From: Ectocarpus siliculosus
Lineage: Eukaryota; Sar; Phaeophyceae; Ectocarpales; Ectocarpaceae
Direction of reading: 5' to 3'
Assembly: GCA_000310025.1 (NCBI GenBank)
Contig: FN649736.1
Coordinates: 4,709,430-4,773,429 of the forward strand
DNA: 64,000 bases
This document shows, piece by piece, positions 1-64,000 of the stretch (positions within the stretch are counted from its first letter, which is position 1; the number at the start of each line of letters is the position of its first letter). Below the pieces are notes generated by a model. It searched no databases, was not told the origin of the DNA, and saw only the letters and a list, made by a program, of their open reading frames with translations. Position numbers and translations under genes: made by a program.

Positions 1-1
1 A

Positions 2-253
2 AGGGTAGTATCGAAGCTGGGAGAATTGAGAGCGTTGCCGACAGCCGCGGTATTGGCGAGGCTGAAGCAACACCGACTGTATGCCCAGGGTGTAGCGGAG
101 AGCACGGGCATACCACAGCAGTGGCTGGAAGGGGCGGTTACGGATGAAATGCTGGTGTATCATCCAGAAACCGTCACGACACGCTGCCGAGACTTGGGGT
201 CTACCCGCCCTGGTAACTATTTTAGGCATCAGTTGTGGGGCTCTCCACTTTGA
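2..253 (+). CDS. Possible 3' end of an unidentified gene entering from the left
   Basis: The frame is open from the window edge to a TGA at 251-253, giving about 83 residues with mixed, protein-like composition (for example QQWLEGAVTDEMLVYHPET). No start is visible, so this would be the last exon of a gene lying mostly outside the window. I do not recognise a family. An intron donor before the stop is also possible, and chance openness cannot be excluded over this length. Confidence 0.3.
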   Translation, partial: RVVSKLGELRALPTAAVLARLKQHRLYAQGVAESTGIPQQWLEGAVTDEMLVYHPETVTTRCRDLGSTRPGNYFRHQLWGSPL

Positions 254-3200
254 ATGGAACACAAGAAATATTTCAGACGGAGTTCTGACATCCTCCGCTT
301 GTTTTCTTGTTTTCTATGCGCTCTACTCTTTTGCCGCAGGGTTCTGTTCGGAGCGGCTGCCCTTTCGTCTGCGAGGCGGGTGCTCGGCTCACTCTTCGCT
401 GTCATCTATCGCGCAGGGGCAGCACCAAGAGTTTCGGGGTTGTTGGCGAAGAGCGCGAAGGAGGTTCGACGCCCATGCAAAGGAAGGAAACAGCTTCCAG
501 GGACAGTTCGCGAGAGATACCGACTCTTCTCTTCTGCAAGGGATGAATCGCAAACCCAGAATGAGGAGGCCGGCATGACGCGTGGTGTCTGGGATCGGAA
601 CCACCAAGCACAGCCCGTAGCCCCCGTTCCGCGGCGAATTTTCTGGTGCGGAATGAACGGTTCCGGTTCGGCGACAAGTTGCGGATAGATGACCCCACTT
701 GTTGTCTGTTACCAGTACAACCGAGGAGGTTCTGGGTAGGCCGCCACCGTCACTGCCACCATCTGGCCGAGCTTGGAGCTTGCAGCGAGATAGACGGAAT
801 TGATTTTTTTTTTTCCGGAGGGACTGTAGCAGAACGAGGGCACCACTCTTCCAACTGTCGAGGACGCGTTTCGGAAGGTGTGACCGCAGCATGTGCGTGT
901 ATTTTTATTATTGGCATCGACCGTGCTAAACGGTGACCAATGAAATGACGTCAGTCTCAGTGCGGCTGAAAGCGTGAAATGCGCTTTTGTGCTCTACCTT
1001 TCCTGCCTGCAGTGCGTACCGTAGATGAAAAATATCTTCCAAGACTTGTGCTTGAGCTCTCCCCGCCATATTGTTGTCATGCCAGCATCTTGAAGTCGCT
1101 TGCACTTCCTGTTTGGCCGGCCCATCAGGACTGGCTGTCGTGAGCTGTCGTAAAAGTACTACACGTGACCCGTGTTCCAGGGCTCAGGCGTTTGGTTGGC
1201 GCCGTAAAAAAATCAAAGAAAGCTTTCCTGGTTCATCGATTGACCCACCCCCGACAGGCAGGCAGATCGGAACAACAGAACTCTCGAGAGGAAAATATAT
1301 TTCGCCTGCCAAGAACGTGGTGATCTTATTCGAGGCCTCTGGGAAATGCCTTCAAGGGAATTGTCAACACCATACATGGTCGACCAGGAGATGTTCTCCA
1401 AGTTGCACCTCCTTTCTCTCCTTTGTGGATAGACTTCCCCTATCAAAAACGCAAAGAATCTTTTTGAGTCGTGCCCATCATTCCGTGTTTCGTTCTTCTA
1501 CCGCTGTGTGCCCTCTCCCGCGGGGAGGCAGGGGGCGTTTGTTGGGCTAGGACCCGTGCATCGGAGCGGAAGAGATTAAACAGGTCCCAATTGCGTACCC
1601 CCGGAAGCGTGAGAGAAATACAGTGAACGACTCCAGGCAATCCGACGCTTTTACCCAAATACTCATCTTGTGTTCGAGCGGGACTAATGCCAGATACGCA
1701 AGATTTTAGGACGGCGTCTCCCGAAAGCAACCGTTGCCTTTGGAGAGGCATTGCCCTCTCTTGATTGAGTTACGTGTAAATATGCTGTTTTCCGTCCCAC
1801 AGGAGAACAGGGATAGCAAGACGACGCCAAGACGCTAGCAGGCGATACTTCCGAACAACCCCCCCCCCCCCGCGCCAAAGCTGCCCCCTCCAAAACCTCC
1901 GGCCTTAAAATACACCCACGGAAAACAACAACCACCAAAACAATCCGGTGCGTGACGCTTACATATCTTGTCTGCTGTCTGCTCTCACCCCTGCCGACCG
2001 AAAAAAACGAAGAAAGGGAAGGTGTTGCGACAAAATATTCGTTGTGAAAACAAGTTGCACAGTCTAACCACGAAAAAAAAACACAGAACCAAATCCGAGC
2101 AAGTACAAGCGTGCCAGGAAAACACGACACGAACGAACGTAACCTCATCTGTAACAACTGTAAAGCGGTAAAAGCCCTATTTGAATACCAACCCCGTTTC
2201 CCTCTCCCGTCTTTTGGCCAAGAACAAAAAAAAACGTGACGCGGAGCGACAGCTTTCTCTCCTATGCACTGTTGGTCGGAGATCATGCATGTCTAAGATG
2301 ACAAGCATCACAAGAGAGACCCAACTTTTTCCCAACACGCCACTCCGAAAAAAGGGCTTTGAAATCGATTCAGATTAGTTAAGTTTAAATCTATTGAGAC
2401 GCTGTCAAAAACGCTCCCGCTAAAACAATCCCCCATGACGCTTGCATCCCCACGTTGTAAATCATGCAGACATATAAAAGCCACGTTCGTATGCACACTT
2501 ATTGCTTCGCGCGCACACCAACAGAAACAAACTGCTCGGAAACTGCACAACATCCAGTCCCGAACTAAAGAACCAGAAAAATACCATTTTCTCTCGACCA
2601 CTTACACACAACCCGCGAATATTCCTCTGCTTTCTCTGTTCTATCTCCACGGCAACAGACAAAGAGATAAAAATACCCACGCCTGGCCAAGGGTGTGACT
2701 TTCCCTTTTCTACCAGTCACGTCACGCTCATCGAAACGCACAAGAACGAATATTGATGTGTCCTCCTTGTCCCAACCCCGTCGCCTCCCTACATAATTTT
2801 TGCGCCGTCTCCACGAGAACACCAACAAACAAAATGACGCGCCGACGTGTGGTGAGCCAACCCCCGACACCATTTTCATGAAAGGACCCCCCGAGAGACG
2901 CGCGCGCACACGAAAACCAGCGCAGATGACACTAGCCACAGCGCTGCGCCTACTATTGGGGGCGACGACCGCAAAAAGCAGGTCTTGGGGTGGGGGGATC
3001 ATACGCCGCGCGGACAGTGTGAGAGTACGCACTTCTTTCTACTCACTTTTCTGCCACGCCATGGGCCATCGAACACAACCAAATGTACGCCGCCCTGTGT
3101 GCATCTCGCAGAGCCGGGAACAGGGAATAACGTCGGGTTTTCCCCCCAACAAGGAAGGCGTACGTACGCACAGGAAACGTCAATCAGCACCCCCCGTGTT

Positions 3201-4214
3201 CGGTTCAAGGCTAACGCGTTCAAGCAACCCGAGGATAGAGGTCACAACGAGACCGTCTTTGCAGCTACTGCACAAAGCTTCAAGTATGGACGGCGCAGGT
3301 GTTCCAACGCCTTGGGGATGCTGTGGACGAACGGAAAACTTGTCTTCAAATGCCCTTTCCCCGCCTCGGAGTATCGAAAAACGCGTCCAGCATTCCGTCC
3401 GCCTGGAGGAGAGACAAGTCGCGCAATCAGAGGCCGGGGAGGCTCCTCAAAATCTTTCCACGACCCTTGACGCGAGCCAACAACCCGTGTGAATCACAAC
3501 AGCAACGAAACTTTCAACCAGAACAAGACCTGTGTTAGCTCAAAAGGAGAAATGCAAGGGCTGGTGGCTTGTGATATGAGAGCTCTACCGATTCCTTTGC
3601 ACACGGCCGCAGATCGTGATTTCAGTGGCTTGACAACCAGCCCTGAACAAAGGGCGGAAGCCGCCGTGGGCAAAAACGACGTAACTGTTCTCAGACTACA
3701 GCATGTGTCTACCGTATGCCACCGCATCCAAAAGATAACACACCCGGTGACGACATTCTTGGCGCTTAAAAAAATGGGGTCTACGTTTTAATCCTCAAAC
3801 TGGTTGAGCATCAAAAATATCACCCCCGGGTGTTTGTGTGGTATCTATCGTGCATATATTGTCGTGTGAAATACATACACGGGTAAATGGCTTCACAGCA
3901 ATAATGCTGTTCGAAATGCGTCCCAGGATACAGCTGAGGTAAATTCCTGGACAAGAGTGCAAACCACAAGAAATATCTTTCGACCACACTGCTATTCGAA
4001 TCAAGATATACCGCCCCCTGCGCCGTCTACTGCCAACCACCAGGTACACGGGAATACCACAGCAGTCACGAAAACCAAAAAGGTAACCCATCTAACGTAC
4101 AGATACACTGGGGTTAATCGATGCAACGGTCGAATTGTAGCCTCGCTATTGTTCGGAAACTCTGAATGACAAAAAATACGTTTTAGGCAGATGGATTTCG
4201 AAAGTACGCCAGCA
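254..4214. other. No supported gene; probable E2F 3' flank and intergenic DNA
   Basis: No exon with a recognisable protein signature is visible on either strand. The longest open frame (2800-3492, plus) has Arg/Ser/Pro-rich, low-information translation and overlapping frames of similar length, which suggests chance. The stretch has runs of C (about 1859-1870) and A/C-rich sequence. The part nearest 4214 should include the E2F 3' untranslated region, since that gene ends at 4215 on the minus strand. Confidence 0.5.
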
Positions 4215-4340
4215 CTAACGCACCTGCTGCAGGTCGTCCCCTTGCATGTTTCCCCCGGGGGCTTGCACGCCGCCGCTGGCCCCGACAAAAAGCTCCGTCA
4301 GGCCGTGGTCGAACATGTTGTACGAGAAGTCGGGCTCGGG
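4215..4340 (-). CDS. E2F: E2F last exon: Rb-binding/transactivation motif
   Basis: Acceptor AAAAAACAG precedes this exon, which encodes [18 protein letters not shown] and then a Gly/Gln-rich tail ending QQVR and a TAG stop at 4215-4217. The spacing of D-F-x-Y-x-M and D-x-G-L-T-E-L-F matches the Rb-binding motif at the C-terminus of activating E2Fs. The last codons read CAG GTG CGT TAG, so a donor (GTGCGT) and a further short exon are possible, but the stop already gives a complete ending. Confidence 0.88.
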   Translation of the reverse strand, partial: PEPDFSYNMFDHGLTELFVGASGGVQAPGGNMQGDDLQQVR

Positions 4341-7300
4341 CTGTTTTTTTCGGAGTCCCCGTGTATCGAGTTTTCAGACGTCCCGTGATAGCGTGTAACG
4401 GCCACATCAACCGGGTTGAAGAATTCCATCCGATCCGCAAGGCAGTACGCGGTTCACAGAGCAGGCAGTGGCACGCGGGGGGGGGGGGGGGGGGTACAGT
4501 GGTGGGGACAGAAGAAACAGGGGAAATGTTAGGCACAAAAAATCACACAACAGGAAGGGGAGTCCATGAAAAACTTGCGCACGTGAATGCCATACAACAC
4601 CGCCAAGTAAAGGGCCCGTGACACCGATCAACAAGCGTAGTTTTACGTGCAACAGCATGTAGAATACCTTCCATATGGTATTTCTCGAGTAAATATTCCG
4701 CGCAGAGAACCACGTTTGACGACGAGGGAGGGTGCCACTGCAGCGGCAGCGTGCGGTTGTTCGAGGATAAATAACACGCGACGCGAGACACGTTCAATTT
4801 TTTTTTGGCGACGACCAAGCTTAAGCTCCATCGCCCGCACTCCGTCCTGAAACTGTCCAATGACTACCGTTCCGCAAGGCCAAATTTGATCATGGTCGCC
4901 ACGTGCACAATAGAATCAATTTCGACATCAGCGGGGAAGACTTCCTAGACCCCGATGAGGTTGCCCGTCGATGACAATCACGTTCCGAGAACAACTACCC
5001 CCCCCCCCCCCCCCCCAAGCGCGCGCTTGCTCTCCGGCGACCCAGCCACGCACGTGTACGTATGCGCACGCATACCTTGCACGGGGATAGCTTCGTCATG
5101 AGCGGTGTCAAGCCCAGCCCCAATCCGACGCCGAGACCGGGCCCCGGTGACTACCAATGAGGGTGAGATCGGACAAACAAGAAAGGGGGGTGACTGGTTG
5201 ATTACCTACGCCATCACTGCTGCCCATGAGGGTGATGTCAGACAAACAAGCAGTTAGAGGGGGACAGACTGACTACGTGCGCCATCGCATCGGACAACGT
5301 GCGAAAGCCCATTCAAGATAAAAGTGTCAAGTCGGAGCGCGGGCGGGGGGATACCAACGTATTTTCAACTTGGCAATAGGAGGCAGTATTTGAGGGACAG
5401 GGCGAAGCAAAGAGTGCAAAGGTGCTACCGCAAACGATACTGTTGTTGATTGTTAAGTCTTCCACCATGCATCATCGTTATATGTTGGTTCCTATTCTTC
5501 ACCGATGCTGTAGACGGCATATTCCAGGACAAGGGAAATTGTTCGCTGGTGAACGGGAGGTTCTGGCAATTGGGAGCTTCCATGCTCGATAGGCTGCAAT
5601 ACGCCTGACGGAAGAACACTAAATAACGACATCATGCACCTCGTCTTGACGTTTCTTGCTCCACGTAAACGTCCCACTAGTAGACGATACGGCAGGGCAA
5701 GGTATGGAACAACCAAAAAACACGAACACCACCAAGAAAACGGCTATGGCGTCCCCAGACAAAAAAACGAGTTTCAACGAGCTGCGGCAAGACAACTCTC
5801 TGAGTGACAACGCACCTAGCAGACAAGCAAGAACACGACTTCACGCATACGACGAAGCGCCTTGCAGGCAACACAAGCTGAGCGCCTTGCAGGCAACGCA
5901 AGCTGCTCGTTCACACGGGTTCGAGGCCAACAAGAACTCCGCATGTGGACTATCTCCGCTTCGGTGCTAAGCCCCCTCTCGCACCAAACCAACTCCAGCC
6001 AAGGGGGCAACAAAACATGCACCCCCCCCCGTACCACCCACTCTACATTAGCTTTCCCCACCCTGCTTGGATTACCTGCCGCGCGCTTGTCGGGAACATG
6101 AGACCTCGATATCCTCCGGGGGGGGGGGAAGACAGCTCTCCCTGAGTGAGCGCAGGGTACTCCGCGCCCGCTCCCCCTCTAGCTGGCGTGGTTCCCCCAA
6201 CCGTTGCTGCTGCCGCTACTGCCGCTGCCGCTGCCGCCGCCGCCGCCGCTGCCGTGCTTCCCGCCCCTCCTAACCTACCCGGCGTTTGCTGTCCGGCGGG
6301 GGGGGGATGCCGACCTGCCACATCGACCCCCTCCCCCCGCCCCCTGCTTCCCTCCTGCCGCTGTTGCTGCTGCCTTTGTAACCGGCTATGTCTAGCCCGT
6401 GGGTCTTCCTGACCTCTGTGGAAACCCGACGGGTCGTGCGCTCTAGCTGATCGGGGGTTCTGCTTCTGCTTGCGAGCCTGGTTCTCCTGGTGGGGTTGGG
6501 GCTTCTGTTCTTCGGTTTGGTGTCGGCGGTGGTTATTATCTGCTCGTGTCCCGCCGCCGCCGCCGCCGCCGCCTCCTTCGCCATTCCCCCCTGCCTCCTC
6601 CTCCACATCGCCGTCCTCGTCTTCCGGGCCCGGCTCGATTCGTTCGTCAACCTTCCAAGAGAAAAATGTTCCAACAAATTAGAAAGCTAAAGAGTCCAGG
6701 CGAACAAGTAAAAAAAATCTGCGACGCAACTATCGACGGCCGGCTCCATTCGTTCGTCAACCTTCAAGAAACCATGTCACGAAAAAATTGAGGTAAATAG
6801 TTCTAAAAATCTGCGATACAGCCGTCGACGGGCGCCTGGACATCTACCCTGCCGTACTGTACACACTCGCCGTAATACATTTGAGGGATACACCGCAGAC
6901 AAACTCTCCTGTGGAACCCTCAATCGTAGCTCGCAGGTAGGCTATGGTGGATCGCATGTATCCGGATCCCGTGACACGAAAAATTCATGCCCGACATGCC
7001 AACATCGTGTGTACCACAGGATTCAATGTGTTGTCGCGTGTGTTCCCACCTGGCTAACGACGTAGACGTCGATCGGACCCGACGGGCTCTTGAGGTAAAT
7101 CTGATACCGCCGCTCCCCGTGCGGCATGCCCTCGTCAGGATCGGGCACCTTGGGGGTTGGGGTTTGCGTAGTGGTGTTCGGTGGTACACACAGCAAGATT
7201 GCGGGGTGGGGGCGGGGGGGGAGCAATTCGAACATCACAGTCATGAAAAAGCGCGGGGTTGTCTCAACAAATAACATACGTAATTGTCATCTAACAGATC

Positions 7301-7443
7301 GATAATTAGAAAACAACAACGGAAACAACAGCAACAACCACAAGTACCAGCAAGAACAACAACAACAATAAGAACATAATTTAGCTCTACCGGAAAACGT
7401 CGTCAGCTGGTCCTGCCAAAAATTAGACAACACCAACAACACC

Positions 7444-7476
<33 letters not shown>

Positions 7477-10400
7477 ACGCACCTCCAGAGTGGTTCCCGC
7501 TGGCGCGCGTATCGCCATCACAGTGTTCTTCTTGTAGCACGGCAACCCGCGGATGTCTTGCTGGTGGAGGAACATATCGCCAGAAGGCTTGTTCGATTCG
7601 GTCGGCTAACAAGTGCGACCAACACATGAAAATTACGGGAGGACAAGGGGTGGGTTGGAGGGGGTGGGTGGGGTCAGGGTAATGGGGGGGGTGACGGGCG
7701 CAGCTGCTGGGAGCGAACAAGACCTCCCTCTGCTACAAAGGCGCGAGAAGAAAAAACACAGCGGAGCATGTGTACTATAATATAATAGTGTGGACGGGCT
7801 CTAGCGCCCACTACGCCATACCGCCAACACCGCCAACACTCGGCAGTGGAGAGGGGGGGAAACAATCCCGACACACCGCACAACGAGAGAGGTGAAACTC
7901 ATGTTCTGGTGAACGATGATAAAAGATCTTGCTGGAGAACTCACAGCACGACAACCGATTTTGCAAGCACAAAGCTACAGGCTCAAACCATCTCCTCCCT
8001 CCCATCTCTTGGCTACCGCTTCCTACCGGCTGGCTGTCACGCCTGCCCCTGGTTTTCACAACATTCCAACATCCCCAGTCAGCCGGCTTTGTCTCCGCCT
8101 CTGCTACACTTTCTCGCTCCATGTGTCTGTCTGTCTGTCCGTCTGTCTGTCTGTCTCTGTCTCTGTCTCTCTGTCTCAATCTGTCTCGATCTCTCTTGTC
8201 TAGCTCTCTTTTTCTCTCTCTCTTCTTCTATATAATTTTCTGAACCTGAGGTAACCAAACGAACTACACTCGTTATCTTCCTCCCTCCCTTCCTCTCGCA
8301 ATCTCACCAGCTTCTTGAGCTGCCCCTTGACGTGGGCGATGAGCTGATCCACCCTCGCCTCCTGGTCCACCAGCTCGTGGATCTCCTCCTGCACACACGC
8401 GAAACACATGGGCAAACACCTTAATACATCCTCACAGAAAACCGAATAACGTAGGTTGCATTAGATACGACACCCCCTGGACTCATTTTCAACGCCTGAT
8501 TACTCCACGACGAAGAGGATGCCGAAATCAAATGGTGCGTTTTCGGAAAGCTCTCGACGGAGCGATTCTAACGCCGCCATTTTCGGCACTACCGCTGCTT
8601 TTCCTGCCGGTTAATCGAGATCTGAAAATCGGCCCAGGGGGTGCGATATCTTACGCAACCTACAGTACAAAGCGAAGTGTATCGTCTCTAAACTACGGGT
8701 AAGCATCACCACAGAGCTAAGACACCCCCCGGAAATTATGGTCGAAAATAGGACGAGCGCTGCGGTGTGTTCAAGACGAGAAGGAACGCTCCTCTGCCTC
8801 AAAACGGATGTTTAGGCAATGGTAATAATCCTTTTGAAACGAAGCATGGGCCGACGAACATCGTTCCGCCCTCAATGGCCTACCGACTACGGCACTAGGG
8901 CACGCGTTTACATGCGTACCCCCCCCCCCCACCCCCCCCGGCAAGGGGGCCCCCCCCTTTGCCCCCCCCCCTCCCTCTCTCCCCCCCTTTTTCCCCGGGG
9001 CCGAGGGGGGGCGTTGTTTCCCCCGGGGGGGGGCCCCCCCCCAAAACGCCCCCCCTTTTAAAAAAAAGGGGGGTNNNNNNNNNNNNNNNNNNNNNNNNNN
9101 NNNNNNNNNNNNNNNNNNNNNNNNNNNNNNNNNNNNNNNNNNNNNNNNNNNNNNNNNNNNNNNNNNNNNNNNNNAAACCCGGGAAACGGGGCGAAAAAGA
9201 AAGGAAAAAAAGCAAAAGGAGCGGGCGCAAGGGCGCTGAAAAGTGAAGGGGCCACGCGGGGGGAAACCACCACCCCCCCCGCGTTAAAGGGGCCGCTAAA
9301 GGGGGGGTCCATTCCCCATTCAGGGGGCGAAATTGTGGGAAAGGGCAATGGGGGGGGGCCTTTTCGTTATTACCCCAGCGGGAAAAAGGGGAATGTCCTC
9401 AAAGGCAATAAAGTGGGGAAACCCCAGGGTTTTCCCAGCCACGACGTTAAAAAACGACGCCCAGAAAATTGAAATACGACCCATTATAGGGGAAATGGGC
9501 CCCTCAAAATCCATCCTCGAGGGCCCCCCAGTGGGCGGAAAAGGTTAAGAAAATGAAAAAAACCCTTTAAAAAAAAAGCAGGGGCCGACAAAAATCGTCC
9601 CCCCCAAAAGGCCCTCCCGACTACGGCATTGGGGCACGGGTTAAAAGGGGAACCCCCCCCCCCCACCCCCCCCGCCACGCGCGCGCGCTCTCGTGCCCCC
9701 CTCCCTCCCTCTCTCCCTCCCTTTGCCCCTGGCTCTCACTTGCGCTTCGTTCTCCTCCTCGGTGTTGCCCTCCCCCAAACCGTCCCCCTTCCCCTTCCAC
9801 TGGATGTGGTTCTTGGAGGTCTTGTGGATCAAGCCGATCCCCTCCAGGACATTCGTGATGTCATAAATACGCCGCTAGTAGTTTGTTGGGCGTAGCGCGG
9901 GGGAGGGGGGAAGGTGTCAGAGAGAGAAACGGGGAGGGTAATATGTCTTTCGAGGAATTTCGCTGGGGGTGGTGGAATTGAAGGGGAACGTTCCTGTGCA
10001 GCAGGTATTCTTGTCAAGGAGCAAGTGTGACGTCACGTCCACTACTGCTGAGAATGTCTCCTCAGAATGTCTCGTAGATTGTGACGTCAGATGACCTGTC
10101 GGAGATCTACAACCTTCGGGGGTGCTGCCACAGATAGAGTTAGCGGTCACGCTGAACCCGCGTACAAATACAACGGGCCAGCTGCCGCGTCTCTCACAAT
10201 CCATATCGTACACCGCGTTCTCCCTTTCTCAAGAGAGGTTGAACCACGTGTGTCTTTCAACATTGAGCCGCAGCGCGAACCCGGAGACGACCGTCTCAAT
10301 AATTAGCCCCGACAGCAAGACCAGGCTCGCGGCACGTCCAGCTTGATGACAACGCCCCAGCAGAAGACAAAGCTTCTCCAGACCGCGGAGGTGCGACCGA

Positions 10401-12360
10401 GCGCAAGACTTGCTGCTGCTGCCACTGGATGGTGGCAGCGGAGAGTTCATGAGGGAAGGCTCGCGCTCCACAATATTCGCATGGAGGTACGTCTTGACCT
10501 CCTGCCTGCAGACAGCCCGTCATGTCTCGCGACGTCTTTAGAGCCCGCGGAAGCTCTTGCTCAGGCCGACCATGCTACGTAGGCTAAAGGCGACCCCAAG
10601 CATGACGCTTGACCAAGAGCGCGACCTCATCGCCACGTTCTCGGAAAAGCTTCGTGGTCGGAATATCCCTCAGCTTCTGTAGCGTGGTAGGTCGGTGCAA
10701 GAGTGTACGGAGGCTCTACAGACGTTGGAAGACATGGCGTCCGCCACACGGCGCCTTTGAGAGCCTGCTCAAGCTCTTGCTCAGGCCGACCATGCTACGT
10801 AGGCTCACGGCAACCCCGAGCATGAAGCTTGACCAAGAGCGCGACCTCATCGCCACCCCCTCGGTCAAGCTTAATGGTCGGAATATCCCTCAGCGTTTGA
10901 AGCGTGGTATGCATAGGTCTTGAGCAAGACCTGCGGTAGGCTCTACAGAGACCTCGGGAGACAACTAAGTCCACTTTCGAGCCTGCCGAAGGTCTTGTTC
11001 AGGCCAACCACGCTAAAGACACTGACGGATCGGCCAGCTTCCGTGCCATGGTCGGCCTGAGCAAAACCTTCAGCAGGCTTGAAAGACAGACGTCGGTAGA
11101 CACGACTGGTTGTCTGCAGGGAGGAGGTCAAGACCTACCTCCGCGCGTTTCATGATGGGCGCGAACCTCTCTCCGCCGCCACCATCCAGTGGCAACAGCA
11201 GCAGGTCCTACACTCGGAAGCACCTCTGCGGTCTGGAACCGTTTTGTCTTCTGCTGGATCCCCGGCAGACATCATACGACGATGGGTGTTCGACCCACCA
11301 CTCTCCCGTCCGTTGTGGTGCAATCTACTGGAATAAAACGTTACAGGTTGCACCCAGCGCTGCTGTAGCCGCTATTCGATGGACGCAACCGTACCATAGC
11401 ACCGTGCACGTAGTTGCAGAGATTGTGCACAAAACTTGGGAGGGATTTGATAATCGGGTCGGAATTCTGAATAGAAAAGACCCAACATGCCATTGAGAGA
11501 GCTCAGCGACAACTGAACCATATACAGTGTCGCGAAGAGCTATAATATTAGGACACGAGATTCATTGGGAAATCCTTCCAACAAAGGAAAAACCAAAACA
11601 ACTGAGATGCAACCGTTGGCATCTACCCAGCGCTTCGGCCGAAGGTCCACCAAAATGGCCAGCCAAAAGTTGATGAGCTTCCGCTGGTTCTTTCTGGTAC
11701 ACCATTCCGAAGATACGGAAAGGGTCGTGTAAAACTAAGGCGTCCGTTTTTCCTTGCCAATCCACCGCCATCGATCGATTAAGCTGGTCCATTTCCCTCC
11801 TCCCCTACCCAGGGCAACACCTCCAACCTTGGCGACAATTTCGGACAACGTGGTTGTCCGTGTGCAACTCTTACTCTTCCGCGCACGCCCCAAACCTCTC
11901 TCATTCCTCCTCCCCCCCTCAGTGTTCCACACTGCAACACACACCTTCTGAACGTCCAGATCCTTAGCCGCAGCGTTGAGATCCAGCGTGCCCCCCGGGG
12001 CGGCCTGGATCAGGTCCACGAACCTCCTCGTCAGGAGCCCCAGAGAGCTGTCAAACCGAGTCAGCGCCCCCACGCAGTCCCCAGCCCCCGCCCCCCCCCC
12101 CGCGTGCGACCCTCCCCCCCCGCCTGCAGTGCCCGCGCCCGTTTGGCCCCTGGTCCTCAGCCCGATCTCTCGGCTTGGTCGCCCGGAGGCTGTAGTGGAG
12201 GAGGCGGACCGCGTGCTGCCGCTACTACCGCCGCCGCCTGCCCCGAGCATGCTTGCTGGTTTGGTTGCGGAGAACGAAGGCTGTCGCGACCAGAGCGCCG
12301 CGGCTACTGCCGATGATGATGATGATGCCGCTGCTGCTGAAGACAGCCGCTTCTTCTTCA
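4215..12360 (-). CDS. E2F: E2F family transcription factor (seven recognised exons)
   Basis: Exons on the minus strand: 12360-11945, 9874-9740, 8388-8308, 7587-7483, 7148-7050, 6651-6076, 4340-4215. After the first codon all junctions are phase 0 and have GT-AG signals. The product is about 512 residues plus an unknown N-terminus. In order it shows an Ala/Ser/Gly-rich leader, the E2F winged-helix domain split by an intron, a coiled coil, the marked box, a long Ala/Gln/Gly-rich linker and an acidic C-terminal Rb-binding motif. E2F proteins pair with DP and activate S-phase genes until Rb binds their C-terminus. The single DNA-binding domain plus coiled coil, marked box and Rb motif make it a canonical E2F rather than an E2F7/8- or DEL-type repressor. 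Exon 1 starts after a good acceptor with TG, so a 5' exon must supply the first base; if that base is A, the ATG is split by the intron. The intron at 8389-9739 is disturbed by an assembly artefact. Confidence 0.92.
5153..5292. repeat. Imperfect tandem duplication of about 70 bp
   Basis: Two head-to-tail copies share blocks such as ATGAGGGTGA, GACAAACAAG and ACTAC/CTACG-CGCCATC. They start near 5153 and 5223 and lie in the last intron of the E2F gene. The copies have diverged by substitutions and a short indel. Confidence 0.7.
5857..5906. repeat. 25-bp direct repeat, two copies
   Basis: Adjacent copies at 5857-5881 and 5882-5906 share GCGCCTTGCAGGCAAC and differ at very few bases. They lie in the last E2F intron. 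Confidence 0.85.
6076..6651 (-). CDS. E2F: E2F exon 6: low-complexity linker
   Basis: This 192-codon exon starts [20 protein letters not shown] after an acceptor TTGGAAG and ends at a CAG|GTAATC donor. It encodes an acidic start, a Gly run, a Gln/Arg/Lys-rich stretch and a tract of 11 or more alanines from GCN repeats. The G/C runs near 6120 and 6300 could hide small length errors in the read, but the frame holds as given. The tract joins the marked box to the Rb-binding exon. Confidence 0.8.
6632..6841. repeat. Partial duplication around the exon 6 acceptor
   Basis: A stretch of about 29 bp containing TTCGTTCGTCAACCTTC, which covers the exon 6 splice acceptor, occurs at 6632-6660 and again at 6742-6770. 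A second pair, CTGCGAYRCARCYRTCGACGG, lies near 6719-6740 and 6811-6833. Together they look like an old local tandem duplication that left a spare acceptor-like sequence in the intron. Confidence 0.65.
7050..7587 (-). CDS. E2F: E2F exons 4 and 5: marked box
   Basis: Exon 4 (7587-7483) encodes [20 protein letters not shown] and then APAGTTLE. Exon 5 (7148-7050) encodes [20 protein letters not shown] followed by [13 protein letters not shown]. Joined, they read DIR...[14 protein letters not shown]...[18 protein letters not shown], the conserved marked box used for heterodimerisation with DP. The intron between them (7149-7482) holds a TGA/ATG trinucleotide run near the donor. Confidence 0.93.
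7443..7475. repeat. Trinucleotide microsatellite (ATG)n
   Basis: About eleven tandem ATG units lie just inside the donor of the E2F intron between exons 4 and 5. Confidence 0.95.
8120..8192. repeat. Degenerate (CTGT)n / (CTCTGT)n pyrimidine-rich microsatellite
   Basis: Tandem TCTG and CTCTGT units in an otherwise CT-rich part of the E2F intron between exons 3 and 4. On the gene's own strand this is a purine-rich run. Confidence 0.9.
8308..8388 (-). CDS. E2F: E2F exon 3: coiled-coil dimerisation segment
   Basis: The exon is 27 codons with acceptor GTGTGCAG and donor CTG|GTGAGA. It encodes [20 protein letters not shown] followed by KGQLKKL. Leucine/isoleucine/valine spacing at a and d positions and the E-x-x-R-x-D-x-L-I pattern match the E2F coiled coil between the DNA-binding domain and the marked box. 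Confidence 0.92.
8451..8663. mobile_element. MITE-like element, copy 1
   Basis: A 213-bp segment is bounded by inverted repeats of about 40 bp. The left end begins GTAGGTTGCATTAGATACGA, runs through CACCCCCTGG and ends near CATTTTCA; the right end is its imperfect complement. It has no coding capacity. A related copy lies at 12791-13010. No clear target-site duplication is visible. It sits in the E2F intron between exons 2 and 3. Confidence 0.82.
8811..9074. other. Left contig end, degrading into poor sequence
   Basis: From 8811 the sequence starts clean but collapses into long C, G and T runs after about 8930. It is the same locus as 9544-9739: both contain GGGCCGAC, then a TCGT-CCGCC block, then CCGACTACGGCA and a C-run. 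These are two overlapping contig ends that were not merged. Confidence 0.85.
9075..9174. other. Assembly gap of 100 N
   Basis: Exactly 100 undetermined bases, a conventional placeholder length. The true gap is probably negative in size, because the flanks duplicate each other. Confidence 0.98.
9175..9540 (+). other. Cloning-vector contamination (f1 origin, lacZ-alpha, M13/T7 site, polylinker)
   Basis: Despite many base errors, the order of landmarks is that of a pUC/pCR-type plasmid. 9175-9304 resembles the f1 origin (AAAGGAGCGGGCGC-AGGGCGCT, AACCACCAC). 9311-9430 resembles lacZ-alpha (ATTC-CCATTCAGG, GGGAA-GGC, TTCG-TATTAC-CCAGC). 9427-9472 resembles the M13 forward site (GGTTTTCCCAG-CACGACGTT). 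9471-9492 resembles a T7 promoter. A polylinker with CTCGAG follows. This is vector read into the assembly next to the gap and not algal DNA. Confidence 0.93.
9740..9874 (-). CDS. E2F: E2F exon 2: second half of the DNA-binding domain
   Basis: The exon is 45 codons, with acceptor CTACTAG and donor CAA|GTGAGA. It encodes [20 protein letters not shown] followed by [10 protein letters not shown] and an acidic tail. [13 protein letters not shown] is the DNA-contacting recognition helix motif of E2F proteins, with the two arginines that read the GGCGC core. Confidence 0.96.
10340..11275. mobile_element. Foldback-type inverted repeat with internal direct repeats
   Basis: The left arm (about 10340-10575) is the imperfect reverse complement of the right arm (about 11045-11275). 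Both contain CATGGTCGGCCTGAGCAA, CTGTCTGCAGG-AGGAGG, CCACCATCCAGTGGCA and TTTGTCTTCTGCTGG in arm orientation. Between and inside them are direct repeats: GCTCTTGCTCAGGCCGACCA occurs near 10551 and 10771, and TGGTCGGAATATCCCTCAGC recurs. No intact protein is visible. It lies wholly inside the E2F intron that splits the DNA-binding domain and is probably a decayed non-autonomous DNA transposon. Confidence 0.75.
11945..12360 (-). CDS. E2F: E2F first recognised coding exon: N-terminal leader and first half of the DNA-binding domain
   Basis: The exon has acceptor CTGCTGCGCTCAG and donor AAG|GTGTGT. It starts with TG, then codes KKKRLSS and a Ser/Ala-rich and Gly-rich leader. The domain part reads [20 protein letters not shown], then [19 protein letters not shown], which continues straight into RRIYDITN of exon 2. 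The Lys-rich start could be a nuclear localisation signal. No in-frame ATG exists before the next upstream stop, so the initiating base or bases come from an unseen exon. The Ser, Ala and Gly runs are made of simple codon repeats. Confidence 0.88.
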
Positions 12361-12790
12361 CTGAGCGCAGCAGAAGAGAGGTACGGGAAGGGGCGACGGA
12401 TAGGGGATCAATTATGTATCGTTCTCGAAAAAGATGGGGAGGGGGGTCGTGTCAAGCTCGACAGAAACAACGACTTGGACCGGGGTTAACTCCTATCATA
12501 GGTTTTCTCGAATGCCGCAGGTTCGGAGAATACAAACTTGCAACAGCGATTTAGTTACACGGAAAGAGAGCATTGTTATTTTTTTTGTGGCAAGAGACAT
12601 AGGCAAGCAAAGTCCAACACACAAAACGTGTTGGGGCACCATGCCTCAAGAGCTATACTGTTACGCATACACAATGGCTGAAGACAAGGAAGGCCAGGTG
12701 GTGCGATTGTCCCCCCGCCCCCCTCGTTCCACCCCCCCCCCCCTCCATCCCCCCTGTCACAACACATTTCATGGATCGAGAAATATCGAA
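12361..12790. other. Upstream flank or first intron of E2F; no exon recognised
   Basis: The E2F 5' exon should lie in or beyond this stretch, but I cannot pick it out. There is a C-rich tract near 12709-12760. Confidence 0.5.
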
Positions 12791-13010
12791 GTAGGTTGTA
12801 CTTCGGAAGTATAAGATACTACCCCCCCTGGACCGATTTTCAAAGCTTCATTTCTCTGGGACAAAAACAGCGACGGTGCCGAAAATGTCGGAGTTGGAAC
12901 AGTCTTTTTCGAGAGCCTTCCAAAAATGGATCATTTGGTTCTGGCACCGCCGTGGAGTCATCGAGCTTCGAAAATCGGCCACAGGGGGTGTGGTATATAG
13001 TGCAACCTAC
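12791..13010. mobile_element. MITE-like element, copy 2
   Basis: A 220-bp segment has inverted ends related to copy 1: the left begins GTAGGTTGTACTTCGGAAGT and reaches CCCCCCTGGACCGATTTTCA; the right reads GAAAATCGGCCACAGGGGGT through to GCAACCTAC. The central part also shares short blocks with 8451-8663. It lies upstream of the E2F coding exons. Confidence 0.82.
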
Positions 13011-15510
13011 CGCATTCACAAGACGCACACACACCGAGAATGCCACCTACAAAAGGATCGACTTGGAGGAAAAGCAAGTACATGTCGTGTGTTGTGGTTT
13101 TCGTTTACGTCGAAAACAAGAGAGAAGATGGAGACTACCGCTGAGCAGCCTTCTCCTCAGTGGAGAAAAAGCGCAACTCGAAAAACGTTCGACCGGCGTG
13201 GCAACGTAGGTAGGGAGGCTTGGGGCACGACTTTGACGACAAAATTTTATGCCGTATGGGAGAGAGGGAATGAAAACGAAGCGTTCACTGGCCGAGAGGA
13301 AAGAGTAGACCCTACACCAGTCCTACGAGTCTATTTACTCTTCTCTCATGTTGAGCAACGCTTAAATCTTTTCGTGACTGGGATGGTTTGACTCTTTTTT
13401 TTTCCTTCCCACAATTTTCCTCCAAGATCTTACACGACACGCGTGTATACACACACAAATCACGGAGGCAAGGGCGGTACAGCAGTGAGGTTGAGTCCAT
13501 ATGTGGGGCTCACAGGAAAGGGGGCACCCGCGTATCTACGTACGGGTGACCAACAGGAGTAGTACGAGGAGAGTGAAAGATTACAGTAGCAGTGTGCTGG
13601 CACGCGCATGCCTCTCTCTGATAACAACCGTCCGCATAGAGGATGTACCTGTGCAAGCAATAGCAATATACCTACCTGTTGGCACAAGGGCCTCCTCATC
13701 CCTGGACAGAGGATGCGGCAAGCGCACTACTAGCAGCGCTAGATGCGAAAACGTCGAAATGTGGCCGCTGTTCAGGGCAGGTCGCTAAACCGATAATAAT
13801 AATATAGTCTAGCATAGCAGTACTTCTACCGAGGCGCGGCGGTGCCACGCGATTTTGTGGTCGCTAAACAGGGGGTCACTAAACTGAGACCCCCACGTTG
13901 TATACGCTGTATCGGAACTTCAAACTGAATCGGACCTGTATGTAGTTACATGAAGTACCTGATCTCGTAGGGCTAAGAGAAGCGCGTACGTATCATGTTC
14001 GACTGCTACCGTAGTCATGTTGGGGCTAGCTGCTCAACCCGGTATTCGTTGCCCTCTGTGAGTGTCTACGTGTCTACTCTACCGAAGTGTCTCACTGCGT
14101 AACTTGGAGCTTCTCAGTCTCGTGTCAAATCTCTTCCAAGTTCCAAGACGCGACAAATTGTGCTTGTTCTGTCCAATATACTCTCTCAAGCGGGACGGTT
14201 GTATTAGGTGTACTTCAATGTTCTCGGCTGATGCCTTCGCCAGACGTGTCGAACTTCTCAAAACAATCCTTGTAGTGGGGTGGGATCTTAACGAGAGCAA
14301 GGGGCCATTTATCGTATGCATACTCGACGTTCGACGGGGGTGATATTAGGCGTCACATCGGTGATCCTTCCTGCAGATCTAGGCAACGACTTTATTTAGT
14401 CGCATGTGCCGCTCGACCCACGCGAAAATCCTCAGAACAGCACAGCTTGCTGAGACATGAAAGCATGAGAGCCCTTCGCAGCGAAAACTAAGTAAGCCGA
14501 ATGCATCATCTACTGCTGCTGTACCCACGATAGATCCCTTCGTGCCAGGTGTGTGAGTCCCTGTGGATATTGACATCGAGAAGCGTTCACGATTCCATGT
14601 ATGCTGCCCTCTCGAATCACGACTCGTTGTCCACACAGCACGCCGCGGCCACAAGGTGGATCGATGCAAATGACGTCTGGAGCCACACAAAATCCACACT
14701 AAAGCATGGGGGGTAGGGTGTGTGCCAAGCAACGGATGGTACGCCTTTGAAAAGACGGAGGTTCCGTGAACGCACTCGAGTGAAGGAAGATTGAACCAAG
14801 GTCGTCAGCAGTGCTGCCCATGCGGATCGCTCTGCTCTTGCAAGACCCAACCGCAGCACGGACTCGGCAAATTCACTTGTTGACACCAAGAGGACACACC
14901 CTCAAAACGCGGCGTTGTAAGGAAGGCGCTCGCTGAGAAGAGAAAGGTTGACGCGCTGGGGTATGTGTATCGTCGAGTCCTGCCTGCCGCTCCTTACTCT
15001 CCACGCGGCGGCGGCGGGGGCGGCGGCGGCCGGTAAAGAGGTGGAATCCGCCGCCTCCAGAAAGAGACAGCAGCCCGGCTGCACGCGGCGAAGAGAAGAG
15101 GGGCTGCCAAGCACGATCCATACACAAACACGCACACACCTGGTCTAGGTCCTCCGCCACCCACCCCCGCGCCTGCCCAGTGCGTTCCCGATTGGCTAAT
15201 CCTGTAGCCGGTTTCTCTCCCTCCGGGAGACCGGGCTGCTGTGGGTCTGTAACCCTGACCCGTAGCTGCCTCTTTCGCTCTCGACGTTTCGAAGCCTTTA
15301 CAAGTATAGCTGATGGTTTTGCAGGTTGAAGGTGCGGCTGTTCCTTATTCTTTCCCTCCTTCCCTCCCCAGCTTCTGATCGCCACTGCTCCCGGTGCACC
15401 CCCCCCTCCTTGGCCAAGGTTGATTGACACTGATTCTGGAAACCGCCGCAAGGCTGCTTCGTTGGGGCTGCTGTCACCTATGTACCCTTGTGTGGGTCAC
15501 TGGCTGTTGC
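13011..15510. promoter_or_regulatory. Divergent intergenic region between E2F and the giant C2/GAF gene
   Basis: Both flanking genes point away from here, so their promoters and 5' untranslated regions should lie in this stretch. Open frames on both strands (for example minus 14379-14732, 14873-15451) give no recognisable protein. I cannot name a core promoter or binding site from the bases alone. A GCG-repeat patch lies near 15005-15035. Confidence 0.4.
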
Positions 15511-15639
15511 TTCCAAAAACTACGCCCAAAAAGTTTGCCCGCACGCCGCCTACGCACGTTGAAGAAGATCGCGCAGCGATCCGCCGGACTCGGTGCTTTC
15601 GAGGGGACGTTCAGCGGAAAACCCAAAAGGATCGCGCAG
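15511..15639 (+). CDS. Candidate upstream exon of the giant gene
   Basis: The frame ends at a phase-0 donor, GCGCAG|GTGCTA. It codes a basic segment including LKKIAQRSAGLGAFEGTFSG and KPKRIAQ. It could splice to an acceptor GTTGGTCAG at 15882 and continue YNRTRIRRAKRLV in the frame of the next exon. No in-frame ATG is present, so yet another exon would lie upstream. The alternative is translation starting at the ATG at 15859, which is in the same frame. The left boundary is approximate. Confidence 0.4.
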
Positions 15640-15858
15640 GTGCTACTCCTTACCAGCTGCGCACAGGTGCGTGTGCGCACGGATCCCATCGTCAACCAGA
15701 GAGATAGGCGGGTTCGGGGCTCGCTGGATGGAGAAGAGACAACATGGGGGGGGTGGGGGGGGGTCGTGTGTGGCATACACACAATGCAATCCATCCACTG
15801 GCCAACGGCAGCAGGGCAGGTCCACCAGAGCGTCCCGGTGCCTTACTTGTGAATCGCA

Positions 15859-18260
15859 ATGGATGGGGCCGACGTTGGTCAGTACAACAGGACCAGGATC
15901 AGGCGCGCTAAGCGTCTGGTGGCGGATTTCTTCAGCAACCTCGATGCCTTGGCGAAAGAGGCCCCGAACGAAGCCGAACTGGTGCGAATGGATACGATCT
16001 TTCTAGCCGTGCAAGTAGGCCATGAGAGCACGCATGTACATCGTTCACTGACACGCGCGCACACGCGCCCTTGCGTGTCGAGTGGTACTGTTGTCACTGG
16101 CGTCATGTAAGGACGTCTCACAGCTGTATCGTACGCGAGTTTCGGGGGGGAATATATTCCTGCGAAAACTTTAATCTAACGGCGGTCAGACAGCAGTAGA
16201 TATAGTCTCGGTCCGACTACATACATACATACCAAGTACATACAAGTAAATAGTCTTCGTGTAGTCTACCGTGGATAGTACTAGTTCCTCGTAGACTGTA
16301 GAGCATAGGCAACTATGGTGGACTAATCGCAACTGTATACAACAACTGCAGCTTCTTGGCGACACAACAACCCATCTTCAATGTGTGATCGGAGACGAGG
16401 CCGTTAGCTTGGGCAAACAACCTGAGAATTGAGAACACACGCGGTATTTTCTGACCTCGTGTCGAGCCAACGCCGGCAAGACCACAACAGGTAATACTGG
16501 AACGCATACATGCATTGTGGTTTACCTTGAATAAATCACAACCTCGTTATTTCTGGAATAGACTACTGTATTGCAGTAGAATTTCTCGTCTTCCCGGATT
16601 CCTTCGACACATTGTCCAGTTGCATGGTCTACCCAGCTACCCAGCTGTTCTGTGTGATACAGAAATCGTGCTTGCGCAGCAGTCTCACTCTTCTTATTTT
16701 CGTTCAAACTGGGTAGGCTCGTTTGGAGCAGGAGCGCATTGCCGCCCTTGTTACAGGGCGGCGACAGCGAGAGGCAAAGCTGGTAGGGGAGTTCGACAGC
16801 GATGAGATCTATTACCCCGGCGACGAAGACGTGCTGTCCATGCGCCAGGCGCAGCGCGAATCTCGCCGTCGAATCAAGGCTCTCTGCGAAGGCCGGAAGC
16901 ACGCCGACTGCGTATCGCTCGTCACTGACGATCTCATCCGAGAGCTTCAAACCTATCTCACTAGGTGGGAACTTGTGTTTTGTTGAAGGCATTCCGTACA
17001 GCGCACGGTGTGGTGGCATACACAGCAGTGTACCGTATTTAAAATGCTTTTCCCGAGACCGGTACGGGCGTTTCCGCAAGTATGTCCGGGCTCCGTTTCT
17101 CTCCAAAGCTGGATGCCCCGTTGTCCTCTGCGAGCGAGTACCCGGCATGTACTGCTGCAAGCATGTGGTTCTTCCGAGCGGTGTACTTGTGACAAACTGA
17201 TTGTCCCGGCCAAACTTGCCCCTTGTGTGTGCTCACGTCAACACGTTAACCCAACCGTAGCTGCAGCATTTTTGTCGGCTTTTTGAAGCCTGGGCGGACT
17301 ATTGCGGAAGTCATGTGCCCATCATCGAGAGGCCAGCATGTCCAAGCCACCGTTCGAAGAGACGGAGACGTACAACGGCAAGACCCTGAAGCCAAACAAC
17401 AGGGTTTGACTGCTTCAATTGTGATGCAAAAACAACAGCAACAGCAGGTTGACAACGCTGATGTCACCTTTAAGGTTGGGGCGCTGGAGCAAGACGAAGA
17501 GCGTCCCTGGGAGCGTACGTCTACGGGTGACGGTCAACTACCCAACCCCGATACCGTTTTCAAGTGCGTCGACGTGGAGACAGCGGTTGTGGTCGGTTCG
17601 GCGGCAAACGAACGCGAGGAAAGGTTTGTGGGAGATGCGGGTGCCGCGAACGTGTCAACATCAACTGAGGCGGCAGTTGAGGAAATAGGAATAGAAGATA
17701 TTAACCCTAACAGTTGTGGGGCAGATCAAGACGAATGTGCTGCCTCAACCTCTTCCCTGCAAGAGGGAGATGCTAAGCGGGAACAAGCTTCGAAATCGAA
17801 GTCCTCCGTCGAAAGTTGTCCTTCTACTGACGATACAGGGTATGCAACGGGGGCTCAACGTACTGCATCAACGAACATCAAACATGATGCTGAGAGGTTG
17901 ACCGACGATAGCAAAGCAGAACTCGAGGAGCTCCAGACGAAGATTTCCCAAACAGGCGAAACGCAGCCGCTATCACCTCTACCTCCCGGCACAGCGGCGG
18001 CTTCTCGAAAACCTATTCCAGGTCCAGAATCTGAAGTTATCCGGCCGCAGGTCTGTGTACCTCTCGTAGGTGCTGGAGACAGTGGGTGCATAGGAATGGT
18101 GGGGGCGCAAGGGTTCACGACAGGGGCGTTGGTCGGTGATGATAGCTGGCAGGACTGGTTCATGCACCGGATGGAACCGCTAAACAGAGGCGAGAACCGA
18201 AACGTGAAAAGGCTGAAGCTCGTTCGGCCGAGAGGGCTGCTGGATATTGGAAAACTTGAG
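15859..18260 (+). CDS. Giant protein N-terminal region (residues about 1-465): charged helices and disordered linker
   Basis: The first two exons code charged, probably helical sequence (RIRRAKRLVADFFSNLDALA; then EQERIAALVTGRRQREAKLV). The third exon is a long acidic Ser/Thr/Glu/Gln-rich linker with a short Gln run (QKQQQQQ). No family recognised. The junction 16964/17267 joins LQTYLT to SIFVGFLKPGRT in phase 2. Confidence 0.65.
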
Positions 18261-21200
18261 GACTTGCCAACCGGGACCGCTGCTAAGGTGGTGTACGGGT
18301 CTGTGGAGAAGATATCGCGCAAGCGCGGCATGCCTGTGTATACAGTGAGGTAGGAGGAGGGAGGACATGAGCGTAGGACGAGGACGGGGCAATAGAGAAT
18401 TCGCTGACATGCCTAAGAAATGGTGAATCCATATGCAATGGCATCAGTGAAAGGGTGCGCTTTGGTAGGCGAATGGTGAACACCGGGGACAGTAAGAAGT
18501 GTGTGCCTCTCTCGTGTGCCCGCGATCTTACCTGGCCACAAAGGGGGGGAAGGGAAGCCTTGTACGGCAGTGGGGAACGGTGTTCCGGACGTGCCCAATA
18601 GCACAGAAGTAGGTTCGAAACACAGCACTTGTGCGTTTAGTTGGTTGGTTGACTTTGTGGGCGCACCCTGCCCGTAGCCCCCCTCGAAATTCTGCACTTC
18701 GAGCTTCGTTCAAACTCTGTTGACTACATCGCGACTCGCACATTCGCCTGGTATCGAACAACGGCGAGCATATCCTGTACGTGTGTTTGCGTTGTCTTCC
18801 AGCAGTGCCATCTGGAGCAAGACACGAACGTGATCGACTCACCTGATGCGTTTCACCAGGATCGCCATCCTCTAATCCTACGTGACATAGGCATTTGACA
18901 AGGAGTCGTGTGTGGCGAAGGATCACAGGCACAACCTAACATTCTGCCGCTGTCTACCCCTTGTTTGTTCCAACGCTACGCTTTCTAGGTGGGAAGACGG
19001 GCTTTTGCAGCTCAATGTCCCCAAGAAGTACATGCGCCAGGTAGTCGCTGAAGATGATGCAAGTGCGGGAAAGGGCGTCCCGCTTACCGCCGAGGTCGTG
19101 GAACACCTGACGTGGATCGGAAAAACCGTGGGGCCTGTGCTGGATGAGGTCAGGAAGGCGATTCATCTGACTGATCTGGCAAAGGTGAGGCCATCTAACA
19201 CGTGACGTGCGCTACTGAAATAGTGAAACCGAGCAATGTTTCGAAAACAGGGCGACAGAGAGCAAACAGAATATTTCGGGAGGTCGAGTTGAACAAAGCT
19301 GTGAGGGGCGGATAGTCGCTGTTACGTCACCTACCTGTATCCCATTGGTTCTCCTCATTTTTCTCCGTGGTACAACGGACGGGGCAGAAACGCAAGGGTA
19401 TCAATCGTTCTCCCGCTTCAACTTCCTACATTGTCTCTGCAGGTAACCGTGGCCGGGGACACCCGGTCCCGAGACGTTCTAGAACTAGCGTTGCTATCGC
19501 TCGTCGAGTGCCTGCCGTCCATCGACTTCGCGGAAGTGTGGCAGTTGGACAACGACGGCAGTATTCGCTGCGTCCAGGGCCTGATCGCCACGGCAGGCGA
19601 AGGAGGTCGAAAGTATTACCGTTCCAACGAGCGCGTCGACAGCCTCCTGCATGGTGAGGATGCCGAAGAGTTTAGCTTGAAGATGGAGCCCGAGGCTATC
19701 CCGGACGCCGCCATCAGGGGCACGGGAGACGAAACCACACCGCCAAAGACGAACAGTTACGGAAAACAAAAGAAGAGAAAACACAGTGCAGCCAAGCCCA
19801 ACCACGCCGTGCACATTCCGAAGGGTCTCGTCATTCGGCCGAAGATGACGTGCGGGATACTAGCAGCAGCGCCGTTTCGCGACTACAGTTTCAAGGTGGG
19901 AAGATCCTGGATCGGTGCAGATAGGCTAGCGCGCGGCTTTGCGCTTGTCCTTCGGACTAAGGTGCCGAACAATGGGCGCGCCAATGGCGCGGTGGTAAAG
20001 GATGGTAGCAAGTGCGTGGGCCGAGCAAGTGACCATACTAGATCCCCTGAACGGAGCGGTGGCTGGAGTAAAGCCGGAGGTCCTGCCGCAACAATGGCAC
20101 AGCATGATGGACTTCCAAACAGCAGCAGAAATGGGAGTGTCGAAGATGGTGCCTTCGCAGCACGCGTTGCCAGCGAAGTGGGCGTTGCGCTGGCCTGCGT
20201 GCGAGGTAGAGAACGGCGGGCGGCGATTCGGGCGCAGGCGCTCAAGAAACTATCGAACGTGTGCCTGAACGGCAAGCCTTCCGGAAACGAGGCCAAGGAA
20301 GCCGTCCTAACCGAGATTTCCAAGGTGCTCCCGGGATGCCGCGCGTACGTCGGTGTGCTTCAATCGGGTGGACACGCCTTGCTCTACGAGGCGGCCACCC
20401 CCAATAGCGCGATGAAGGGGAGAGAGCTACGTCGGGGCGAAGGCATCGGCCTAAGCTGCCTGGATGATCCCAATGGAGAGATCCGTGTGATACAGCACCG
20501 CGAAGGCACCGCGTCCGGGATGGACGCGGGCGCCCCGGAGCCAGTCAGCCTCCAGGAAGCCGCGAAGGAAGGGGGGTCGAAACCGCCGAACTTTCGTGTG
20601 GGTGACGTCGTTGAGGTGTGGTATGCCTCGTCGTGGCTTCCCGCAACGGTCGTGCGGGCATGGGGGCACCAGTGCTACGACGTGAGGTACGAACAGTTCA
20701 GGGAGACAGAGGCGGGAGTACCGGGGTGGCGGATGCGAGAGGTGATAACCCTGGAACACCTCGACGTGAAGCTTTGCTGGGAAGGATCATCGGAACAGGA
20801 TGGGAGCCACGATGCAGACGAAGACATCCGTGCCAGTGATCACAGCAGCAAGGCGTGGCCGTGGCCGTTCGTGTGCGCACCCCTCCGAAGCGCGGGGAAC
20901 CGGGTCGGGGTGCTGGGGGTAGACGGGTGGAGTGACGTGGAGCTGGGACGACCAGACGAGGTTCACCCGGAGAAATCGGTGGTGAAGTTTATACACGAAG
21001 CCGCAAACTTGCTCGCCGACGCCCTCTACACGGAGCGGCGAAACAGAGGCCTGTCTGCACTGGGGAAGGCACTCAGAGAGCAAGACACAACACAGAATGG
21101 CGCGCTGGAGGCACTCCTTGTGCTGCTGCGAGAGACCATCACGTTTCGCACGCGAATAGACGTGCTCGAGACTCGTGGTTCTGACCCAGGAGCCGTGTAC

Positions 21201-24200
21201 TGCCGTGGGACGTGGCAGGAGAGCTCCTCCGAGAAAGAAAGGGGGACGGGGTTAGGGCAGCGGGACCGAAGGCCACAAGCCCCAGCGCGCGTGTTCGATG
21301 TAGGCGTTGCCCCTCGTGTGGAGGAGCTGTGCCTCACACCCGCTCAATACATGCGGTTGAGCAATCATGATAACCGGGGTGGCGGGGGACCCTTGTCTTC
21401 TCATAAGCAGACTCAGCAGTCCCTTTTCCTTAAAGAGATCACCCCCTACCAAAGGGAAATGCATTGCATCGCGAGAGACGGCCTGGGCGCCACAAGCGGC
21501 CTGCAAGCCAAAGCGCTTACCACACCCGGTCGACGAGGAGAAATTGTCGGTCGATTCCAACGTCTGTTAGTTAGAGCCGGGGGAGGCCGGCCGTCCGCCG
21601 ACGGCTGGTACTTCATTCGAGTGGCTCGGACCCTGCCAGAAGACATACCGCTAGAACCATCCGACACGACGAAGAAGATCAAATCGAAACCGAAAGCTAC
21701 CAAGGCGCGAGGAGTATCTACTGCCAACAATCCGGCCGTAAGCTCCGAGGATGGTGACATATGGCTGCTGTCCGAGATGTGCCGTAAACTTGAGATTGGG
21801 TTTATGGCCATGGCGAGCCGAGAACAACGTGCGCTGGTCCGCGTAAAGGCTATGGATAGGGTTCTCAACTGTTGCAAAGGTTTCAAGGTCGCTGCTGCTG
21901 CGGCGCCGTCACCGACGGCCTCCAAGAATGCAGTCGCTGATGACCACTCGAGGGACAGGACGGCAAGAACTGATGCATCGTCAGCGATGGTCCGTACCGG
22001 TGGAGGTAGCAAACCAGCAACAGGCGCCCTCGATGGGCCAGGCACTAAGAGGGGAGCCCTGGCAACGGTAGACACACCAAAACGCAAGACGGGGCAAAGG
22101 GCTTCAAAACGGAGTGGAAAACCAGGCACACGCGACAAAAAGGACGTTGACAGTCCTACGTCGGCTACTATTGCGATGGCGACGGAGGAGACGGGGGATT
22201 CATCAAGCCCCAGGGTATCTGCTGCTGTGGCGGTGGCGACCGGAGACGAGACAAAGACGAGCAAGAGGGCCGCCCAACACCTGATGTTCTCGACACCGGT
22301 GCAGGCGGCAACCCCGGCCGAGACTGTCGACGGGCGGAAAGGAGCGCTGGTAACGCTGAAAGACGGCAGGCTTGCGGTTCTAGTTCACCAGGGAGACAAG
22401 AGGGTGGCGGTGGTCGAGCAGCCAGGAGGGAGGCAACATACTTTGCCAGAGAGTGAGGCAAGTCGAACAAAGCTAAACATGTGGTCTGCATGTCTAACAC
22501 GGTGGTCGAGCGTCTTCACAGAAAAAGCAACCACGATGTATCCACTTGGCGGATTTTTTCCGTTCATGTCAGCTTTGGCGGTGGGTACGCCTATAAAGTG
22601 GGTTTGGCGAGCAGGTTGAGCTGGCAATAGACCATCCCAGAAGTTAACAAGTAACACCTCCCTAATTGTCAATCTACTGTTCGTTTGCAGCAACAAAAAG
22701 CTGTAGCTCCCACCCAAGGCGTTTGGCAATATTGCTTCGCCGTGCTTGGCCGTATGCATAGTTGGATCGATAACTTGCCAAGCCCAATCTGTATTCCAGT
22801 GCAGACGCCCGCCTCGTCTCAGTTAATATTGCTCCGACACGAACGATCAAAACTTTATTATCTCGGATATGGCCATATCCTCAGGCGGGACTAGAGATCG
22901 CGTCCAATGCCTCAATCCAATCTTGCCTGACCTCGGCTCACCTGGCCTGCGGGTTGATTTACTGTCGGGTGGTTCGTTACAGGTGGTTCCAGGACAAACG
23001 GTATTCCTGCAAAGCGGCCGAGAAGCCCTGCTGGTAGAAACTACCGACAACTCGAACGCTCTGTTGGTGGTCAGCACGAGTGGGAAGGCAAACATAGTGG
23101 AAGAAACTGGCACAGGGAAACTTTCAAAGCTGCCGTTGTCGGTGCTCAAGGATCTGGACGCCGTCGCTGCTCTCGCAGCAGGAGAAGGGCCGCCGGGGGC
23201 AATTAACGGAGCTGAGCTAATTAGACAGGTGGGAGGGCGATTGACTGACCACCTAGAAAAACGTACGCTTCGGTTCGAGTCTTGGCCACAGAGTATCATG
23301 CTCAACGTACGTTGGTTGGATATGAAGGTGGCCGTTTCGTTTCGGGTTCGGTGTGCCTTTAGGGGGGGACATACCTCTCGCACAATTCCGTAACATTTTG
23401 ATAAGGAGATACGGCGCTTTCTCAATCTTATCCGTAGCTCAGCATCCCATGATTTTGTCCAGCACAACGGCAAGTCGATCGTGTTGTCTTAACGCACTTT
23501 GGGCGCCCCTAACCTTTCGTTTGTCGAATACCGACACTACGATAATGAGCGCAACACAACAACACCGCACACACGGTATCTCCGGTAGGCGCGTAAGACC
23601 GCGAGCTCCCCCCCGTTGTCTCTCGGTGCTTCGCCCGGCAGTACCTCTATACCAACGCTCTTGCTATGTTTTGAGTTTCTTGAAGCACGACTATCCCGAA
23701 ACCTTCCATCGCCCTTTGTTGCCTCATCACACACCCCCGGTAAAAACACCGACGACGACGACGATGGGCACGACAAGGTCATCGCCTCCACGCAGTGGGT
23801 GATGCCCCAGGTGGACATTTACGTCGGCGAGCTCTCGCCGTTCGGGAGCTCGGTTAGGTTCGCGACAGCCAGCCCGCGCTCCAACGCTTCGGGTCGACTC
23901 ATTCACAGACATTCCAAGCCCAACGGAGGCCCGACGTTTGGCGTGGTGGAGGACTCCGGCGCACAAGAAGATTCTCAGGACGTAGAAAAGGACGAAGTGC
24001 AGGTACAACCGGCACTGAAGTAGAATGTAGAACGTGATCAGCGGCCGCCAAAAGAGGATCGTCTGCGGGTTTGCCTCCAAGAGTCAAGCCGTCTTTTGCT
24101 ACGTCCTTTCCCAAACCTACCTCAGCAGGACCGATACGAAGTGTCCTAACGCCAGCAGGATTTGCGCAACGCCGCAAGTCAACCCCTCCGGTCGAGCACA

Positions 24201-27200
24201 AACCGTCACTACTGCTCGATCGAAGATCTCGTGTGCCGTAATGACATTCACCATAACCCACGTCATCACTGATTCATGTTTGCCTTTTCTCCTCCTTCCT
24301 CACACCCAAACTCGATGGTGGTGATTGCCGGAACAGAGCCCATCGTGGGACGTCATCGACAACTGCACGACGGCGGTCATTCCCGGCGTTTACAGCCAAG
24401 ACTCCAGCCGCTTGCATTTTTTCTCGGACCCGATGCAGCAGGGCTGGCCGTGGGTAGCAGTACCGATTCGACCGAGTACCTCGAGCAGGGCGGTTCGCGG
24501 AGTCTTTTGCGTCGACAGGTGTGGGCATGCCTGACGTTTGTTTTGCAAGTTTGTGTGACCATGCGGGGCCATTGAAATTGCTCTACCTCCCGGGGGAAAA
24601 CGCTGTCTTACACTTGCGCCTCTGCAGCAGGCGCACACTTTGGCACAGGTCCTTACTGCCCTTTCGAGAAACAGCTCGTTCTCTTCGCTTCGTTCTCGCG
24701 AACAACAACGCCACCGCCTTGACGCTTCTCGCCCGATGCCGCCCGGCTAGGTTCGAGGACCCCTGGGCAGACGAGGAAACGGTCACGTGGCACCCAGAGA
24801 AGGACGTCCTTGCCTACCTGGAAACCTGCGCTTCGGAGTTGGGCCTCGCCCTCGACCGGGAGGCCAAGAGTCGCGCGCTTCGGAGGCTCCGCTCCATTAC
24901 GTTGGACGAAGACACAGCGGTAGCGACAGCACCATCACGGCCTGGATCTGCTTCGCCTCCTGCTGCAGGGAAGACGCACAGGGGGGGCTTACGAAAGCAC
25001 GGGGCCGCAAAACGAGACGGAGGCGTGAAGAGCCGAGATGAAGGCGCTAGTGTTTCGTCCGCCCAAGACGTGTACGCGGCCGTTGCGACCTCCATGTCCC
25101 AGGCTCTTGTCCATTGTACGCGCTTCGAGGTGTGCTGCTAAATCCGTGAAAAGGAAACTGTATAGTCTGCTTTAGGCGTGGAGGGGAAGGGACGGGGAGA
25201 GGGCAGGAGGCGGCTCGAAACGGTCCCATTCCTGTAGAGTCATCGGCACGGTTTACGCATGTTCTAGGCGAATGTGAGGGATTGACTCATGTTTGTGAGG
25301 GATATCAAGTGCCCCTCGCGGCTTGAGCCCGTACATCTCGGTTGAAGCGAAGCATGATCGTTTCTCTGTCCAAATACCTCTCTTCACGGATCAAGTGCTC
25401 TCTCTGCATGTGGCTGCCACATGATATTTTTAAAATCGCGCGTGCGTTCTCTCCCAATACCGTGCGCAAGCGGGGTGGGTACCGCCGCCCGTCATCTTGC
25501 ACAGCAGTGTACAGGCCTTTACCATATGGCTACAGTTGCAGCCAAGGACCGTCTCCTCCGGGAAAGAAGAAAACCGGGTTGACATGACCGTCCAACTTAA
25601 GTTCAAGGCCTCAACCCCCCCTCGATATCTCCGGCCGAAAAGAAGTGTTCTAAGCTTGCGTTGTGCTGGTCTGGTTGATCAGGTGTGGGAGGCGACCCAG
25701 CCGTGCGACGAAGAAGGCAGATTTTTCTTGGAACCTTCTCTGGCAGGCCAGCCGCCCCTGTTCGAGGCTGAAGATGGCGACACGCGAGATTAGTGAGTTT
25801 TCCTTACCCTATCCAATGCGCATATGCAAAGCTAGTGGATCAGGTTGCCCCGCATTAGGCGATGCCTCCACATCACCACCTCTCCTGCAGCACCCCCGCT
25901 CTTTCCTCTCTGATTAATGTATGGATATCTTCAATCTGTTTTCACACGTACGTCGGTGAAGGCGTGGCAAGCCGGTTTGGCCTGTTGCTGACTCCGAATG
26001 CCCTCCTCCCCCACCTCGCGCGTGCATTAGCCTCAAGCTTCAGATCACTCACTGCATGGGGCTCACCAAGGCCGATCGCTTCGGTCTATCGGACCCGCTC
26101 TGCATCGTCAAATGGCCGCGGCACACCCGAGAGCTAGGCAAAACCCCGACTGTTTACAACACCGTTCATCCCGTTTGGAAGGCGTGCTTTTTCGAGCTTC
26201 CCCTAGAAACGGCGGCACCAGCAACGCCTGTTGCGGTCGCTGTTGGCGGTGGAGGTGGTGGCGGTGGCTCTCGCAAACATAGTGGCGATAGCAGCTTCGG
26301 TAAAAGTGACAGCGTCGACGAGGGCAATAGGGCGAGCGGGTGGGCGGGGGGCGGTGGAAGCCTAGAACGACAAGAGAAGAAGACGATAGAACTCACGGTG
26401 CAGGTCTGGGATGAGGATGGGGGGGTGGCTGCCGATTTCCTGGGCGAGGTGAAGTTGGACGCACAAGCGTTGCTGGAAATGGCACGCGGCCGACTGAATC
26501 TGGTGCGTACTCGCGGACGTGCATACGCGAGAGTAGAGAACGAGGATGCTTGTTCGTGTTGGTGTTGATGTTTTCGCTGTCGTCGGTGTTTCGTTACGTG
26601 ATACTTCGAAAGTATCACGAAATAAACTTGTTCATGTCTTGTCTTCAATACCCTTCTTCATGTGCAGACCCAATCATGCTACTGATCTAAGCACGAAAAA
26701 CCCATCGACAGGTTCTCATACCGTACACACCCCAGTGTCGGGGCGAATGTTTAATCCAAGCAAGTTTCCCCGTCAAATCTTCCTTGCCAACAAGCGCATC
26801 GTTGAACTTAATCCTCGTGTTTTTTTCACTCCTCCTCTGTTGTTCTGGTTCTGCTTGCACATTTCAGGTGCTACCGTTGGAGGCCAAACACGACGGCAGC
26901 ATGACCAAGAAAGAGCGGGAACACGTGCAGGGAAGCATCGGACTTTGTCTGGCGCCGGCCACCGACGGAGCCTTGTCTCGTCTTCAGGAGTCGATAGACG
27001 TCGAAAAGGTTTTCCTCGAGGTAATGTTTCAAGAACAAATATCGTCGTTGATTGTGGACAGAACGGTATGTGTGAGTGATTGCAGACAGACTTTCGTGGA
27101 GAATCCGTTCAGCAACGACAATCATCACTACTGCCTACAAACCATACGGTCTACACTGCCGTGCAGCGATCGAAAACCGAATATGTCAACACGAACTAGG

Positions 27201-29917
27201 CACCATACATACAAGCGCAGTGGGCAGCAGTCCATGTCGACCATTCCTTTAGGTCGCTCGATGCCAAGAAGGTTTCCCTACTGGAAGCACATGCAAACCC
27301 GTCCGCGAACACAAAAACGATTGCTCGCAATAGTAACAGTTGACGGAACGAACGTTCTTATCCTTTTTCCAACTTTAAATATGCCAGAATTGGTTCCGGG
27401 GGTATCATTGTGGTACGTGGGTGGCAGTCGATATGATTTCCTTCTTTTGGGCACGGGCACAGATGGGACCTTCGTTGTATGTAGCCGGGTCATTTAGACG
27501 AGATTTCTGATTGCCAGGAGCCCCGCCCTCGCTCTGCAACACAGAGTCGCGACACACACGCGCCGTCCAACAGAGGTACACGCGTCTATTCAATACAGAC
27601 AGCGTTGCCTGCACCAGTCGCAGTCGATGCTACGTGGTCATCCACCTCCCAAACGTGTTTGCTTCTCGGGACGCTTGGCTGTTCTTTACTGCGTGCATAC
27701 GCATCGAACGAACGGACGCTCAAGGTGACGATTGAGGGGAGCTTTGGACTTCGTCGGGGAGACGGCGCCTGCGTCTTCGCGATCGCTACCTTGGACGGGA
27801 GAGACGTCGGAAGCACCGCGGTGGGTTTAGGCTTCGTCGTAGCAAAGTGCGGTGGTGGGCGGTGTGCAGCTTGGGTCAGGGCATGCCTCAAGATGACCCA
27901 CTCCAAGGCTTACACCTTAAGAGAATGTCGTGTCTAGCACCATGTAGAGCCCGGGTGCGTTAACATGCGTGACGACCACAGACAGAGAGGAGTACATCAT
28001 TACAGTGTACCATGAACCCCATCACCACAACAAAACAAGGTCTGTCATCCTACCGCGCCTGCTTCTACCTCAATTTCGAAAATATTGTCTATCCATGCGA
28101 AAGCCGCCATTGTAGTTCTTCTCGATGTTCAAGAGCCTTGAATACCTCAACATCCACCCATTCTACAGGCTATGCCTAACGGTTTCGACCCGGTGTGGAT
28201 GGAGACCGTTCGCATCGAAATCGCCCGCGATCGTCTTCATAACCGACAGCACAAGGGGGAAGAGGGACGCGGCCCAAAAGGGAACAACGGCGACTCCTCC
28301 CCCGCACCCAACGACTTCTCGATCATCGTTTGGAATCGCGTTCAAGGTCGAAGGCAAACGCACCCAGACGAGGTTGGTGTTCCAGTTTTTTCGTTGGATT
28401 TTTTGGTATTTCCGTTGAAGGCCGGTCTCACCGAGGGTTTCAATGACGGATGAAAGAGAGGGGATCCGGAAGAGCGTGGCTCTTGATTGTCCTTCTGCTT
28501 CGCGACAAATAGACCAAGATTCGAGTGGTCGCTACGGCACGCCTCGTGTCGTGGTGTTACCACATACGCTCGCTCGCGATCACGTGTGTTTGTAGCGCAA
28601 CGTCGGGCGAACAACCTCGGACTTTCGATTTAATCTGTGTGCTTTCCTTCAGTGTGAGTTCGTGGGGCGCCTGGACCTCTCGGTTTCACGGCTAGTGGCC
28701 TACGCCGTTAGTGACGAAGGCGCGGCAGGCGGCACCGGGGATGCGAAAACGACCAAGACTCATAAACTGCCACTCAAGAACAAGAGAGGTGAGTCAAATC
28801 GGGAAACTTGTTCAAGTACGGAGTTGACTGTTTGAGAGGTTACGAATAGCCAGTTTCCGTCTCTTGGCACTTCAACGTGTTGCCCTACAGACTAGATAGG
28901 AGAGAGGGAGCGAGGGTTCCATCTTGTGACCGATCGTCCGAGTATGCATACCATCTCTTTCTGAAATGTCCTCTCCTGCCCCCCCCCCGCGTACGGTGAT
29001 TGGCCCCATTTTTATATAGAACATGTTCATATCAATTCTGTGTGTACCTTCCTTGCAATACTGAAACCCTGTGAATGGTGCCGTCTCTATCTCCCTCCCT
29101 CCCCCCCCCACGTCCGATCCGATGCGGCTTCGAATCAGGCAATGAAGAAGAGGGATGTTTGGTGTTTACTGTCCAGGAGAGGTCGCCCTCCGAATGGCGA
29201 GCAGGGCTAGCGGAAGCCGCCACGATCGCCGAAAGCTACGCCGACGCGGCTAACGTAGAGGCTTCCGGCTTAGATACGGTGTTCGACAGGAGAGTGAGGC
29301 TGACGGTGCTTCGAGCGACTGGTCTGGCCCAGGTATAGACGTTCCCCTTGTGGTGCACCTTGTTGAGCAACGTTAGAGGGGAACCAGTTGTGAACATGTT
29401 AGAAATAGAGACAAATGCGCCATGGGTGAGAGACTGAGTTCCAGTCGATTGGACAATAAGCATACGTGTACAAATCAACGTCAACGTGTAGCTGGAACAA
29501 CTTCATTGCTCCTATGTTAGAGCAGTCAGCATTGTTGGTGGTTAGACTTCAACGCCACAAGGTTTTGAGCTGCCATATTGTTGTCATTCTTCATGCATGA
29601 TTCCCACACTCAGAACGTGTTTGCTCCATTTCCGGTTCCACTAAGGAAGAACAGCTTACCAAGCAAACATTCCGATGACTCACCGCAAGCAAAAGAAGAG
29701 CGTACCGTCTCCTCCATCATGCCCCCGTCAACCTGTCTTGCTCTTAAAACAGGCGGACGATTCCGGGGGCGCAGATCCGATGTGTGTGCTAAAAAGGAGG
29801 GGTCGTGAGGTTGGCCGAACCACGACGATCTACGGCAGTCTCGATCCCGTCTGGGGAACCAAGAGCAAGGAGGGAGAGGTGCGTTGATTTGTGCCGCCAT
29901 GGCCGTTACTATCCTTG

Positions 29918-29961
<44 letters not shown>

Positions 29962-32900
29962 CTCCTGGCCAAACGAAGAATTCGCAGCGATTGTCGTTCG
30001 TACAATGTAGCTTTTGCCTCGCTCGTGATCCAAGCACAGAGTCCTTGCTTGCTCCCTACACGCCTTGCAGCTTGCTTTCAATCTCAGACGGTGGGGGTTG
30101 GCGCGCAGCCTATCCCATTGTGTCAAAGATACCCCGAGCATAACGCAGAGCGTCGGTACTCGTCCTTACCGTGCACTCTTTTTCAACACCCGAGCTTGCT
30201 GGTGGCCGTTCCGTCATATCTTGCGTGCACCCATGTCAACACCAGAGCTTCTTGCTGACCATTCCTCACCCCCGAGAGGCGTCCTTCGGAGGGGGCGGCG
30301 TCGTGCTCGAGGTTTTCGATGAGGATTTTGGAGACCCCAGCGACTTCCTGGGCCAGGTACATAGGACGTTCGACCGACCTGCTGGAGGCAGCTCTCGTCG
30401 TAGAAGAGGGTCTCGCTGGGATCGGTTTATCGTCGGCGGTGCTCACACGAACCGTATTGGCGATAGTGCGGTTCGTTTTTTGCGCCTCGTCCTTGAGTTG
30501 CCTCGAAATATGTTTCACCGCTACTATCCAATAATAGCCTGACCTTGTAACGGGTTAGCCGATTTGCTGGGCCCTCCACTTCCTTCTTCTCAGCATCTAC
30601 ACCACCCTCATTTGTTCTGATGATCTAAACATCATGCTTGTCAAGATGAACCCCCTACCCTCGTCCCCTGCGTACGCGACCCGATATCTAACGTTTGAAT
30701 CAGGTCATAGTATCTGGTAACGACCTTCTTCGCTTCCACTCTCCGGGAACGTTCAAAGGAACCGAGGCTCAGCACAGGCAGGTTGAGCTGCAAAAGAAGC
30801 CGGAGGTACGTTTTGAAAGGCAGAAGGGTGGCACATGCCGCTGCAAGGCTTGGTCAATACTCTTTTCGCAGTGAAACCTCGCATTGCTGAACTCTATACT
30901 TGAAACCTTGGCAATGAAGCCAAGCTATAGGTCGACGCCAAGCTATAGGTCGACCGCAGCGGTGACTATCCAAGTTTCCCTCCCTCTATGGACCCTTGTC
31001 TCAAAGTTGGCAACGGCGGGGGTCTGCGCTTTGTGCTGGTGAAGTGCGGAGGCGTGACTGCCGCGCCAAAATGTACTTCCTATATGGTCTTGTGTCAGTG
31101 GTTGGAATGGTGCTCTAGGCTTGCAAGCTGGCGGTGATGGCAACCAAGGAGAGAAGGTCACACGACGAAGACGTATACCGTGAGTGCTTCAGTACTTGTG
31201 ACACTGATCCAGGCGATAAGATCCAGGCCCCCACCGCCCCGGCTATTTTCTGTCCGTCTTCTGCGTGAACCATATCACCTTTTGTGCAGGTGCCACTTTC
31301 AGACCAGTGGTTAGTGCAGGGTGATTTGTTCTACAAGCTGGAAGGGGTCGACAAGGGAGACGAGGACGTGACTGATACGGTAGTCATCGATCACGCGAGC
31401 ATCGTCGATGGGCCCACCGACCTAGAGGAAACCACAAGAGGATATGCCGTCCCTTTGCTGGTGAGTGCCAACAAGGAGATCAAGCTGTTTCGGGGGTGGT
31501 TTGCTTCGTCAATGGGATCAGTGGGGCCGCACGGGCATACAGCACGAACGTATGCCACCGTGGCGAGCAAGCTCCCAACACACATTCCTACCTGAGGAAA
31601 ACGACCCCCCCTGCACACGACAACATACCCCGACACTCCTTCGTTCCAATGAAATCTCTTCTGCCTTATACATATGACCGACCCGAAATTGTCTTTTTTC
31701 TGCACGATTCTCGATGATTCACATGCGACCTGCCTACAACGAACGGTGTCCGTCAGAGCTCACAGTACCGACGATTGGAGATTCGGGTGATGGAGGCGGG
31801 CGGATTGGCCAAAGCCGACAGGTTTGGTCTGTCAGACCCCTACGTCGTGATCCGGGCCAACGGACAGACGCAGGTAGGCTCCAGCTTCTGCGCTGGCAGA
31901 AGGAAGGGTTGAAATGAAACCGAACGCCCTTTGCACTGCAGCAGCTCTCGCCAAAGCTTCTCGCGCTTGTCTTAATCTTTGAGAAGTTTTTGGTTCAAAG
32001 TGGGCGCACTCAGTCGACCTCTTTTGCTTCCGCTATGGGTATTATCCTAACGTGATGTAAACAAGTTGGCGTCTCTCTCGACTGTTATTTCATCCTGTGC
32101 AGCTGGGGCATACTCGCACCATCGCCCTATCGCTGGATCCCGTGTGGACGAATCCGGAAGAGCGTTTCGTGGTCGCGGTAGGCTTCGAAGACGCCGCAAA
32201 GTGCGACCTGACATTGGAAGTCTGGGACGAAGACGACCTCGGGCAGGGCAACTTCTTGGGTCAAGTGAGGATGAGGAAGGGAATGAAACAAAGGGTGGGG
32301 ACAACGGGGTGATTTAAAATAATTATCTCCGACGACTGATGATAAGGCCGAAACTATTTCTGCTCTCTTTCTTGATGGCAAGAATTGTCGAATTTTCCCT
32401 AGTGGGCTCTTTCCCTTTGTCGCAAACGCCGATTCTTCCTCACAGGACTACGAAATAGGCCCATACGCGACCCCTTCCCCCTTGTTTGTGCCCCTAGAAC
32501 GTCGCAGGTTGTCTCGCGATGCTTCACACGTTCTTTAGGAATCGATCGTAGTACCTCCCTGACACCTGAGTTTCAGTCTTTGTCTTCCCCCGCACCCTCC
32601 CCGACGGCTGCTGTGCTAGGTTTCCCTGCCCAAGGCGCAACTCTTGGAGTTCATTCTTCCGACTGGACCCATCGAGTGCGAGCTGGTGAGGAATATAAGT
32701 AAAAACATCTTATATTATGGCGATCTTGTATTGGTGCATTCGCCAGAAGTAAGTTTGAAAAGATACTGTAGGTGGCATGACATGTCTGAGGAGCAGGTGC
32801 GTGGGAGTGGTGACTTGATTCCACGCTTCTGTGTCATTTTGGTGCAGTATAGGCCTCGCCCGTACATACAGGAGGATAAGGGAAACAAAACTCAACAATA

Positions 32901-35900
32901 CGCGTTCTTCATGTGTAGGGTTTGTAAAACTCATTTTTCTCATCGGAGCAACCTTGTACACCCACTCTTTGGCTTCGAGAAGATAGTTCTCCATTTCATC
33001 AAAGGATTGGATAGTGTAATTCTCCCAGCTTGTTGCCCCACATCGCGGGTGAAAGTGAGTTCATGCACATGTGCAGACGTAGAGGAGTATTATGAGCTGA
33101 TTTTCTCCTACTGTTTTCGTCCGTATGATATTGTCATGAACATGTGCCACTTCCGTGCCATCGCCACGTAGGCGACTACTGTTGGTATGGTCGAAAACAA
33201 ATAACTAATCGGCACAACAACACATCGATGGCCTCGTGCAGGAGAAGAAACAAACCGAGGATGACGGTTTCAACGAGCTGGTGCAGGGAGTGCTGACGTT
33301 CTCGATCCGAGAGGCGTACGGCAACATGCCCGATGAGCCTCCAGAGGGGGAGGGCAGCGGTGGCCAGGTAAGGTATCGTACTTCAAGGCGTTGTAGTCTT
33401 ATAAGAAGAAAATAGGCGTGCCCTTGACGGGGCAATACCCTAGTCGAGGTGGAATACGTCCCACGGAATAGACCAGCCGAAGTAGATGCCTTGCGAGTCT
33501 CCTGAGGGGGGGGGGGAGCAGCGGTGACCTTGAGACCGGCGCTTCTCATATCCGAAACCCCGCCGGAGGAAAAACCATGCCTGTAGTATATACACTATGG
33601 GACAGAGAAGAATGCCGAGAAGTCAGAGGCAAACGTTACCATGCCCGACGAGGCTCCCGAGATGTGGTAGCCACACCGTTTGAATAAGGAAACAACAGGG
33701 TAACCATTTCCCTATCAAGTTTGTTCTCCTTTTCGATTGCAGCATTTGCTCAGTTGATCTCCCCACCCCCTCCAGATTTATTTTCCTGTGTAGCAAGCGT
33801 TTGTGTAAATGCTGGAAAAGAGCGTTGGGTGTTTCGCAAATCTGGACCATTGTTCCCAATCCTACACGTGTTGTGGTGATAGGTGATGTTGACGATTTTG
33901 TCAGCAAAGGGTCTCGCGAAGGCGGACGTGTTCGGAAAGTCGGACCCTTTCGGCATGGTTCTTCTCAACAGGCGGGAGATAGGTCGCACGCGTACCCTGT
34001 TCAAAACTCTCGACCCTTGTTGGAGCGACCCGCGAGAGACCTTTTCTCTGCGCGTCGCAGGCAACCGCTGTAACGTGATTGTCCAGCTGTGGGACGAGGA
34101 TTTGGGTGAGTGATATGACTGGGTTCTAGCGGCACGCCGTTCAGCGCTTGTTGGACTAGGATATCCCCCGAGGACAGTCGTGATATTTGGAGTACACGGG
34201 CTGTTAACCTTCTAGTCATAGCGTCACGCCTGTGTGTTTCTTTAGTCGGCAACCGAACGAACCATGCGCGCAGGGAAACGAGGGGATTTTCTAGGGCAGG
34301 CTTCCCTAGCATGGAGAGACCTTCATCTACTCCCGGGCGAAGCTAGTCGCGAACTGAACCTGGCTCTGGGGTTCCGCGACGACGCCCCCAAGAGGGACCA
34401 GGAACTGGTGCAAGGGACGGTACAACTGCTAGTGGAGGCACCAGTGGCTGAGGTGAATGGGGGGATACATGGATTGTGTTGAGCCACTCGGGAGTTTGAT
34501 ACGTGCGTGACAACTTTCATACCTTTGGCAAAAAAACGTGGTTGTTCTTAACCTTGCCCACAACAGGTCAGAGCGGGGAGGATACTTCTCACCGACGCGA
34601 CTCTGGAGGGTCCCACCGAGCCATTAATTTTGACCATGCTACCAATCCAAAAGCTCTCTGTCGATGCATCGAAGACCCAAGTCATCATTTTCAATGCCAT
34701 GCGCTGAATTGTTTCCCACAGGTTCCCCTTATAGGAGGACGGGATAAAGTAGGCAGACCATTGACAAAGTATCCACCAAGCTCGCCTCTTAGAGTTTGGT
34801 TGAACGCTTTTGTCTCGCTTCCTTTCATCGAAAATCGTCCCAGATACAAATTGGGGACGGGGCTGCGCGAAGCTACGCCGTGACGGTGGATCGGGCGTGG
34901 GGGCTCGGAAAAGCCGACCGGTTCGGGAAAGCGGATCCAATCGTCTCCATCAAGGTCGGTAACTACGGCGAATTGGACTCCAACGAGGGGGGTGTAGAGC
35001 GTTGAAATCTCCTTGTCAGAGCTTTGGAATAGCGTGACCCGATGTGCGTCAACAGTTGGCCAGGTGCAAGTAACCCGATGTGATATGTCCCTTTCACGAA
35101 TAGTAGCACAGAAATTGCATGCAGGAGACATGGCCTTCAGTGCTTCACCAAATACCCTGCCGGCAAAACAAATGGTGCAAACAAAGCCCGACTTTCGACG
35201 TGAGCGTCTGTTGGACATGAGGCATGCACATGCACCTCCAAGAATATTATCACACGCATTTTCTCCATCACTTCTGATGCAGTTCTTCGTTTTCTGTTTC
35301 TTCCGATCAGGTGAACGGCGACGGAGATAATGCCGAGAGAGGCAGGACTCATTCCATTGCCGGCACTTTGCAACCGGTCTGGCGAAACCCGCCGGAAGTG
35401 TTCATCCTCACCGCGGTGGAAGAGATTATCCTGGAGGTATGAAGAAGAAGTGCACACTTTCGTTGTAGGTTTCCCGTGAGATGAATCTTTCCTTCCTGTT
35501 TTTAAGACATTGTTGGGCGAGGACGCCTGCCGTAGAACACCAAGCTTTCCATCTCACAACAGGTGTAGGGTCTGGGGATCCAGGTTTCCCGGTCTACAAA
35601 GTAAAATACAGAACTTAGCATTTGACGTTGCGCATCTGTGACATCCAGGCAACCGTCATGTACTACCGATGCCTCTTTCCAGGCTACGACACGACCACCA
35701 ACAGTGTTGACAAAAACCCTCGCATGTACCCCTCGGTAGGTGTGGGACGTCGACTTCCATAAGAAAAGCGACTTTCTGGGTGAGGTGCGCCTGAGCAAGC
35801 AGGATCTCGCGGAGAAGGTCCCCGTCGACGGTGCCCATGAATTCACGGCCGCCCTGCAGCCGAAAGCAAACGTCACGGACAAGTTTAATCGACTGGTGCA

Positions 35901-38900
35901 AGGGTCGTTGAGGTTCACGTGCCAGGTGTGTGACGATTCACGTGGCGGAGTGCGATGATTTCCTGGATCTTTCGTCGTTTTGGGCTTTTGCTTTGGATGT
36001 TTTTTCGGGCATGCTAGTGTCCGGTAGCTGACAACCGCAACATGGAGTTCAAAAGAAGTGGGGTGCCGCAAACCACTCCTATCGTCGACCGCACAGACCC
36101 GAAGCTAACTTGTTCTCGTACCTTCACCCCGTGGTAGGACTGGGTGAGCCCTGATCGTCTTGTTCTCGAGGGGCTCGGGGAAGAAGTAAAGCTGTTCGTG
36201 GTGTCCGCCTCCGGCCTTCCGAGGGGGTGAGTTGTTCTACTGTTCCATGTGGCAGCATCGCTGTCTTGACCACATGGACACTCAAAGTGCACCCACCGTA
36301 GGACAATATCCCTTTGACTCACTCATCTGTTTCCGCCCACGCACCACCGATCTTACCATGCGTCGTCAATACTTATTTTTGTCGTCAAGACACCATTTCG
36401 GCGTATCCGATCCGCTGGCGTGTGTGAGATGGAATGGCCTGGAAGTGGGGCGCACGCGAGTTATCAAGAAGAGCACCTCGCCTGCGTGGGACGAGGGTTT
36501 CCAGGTACTACAATGAAAAATATGTTCGCCAGGAGTATGGTTTCATTGTGTTTCGGCTTGCCCATTGGGCAGTCAGTTTGCACCCTTTCTCAAAACATGA
36601 AAGCAAATTAACGAGGTAGGACGTGTACCTCTAAACTGTGCGACTAGAAATCCGAGCGACGCGGGAACGCGGAAGACAAACAAGAGAAACTAGATTGAGC
36701 TACCATCGCTAAGTGACATAAGGGTATAATTGGTTCACTGCATCCGATTTGTTTGTTGACGGTGGCGGAGCACGTGATCTCCAAAGGCTAAGTCCTTCGA
36801 TTTACTGGTGGACTTGAGTTTGATGGCTAGACCTGAAAAAGCTAATCTTCGCAAGCATGTGTGAAACATGGTACATAGCCTAACACCCATGGCACCTCAC
36901 CCCTGCCCTCATGTTCACGTCAGATTGCTACACCGCTGGAAAGTACGGGTATTCACCAACACACAGGGTCGCCCGGCAACCCAAACATCGAAGTGGTTGT
37001 GGAGGTGAGCGAATCGCTCCTGGAACAAATCGTTAGAAGGAGCGAGAGTCAAAAGCTCATACTAGTGAAGTCGGAGTGTGAGTTAGTTGATCAACTTGAT
37101 TATCACCGGTGAAACAAGAACAGGTGTTTTATGGTGACGTCCTTTCTTCGACGATTGCTTCGAGGAGTAAGGATATACACTTGTTCCCTTTCTGCAATAC
37201 TTGTCGTATCGGTCGATGAAGCAGTGGATCATTCCTCCGCACATTGTGAGTGGTGCAACAAAAGCAGGTGGTTCCGTGATACAAGACACTGTCAAAATCG
37301 GCTCGATCTCCAGCGGAGCTTCAGCATTCGGTAACACTTCAACAATTTTGGGTGGTGTTGCTTTCCTGCGCATTTTTCTTTCTACGTGAACCCAGATCCT
37401 CGATGCTAGCGCCGGCGGCTCAGCAACGGCATTGTCAACCGTAGCCAGCACCCGGAGCGGTCTGATTGGCCACGTCGTTCTGGGAGAGAGCACTCTTCGA
37501 CTCCCCGAACCCGGGGACGGCCCGCCGTGCAAGGTTGTGGAACTCCCAATAGAACTCCAAGAACCACCGTCGACTACGACCAAACGGAGGGCTCTGACTA
37601 CTGCGAAACAAGCGTTCAACGGGGTTCAGAACCACAGCGATGGCGAGAGGAAGCGCCCGGCAACGATAATTCTGTTCTTGGAGAGACAACCGCCGCCCAT
37701 GGGATCGCCTCCTTCTCGGGGCCTGAATCCTTTGTCCGCATTGCATGAGACGAAGGTAAGGACAGAAGAAACTAGCCCAACAGCAATAGCAGCAGAAACA
37801 GACGGTCGAGATCGGACGGACACCACCAGGTCTCGAACCACCGTCGAACACGACACCAACGTGAAGGATATCGGCCCCGACGACAGAAATGTTATGGACA
37901 CGGCAGCCATCATCGCGGACAGCGAGCAGGAACGGCCAGGGCTACAGCGACCGCAACGATCGCCAAGACCACCCGCGCGAGAGAAGATGCAAATCAAGGT
38001 TTACAACGCCTGGGGGCTATCTTCCGGGGCTCGAGCCTTGGACGTAGTCATTACCGTCATGGCGTGCGGGAGGGGCGTCGGAACGACTCACGTGTCGTCG
38101 GTGGGAGGGACGACGTCGCCGGAGTGGATCGACGAGCAGTGAGTGGTTGTGGACCTTTGGAGTCTTGGGACAACGAAAGAGGACTAGCAAGTAGTTTCAA
38201 GGATTGAGAATTCCCGTTGTTGTGCTGATCGCATACCTACGTGCAACAAACGCTTTCCGGAAGAAGTCGATGCCCCCCGGAACGTATCACGGATATACCG
38301 TTCGTCCGGGGCACTTCAGCGCCCTAGAGTGGATCGACGAGCAATACAACAAGAAGCACACGTAGTAGGAATCAACTGTCCTTAAAGCTGGGGGCGTGAG
38401 CTTGCTTGCAAAGGGATTGACCAAGAGCATTTTCAGATCAATGTAGACTCAATGCTACCCCCCCCTCCTCGCTTCAAATAGCCAAATAGCAGAAGAGGGC
38501 ACTGGTCGCCTGAACACATGGACATTAACCTTTGGACATCATACAGTTCACACGAAGTTGACAAATCCCACTTTCAAACTATTTTCTTTTCTTTCCATTG
38601 TGCGTTCGTGCCATCACCCAAAGTTTCATCCTACCTTTGGAGATGTGTGCCGAGCTGTATTTCGATGTCTGGGGGCGCAAGATGGGCAACCAAGATGCTT
38701 TTTTAGGACGGGTGAGCCTTCCAACGCGATGTGGCCCTTACACCAGAAACGTCTGTCACCAAGGGGTTGGCACTAGTGTAGGTTTTTAAGAGCAGTCAAC
38801 CTCCCCGTCCGCGCTGGACTACAAACGAGGTTCTGCACTGAGTATAGAGTGAATTCTGCTGCTTTTCAGGTGAATCGAAACAGTATGGCGGGGACAAAAG

Positions 38901-41900
38901 CATTTCCTCATTGAAGAATGGGTCAATGAGCATTTCTACACAAGCTGCGGTTGGTGCTTTTCACGTGAAGCTTGTTGGTTTCGTGCGGAGATAAAACCTC
39001 CAAGTATATTTTGATTGTCGCGCCCTCCGACTGACTCCCAGGCGTCCCTGAGGAGTACCAGGCGTGATATGGATGAGATAGCAGCGCATGGCGAGCCATT
39101 GGAGCTGCCGTTGAGGCGAAAATCCCCCGAGGTACGCACGTTGGGAAGATTTCCTCTTGAGCTTGGCCAGCTATAGTATGATCGGCCCGGTTCCGGCGAA
39201 AGGAGGCGTGTTTATCCCCCAGTGTGGAGGGTCGGGAAAGGGAAGAAAAACGGCACTCTAGAAGCCGGGATCTAATGCTAAACGCGGGGCACGAAAACAG
39301 GCATATCTTTCGTGAAGTGCGAGGCAAGAATGGAACGAGCAATAGACTCTTCCGAAAAAACGAAATGAACGCCGTGCAAGTACGAGGCACCGTATCACCA
39401 GTTAGCCCTCTTTAATCACCAACACCAGCGATAGTGTTTCCCACGCCAACATGAAACTCTTTGCCTTTTTGATGCTATGACAACGTTTGTCTGTTCCTCT
39501 CGATGCAGGTTCTCCCGTTAGAAGACCAGACCTTGGTCAAGGGGCATCTGTTGTTCTCACTCAACCCCTGGCACGATTTCGACTACGCTGGGGAGTTGGA
39601 CAAGAGCAGGGCCAATCGCAGCCTTCAGGTGAGCAAACATGTCCTACAGAGGAAAGGAAGGGCACATACACTATCACATCTGGCACGAGGGACATAATCC
39701 CAAAGGTGCCGTTACATAAATGACCATCCCAACATTCGTGGATCTTCGTCCTAAAGAAGGTTAATACAATTGTGAACTACGCGCTCGCTGCTGAACAATG
39801 GCGCAGAAGCGATCAAACATCACCAACGAACAACCGACGTACGTCTCTTCTCCTGCTAAGAATGCAATAACCTCTGGTCTTTGAGCACCGAGGAAACGAG
39901 ATCGCAAGTCGCACAGAATATTGGCAAACAATAGCTCTCGTTCTCTTGTTTTCGTCGTGCAGGTGCAAGTGCGCCTGGTCGGTGCGACTAACCTCACCTC
40001 TCCATCAGCGTCGGTGTTCGCGACCTTCTCGTTCCAAGGCACGGAGCTGTCGAAGACGGAAGTTGTCCCTGCCCGTTCCGACCTTAGACAACAGAACGCC
40101 TCGCTCAACAGCCGAGCCTCCGCCGTGGTTACAGAAGCTGGGCTGGCACCGGGGCCCGGGGCAGTGCAGGCTGCTGCCGAGGATATCTATAGCCATGTGT
40201 GGTCGGCTCGACACAGCAACACGTGCACAGTGCCGCTCGCGGAGGAGTGCGTCGACCGTCGAGAAACCGAGATAGAGATCGACCTGTGGGAGGAAGGGGG
40301 GCCAGAGAAGGAGTATGGGGATCACCTTGGGCAGGTAGGTGCTGGCGTCGTGTGTAATTCGCCACCAGGGAGTTCTGAATGAGTCATGAACGGAAGAACT
40401 CACGTCGAACCATATCTAAACTCTGGTCACCCGGACTTTGTTGTTCTTGTTGAAGGATGCCCGCCGACTTCCGTCTAAGGTACACGATGTGGCGATATGT
40501 GATGCTTCCCTCCTTCGCCACATCTTCCGCCCCGTTTGTGGCTGCTGCAGTATACCCCCTTCCCCCTGCCAAGGAAAAATATGACATGAGCAGTAAAGTG
40601 ACCAACAAGAACGAAACGAGTGCTGCATAGTCACCGCTCGGCTGCAGTTGGCCTGTTTTTGTGTTCGCTGGCTCCTCTTAACAAACGCGTTTTTTCGCCA
40701 GGTGATTTTGACCGGGGACTTTGTGCCGCACCTAGCACACGGCGCGGTGGTGTGTCGCCCCCTTCGTCCGCAGCGCTCTCACCGGAGCACGAGCAACCCG
40801 GCCGCTAGGGGGTCACTCAGTTTCCAGTTGTGGCTTCGACGGGGCGGGGAAAGCCTCGCATCGGAGTTCGTCCACTCTGCGCTCACGGTGGAGGTACTCG
40901 CGGCCAAAGGATTGCCACCGCCATCAGGAAGATGGTGAGTAAAATGATCCGTCGTTGCTTGTTGGCTATCTATTCTGCTTCTAGCGATGTTGTTGGCGTT
41001 GTTTTTACAATTGTTTCGCGTGGTTATTGTTACAGCTAGCGCCGGTGGCGGTGGCGGTGCGTCTCTGGTGTGTCCCCCTGCCGACGAAAGAACACGCCTC
41101 TCGTGAAAATATTAGGGGTTCTACTAATACATGTATATGGTCATTGTGTCACAGAAACAATGAGCCGCAACGCAACGTAATAGGGACGATCAGAGACAGG
41201 TATCTGCAACGTGTCTTGGATTTTCGTTGGCCTCATGTTTCTCGTTTCTCTTTTCCTTCTGGGCACGTGGGCGCTCCATATCGAACGGCATAGGGCCTTC
41301 TCAACAATGCCCCGTGTTTTGTTTTCTCATCACGGGCATTTACCGGCACCAGGCGACGGGCGTTTTGCATCGTGAAAGAAGACGAGGTGGAAATTGGACG
41401 CACTCAAACATCCGTCATTGATGACATCAGCACGTCGACTACAGCTGCAGTGACAACAGACAAAGGGATCTCCATGCCGGGGGTAGTATCGTGGGAAGAA
41501 GACCACCACGAGGACACCAACCAGTTCGCGGTGACGCTATCGCCCCGCCACGGTGGAGGGCTGCCCCTCGAGCTCACCGTGGAGTTGTGGGAAACAAGCT
41601 TGGCCAAGGATGAGGATGAAGATGAGGATTCTATTTGCGTTGGAAAGCGTGCTGCAGGCAATGCAAACGTGACGTTCATCAGAAGTAGGAAGAACAGACC
41701 GGAGCACGAAGGACAGCAAAGCAGCGTCCGACGCATCGGTTCCGCCCGAGTACGTCCTGACACCCTGCTGCTCTCGGTACCAGGACGAGTCTCTCTCCCC
41801 CTCGAGCTTTTGCCGGCGGGCTCCAACTCCACGTGCCGAAGCGGTGCTAAAGGGGGCGCCAGCATTTCTCCGGTCGTTGGCGCTACAGGCACCAAACAAA

Positions 41901-44900
41901 CTGTGAACGCGGGTAAGTCAGACGAAGCCGGAGCCCTAACGTCAAAAATTGTCCTGCGCGTCACCCCCCAGGTCGGTCTGCGCTGGGCACGTCGCGTGAT
42001 GACGGCAGCCCGGGCCGCGAAACGCTTCATTGCTCTCCCGTCACCACCAACCCTGTCTCCGGGAACGAAATTGCTGACAACATCACCAAACAACCACACC
42101 AGTACAGCGCTATCGGGCGACACCGACGATGTCCATGAGGCTCACGTGGTCTACATGACCAACGCTGAGGGGTCGGCGAGAAAATGGCGCGCCCCTGTCA
42201 CCCCCGGGAACTCTATCCCTTGCAAGGACTACGAAGATGTTCTCGAGCTCGTTTTCGCGTCGGTGCCCGCATGCTGCCCACGGGCGCCAAGCCTCCTGGT
42301 CGCACCGGTTTCCGACATCGGCGTGCGGCTAGGGAAGGTGTGGATCGGTCCGAAGATCGCCGCACGGCACGCGCTTGTCGCTCACCGCCCTGAGCAGCAT
42401 CAACAAACGTCCAGCGATCACAACAAGAAGAACGATGGTGGCAAAGGCTTAAAGGTCGGTGATAAGAAGACCTCTTACCCCTCCTCCGACGGTGGGGATG
42501 CTCCTGTGGAACCTCCGCGAGAAGACGAGCTGTTCGTGCGAGTCGTGGCCGCCGAGGCGGAAGGCCTCTTGCGGCACATCAGGGCAAGAGACATGCGGGC
42601 CGAGCAGCGCAGGATGACGCTAAGCAGGGTGCGAGAGATCTGCGACGCTTGGAACCACGCCCGTGCAAGACGGGGCGACCCGCAGCACCAGGGGACCGCT
42701 CATCCTACGGACCACGTCAAACAGGAAGAAGCAAGAAGACTCAGCAGTGCCAGCCACCTTGCTACGGGAGGTTCGCGAGCAGGGTTCCATAGCGAGGGGA
42801 ATGACGGTGGCGACGAGCCAGAAGGACAAGGTAGAATGCAGGACCCCGACAGCGATGACAGCCGGGATAAACGAGGATCGGACTCATCCGATGAAGACGA
42901 TGACGATGATGACGACGATAACGACGACGACCACATAGACGGCCGTGCCTACGGAGATCTCTACCGGAGGGTTCTGAGGGCGTTAGAGATTGCCCTCCCG
43001 GGGGTGTCCATCTATCTCGGCCTCCTGGAGAGTGGCGCACAAAGTATTCGGTACGTGTCGTGCACGAGGCAGTCTTCCATGGCTGGGAAGCAGCTGAAGC
43101 GGGGCGAGGGTATCAGCTTCTCTTGCGTGGGGCCTTCATACGCCCCCTACGTTGTGTACCCCCCGCGCAGACGCGAAGCACCAAAACAAGGACGGGTCAC
43201 CATCAACAGCAACAGCCAAGTTAGAGGACCGCCCCGCAATGAGGAGGAGAAGCAGGAGAACGCGACACCTCGGCCGGTGTCATCTTCCTCTCTCTCCGAA
43301 CCCAGCACCACAGAGGCCGTCGAGACAGCGACAGCGGCGGAGATACCACCATCCGACAGACACCAAACACCTCACGTGCAGAGATCTCTAGAAGAAGGCG
43401 TCGTTTCCATCCAGAAATTGTTTCGAGGGAAGCTTGGCCGCGACCGGATGCAGCACGCTCACCAGCAACATCCAGAGGCAGCGAACACCTCTAATAAGGG
43501 TGGTCGAACGACCTTTGGAGAGGCGGCGACGAAGAAACCGGCGTTGATGATCCCCAAGGTGTTCGACTACGAGGGTCGCGTGGGGTGGCCCTTCGTATGT
43601 GTGCCGTTGGAGGGGTTCTTGCGGTCGAGCTCGATTGGAGTGATGGGGCTGGATACCTTTGAGCAGATGGGTAACAGCGGGAGCGTGCGCGACCAGCCGG
43701 AGACCGGTGTTGTGCGCATGGTGGCGGAAGCCGCGAGGTCAGAGCGCTGGAGTTGGAATGAAAGCGATCTTATGCGAGGAGCATCTTCGTTGTCTCTCTT
43801 CCACCCTATTCTGCAAGGAGATGTTGGGCAATGCAGTGTCGTTGTTCATGAGTTTGACGACCTGGACAACTGCGCTTATGTGGATTATGTAGGTGAAACA
43901 AAACAGTAACAATATGGCAACGGATCTCACGTGACGTTTGCCTACCGTTCTTCTTGTCTCATCTCCAAACCGAATGTGTTCTGCTGGTTCGTGCTCTCTA
44001 TCCTTCAAAAACAAAGAGCTCTTGGGAATGCCGTCAGCTGCGATCGTCGGCGGCGTGCACTGAAGGCCGTGGCCGAATCGTGTCTCAGCTTGAAATCTTC
44101 TCTGATCGACGTGCTCATTGCGACAGCCAAGGTGAGGGCCAGCAAGAGACGGTGCTTGTCATGCCGTTTGCTATGACCCCCAGCCTGGGCAGCGCAGCAT
44201 TTTCCTGTCCGAAACGAGCGAAGCAGTATGTTGCCATATATACGGCGGATCGCCGATTTTTGGGTCGTACCCCCCCCTGCCCGCCGAGGTTGTCTCTGTC
44301 ATTGGCAGTGGTGTTCTTGTTGTACGTTCCACTGGCTTCGAATACTCGAGATTGGTCGGACGAACGCACGGCTCTAGTGATTATCATGGGACGCCGCGAT
44401 GCTTTGCCCCACTCCAAACCAGGCCGTGGAGGACTCGATCATCCCCTCTTCCCGAGCAGAAGTGTGGAAGGTCGACCCTTCAGACGGGAGTCTGTTCGTC
44501 GTTACGAAGCGCTTGCCCGGTCCTACGGACCACCTTCTAAGCGGGCGCGCCATGCAACCGCCGGACGAGCGGTCGTCTTGCCGACAACTGAAAGTCGAGG
44601 TTACAGCGGCCGAGTTGTCCCCGGCGATGGCAGGTTCGTCGTCGTGCCTGTTCAGCGGGTGAAAGCCCGTTTCAAAGAAGGAAGGAGCCAGTACATTCGA
44701 ACGGTTCTGTGGAATGCTGTTTCTTGGCGAAATCATAATGTCAGCTGATATCATGTAGAGATGATGAATATGCTCTTCATAAAGTTGGTTTGGCTCGAAT
44801 CACCCAAACCTTTATGACCACCCTGACAGATTAGCCTGCAACATCCTCCGACCCCCCCGCCCCTAGACTATTACGAGGTAACGCCATCTACTGCAGCCGA

Positions 44901-47900
44901 GCCCGTGCGGGCCATCCACTCAGTGGCTGTTAGAATTTCTACGACAACGGGAGAGAGAGGCGTGGGCAGGGACAGCATCATTGGCGCTGGAAACAAGGGC
45001 AGCAACAGCAATGCCTTCCGAACGGCACCTTTTTATGTGAAGCAGCTGAGCACGACGACCTGCTCTCCGCAGTGGTACGAGGGCCACCGCCGCCTCCACG
45101 TCACCAACAGCATTTCCAGCCTGCGGGCCGAGATTCTTGCCAAGGTTAACCTCGGCAGCAGGGGCAAGGGCGGAACTACAATGGGCAACGAGAGGAGGGG
45201 GCAGCAACAACAACTACAAGCGCCACCGGCGGAGGGGGTGACGCCTACCGGGAGGGGGGTCGGAGGAGCGGCGGAATTAGCAGCGAACAGTGAGATTGTC
45301 CTGGCCTACGCCTCGGTCGATATCAACGCTGTTAGAGACGGATACAACTACGTTCAACTGTTTTCATCGGGGCATCGAGATGATGATATGGATGATGGTG
45401 GGGGTTCTTCGACGAGGAGAGCGGGTGAGGAAGCGGGTGAAACGGGAGTAACACTACTGTTATTTGTAGTCGTTGCCTGGTGACCGACGCGTTCCTCGTT
45501 CGAGCGCAACACTTCGTCCGTCTAGCCGGCGGTAACGGTAGCCACCTGCGATCGTCACGGTGTTGGACGTGCCATGCATTGCACGAATGTTTTTATTCCA
45601 AACGCGCACTAAAACACAACAACTGTCTCGTTGCGGGGCGGGGGATAACCATCGCCATTAACCACATGGCGAAGAGAGTGGTTCTGAAACCGATGGGCAG
45701 GGAACAGATGAAGAAAAAGACGCGACAACGGTAAAATCAGCCCGTCCCATGGGACAGCTTGTTCTCCACTTGGATTGGGTAGAGCCCGGTGAAGGTGGAG
45801 GCTCCAAGGAGGAACTCGGTTGGGGCCGAGGTTACACAACACTGGTCATTCATGGGGCGTCTGGCCTAGCAAAAGCCGATCGGTGAGTTTCACATAAAGA
45901 AGGAGAGCGCGATCGAGGTTTCCTCGGTTGCTTTGGTTCAAGTCATGCCACTCAGCTCTAGGCGCGTGCCTGGTCCTTCACGGTTTGCCTCGCAGCACTG
46001 CCACACTCTGCCAGCTCGACAATATATTCCGTTCGCACAAACACTTAGTTGCAAACTATGGAATGGCACAACTTATCAACGACAGACATTGAGAACATGC
46101 GTCGAAACGCCTCCCCGTCCCTCGACAAAACCTAAAAGCCTCGGCGACTCGGATCCATACTGCGTCGTCAAGTGGGGAGGGGTCGAGCTGGGGCGCACGA
46201 AAACCTGCCCAAACACACGCGAGCCGAAATGGGGCGATGAGAGGTTTCGACTTGCTCTGCCAGCCGAAGAACCCAACGACAAAAAGAAGCATCTGCCGCT
46301 AATTTTGGAGGTTTGGGACGAAGACATGCCGGGGACTAAAGGCGATTTCTTGGGGCAGGTGATTCTAAACCCCACCACCGTGCCCTGCCTTGGTAACCTC
46401 ACCCTTTCCCAGTGGTGTCGGTAGCCTGACGCAAACCATGGGAAACAGCCATGTGACTTCAGCAGAAAGCAGCCTTCGTTCACTGAATGGTGCAGATTCC
46501 GGCGCCTCCGTATTACGCCGCAACGATGCTCGATAGTCGATCCAAAGCAAACATGTGACGTAGTGTGTATGAAAACTTCCTCAATGCCATCGAAGCACTG
46601 TTGAAAGACATAGGACTGGACTACCCAACGGCGAACGCAGTGTCTAGATTTGCTTTTTATGTGAATCTTGTTGCGACATCGGCTACTTTTCAACCGTAGC
46701 GGCCCGGGGCCCTTAGCCGCGACAAGCAAGAAAAACAACTGGCGTCGACAACCCGCAAGGGACGTAGAGCAAGTACCTCGAGGCGCTCGTCCGGAGCCCG
46801 CCTTTACCTCGTCGAATGTTAGAGGTTTGGTTCTTAACAAACGTGTTCCAACTTTTGGCGTTGAATCCTGTGGTCGTGAAGGTTGTCCTGCAAGCCAACA
46901 AGTTGGAAGACCCGGCCCCGGGACCCCGAGGGATCGTGCTGTCGAGAAAACCCGCGGCCGAGCTGAAGCTTTCCAAGCAGAAGCTCGTGCAAGGGATGGT
47001 GGAGTTCTCCTTAGAAACCTCGCGCGCCGCAGCCGCTGCCGCCGCCGCCGCCATCGCAGAAAGCGGTGGTACTACTGCGCTCTCGGAAACCGTCAAGGGC
47101 AACACGTCAAAAGCGTCCGCAACGGACAGAGTTCAAGCCGGCAAAGGAGGGGCTGCGTCTTTCGCTGGTGGGGCTTGTAGGAAGGCGGAGAACGGCAGCG
47201 ACGGCAAGGCGACGACGGGAACACCTGCCTGGCGGGACAACAACAAGGGCGCAGAGACGGGAAATTTTGCTGAAGGAGGAACAAACGCCGCGGTAGCTGC
47301 TAAGGGGCCCAAGGGCCAGCAACAACAACATGCGGCGTCTGCTGCTGCGGCGGCGGCCACCGAGAAACCTGTCGCCGAGCAGCGGTTGACGACCGAGTGG
47401 GAAGGGGTCACGTGGGACGAAGACGACATGCCCGAGGCCAAGAGCTTGGGCACGGTCAGCGTGGGCATGACGACCGTTAGTAGCGCCAGCCTGGGCACTG
47501 CCGGCAGCATCACCCTCGGCACCGTGGAACTGGCCTCTAAGGACGGGGACATGGCGCACGCTGGGCTTTCAGACGCAGTGCCCCAAGACCTTCTGGTTAG
47601 CTTGAAGGAGGTTGTTGGCGTAAGAGAGGTAAAGTCCACTCTTGTAGTACCAATGAATACTACCGTAGTACCTCGGAAATGACCATACAGGCTCTTCCCG
47701 ACATTTCAAGGGCGATATAGACTTGCTAAGCAGGCCAACTGAAACAAGCAGAGCGCAAACTCTGGCTTTACCTATCCGTGTTGTTGGTATTTTCGGTGCC
47801 TCGACACGTGGTCGGAGAACGCGTCAAGCTTCTCGTGATTTGTTGACATTTAGTGTGTAGTGTTCAATGGCGTACGAGACGACATTAAATCGATATTCTC

Positions 47901-50900
47901 GTGCGTCGACAACAACTGCTCCTGCTTGGCTCCTGCTTGCTTCCAGGCCCACAAGTTTGGAGACTCAAAATATTTCTGCGTACTTGAAGTGGGGCAGCGC
48001 GAGGTGGACAGAACCCGCCAAGTGAAGCGTAACCCGGAGTTGGTATGGGAAGCGCCCGAGGAACGATTCCGCGTGGCGATCGAAGACATCAAGGGAGCAA
48101 AGCCCGCTCCGAACAGTGTAGGCTTTGTCAACACAACCAATGCCACGGGTGCTGCCACTCCCGCTGGTGAGCGAGACCCGCCATCACTGGCTACGGCAAG
48201 GCACGGCGAGCAAGTGACACGGTTGTTCGCGGAGGCTGGGGGTGATGGTGAGGGAGCCGGCGACGCAACCTTGGGCGCGGACCTAGACGGCGGCGCTCCT
48301 GTGTCCGTGTTGAGCATCCCGGCTTCGGCCTTGCGCCGGCATAGCCAGCAACCACATCACGGGCAGGAGGTGGCGGCGGGCGCTTCCTCCCTTACCATAA
48401 GCGTATGGAGCAAGGGGACGGTGATGGGAGGGCGCAGGGATGTCCTCGTGGGCACTGCGACGGTGCCCACGCGGTACATCGACCACCCTCCAGGGGACGC
48501 CTGGATTCCCCTCGCCGCAGGAGGGGATAGCCGCGAAGATGGGCAGGCGGGGGGCAAGGCCGAACACAAGGTCGGAGGCGGTGGACGTGCGGAGGATGCA
48601 GCAGCCGTTGGGACCGAATCCAAGAACCCTGACGCCACTCCCGCTCCTGCCGGTGGAACCACCACCGTGAGTGCAAAACCGGGGGGAAGAAGTCCATGGG
48701 GCATTGGGCTGTTCAAGAAAGGAAGGGGTGCACGAAAGCGGGGGGGGGACACCGGTTCGGGCCAGCATCGGACACTAAGCTCGAGTTCGGTTCACGTCTG
48801 GCTTGGAAAGGCCCGCAGGGGCAGCACTAGCGGCCAGCAGCCTGGGGAGGGATACGCGATACTTCGGATACACTCTGCGTCGGGACTGCGAAAGGTATGG
48901 GTCTGTGTTTGTCAACACTGGCACATGGGACGAACGGTACTGTAATATATGGACATCGTTTCGTGAACGGTAGCAGAAAAATGGTGTACTACTGCCACAG
49001 CAGTGGATTCCATGGACGAAGCGGTCAACTCACGGCCTCTGGCGAAGTTCCTCTGCTCCCGTACACAGTCCACGGAATAGATCCGGGGCATGTCCAAATG
49101 AACGCCTTCCGTGGTCCCTGTAACCCCCTGTGCGTTGCCTACAGACCGGCGAAGGGAACCGCCAGAGATAACCACTAGCTTTGTAGGGTATGGTTCTAAC
49201 CAGTGCAACAATTGATAACATTGGCCCACAAGAGAGACGCCCGAATTCCGGGTGAGCCTTTCAACACCGACTATCGCTGAAAAGCCATCGTTATATGCTT
49301 GGATATAGTTTGGACTATACAGGGCAGTGCGGCGCTGCTTGTTGCGGCGCGACTTGGAAGCAATACTTCGAAACATCAGGTATAACCGGTAGAGAGTGGT
49401 GGGCCTCAACCTTGGCTGTACCTTGTTTGTGTGAGCTCCCCACCCATACATGCAAACATTGCTCAACAAGCCCAGGCCGATCGATACGGAAGTTCCGATC
49501 CGAAGTGCTTCATCGTCTGGAATGGTGAAAAGGCCGGATCGACGTCCACGGTGTACGATCAAAGTGACCCTTGCTGGGACCGCGAAAAGGAGGCTTTCAC
49601 GCTCCGCCTTCCCCGGGACCGGAGCTTGTGCCAGTTGCACGTTGACATCTGGGACATGGATTGCGCAGGCACCAAACGAGGGTGAGTTGACAACAACGCC
49701 GCCCCCGTCGTTACAGAACTCTCGCTTATAGAGTTCTCGCCGGGTGAGGGAGAGGAAGCTCAGCTGAGGTATGCGACAGCGAAATGACCACATGAGTTGT
49801 GCCAACCTTGGCAGTCTTATATTTTCTACCGACCCCGCTACACGTCGTGTCTACGAACGACATGGGTACCGTTTTTCAGTTCGTAGACCGTGAGTGTTCA
49901 ACAAATGTGTCGCAAAAAGCGAGAGACAACGTGAACCGTGGCGGTATCGTCTGATAATACTTTCCCCCTCCTCTCTCGCAACCTAACCTGACGCAAACAC
50001 AGCGACTTTCTTGGGCGGGCTATCATACCTACTGTGGCAGTCCTCCATCCGCGACCTGGAGGGGTGGAAACCCCGATTACCCTGCCGCTGCTCCCTCTCA
50101 ACGGCCCAGCAGATCCTTCAAACGCCGACAGGGAAAGAGTGATGGAAAGGGGCGGCACCGAGGCGGCAATTGTCAACCCCGCCGCCGCCGCTGTTGATGC
50201 TGGTCCCGCCGGGTTAAAAGCCACCAGCAGTGGCGGTGCTCTGAGCCCCGCCGCAGGGGTACCTAGCACACACCGCGACACCCGCCATGGTAGGGGGGCA
50301 GGAACGGCGGGGGGGTTCGCGAGCAGGATGATGCACAGCGTCCAAAAGCACCTCCAGATAGACGACACTATCACCGGGACGCTGACCGTATCGCTAGAAC
50401 TCTTTCAATACAGCGATCAAGAAGGGGGACTGGCGCTCGGCGGAGGCGTGCGTCAGCCGGGGGCACCGCGGGCGCGCGCTGGGTACGCGGCGTCGAAGTT
50501 CAAGGTGGCTGAGGATGCCCACGAGGCGAGGAGAAGGAGAGAGAGGGAGGGCATCCACGTGCCGCGGATGCTGTCCAGGGTGCAGGCTCTGCACGACAAG
50601 CTGGAAGGTGTGATATTGGTAGTGCGATATGGTGTAGTGGCCAGGGGGCCGAGTGTTTCTGCTCCGATATCACTGGTACAAAATATTCGAACGAGCAGCA
50701 TCCAGCGCTCAATATTGAGTTTCTCCCGTCCTGAAGTCCACAAAGCCTGATTGATTCCCGTGTTTTCCTGATATCATTTGCTGTCCGGCATAGACTATGA
50801 CCAACGCTTGTTGCGTCCATTGAATTAGGTTCCGTGATCACGGGACCGGCGGCGGCCAGGTTTTCGGATATGACAAATGGAGCTGCGGCAATTATCCCCG

Positions 50901-53900
50901 AGGTCCTCGCAGGACAGGTCCTCAGTCTTGCCCGCAGGGCAGGCGGAGCGGGGGGGCACACTGTGATGGCCGCTAGCGGCAGTGACGACCTGGCTCGGGA
51001 CCGACTCGTCGTGCTGCTCCAACCCATCCCCACAGACAGGATACACAGTGACGGTAGTGTTGGTGGTGGTGAGGTGGGTGATAGTGTTTCGCGGTCTGGC
51101 AATCAAGAAGCCGCTGGGGAGGAAACTGCGGGGAGGAGGGAGCGGCTGCGTCACGAGAAAGACAGTGCTGACGTCGTGGTCCGAGGGGCGGATGAACGAC
51201 CGAGGCATGTCATCGTCATCCCTTGTCTGCCGGGCCAGGTGTGAGAAAAGAGCTTCGCCAACGGGCTGAATTGGCTTGTGACTTCAAGTCGATATGACTG
51301 AGACTTCTTACTGCGAGCGTAGGTGGTAGTGCGGTACGCAAGAGTTCGGCAAGGTCTGTCAACGATGCAAAAGTAGCCAACCGTGTAAATGGCAACAGTA
51401 GCCTTATCCGCTTCCATCTATGCCACGAAACAAACATCGTGCGAGACAAAGCTAAATCGGTCTAACGCTTGTAGAGAAATGTGAGACATTGCCGGAAAGA
51501 AGTCTCAAAGAATAAAACCGAGATGCTCCAGTTTGCACAACCTTTCCTGCTGATGAGTCTGCCATTGTACCGCTGTCTGCGTTCGAATCAACAGATAAGC
51601 AAGGAGGATGTCGCTGTTGCGTTGGAACTGGCTAGAGCGGCGGACGAGGCTTGCAGTGTCGTTCACAAGCGGCGATCGCGGCAGTACTTGATGAATCGCT
51701 GCGCCGAAAGCGTCGAAACGCTTTGCCTCAAGAGAAAACAACACCACGAAGGTTGATTTGGAGAAGAGGGTCAACTAAAATCATGTCTTTGTTTCTGGTA
51801 CACGTATTTTTTTAGATGTTGCGTGAGAGGGAGGCTGTGTGTGACGCGTGCCGGAAGTTCACAACATCCTTCGCGAGTGTCCAGCGTCCAGCCAATTTCA
51901 CCTTGAAATTTTGGCTCCTGCTCTTGTAAAAACGCCCCGTCCACCTATGGGCGTTTGGTGACATACCACATCGACTCTCCGCGGCAGGTCGGGTTAGGCG
52001 TTTGCATCCCCAAGTAGTTGATGCGATACACAATGCTCGTCAATTCCACACACCCTCCGTCTTCCCAAGTCGACATTGTTGTTCTTGCAACTGATATTCT
52101 CTCATACTCCAACCCCCACACCTAACGCAGGCCTCTTCAGCGATGTGGTGTCAACGCTGAATCCCGCCTGTAGCGGGGCCGGACCGGAGGTCGATGGCCC
52201 TCTACGGGACATGCCGGTAGCTGTGTTCCTCCTTTCCAGTGGAGGATACCGCCTGAATGAGGTGGCGTCATCGGCCGGGTGGAGCGACGGGCACGCCTTC
52301 AACCAATGTTCGGCGGCGATCAGCGCGAGCGGCGGAGCTGGGGCCCGGTTTGTCACTTCGGCCGGCGATTTGGAGGTGTGTGGGCAATATTCGATCTGCG
52401 GTACAACCTATAAAATGCTATTCACGTAGCCTTTCAATATCCTTTTAATTTCCAGCCGAAGAGCTTGTTCGCGTGAGTTGATGTAGGTGTAGACCTACGA
52501 ACATTCCGGGCAAGGAGGCGACAAACCTACCAGACGTTGTGCAGTTGATGGTCAAGTGTGTACGATTTGCACAAAGGTCGTCCGCGGGTATGCGTGTCGC
52601 CCGTGACTCGTTCCTACTAATTGTTGTTGCACCAAAATTCAGTCTGTCGGGCGGTGGTCCGGGCCTCTGCCGATGGCGAGCGGGCTGGTCAAGCGCGCTG
52701 TAGAACGAGGCGATATTTTCCTCGTCATCGAAAGCACCGTCTACGTTGCCAACGTCTCGTGGAGCAGCATCTTGCAAGAGGTAAAGTGCAGCCGTACCTT
52801 GGTTGACACTCGAGTGTGGGCGGCGGGATCAGGCACGGGGATGGTGTTTCTTCCTCTTCGGCGTGTGTTAGCACGACAACTGTCGCATTGAATCAATCTA
52901 TGTAGGCTTAACGCTTGCTCAGATATCTGGTATCGTGGAAGTAACTGACTGCGGTTAGCCAGCAGAGGGTCGAGGTCGGGTGCCACCCTCGTGTTGGTGT
53001 CTGTCTCACACGCATCATGTCTACCGAACTTCTGTTGTTTGTGTTAAGTACTTCGGCTGTCACTGAGTAATGATATCGATCAATCCGAAACCACCCTTTA
53101 TCGATTTCAACATCATCAACATCGACCTCACCTTTCGATTAACTGACTCCCTTCCTGTGTTTTTGTTTTTCGACCTCATCGAACTCGAAACACATCCTGA
53201 TGTCTTAGTACACGCTTCCACCTCCTTCCCCTGGTTATGTGCTTCCCTCGACTCGAACATTCACAACGGAGCCAGACAATGCCGCACAAGCACGTTTCGT
53301 CCAGTACCGCACTCGAGACGTCGGTGGCCCTGCTCCGTGAAGCCATTGGCCCAAAGACTGCCAACGCCTTCGTGCTTGCCCCATTATGGGCCCACGGCGT
53401 CGGCTCCATTGGTCTCATTACGATTGCCGACGTACCGTACGCGAAACAGTCGCCTGTAACCCGGCGTGGCGGCGGCGGCGGTCGACAAATCAATCACGGC
53501 CATCGGGTAGGTTCTACAAGGCGACCGGAGAAGTATACTGCTGGGCACGGTGCCTCACACGAAGACACGCCAACATTTGGAGAAGTGGGAAGAGGGCAGC
53601 GCGTTCGCTACACGGTCGGCGCGGGCGTCGTTGACTTCGCAAGAAGGGTCGGTGTGGCCCTGGGCACCGCCGCGTTTCAGCTCCGGAACCAAGGCTTAGT
53701 TACGAGAATCAGGGTGGAAGGGGGTGGGTATAGTAGATACACCAGTCCCGGCGAAGGCCGTGGGGGAAAAAATCGATCTCGGTTGGGTTCTCCTCGTTCC
53801 CCGGTACGGCCGTCACCTCCACGGGTGGGTGGGCAGCAGGAAACCAGCATACGAGGGACATCCACCGTGCCAGGGACCAGGTGTGCACATGTATTTATAT

Positions 53901-55854
53901 GTACGTAGTAAGCAGAACTAACAACAGCAGTGGTGGGCAACACGAAAGGATCAGCAAGATGAGGTGGTCGAGGCTTCGTGATCACGCCCTCACACGGAGT
54001 CCGATAGTCATATCCCCGCCGTCTGTTGCTCCGCTAAGAGTGTTGTCGACCTGTTGGGTCCGAAGTTGCGCCTGGTCTAACCGACCGACATCTTTCGGAC
54101 ACCGGTAGCACGATACGTATGAGCCTCTGGCGGTATGCTTTGAGCCCGAGCAGCTTGAAGAGGGTTCAACGATGAAAACGTTTGTTCATGAGTAGTAGCA
54201 GGGGGGGGGCGATTTGAGTGGTTTCAAGAGCTGAGAAATAAGTTCTCACGGTTGACAGAAGAATGTTGTGATGGTGGCCCACGTTACCCGGGCGGAGTCA
54301 CCGGCATGTTCTGACGCCGCCGCTTCCACCCCAGCAGGAGCGTGAAAAGGACAACGAATATCCCGATTGGAGACAGCAACAATCGCGGACAGTTCTCGTC
54401 ACCGCCCAGAAGTATACGTCGGCCGGAATTAGACGAAGTCCGTTTGTCGAGCTGGGGCTCGCTTGACATGACATCCATTCTCCGTTGGCCTTGCCCCTAC
54501 GAGGTAACATATTGGGTTGAGTTTCAACCGCAACAGGACTAACAGGGGCGAAAAATGCGTGATTTAGCTTAAAAGATGGCGGACAACCTCCTTCGTGTGT
54601 GCAGTCTGTGGATATCGATGAAAAGTGTGGGCATCACCAACGGTTGTTGCTCGTTACTGAACAACCACATGGTTGTCTGTTCTGCTGCGGGGGATGCCCC
54701 TGCCCCCTCCTAGTTTTTCCTAAGTTTTCAGTTTTGAAAGGCTTTCGACAACGAGCATACCTGTGAACCCCCCCGATCAGCATCGATGAACAATCTGAGT
54801 CGTTCTTTCGATCGCGTTTCATGGCGTCCTCGTTCCTGTTTCGTTTTGCGACATCAACCAGGCGGTCTGCAAAATCTATTCGGCCGCCGTCAAGGCGCTC
54901 ACCGAGGGCTTGCCCTGGGTTCGCGCCGCGGACGTGTGGCACGTCTCTTCGATCCCCGACCACAAAAAAGTCTTCGAGCCCGAACCACCTCCTCCACCAA
55001 TAAAGACTCGGAAGGACAACAACGACGTAGCCGTCGACGACGAAGCCAGCATCGTCGACGGCAGCAACACAGTAGACGGAGACATGGGCAGCATCGGTTC
55101 GTTAACCGTAGACTCTGGTGGCCCTGCCGGGCACGGTGGAGACATCCGCGTCGGGGCCTACTTCTGCGAGCGGATCGTCGGGAAGACGTGGTCGGGTGCG
55201 CCCGCCGTGATTCTTCGGTCTCTGCGGGTACCGGGCAGGGACGAGGCGGCGTGCGCCGCCCGATGGCTGCGCGAAAATGGCGAGGGTGGCGGAGGCGTGT
55301 TTGGAGACGACGACGGCTGGACCGACCAGCGCCTCCGGTTGTTGGCGGACGAATGGACAGCGTGTACGTCGGCTGGCGGCATGCCCGACTACGGGTTGGC
55401 CAGCGGCGGGGGGGGCGGTCCCGGATTCCGGTCCCGAGACATCGCTGCCACCACCGCCCCCGCCACCGTAGGGAGCGGGACCTCCGGCACCGCCGCCGTC
55501 GCGGGGTCCGACACCGCAGCGACACTATCATCGCCGCTACCCCTCGTGTTATTGCCTCGAGCAACGCCGCGGCCATTTATGCTTCACACCGGTCACGTCA
55601 TCGTCCCCTTTCTTAATGGGCGCGTGCGGGAGACCGAGAAGAGGGGTCCCAACGTGGTCATCGGGCACGGAGTGGTTCTCGCCGTCGATCGCGGGGTAGA
55701 CTGGCGGTGTTGGGAGTCCCACCTCACGGAGACCGCCGCGGTGGCTACGCGATGCTTCGAGCGCTTGGAGCGCGAAGGGGAGAGTGTAGAGAGAGAACGG
55801 GTCAACGATTGGGCGGAGAAACTCCTCAATCGGAACACAGCTGGTCCGAAGTAG
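15859..55854 (+). CDS. Giant multi-C2, GAF-like domain protein (about 55 exons, about 6,470 aa)
   Basis: Exons: 15859-16014, 16717-16964, 17267-18349, 18989-19184, 19443-22452, 22993-23228, 23778-24002, 24337-24518, 24751-25129, 25683-25792, 26031-26502, 26868-27020, 27725-27820, 28169-28372, 28653-28788, 29139-29332, 29753-29878, 30279-30356, 30704-30805, 31290-31460, 31766-31873, 32103-32264, 32620-32685, 33242-33367, 33883-34105, 34274-34452, 34567-34680, 34844-34954, 35311-35436, 35740-35925, 36138-36226, 36390-36504, 36924-37004, 37396-38138, 38624-38711, 39042-39131, 39509-39628, 39963-40334, 40702-40934, 41353-43737, 44017-44131, 44423-44633, 44867-45424, 45741-45882, 46139-46358, 46882-47628, 47947-48894, 49476-49681, 50003-50607, 50829-51238, 51595-51751, 52131-52375, 52643-52780, 53276-53713, 54862-55854. 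Every junction is GT-AG and phase-compatible, leaving a single open frame to the TAG at 55852. The protein has GAF-like modules at the start, middle and end and 14 C2 units. About half the C2 units keep the Asp-rich Ca2+ loops. The likely role is a large Ca2+/lipid-responsive scaffold or sensor; this is inferred from domains only. No transmembrane segment or catalytic domain was recognised. Least certain: the 5' end and the boundaries at 22452/22993, 34680, 45424 and 53713. A split into two or more genes is possible but not required. Confidence 0.75.
18260..19184 (+). CDS. SH3/Tudor-like beta module split by an intron
   Basis: Exon end VVYGSVEKISRKRGMPVYTV joins RWEDGLLQLNVPKKYM after a 639-bp intron. 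The run V-x-Y-T-V-R-W-E-D-G with a following Leu-rich strand resembles Tudor/SH3-like barrels (compare Y-x-V-R-W-D-D-G). The rest of exon 18989-19184 is a helix (HLTWIGKTVGPVLDEVRKAI) leading into the first GAF-like domain. Confidence 0.55.
19443..21060 (+). CDS. Tandem GAF-like pair, the second with an inserted SH3/Tudor-like domain
   Basis: The first unit runs from LALLSLVECLPSIDFAEVWQ to a terminal half KVGRSWIGADRLARGFALVL and a long helix. The second unit begins AVLTEISKVLPGCRAYVGVL and QSGGHALLYEAAT, then RELRRGEGIGLSCLDD. It is interrupted at about 20577-20780 by a barrel-like insert (FRVGDVVEVWYASSWLPATV, CYDVRYE), and resumes WPFVCAPLRSAGNRVGVLGV, ending in a helix (KSVVKFIHEAANLLADALY). 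The beta-sheet plus terminal helix pattern is GAF-like. The family call rests on pattern only. Confidence 0.6.
21061..23228 (+). CDS. Third GAF-like stretch, disordered linker and paired small beta modules
   Basis: It opens with helix LSALGKALREQDTTQ and strands (RIDVLETRGSDPGAVYCRG; GWYFIRVARTLPEDIPL) and a closing helix DIWLLSEMCRKLEIGFMAMA. A Lys/Ala/Thr-rich disordered region follows. Then come two related beta modules, GALVTLKDGRLAVLVHQGDK at about 22342 and QTVFLQSGREALLVETTDNS after the intron 22453-22992. The splice 22452 to 22993 is in phase. A competing acceptor at 22983 would need a different donor. Confidence 0.5.
23778..24960 (+). CDS. GAF-like domain
   Basis: Three exons read IASTQWVMPQVDIYVGELSP, SSVRFATASPRSNASGRLIH, then SWDVIDNCTTAVIPG, QGWPWVAVPIRPSTSSRAVR and GVFCVDRFEDPWADEETV. 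They end in the helix HPEKDVLAYLETCASELGLA. This is the same plan as 20215-21060, with W-P-x-V-x-x-P, G-V-x-x-V-D and a terminal helix. An acidic linker follows. Confidence 0.6.
24961..25792 (+). CDS. Partial GAF-like segment leading into the C2 array
   Basis: The helix AQDVYAAVATSMSQALVHCT and strand RFEVWEATQPCDEEGRFFL begin another domain of the same sort. It stops after about 60 residues and passes, through a phase-2 junction (25792/26031), directly into the first C2 unit. It may be a truncated domain copy. Confidence 0.45.
26031..27020 (+). CDS. C2 unit 1 (Ca2+-loop residues present)
   Basis: LKLQITHCMGLTKADRFGLS then DPLCIVKWPR gives the first strand and the D...D loop. The insert includes a run of Gly and Ser, then VQVWDEDGGVAADFLGEVKL supplies the second Asp loop. 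Exon 26868-27020 completes the last strand with VQGSIGLCL. Confidence 0.88.
27725..28788 (+). CDS. C2 unit 2 (degenerate)
   Basis: VTIEGSFGLRRGDGACVFAI, the exon PNGFDPVWMETVRIEIARDR, and FSIIVWNRVQ...CEFVGRLDLS follow the C2 plan. The SDP and WDED loop residues are missing, so Ca2+ binding is unlikely. Confidence 0.72.
29292..31460 (+). CDS. C2 unit 3 (Ca2+-loop residues present)
   Basis: VRLTVLRATGLAQ|ADDSGGADPMCV, REVGRTTTIYGSLDPVWG, VVLEVFDEDFGDPSDFLGQ|V and QGDLFYKLEG are carried on five exons. The intron after exon 29753-29878 begins with a (GT)n microsatellite. Confidence 0.85.
29919..29959. repeat. (GT)n microsatellite
   Basis: About twenty GT units begin roughly 40 bases after the donor of the exon ending at 29878. 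Confidence 0.97.
30927..30963. repeat. 18-bp direct repeat, two copies
   Basis: GCCAAGCTATAGGTCGAC occurs twice in a row inside the intron between exons 30704-30805 and 31290-31460. Confidence 0.9.
31766..33367 (+). CDS. C2 unit 4 (Ca2+-loop residues present)
   Basis: RLEIRVMEAGGLAKADRFGL, SDPYVVIRANGQTQ|LGHTRT, LTLEVWDEDDLGQGNFLGQ|V and ELVQGVLTFSIRE. This is one of the best-preserved C2 copies, on four exons. Both Asp loops are intact. Confidence 0.92.
33883..34680 (+). CDS. C2 unit 5 (Ca2+-loop residues present)
   Basis: VMLTILSAKGLAKADVFGKS, DPFGMVLLNRREIGRTRTLF, VIVQLWDEDLG|KRGDFLGQAS and ELVQGTVQLLVE. The exon 34567-34680 that follows ends at a weak donor (CAA|GTCATC), so its right edge is the least certain of this group. 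Confidence 0.88.
34844..35925 (+). CDS. C2 unit 6 (Ca2+-loop residues present)
   Basis: YAVTVDRAWGLGKADRFGKA, DPIVSIK, GRTHSIAGTLQPVWRNPPEV, VWDVDFHKKSDFLGEVRLSK and RLVQGSLRFTCQ, on three exons. Confidence 0.9.
36138..37580 (+). CDS. C2 unit 7 (second Asp loop lost)
   Basis: VKLFVVSASGLPRG|HHFGVS, DPLACVRWNGLEVGRTRVIK, SPAWDEGFQ, IEVVVEILDASAGGS and GLIGHVVLGESTLRLP. The WDED loop is replaced by LDASAGG. Confidence 0.78.
37981..39628 (+). CDS. C2 unit 8 (degenerate)
   Basis: MQIKVYNAWGLSSGARALDV, TTSPEWIDEHFILPLEMCAE, LYFDVWGRKMGNQDAFLGR| and VKGHLLFSLNPWHDF, spread over four exons. The Ca2+ residues are mostly replaced. The intron 38139-38623 contains a partial copy of the exon end. Confidence 0.78.
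39963..40860 (+). CDS. C2 unit 9 (degenerate)
   Basis: VQVRLVGATNLTSPSASVFA, GTELSKTEVVPARSDLR, TEIEIDLWEEGGPEKEYGDH, LGQ|VILTGDFVPH and SLSFQLWLRR. Loop acids are largely absent. Confidence 0.72.
40861..41970 (+). CDS. C2 unit 10 (degenerate)
   Basis: SALTVEVLAAKGLPPPSGR, VKEDEVEIGRTQTSV, FAVTLSPRHGGGLPLELTVE, LWETS and the final strand SKIVLRVTPQ. The loop residues are not conserved and the insert is long and acidic. Confidence 0.68.
42130..44131 (+). CDS. Central GAF-like pair with acidic linker and inserted IQ motif
   Basis: The first unit reads DVLELVFASVPACCPRAPSL, then KVWIGPKIAARHALVAHRPE and the helix RIRARDMRAEQRRMTLS-like segment. An acidic run ([17 protein letters not shown]) follows. 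The second unit starts VLRALEIALPGVSIYLGLLE, QSSMAGKQLKRGEGISFSCV. It is interrupted near 43140-43550 by a linker carrying an IQ motif (IQKLFRGKLGRDR, about 43411-43449), then resumes WPFVCVPLEGFLRSSSIGVM. The exon 44017-44131 supplies the helix. The IQ motif is a likely calmodulin/Ca2+ sensor binding site. Confidence 0.65.
44595..45810 (+). CDS. C2 unit 11 (degenerate)
   Basis: QLKVEVTAAELSPAMADYYE, APFYVKQLSTTTCSPQWYEG, RAEILAKVNLGS, VLAYASVDINAVRDGYNYVQ and PMGQLVLHLDW. The splice 45424 to 45741 is phase 1; an alternative donor 12 bases later is also in phase. Confidence 0.6.
45811..47020 (+). CDS. C2 unit 12 (Ca2+-loop residues present)
   Basis: YTTLVIHGASGLAKADR|LGD, SDPYCVVKWGGVELGRTKTC, LPLILEVWDEDMPGTKGDFL, GQ|VVLQANKLE and LVQGMVEFSLET. 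An alanine run from GCC repeats follows the last strand. Confidence 0.92.
47590..48520 (+). CDS. C2 unit 13 (degenerate)
   Basis: VSLKEVVGVRE|AHKFGDSKY, FCVLEVGQREVDRTRQVKRN, SSLTISVWSKGTVMGGRRDV and LVGTATVPTRYIDHP. Positions of the Ca2+-binding acids are mostly replaced (K and S). Confidence 0.75.
48840..50430 (+). CDS. C2 unit 14 (Ca2+-loop residues present)
   Basis: YAILRIHSASGLRK|ADRYGS, SDPKCFIVWNGEKAGSTSTV, LHVDIWDMDCAGTKR|GDFLG, RAIIP and TGTLTVSLELF, over three exons. Confidence 0.9.
50431..55854 (+). CDS. Giant protein C-terminal region (residues about 5,617-6,468): GAF-like modules
   Basis: Helix RVQALHDKLEG leads to repeated strand-rich segments: DMPVAVFLLSSGGYRLNEVA, RGDIFLVIESTVYVANVSWS, NAFVLAPLWAHGVGSIGLIT and VIVPFLNGRVRETEKRGPNV. 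Helices that often close GAF domains follow (VVDFARRVGVALGTAAFQL; TAAVATRCFERLERE). Exon 53276-53713 ends at AGG|GTGGAA, inferred from phase, and joins AVCKIYSAAVKALTEGLPWV. The last exon contains Pro, Gly and Thr-rich linkers and ends NRNTAGPK and TAG. Confidence 0.6.
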
Positions 55855-57045
55855 CTGCTACTCCGTAGGTTTTGGGGGGCAGCATAGACTTTGGTTTATT
55901 TGACGAAGAATTTGTTCGCGGTACGACTGACTGGCTTGACACCAAGCAGGTGTACGGTCGATTGTGTACGAAGGAATTCCGAGAATGTGGTGATCGGGAC
56001 ATCGAAAAATAAACGGTACTCAGTGGTCTCATGTACATCACTTCACGGGTGGCCAGAGGCAGGTTGTGCGTAGGTTGGGGCACCAACTACAACCTGGGGG
56101 GGGAGGTTGTAGGGAGGTTGCAGCCCAAAGCGTGCAAGGTATCCCGCATCTTGGATAGTGGCGTTGTTCCAATCAATACGGCGGGCTGCAAGCCTGAAGA
56201 AAAAATGGGTTCAACGTCGAACTCGGCCTTCCAACCTCCCCCCCCCAGGTTGTAGTTCGTGCCCAACCTGCCCCTCTGGCCACCAGTGTTGACCTCTTGG
56301 TAACCTCTAAACAGTCTGCTGTGACACCCTGTTCAGATCAAGCCAAGTCTCGATACGTAAAGGGAGGCTATGTGATCTCTTGGCATGTGTGGTTGGTTCA
56401 TGAAATGTTTGTGATAGATTCCGTGTCTTCACTTGATGCTAAAGACGCACACCTTAGATACCACAAAGCGTGTCCCAAAACAGAGGATGGAATCGGCTAG
56501 CTGGTCGGAGTCAAGTTTAGCAAAGGGCAGCCGACGAATGCCCCTCGATGCCTCGATGGGTCATTCCCGCACCCGTTGTCGCAAAAAAGAAAAAATACCA
56601 CGGCGCCGCCGTAAATAAACACAACACTACGACATAGCTTGTCGGTCAATGCCGCCAACTTGTCCTAAAACGGGAAAATACTGTACATGTGGTAACGACC
56701 GACTACTCTTTTCGCTATGCGACCCAAAAGTCCCACGCTCTCGTCCGAAAAGCCGCAAAACACCGCCGAGGTACAAAATAAAGCAAGTCTGGGCGGATGT
56801 GGTCGCTACTCCAGCGTAGCCTCCGTTTTGCCCTAACGACGCAAGTGCTGAGAAGCTGTGATCTGACCTGATCAACGCCGATCATGGGCGGGGCCAGAAT
56901 GTTCTTGATTGGGACCAGTCAGAGCCAAGCGGAGAAGAAGCGAAGCTGGTTCGCCTGCGGAAAGGGATTGCATCCTATCAATTCTGGACCCATTTGGCAA
57001 CTCAGGGTCGATTCGATCGAACACATGTCAATGCATGAATATCCA
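55855..57045. other. Convergent intergenic region between the giant gene and PGK
   Basis: Both flanking genes end here, so it should hold two 3' untranslated regions and poly(A) sites. No coding sequence is recognised. An inverted-repeat element lies at about 56043-56288. Confidence 0.65.
56043..56288. mobile_element. MITE-like inverted-repeat element, second family
   Basis: The left arm (GGTGGCCAGAGGCAGGTTG, then CAACTACAACCTGGGGGGGG) is matched in reverse complement by the right arm, which ends GCCCCTCTGGCCACCAGTG. Arms are about 55-70 bp with about 110 bp between. It has no coding capacity. The ends differ from the elements at 8451 and 12791. Confidence 0.78.
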
Positions 57046-60000
57046 CTAGTCCTTGGGGTCGAGCGCAGCAACACCCGGCAGAACCTTCCCCTCCAAAAGC
57101 TCGAGTGACGCGCCTCCGCCGGTGGAGATGTGCGACATCTTGTCCGCGAGTCCAGCCTGACGTTTCATTTCGATTGATTTCGATTCCATGTTAATATAAA
57201 CAACAAACAAACAACATGGTCGCAAGGGGATCATCGGAAAAACACAAAGCGTCATGCTTAACAGGTGTTGTCAAAGGAGGTTAACTAAAGTTACAAAGGG
57301 GAACAAACGGCGAGAAGGCGAAGCTTTCCCAGAAATACACTTGAAAAAGACCACTACACAGGGTTCGTGGCGTCCCTGCAAGAACTGTTACAAAAATAGG
57401 ACGAAATAACGATTTTCATTCCGGTACTTTCTTGAAACAAGCAAATTGAAAACGAAAACGTTAAATCGTTCGATTAAGGGTGTACAGTAGTGTTCGACTC
57501 TTCACCTTTTCGACAGCACCCACGGATTTTCCCCCTCCGATAATGGTGAGCCACCCTTTCCCCGGGGCCGCTCCAAGATTTTCACCCACGCCAAACTTTC
57601 CCGGGGGGGGAAGGGGGGGGGGGGGCGGATTCCGAAAACAAGATTTCCAATTAAAAGAAAAGGTGGAGATCAACGCAAACACAGTGAGATCGCAGGGATA
57701 GGATTGTCTGTAGTCGCGTGGGTGGCCAGAAAAAAAAGCCAGATCCGTTGATATCCTTGATGTACTCACGAAAGAAACGAACACCGTTGATAACCTTAAT
57801 GTACGCATGGGTTACTGACAAAGATTCACGCGTACCTTGGCAAACGCCTCGTACTCGAAAACTCCCATCGGCCCGTTCCAGATCACCGTCTTGCAGTCGG
57901 CCAGCTTACCCTGACGTGTTTGAAAGGGGTCGAGGAGGGCTGAGAACTGCTTGCTAGTCAATCAAACCATCTTCACAACGCAACGGGTCAGGCAACGCCT
58001 TTGTAAAACACACACTAACAAGTGCGCAGGCGCTCCTGCGGGCCCGGCAAACACCCGCCGCTTGCTCCTGCAACGACGACTACATACATCTCTGGCGATG
58101 AGCATCTAGTACGCCATGTAGAGCGTATTCCGTGGAGATGCCTTTCTTTTTCCGTGCACCACACGGTCGGTCCGTCTGCCATGTATCCCACACAAAAATG
58201 AATGACAACACATGATAAAAGAATCACCAACCTGGATGAGCGAGGTGGAGTCGGGCCCGTTGTCCAGCCCCATCCAGCCGTCGGGGATGGCGTCCACCGA
58301 CGCCACCTAAAAATGTGTCACCGTTTTTTTTGCACTTAGCTGTTGTTGTCGCGGTCGCCGGTGATCGGGAAAAAATGTTATCGTCTGGTGCATTCATCGC
58401 CACTAGTCGCGTTCATGTAACAGTGGGCGGCTCGCGCTAAACATCGGGAGCAGACTAGCATACCATCGCACCAGGCCGAGGCGCTCATGAACCACAGAAA
58501 TCACAGTGAACACGGAGTTCCTTCTGGAACAGAACGCTGATTCTGATAACCGAGGGCCGACGCGACGGTTGTGTTGTTGGGTCGATCGGACGCGTTACAT
58601 ATATCGGGTGCTAATTTTATCGTAAACCAGTAGTGGGGGAAAACCGGACAGCCGAATCACCGTCCAGGGACGAAACTACCGCCGGCCATCATGACCACCA
58701 CTATAGTTCACCTCCTAAATCGTGCCACTGCCACCATCGCTACCACTGCCAACCGTGCGCACTTGCCCCTTGGAGTCAGTCGAGTCACCTGTGTGTTAGC
58801 GTCGGCGGAGAAAGCGTCGGCCAACACCACGTCCGTGGGCAAGATGATCTCGACGCCCTTGGAAGCCGCCGTCTTCTCGAGCTCGCGCGCCTGATCGTTA
58901 TGCACACATGCCAATCGATCGATTGCAAATACACATACCCACCGCCACCACTCAACGGCAAGTCAAAGGCCGACGCAGGCCAGGACAGAGTTACGACCCG
59001 AAGCGTTACAGCCGATCCGATCGACGGCGGTGCCTCCGGTATCATACGTCTGCGAATTTCCGGTCGGTGTCCACAGCATCAACTGCGGTACACGCAACAC
59101 ATCTGTTGAACATCACTCAAGTGGCCAAGGCTGGTGAGAAAACGCTACACATCTACGCATAGGAGGGTTAGAGCGATGGACAGCAGCAGCACCCACAGCA
59201 TCAGCGCGGCACCCTCACATGTCATGGTATCAAACTTGGCGCGGCGGTTTCGTTTCGAGCTGACTTACGAGGTCGAGCTTGTCGTCCTCAACCAGGGAAG
59301 ATCCCACGCTCAATCCCCGCGCCTTGAGGAAGGTGAACACCATGCCTCCGCCTATCACCAGCATGTCCACCTTATTGGATCGGCATGCCAAGGGTGAACA
59401 CGAAAACATTTTGGTGTGGCTGTTGGGAGGTTTGAGTATTGGTCGTTCTCAAACGCCTCGCCTCGCGACAACAAGCAGGGCAAAACTTGCGAGTCAAAAA
59501 AGGAAATATCTGGAACGCATAAGAATCGCACCGAGAGACACTGTAGTGATGTTGCAACGGAAAAAAAGTGGACAGCTATAGCTAATCAATGCAATCCAGA
59601 AACGGAATCCGTCGAAAGTAGAGTAGTTCACAGGAGATGGGTGTGTCTGGCGTGTTTGATCGTGCTTGATCCGAGATGGGAATGGCTAACATAATGGCGG
59701 TGTTGTTGCCCCCTCCATATTGCTTAGTGCCGAAATACGCCAGTTCTGTCTATTCGTATTTGATACTTCAAGTAGTGCTGTAGTTGCTTTGTGTTGCAAA
59801 TAGGGAGAGGAGCTCCGCCCTCAGACATAACCCACGAAACAACAACAAGCGGGCAACGCACACCACGTCCAGGCGAACAACAAAATCACACGCACACACA
59901 CACACTATAGAGCGACCAACCAACCTTGTTGAGCATGGAGTCGATGACGCCGATCTTGGAGGACACCTTGGAACCGCCCACGACAGCCGCGAACGGCCTC

Positions 60001-63000
60001 TTGGGCTCGGCCACCGCACCCTGAACCCGTACACCACCCCCAAAACAAAGAAGGAAACGACAAGACCACCAATGAAGGGAACGGCGGCAAACAAGCCGGA
60101 ACTTATGTGGTCAGGATACGCCACCTGGTTGGCGAACAAATGTTCATGTGTTCTTCCGCGGTTCAAGATCAGACGCACGACCGTCAATTGGATTCGTGCG
60201 TATGGGATTGTTGAAAGCGTCCTACGACATCGATTTTCAATTTTCAAGTGGTGACCAACACGTAGGACCAACGCCTCCCGACAAGCCGTCAAGCTGCCGT
60301 GGGGTAACGAACCTAGCACACCTAAGAGAAATACACAAGCAAGCGTGGCACGCATCCCCCACCCACTACAAAATTTATATCTAACTTAGTTCTTGCCTGG
60401 AGATAGTCTAGCTCCTTCTGCAGCAGGAACCCGGCGACAGAGGGCGAGAGGTACCTGCCAAAGGCACACGATGCAGGATGGCACGATGAGAGAAACGCGT
60501 CACCATCAGCCGTGAGAGCGCTGGAGCATCATACCTTGGCGAGTGTTGGTCGATCGTAACACAATCTCCAGCCGTATGTGTTTGGCGATGATGTACAGCT
60601 AGCAGCAGTTGAAGGCCGGCAGCTAAGCATACTTCCACGCGAACTCCAGCTACGGTTCCCAAAACATTCTACCCCCCACGCCACGCGACGTGCCACTCTG
60701 GTCGAGCCCCGAATCACGCTGGTTTTCACATTTCCATCGAACTGGGGCTTCGTCCACACTACTGACTACACGGAGGCAATTACAGACAAGCACGTATTTT
60801 GTTGTTGAGTGCATGCGCCCCTGCCCCCTGTCCTTCTCCTGCGTACTTGGTCACCCCCTCCGTAGAGCCGTGGGCGCGGTGAGCCGTCCCGAAGGCGTCG
60901 TTCACGAACAGGTCGGCGTTCGCCGCCAGCTGCTCTCGAAACAAGCAAACCAAGAGAGGGGGCGAGGGCGAAGGTTACCGGATGAAACACGCGCTACAGA
61001 TACCCTAAATAACGACGTTCGTTCCTGCATGCGTCGTTCCAGGGAACGGTATCTGTTGCCTGCCAGGTTTTTTTATCAAACCGGTTCACCAAAGGAGGTC
61101 ATGCGCAGGGAGGACGGGGGGGTTCTACAAACCTGGTGCTAAGAAAACAAAACTGCCGAACGAACAAAAAAGTTCCACATGGTTCATCACCCTATGCTTG
61201 ACTACGAAAGAGAGTGGCGTTGCAACGTATCGTCTCCAACATCACCTTCCCACATTGATGAGTAGGTCAAAAATCGACAGACGTTGTTCCTCTGTATGTA
61301 CATCATGCAAGATGTTCTTTTTCGCCCCGCCCCGCCCACAAGTGACCTTGGGGTGCCCCTTGACAGTTGGCTCCAACTGCCCAAACAGCCCTGGGTGCCA
61401 GTTTCATGGGCTAGCTCGAGGTATATACCTTCTTCGCGAAGTCGGAGTCGTTCTTGGTCTCCTCCTTGTAGAACCGGACTTCATTAGCAACAACAACAGT
61501 GATGCCGACAAGACAAACAGAACGAGAAACAAGAGAGTGGGTGGGTACGAATAGAGATAAAAAAGTGGGGGGGGGGATCAACATCCGATGGACGGTGATT
61601 CCACGGGGCGGACAACCACACGTACGACTTGTCATGGTTTCACACGTGGCCAAAACAACCCCTGATAACAGGGTGGATGGATTTTTCGACGCTAGTTTCC
61701 GTGCGCCACATCCATCCGCTACGGCATTCGGAAAGTCAAAGGTCGGAACATTTTCCTCCACGAAACACTCGAACAATACTCTTCCGTTCGTGTCTTCGCA
61801 CGCCCGAAGACGCGGTATAGCTCAGCACCCGCACTCAACCAATGGGCGGCATAAGACTGCGGTATTTTTCAGTTCGTCCAATATTTTGTAAAAGATAGCA
61901 TGTCTCTAGATTCTGCGTCTAACTCTCCGGTGAAAACATTTTTCACAATTAATTTGCTCTGTTGATCATGAAACCAGTTCGGGCGTTGTCATGTACAGTA
62001 TTTTTTTGTCTCACCGTTCTCGAGGAGGAGAACGCCTCCGTTCTTCATGTCGTCCACCAGCGAAGCCACCTGACCGGTCAACAAACACCACGGGGGCAAC
62101 GCGAAAACGACGGCATGCATACATAAACCGGCACGATGAACACAAGACACAGGATGAAAAAAGGAAGGCAGTTGGATGACTTGATGTACGAAGGTGAACA
62201 AAAGGTGGTATCCATCCTCCGCTTGAAAAATAGAAAAGCAGCGGCCTGCTGCACTCCCGACGTCCGCACAATCTCGAGAAAAAACGCGACGCCAAGAGCA
62301 GCGAAACAACACGCAATACTCGAAACGAAACCGCCGCGAAGCGAAACAAAACGGCCTGCAAACGACACGGCAACCGCCGCCTTGCCTACCTCAGGCCCGA
62401 TGCAGTCCGGCGCCATGGTGACCTTCTTTCCCAGGAGCTTGGTCAGGCGCTCGGACACGGGCGCGAGCGAGAACTTGTCCTCCGGCCCGTCCTTCGGCCG
62501 CCCGAGGTGCGACGAAAGCAGCACCTGACCAATCAAAACGATCGAATACAAAAAAAACATAAACACGCAAGAGATGCGCAGGAAAAAGTCGTTGAACAAA
62601 GATTGCCTGCCTCTTGTTTGTGGCATACGGTACAGCAGTAGCGTGACCCCTCCTGCTGTCCTTGTCCATGTTGTAGGTGCATTTTTTTGTCTGCCCTTTT
62701 TCTTGGGGGCCACCTGGGGTGCAAAACGCGGGGCGCGGGGGGTGGTACCACGAAGTTTTCGAAGCACCCATATACCCGCCAGCGTGACGAAACACGCCAA
62801 CAACGGTCAAGAGAAAATGCCTCTCTCTGCACCCTCTCGCCTATTCGAGGGCGCTCCATTTTTTTTTTTTTTTTTTTTGTTCTTCACTTCAAATCAGCTC
62901 CATGTCGACCTGTGGTTAGCTGCCCCAGGGCTCAATCCGGCGAGAACCTGGCGTGCTCTGTTCCAGCTTTGTAGGCATGCGAGGTCAACGGTCTAACGAC

Positions 63001-63539
63001 TTTGGCATGCACGGCAATGAGTAACCCCCCCCCCGTCCCTAGTACACTCTGCGTTGTCCTTGCCTTCGCCCCCTTGTCCACGAGGAACTTGACAGTGGGG
63101 ATAGAAGCGCGGATGCGAGTGTCGTCGGTGATGGTGGACCCGTCAAGGGGCACGTTCAGGTCACACCGGACAAGCACCCTGTCGAGTCACACAAGTAGGG
63201 GTGGATGTCCAGTAAACTGCCAACGACATTCATTAAGTTGAGAGAGGATAAAATACTCCGCAGACGAGAAAACGCACAACAGCCTTGAACAACCACGCCG
63301 GCAGCGACAGAATGGCGCCTATGTCGTGCCCTACCGCACGCCGTCGGGCACGAATTGCCTCACTCCATGTCACGCGCATCCACACAACCCGCATCCATAC
63401 ATACCCACGCGAAAATGACACAGGAACAGCGGGAGCCTATGTAGTAGTGCGAGTGGGGGGGCACGTACCTCTTGCCCTTGAGATCCTCGGAGGTGAGGTC
63501 GCCCACGCTCTTCTTGGGCTTGTCGCTGCTCAAGGTCAT
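57046..63539 (-). CDS. PGK: Phosphoglycerate kinase, 14 exons
   Basis: Minus-strand exons: 63539-63469, 63178-63064, 62524-62390, 62069-62015, 61478-61429, 60929-60847, 60454-60397, 60020-59925, 59370-59269, 58890-58789, 58306-58232, 57910-57836, about 57601-57506, 57156-57046. The product is about 407 residues, the usual length for PGK. It converts 1,3-bisphosphoglycerate and ADP to 3-phosphoglycerate and ATP, or the reverse in carbon fixation. Visible signatures: [21 protein letters not shown] with the catalytic Arg, [70 protein letters not shown] and [17 protein letters not shown]. The ATG at 63539 begins [15 protein letters not shown]. The frame stays open upstream, so an organelle presequence from a further exon cannot be excluded, and compartment is undecided. 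Two introns use GC donors. Exon 13 is in damaged sequence. Confidence 0.97.
57506..57601 (-). CDS. PGK: PGK exon 13, poorly read
   Basis: The exon reads about [20 protein letters not shown], then SVGAVEK, with donor AAG|GTGAAG. Family members have GGGDS at this point; here the Asp codon reads AAA. The flanking G and C runs (57600-57640) look like a low-quality read, and the acceptor cannot be placed exactly. A sequencing error is more likely than a true active-site change. Confidence 0.75.
60021..60396 (-). other. PGK: PGK GC-AG intron (after exon 7)
   Basis: The exon ends CTATCTCCAG and the intron begins GCAAGAAC. The acceptor GGGTTCAG precedes [14 protein letters not shown]. The join [16 protein letters not shown] matches the family with no residue missing. 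Confidence 0.88.
62525..63063 (-). other. PGK: PGK GC-AG intron (after exon 2)
   Basis: The exon ends GGGGCGAAG and the intron begins GCAAGG, the classic form of a GC donor. The acceptor is TTGGTCAG before [10 protein letters not shown]. No GT near this point would keep the frame. Confidence 0.88.
62860..62879. repeat. Poly(T) run
   Basis: About 19 T in the PGK intron between exons 2 and 3 (poly(A) on the gene strand). Confidence 0.9.
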
Positions 63540-64000
63540 GTCCGAGGCACGCCTATTGATTTTGTTCGTCGAGGTCGTTTCCGCCGGCACGGTACGGCAC
63601 GGTACGGCAAGGTGCGGTACGGTTCCGCCGGAGGAGGCATCAAACAAACAGAAGGAAGACGGGGAGAAGTCAATGTTGTTGTTGCTGTTGTTGTTGTTGT
63701 TGCTGCTGCTGCTGCTGTCATCGTTGTCGTCATAACGACAAAACATGATCCCGTCAAAGGAAAAGACACATTTTTCCGTGGTTAGGAAACGAAGATAGGG
63801 GTTCGAGTTACTTGTCCGAGAGAGAGTCGGGAGGACAGGGGGGGGGGGGGGGGGGGACCCCTTTTTTTTCTGCCTTAACGGTTAAACCCTTTACCCCCTG
63901 CCCCCCAAAGGAAAGGGGGGGGGGGGGGGGGGGGCACCCCCAAAACAAAAAGGGGGTTTTTTTTTCCCCCAAAAAAGGAGGAGGGGGGCCCCCCAAAAAA
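63540..64000. other. PGK 5' flank with simple repeats, then low-quality contig end
   Basis: A 10-bp tandem pattern built on ACGGTACGGC lies at about 63586-63632, and a (GTT)/(GCT) run at about 63674-63719; both fall just upstream of the PGK start. From about 63838 to the end, the sequence is mostly expanded G, C, T and A runs, like the contig end beside the N gap. It should not be trusted. Any PGK leader exon would be lost here. Confidence 0.75.

Follow-up and report, generated by a model that had tools for sequence, protein, structure and literature searches.

A predicted 40-kb gene of Ectocarpus siliculosus for a giant protein with C2 arrays set among GAF-like modules

Does a 40-kb stretch of the genome of the brown alga Ectocarpus siliculosus hold one gene for a single giant protein of C2 and GAF-like modules, and how are these modules arranged? 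The window analysed here is the whole stretch of 64,000 nucleotides at positions 4,709,430 to 4,773,429 of the forward strand of contig FN649736.1 (assembly GCA_000310025.1); coordinates are counted from its first nucleotide, and features lie on the plus strand unless stated otherwise. C2 units are numbered C2-1 to C2-14 and proposed GAF-like modules G1 to G12. We give somewhat better than an even chance to the following reading: the window contains one giant gene, of which no second copy was found in the genome, and its product joins a chain of GAF-like modules to one array of ten and another of three, perhaps four, C2 units, acting as a Ca2+-triggered tether or scaffold.

The gene model comes from a coding/splice HMM, seeded with the long open reading frames of the window and then iterated, and from curation by hand. 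It extends from an ATG at 15859 to a TAG at 55854 in 55 exons with one stop, and the predicted product has 6,597 residues (~707 kDa, pI 6.2) in place of the approximately 6,470 of the preliminary description. In all rounds, with or without a bonus for C2 matches, the HMM merged everything up to 55854 into a single large plus-strand gene (one bonus round additionally called two small genes elsewhere); this agrees with the single 40-kb gene first proposed, and that it is one gene remains a prediction. The final HMM, run without the bonus and with parameters trained on the giant gene itself, scored the plus strand at 1379 nats, the minus strand at 181 nats and five dinucleotide shuffles at 0 to 5 nats. 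Wherever a C2 domain required it and the splice sites were compatible, hand curation added the exon 39042-39131 and shifted several boundaries, including 30246, 32264, 32620 and 34954; exon 55 was extended upstream to 54862. The 54 introns (median 352.5 bp) comprise 53 GT-AG and one GC-AG, so that the chain of 55 phase-consistent exons with a single stop stands as first described, save for that one junction. For 53 of the 55 exons, the coding score computed with that exon left out is positive and higher in the modelled frame than in the others; this test is not fully independent, because the same type of model guided the choice of exons. Both exons that fail it belong to C2-8, where exons 38624-38711 and 39042-39131 were placed by domain homology.

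The 5' end of the HMM models lay at 10346 (12249 or 10481 in early rounds). The exons called between 10346 and 15752, mostly weak, were dropped from the giant gene because an E2F family gene is encoded there on the minus strand; the ATG at 15859, directly preceded by an in-frame stop, is the natural start of the giant gene and the one chosen in the preliminary description. The E2F gene (5619-15689, core 12360-6062, minus strand) lies head to head with the giant gene and is identified by the Pfam domains E2F_TDP (E 3.5e-13) and E2F_CC-MB (E 6.7e-24); a 100-base assembly gap (9075-9174) falls within its span, and its outer exons are uncertain. On the other side, an exon of phosphoglycerate kinase (PF00162, E 3.9e-11) lies at 62078-62806 on the minus strand. 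Rfam gave zero matches in the window.

The model could also be a prediction artefact that merges two or more neighbouring genes, such as one with GAF modules, one with ten C2 units and one of GAF/C2/GAF make-up; we consider this unlikely. The HMM settings are biased toward long genes and carried the gene too far upstream, into the E2F locus, and the junction between exons 10 and 11, which lies between G6 and C2-1, is weak (5.2 nats). Against such a fusion, a forced split of the gene lowers the score at every one of the 54 junctions, with margins of 4.6 to more than 100 nats that leave out priors and intron lengths and charge a fixed large penalty at junctions without a usable start. The smallest margins are found at the junctions of exons 33/34 (4.6 nats), 10/11 and 25/26 (6.9 nats); the first of these is spanned by C2-8 and the last by C2-5, and at junction 10/11 the available start, at 26056, would remove the first strand of C2-1. 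Altogether 34 of the 54 junctions fall within the domain spans as drawn, including one in the unsupported C2-11 and two in the weak G12.

Exons 5 and 39 are the two longest and match each other; no other meaningful match to either was found at E ≤0.01 in the alga's own genome (189 Mb, 492 contigs), where exon 55 matched only itself. One match of exon 39, at C1:2981652 (E 0.0019), reflects an acidic run and was rejected as a relative. Relatives of the GAF exon were not found in the viral contigs or prokaryote genomes searched.

Ten of the 14 proposed C2 units exceed the Pfam C2 cut-off of 22 bits, and all ten are also recovered by an internal profile, built for each test from the confident units minus the tested one and compared with 500 shuffles per unit. 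Eight of them belong to the first array: C2-1 (25788..26951), C2-2 (27003..29185, over the cut-off only after trimming, at 25.8 bits), C2-3 (29288..31349), C2-4 (31763..33319), C2-5 (33365..34449), C2-6 (34865..35925), C2-7 (36177..37695) and C2-8 (37981..39571). The array closes with two degenerate units that have no Pfam C2 match, C2-9 (39620..40845; 17.8 bits with the internal profile, 0/500 shuffles as high) and C2-10 (40873..41977; 24.7 bits, 0/500). The second array contains C2-12 (45824..47025) and C2-14 (48847..50414), both over the Pfam cut-off, and between them C2-13 (47578..48840), which falls just under it at 21.5 bits and is recovered by the internal profile. Its proposed first member, C2-11 (44576..45399), has no Pfam match, and 82 of 500 shuffles reach its internal-profile score. 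Thus 13 of the 14 units first proposed score above all of their own shuffles, and C2-11 is unsupported. Searched by itself, C2-4 matches C2 domains in the PDB, namely those of synaptotagmin-1, NEDD4, PKC, otoferlin, dysferlin and MCTP2.

The units differ in the five acidic Ca2+ ligands of C2 loops 1 and 3, at the positions that we take these residues to occupy. As read from the alignment, all five are kept in C2-1, C2-3, C2-6, C2-12 and C2-14, four in C2-4 and C2-5, and fewer in the remaining seven units; the set is lost or incomplete in C2-7 to C2-10 and in C2-13 (incomplete in C2-7, lost in C2-8 and C2-13). Intron sites recur as well: one immediately precedes the AD of KAD..G.SDP, or the corresponding place, in C2-3, C2-7, C2-13 and C2-14, and another after [FH]LG[QR] in C2-4, C2-8, C2-9 and C2-12. 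Such a pattern is expected from tandem duplication of intron-bearing units. The shared boundary in C2-8 came from a bonus run; the others were already present in the homology-free HMM. The lost ligands of C2-7 to C2-10 and C2-13, together with a C2-11 that is no longer recognisable, are what would be seen if the giant gene were decaying or unexpressed, a relic. We hold this to be highly improbable, as one exon of 3,015 bp and another of 2,470 bp remain open, coding scores hold in all but two exons and the model requires no frameshift.

Internal profile searches with shuffled controls divide the GAF-like parts into two types, a and b. Type b comprises G1, which follows the N-terminal region (together 15859..18143), G3 with an N-terminal linker helix (20142..21047), G5 (23772..24516) and G8 with an acidic and IQ-like insert (42521..43762), which is also supported by the match between exons 5 and 39. 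Mutual matches join the N-halves of G3, G5 and G8, and likewise the C-halves of all four; the C-halves of G1 and G5 match at one decoy match per 60 proteins and, according to the direction of the search, at 0 to 9 of 100 decoys. For instance, the C-half of G1 (PQVCVPLVG..IGMVG) matches that of G8 at one decoy match per 60 proteins, with 0/100 decoys as query and 1/100 in reverse. The linker helix before G3 matches the helices before G8 and after G4 (0/100 decoys). For the possible module G4 (21060..21887), the repeat searches support this C-terminal linker helix only (21786-21875), its N part being at chance level (93/100), as are G11 (51/100) and the C-half of G12 (18/100).

Type a is made up of the N-halves of G2, G6, G9 and G12 and the C-halves of G2 and G7. 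Both halves are present in G2 (19452..19973; N-half 19452-19607, C-half 19845-19973), whereas G6 (25049..25709), immediately ahead of the first C2 array, and G9 (44096..44491), before the second, are N-halves, and G7 (42284..42406), after the ten-unit array, is a C-half. With the type a profile, G6 and G12 are found at one decoy match per 60 proteins. Single-sequence tests used 18 queries against 100 decoy proteins, a number of queries at which lone matches at 1/100 decoys carry little weight. In these tests the C-halves of G2 and G7 are reciprocal best matches (0/100 decoys; a longer query including the linker reaches G7 only at 3/100), and so are the N-halves of G6 and G9 (0/100 in both directions). 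The N-half of G2 matches that of G9 at 0/100 in one direction and 3/100 in the other, and that of G12 at 0/100 and 1/100, the latter tested before the extension of exon 55, since when the G12 sequence has partly changed; used as query, it did not find the N-half of G6 (91/100). In the C-terminal tail (50607..55851), which may hold G10 to G12, repeat support is confined to the N-half of G12 (54862-54960). The rest of the tail is not clearly above decoys, and a type a C-half after the second C2 array, in G10, was not clearly found (8/100).

The resulting layout is G1b-G2a-G3b-G4-G5b-G6aN-[C2 x10]-G7aC-G8b-G9aN-[C2 x3 or 4]-tail. The order first described, a GAF-like cluster, ten C2 units, a GAF-like pair, four C2 units and a tail, is therefore mapped as claimed, apart from the unsupported unit at the head of the four, and it hides a recurring pattern of two GAF-like types around the C2 arrays. 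A type a N-half stands before each array, with the matching C-half after the ten-unit one, and the sequence of type b, type a N-half and C2 array occurs twice. Type a halves on both sides of the ten-unit array argue for one polypeptide, and both observations speak against a fusion of adjacent genes. The simplest reading of these repeats would be that a C2 array grew within a type a module and that a block was later duplicated. The lack of a clear type a C-half behind the second array speaks against it.

A more specific form of this reading holds that the ten-unit array is nested in one GAF-like module, whose N-half is G6 and whose C-half is G7, and that Ca2+-dependent docking of the array mechanically gates the pocket of that module. 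Docking on a membrane would put the host module under tension or open it, and the helical linkers would pass the coupling to the next modules, giving a Ca2+-gated GAF chain. The second array begins after the same type of N-half as the first. A short stretch before G7 beginning DVLEL was considered as a separate N-half and is at chance level (20 decoy matches in 60 shuffled proteins; 12/100); were it a real N-half, the nested arrangement would be weakened. We regard such nesting and gating as a tentative idea with a low probability.

Whether the repeated modules have a GAF fold is a separate question. In Pfam, no module exceeds a GAF cut-off wherever scanned. The best score, that of G3, is 12.6 bits trimmed and 12.7 bits untrimmed, against cut-offs of 22.4 and 28.6 (PF01590 and PF13185). 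NCBIfam gives no GAF match for the modules, genome-wide searches with PF13185 and PF01590 do not return the giant-gene locus, and a type b profile searched against PDB sequences finds no GAF. These results would suit one gene whose non-C2 modules belong to some other alpha/beta repeat, confined to this protein, which would then simply be a tandem-C2 membrane tether. The trimmed G3 points in the other direction: among 24,736 Pfam models its sole matches are two GAF models (E 0.16 and 0.2). Aligned with bacterial GAF domains by hhalign, the match is colinear and beats 60 of 60 column shuffles, at a probability of only 2.4%. An AlphaFold2 model of G3 has a mean pLDDT of 52 (an earlier one of exon 5, 814 residues with two alignment rows, reached 32.8 and was unusable), and most of the 50 Foldseek matches listed for it bear GAF domains, judged by title or recall; the best has an E of 0.0045 and none falls below 0.001. 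The small hhalign probability, the low pLDDT values and the modest Foldseek E values count in favour of another repeat. We propose a GAF-like fold, at low confidence, for G3 only, and consider a different fold for the modules unlikely. The preliminary description had spoken of several GAF-like modules and named a non-GAF structure as the result that would overturn it: several are indeed supported as repeats, G3 also by its low-confidence model, which did not yield that result, and none passes Pfam.

An Agenet/Tudor-like insert in G3 (20592..20762) matches Pfam Agenet at E 2.6e-4 and 21.8 bits, below the cut-off of 27. The stretch after G1 (18264..19046) looks Tudor-like by visual impression only, and no Pfam model exceeds its cut-off there (the best of the weak matches is DUF1918, E 0.0072). 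The IQ motif first attributed to the GAF-like pair is reduced to a weak IQ-like motif in G8 (43391-43453), which scores 12.9 bits where the PF00612 cut-off is 20.3 (E 0.097). Hydropathy over 19 residues peaks at 1.63-1.65 at three sites that lie within or next to GAF-like modules, and gives no clear transmembrane segment; the protein is probably soluble.

Under the reading that we favour, GAF-like modules strung together by long helices would carry the two C2 arrays. The approximately seven units with complete or nearly complete acidic ligands would bind Ca2+ and, upon a rise in Ca2+, dock the protein on acidic membranes, while the degenerate units may provide spacing or protein contacts. For the GAF-like modules, pairing or the binding of a partner or small ligand is conceivable, and the helices could relay their state along the chain; the whole would be a membrane tether or scaffold triggered by Ca2+. 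We have moderate confidence only in this mechanism of Ca2+ docking with GAF pairing or ligand sensing, which is drawn by analogy. A scaffold of C2 and GAF-like modules fits the earlier proposal of a Ca2+/ligand-responsive scaffold, and we infer rather than observe the response itself.

The domains are known, and we did not find a description of their arrangement: literature searches by full text, with Ectocarpus C2-domain papers judged by title, returned no such C2 and GAF architecture, in keeping with the earlier remark that no described protein with this order was known to its author. What appears to be new here is the two-type GAF-like repeat and a ten-unit C2 array lying between a type a N-half and C-half, as if inserted. 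To our knowledge, the protein, if real, would be among the larger non-repetitive scaffolds; it would unite Ca2+/lipid-binding arrays with sensor-type modules in one polypeptide and offer a case of an array of domains that expanded within a different domain.

Other C2 and GAF loci occur in the same genome. A second giant C2 gene is predicted on the minus strand (G000:C10, ~2,900,483-2,944,028; loci L009-L013), with 56 exons and ~6,270 residues in an uncurated model that is possibly cut at its low end. It resembles the gene described here in its C2 units of the G.SDP...WNG.EVGRT style and differs in having IQ motifs and two WW domains; pieces of the GAF-like parts gave no BLAST match to it at E 0.001. 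Together, the two predicted genes, if real, suggest that the alga uses giant C2 scaffolds, which would be a testable part of its Ca2+ signalling. A predicted protein of ~1,040 residues with two tandem C2 domains (G000:C16:990121-994256, minus strand; loci L018 and L004) has, by eye, a zinc-finger-like N-terminus. Seven of the ten PF01590 matches listed elsewhere in the genome exceed the cut-off (loci L030-L036), and two of these presumably resemble phytochromes.

Compared with known systems, the giant protein shares features with two groups. The G3 model matches tandem-GAF signalling proteins (PDE2A, cyanobacterial adenylyl cyclase, phytochromes) weakly (1ykd, E 0.19; 3ibj, E 0.20), and in both cases modules are linked by long helices. 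Unlike these proteins, the modules described here have long inserts and sequences below the GAF cut-offs, and no catalytic domain was found among the protein pieces scanned with Pfam. Chain I of the Chlamydomonas radial spoke head and neck (7jrj), which we take to bear a GAF domain, is a general fold match to the G3 model only. The other group consists of the ferlins, MCTPs and extended synaptotagmins, tandem-C2 membrane tethers. The giant protein differs from them in having no clear membrane anchor and, among the pieces scanned with Pfam, no Fer/DysF or SMP domain. As in these tethers, its C2 units stand in a row and some keep the full set of Ca2+ ligands; unlike them, it has 13 units in two arrays and adds GAF-like modules.
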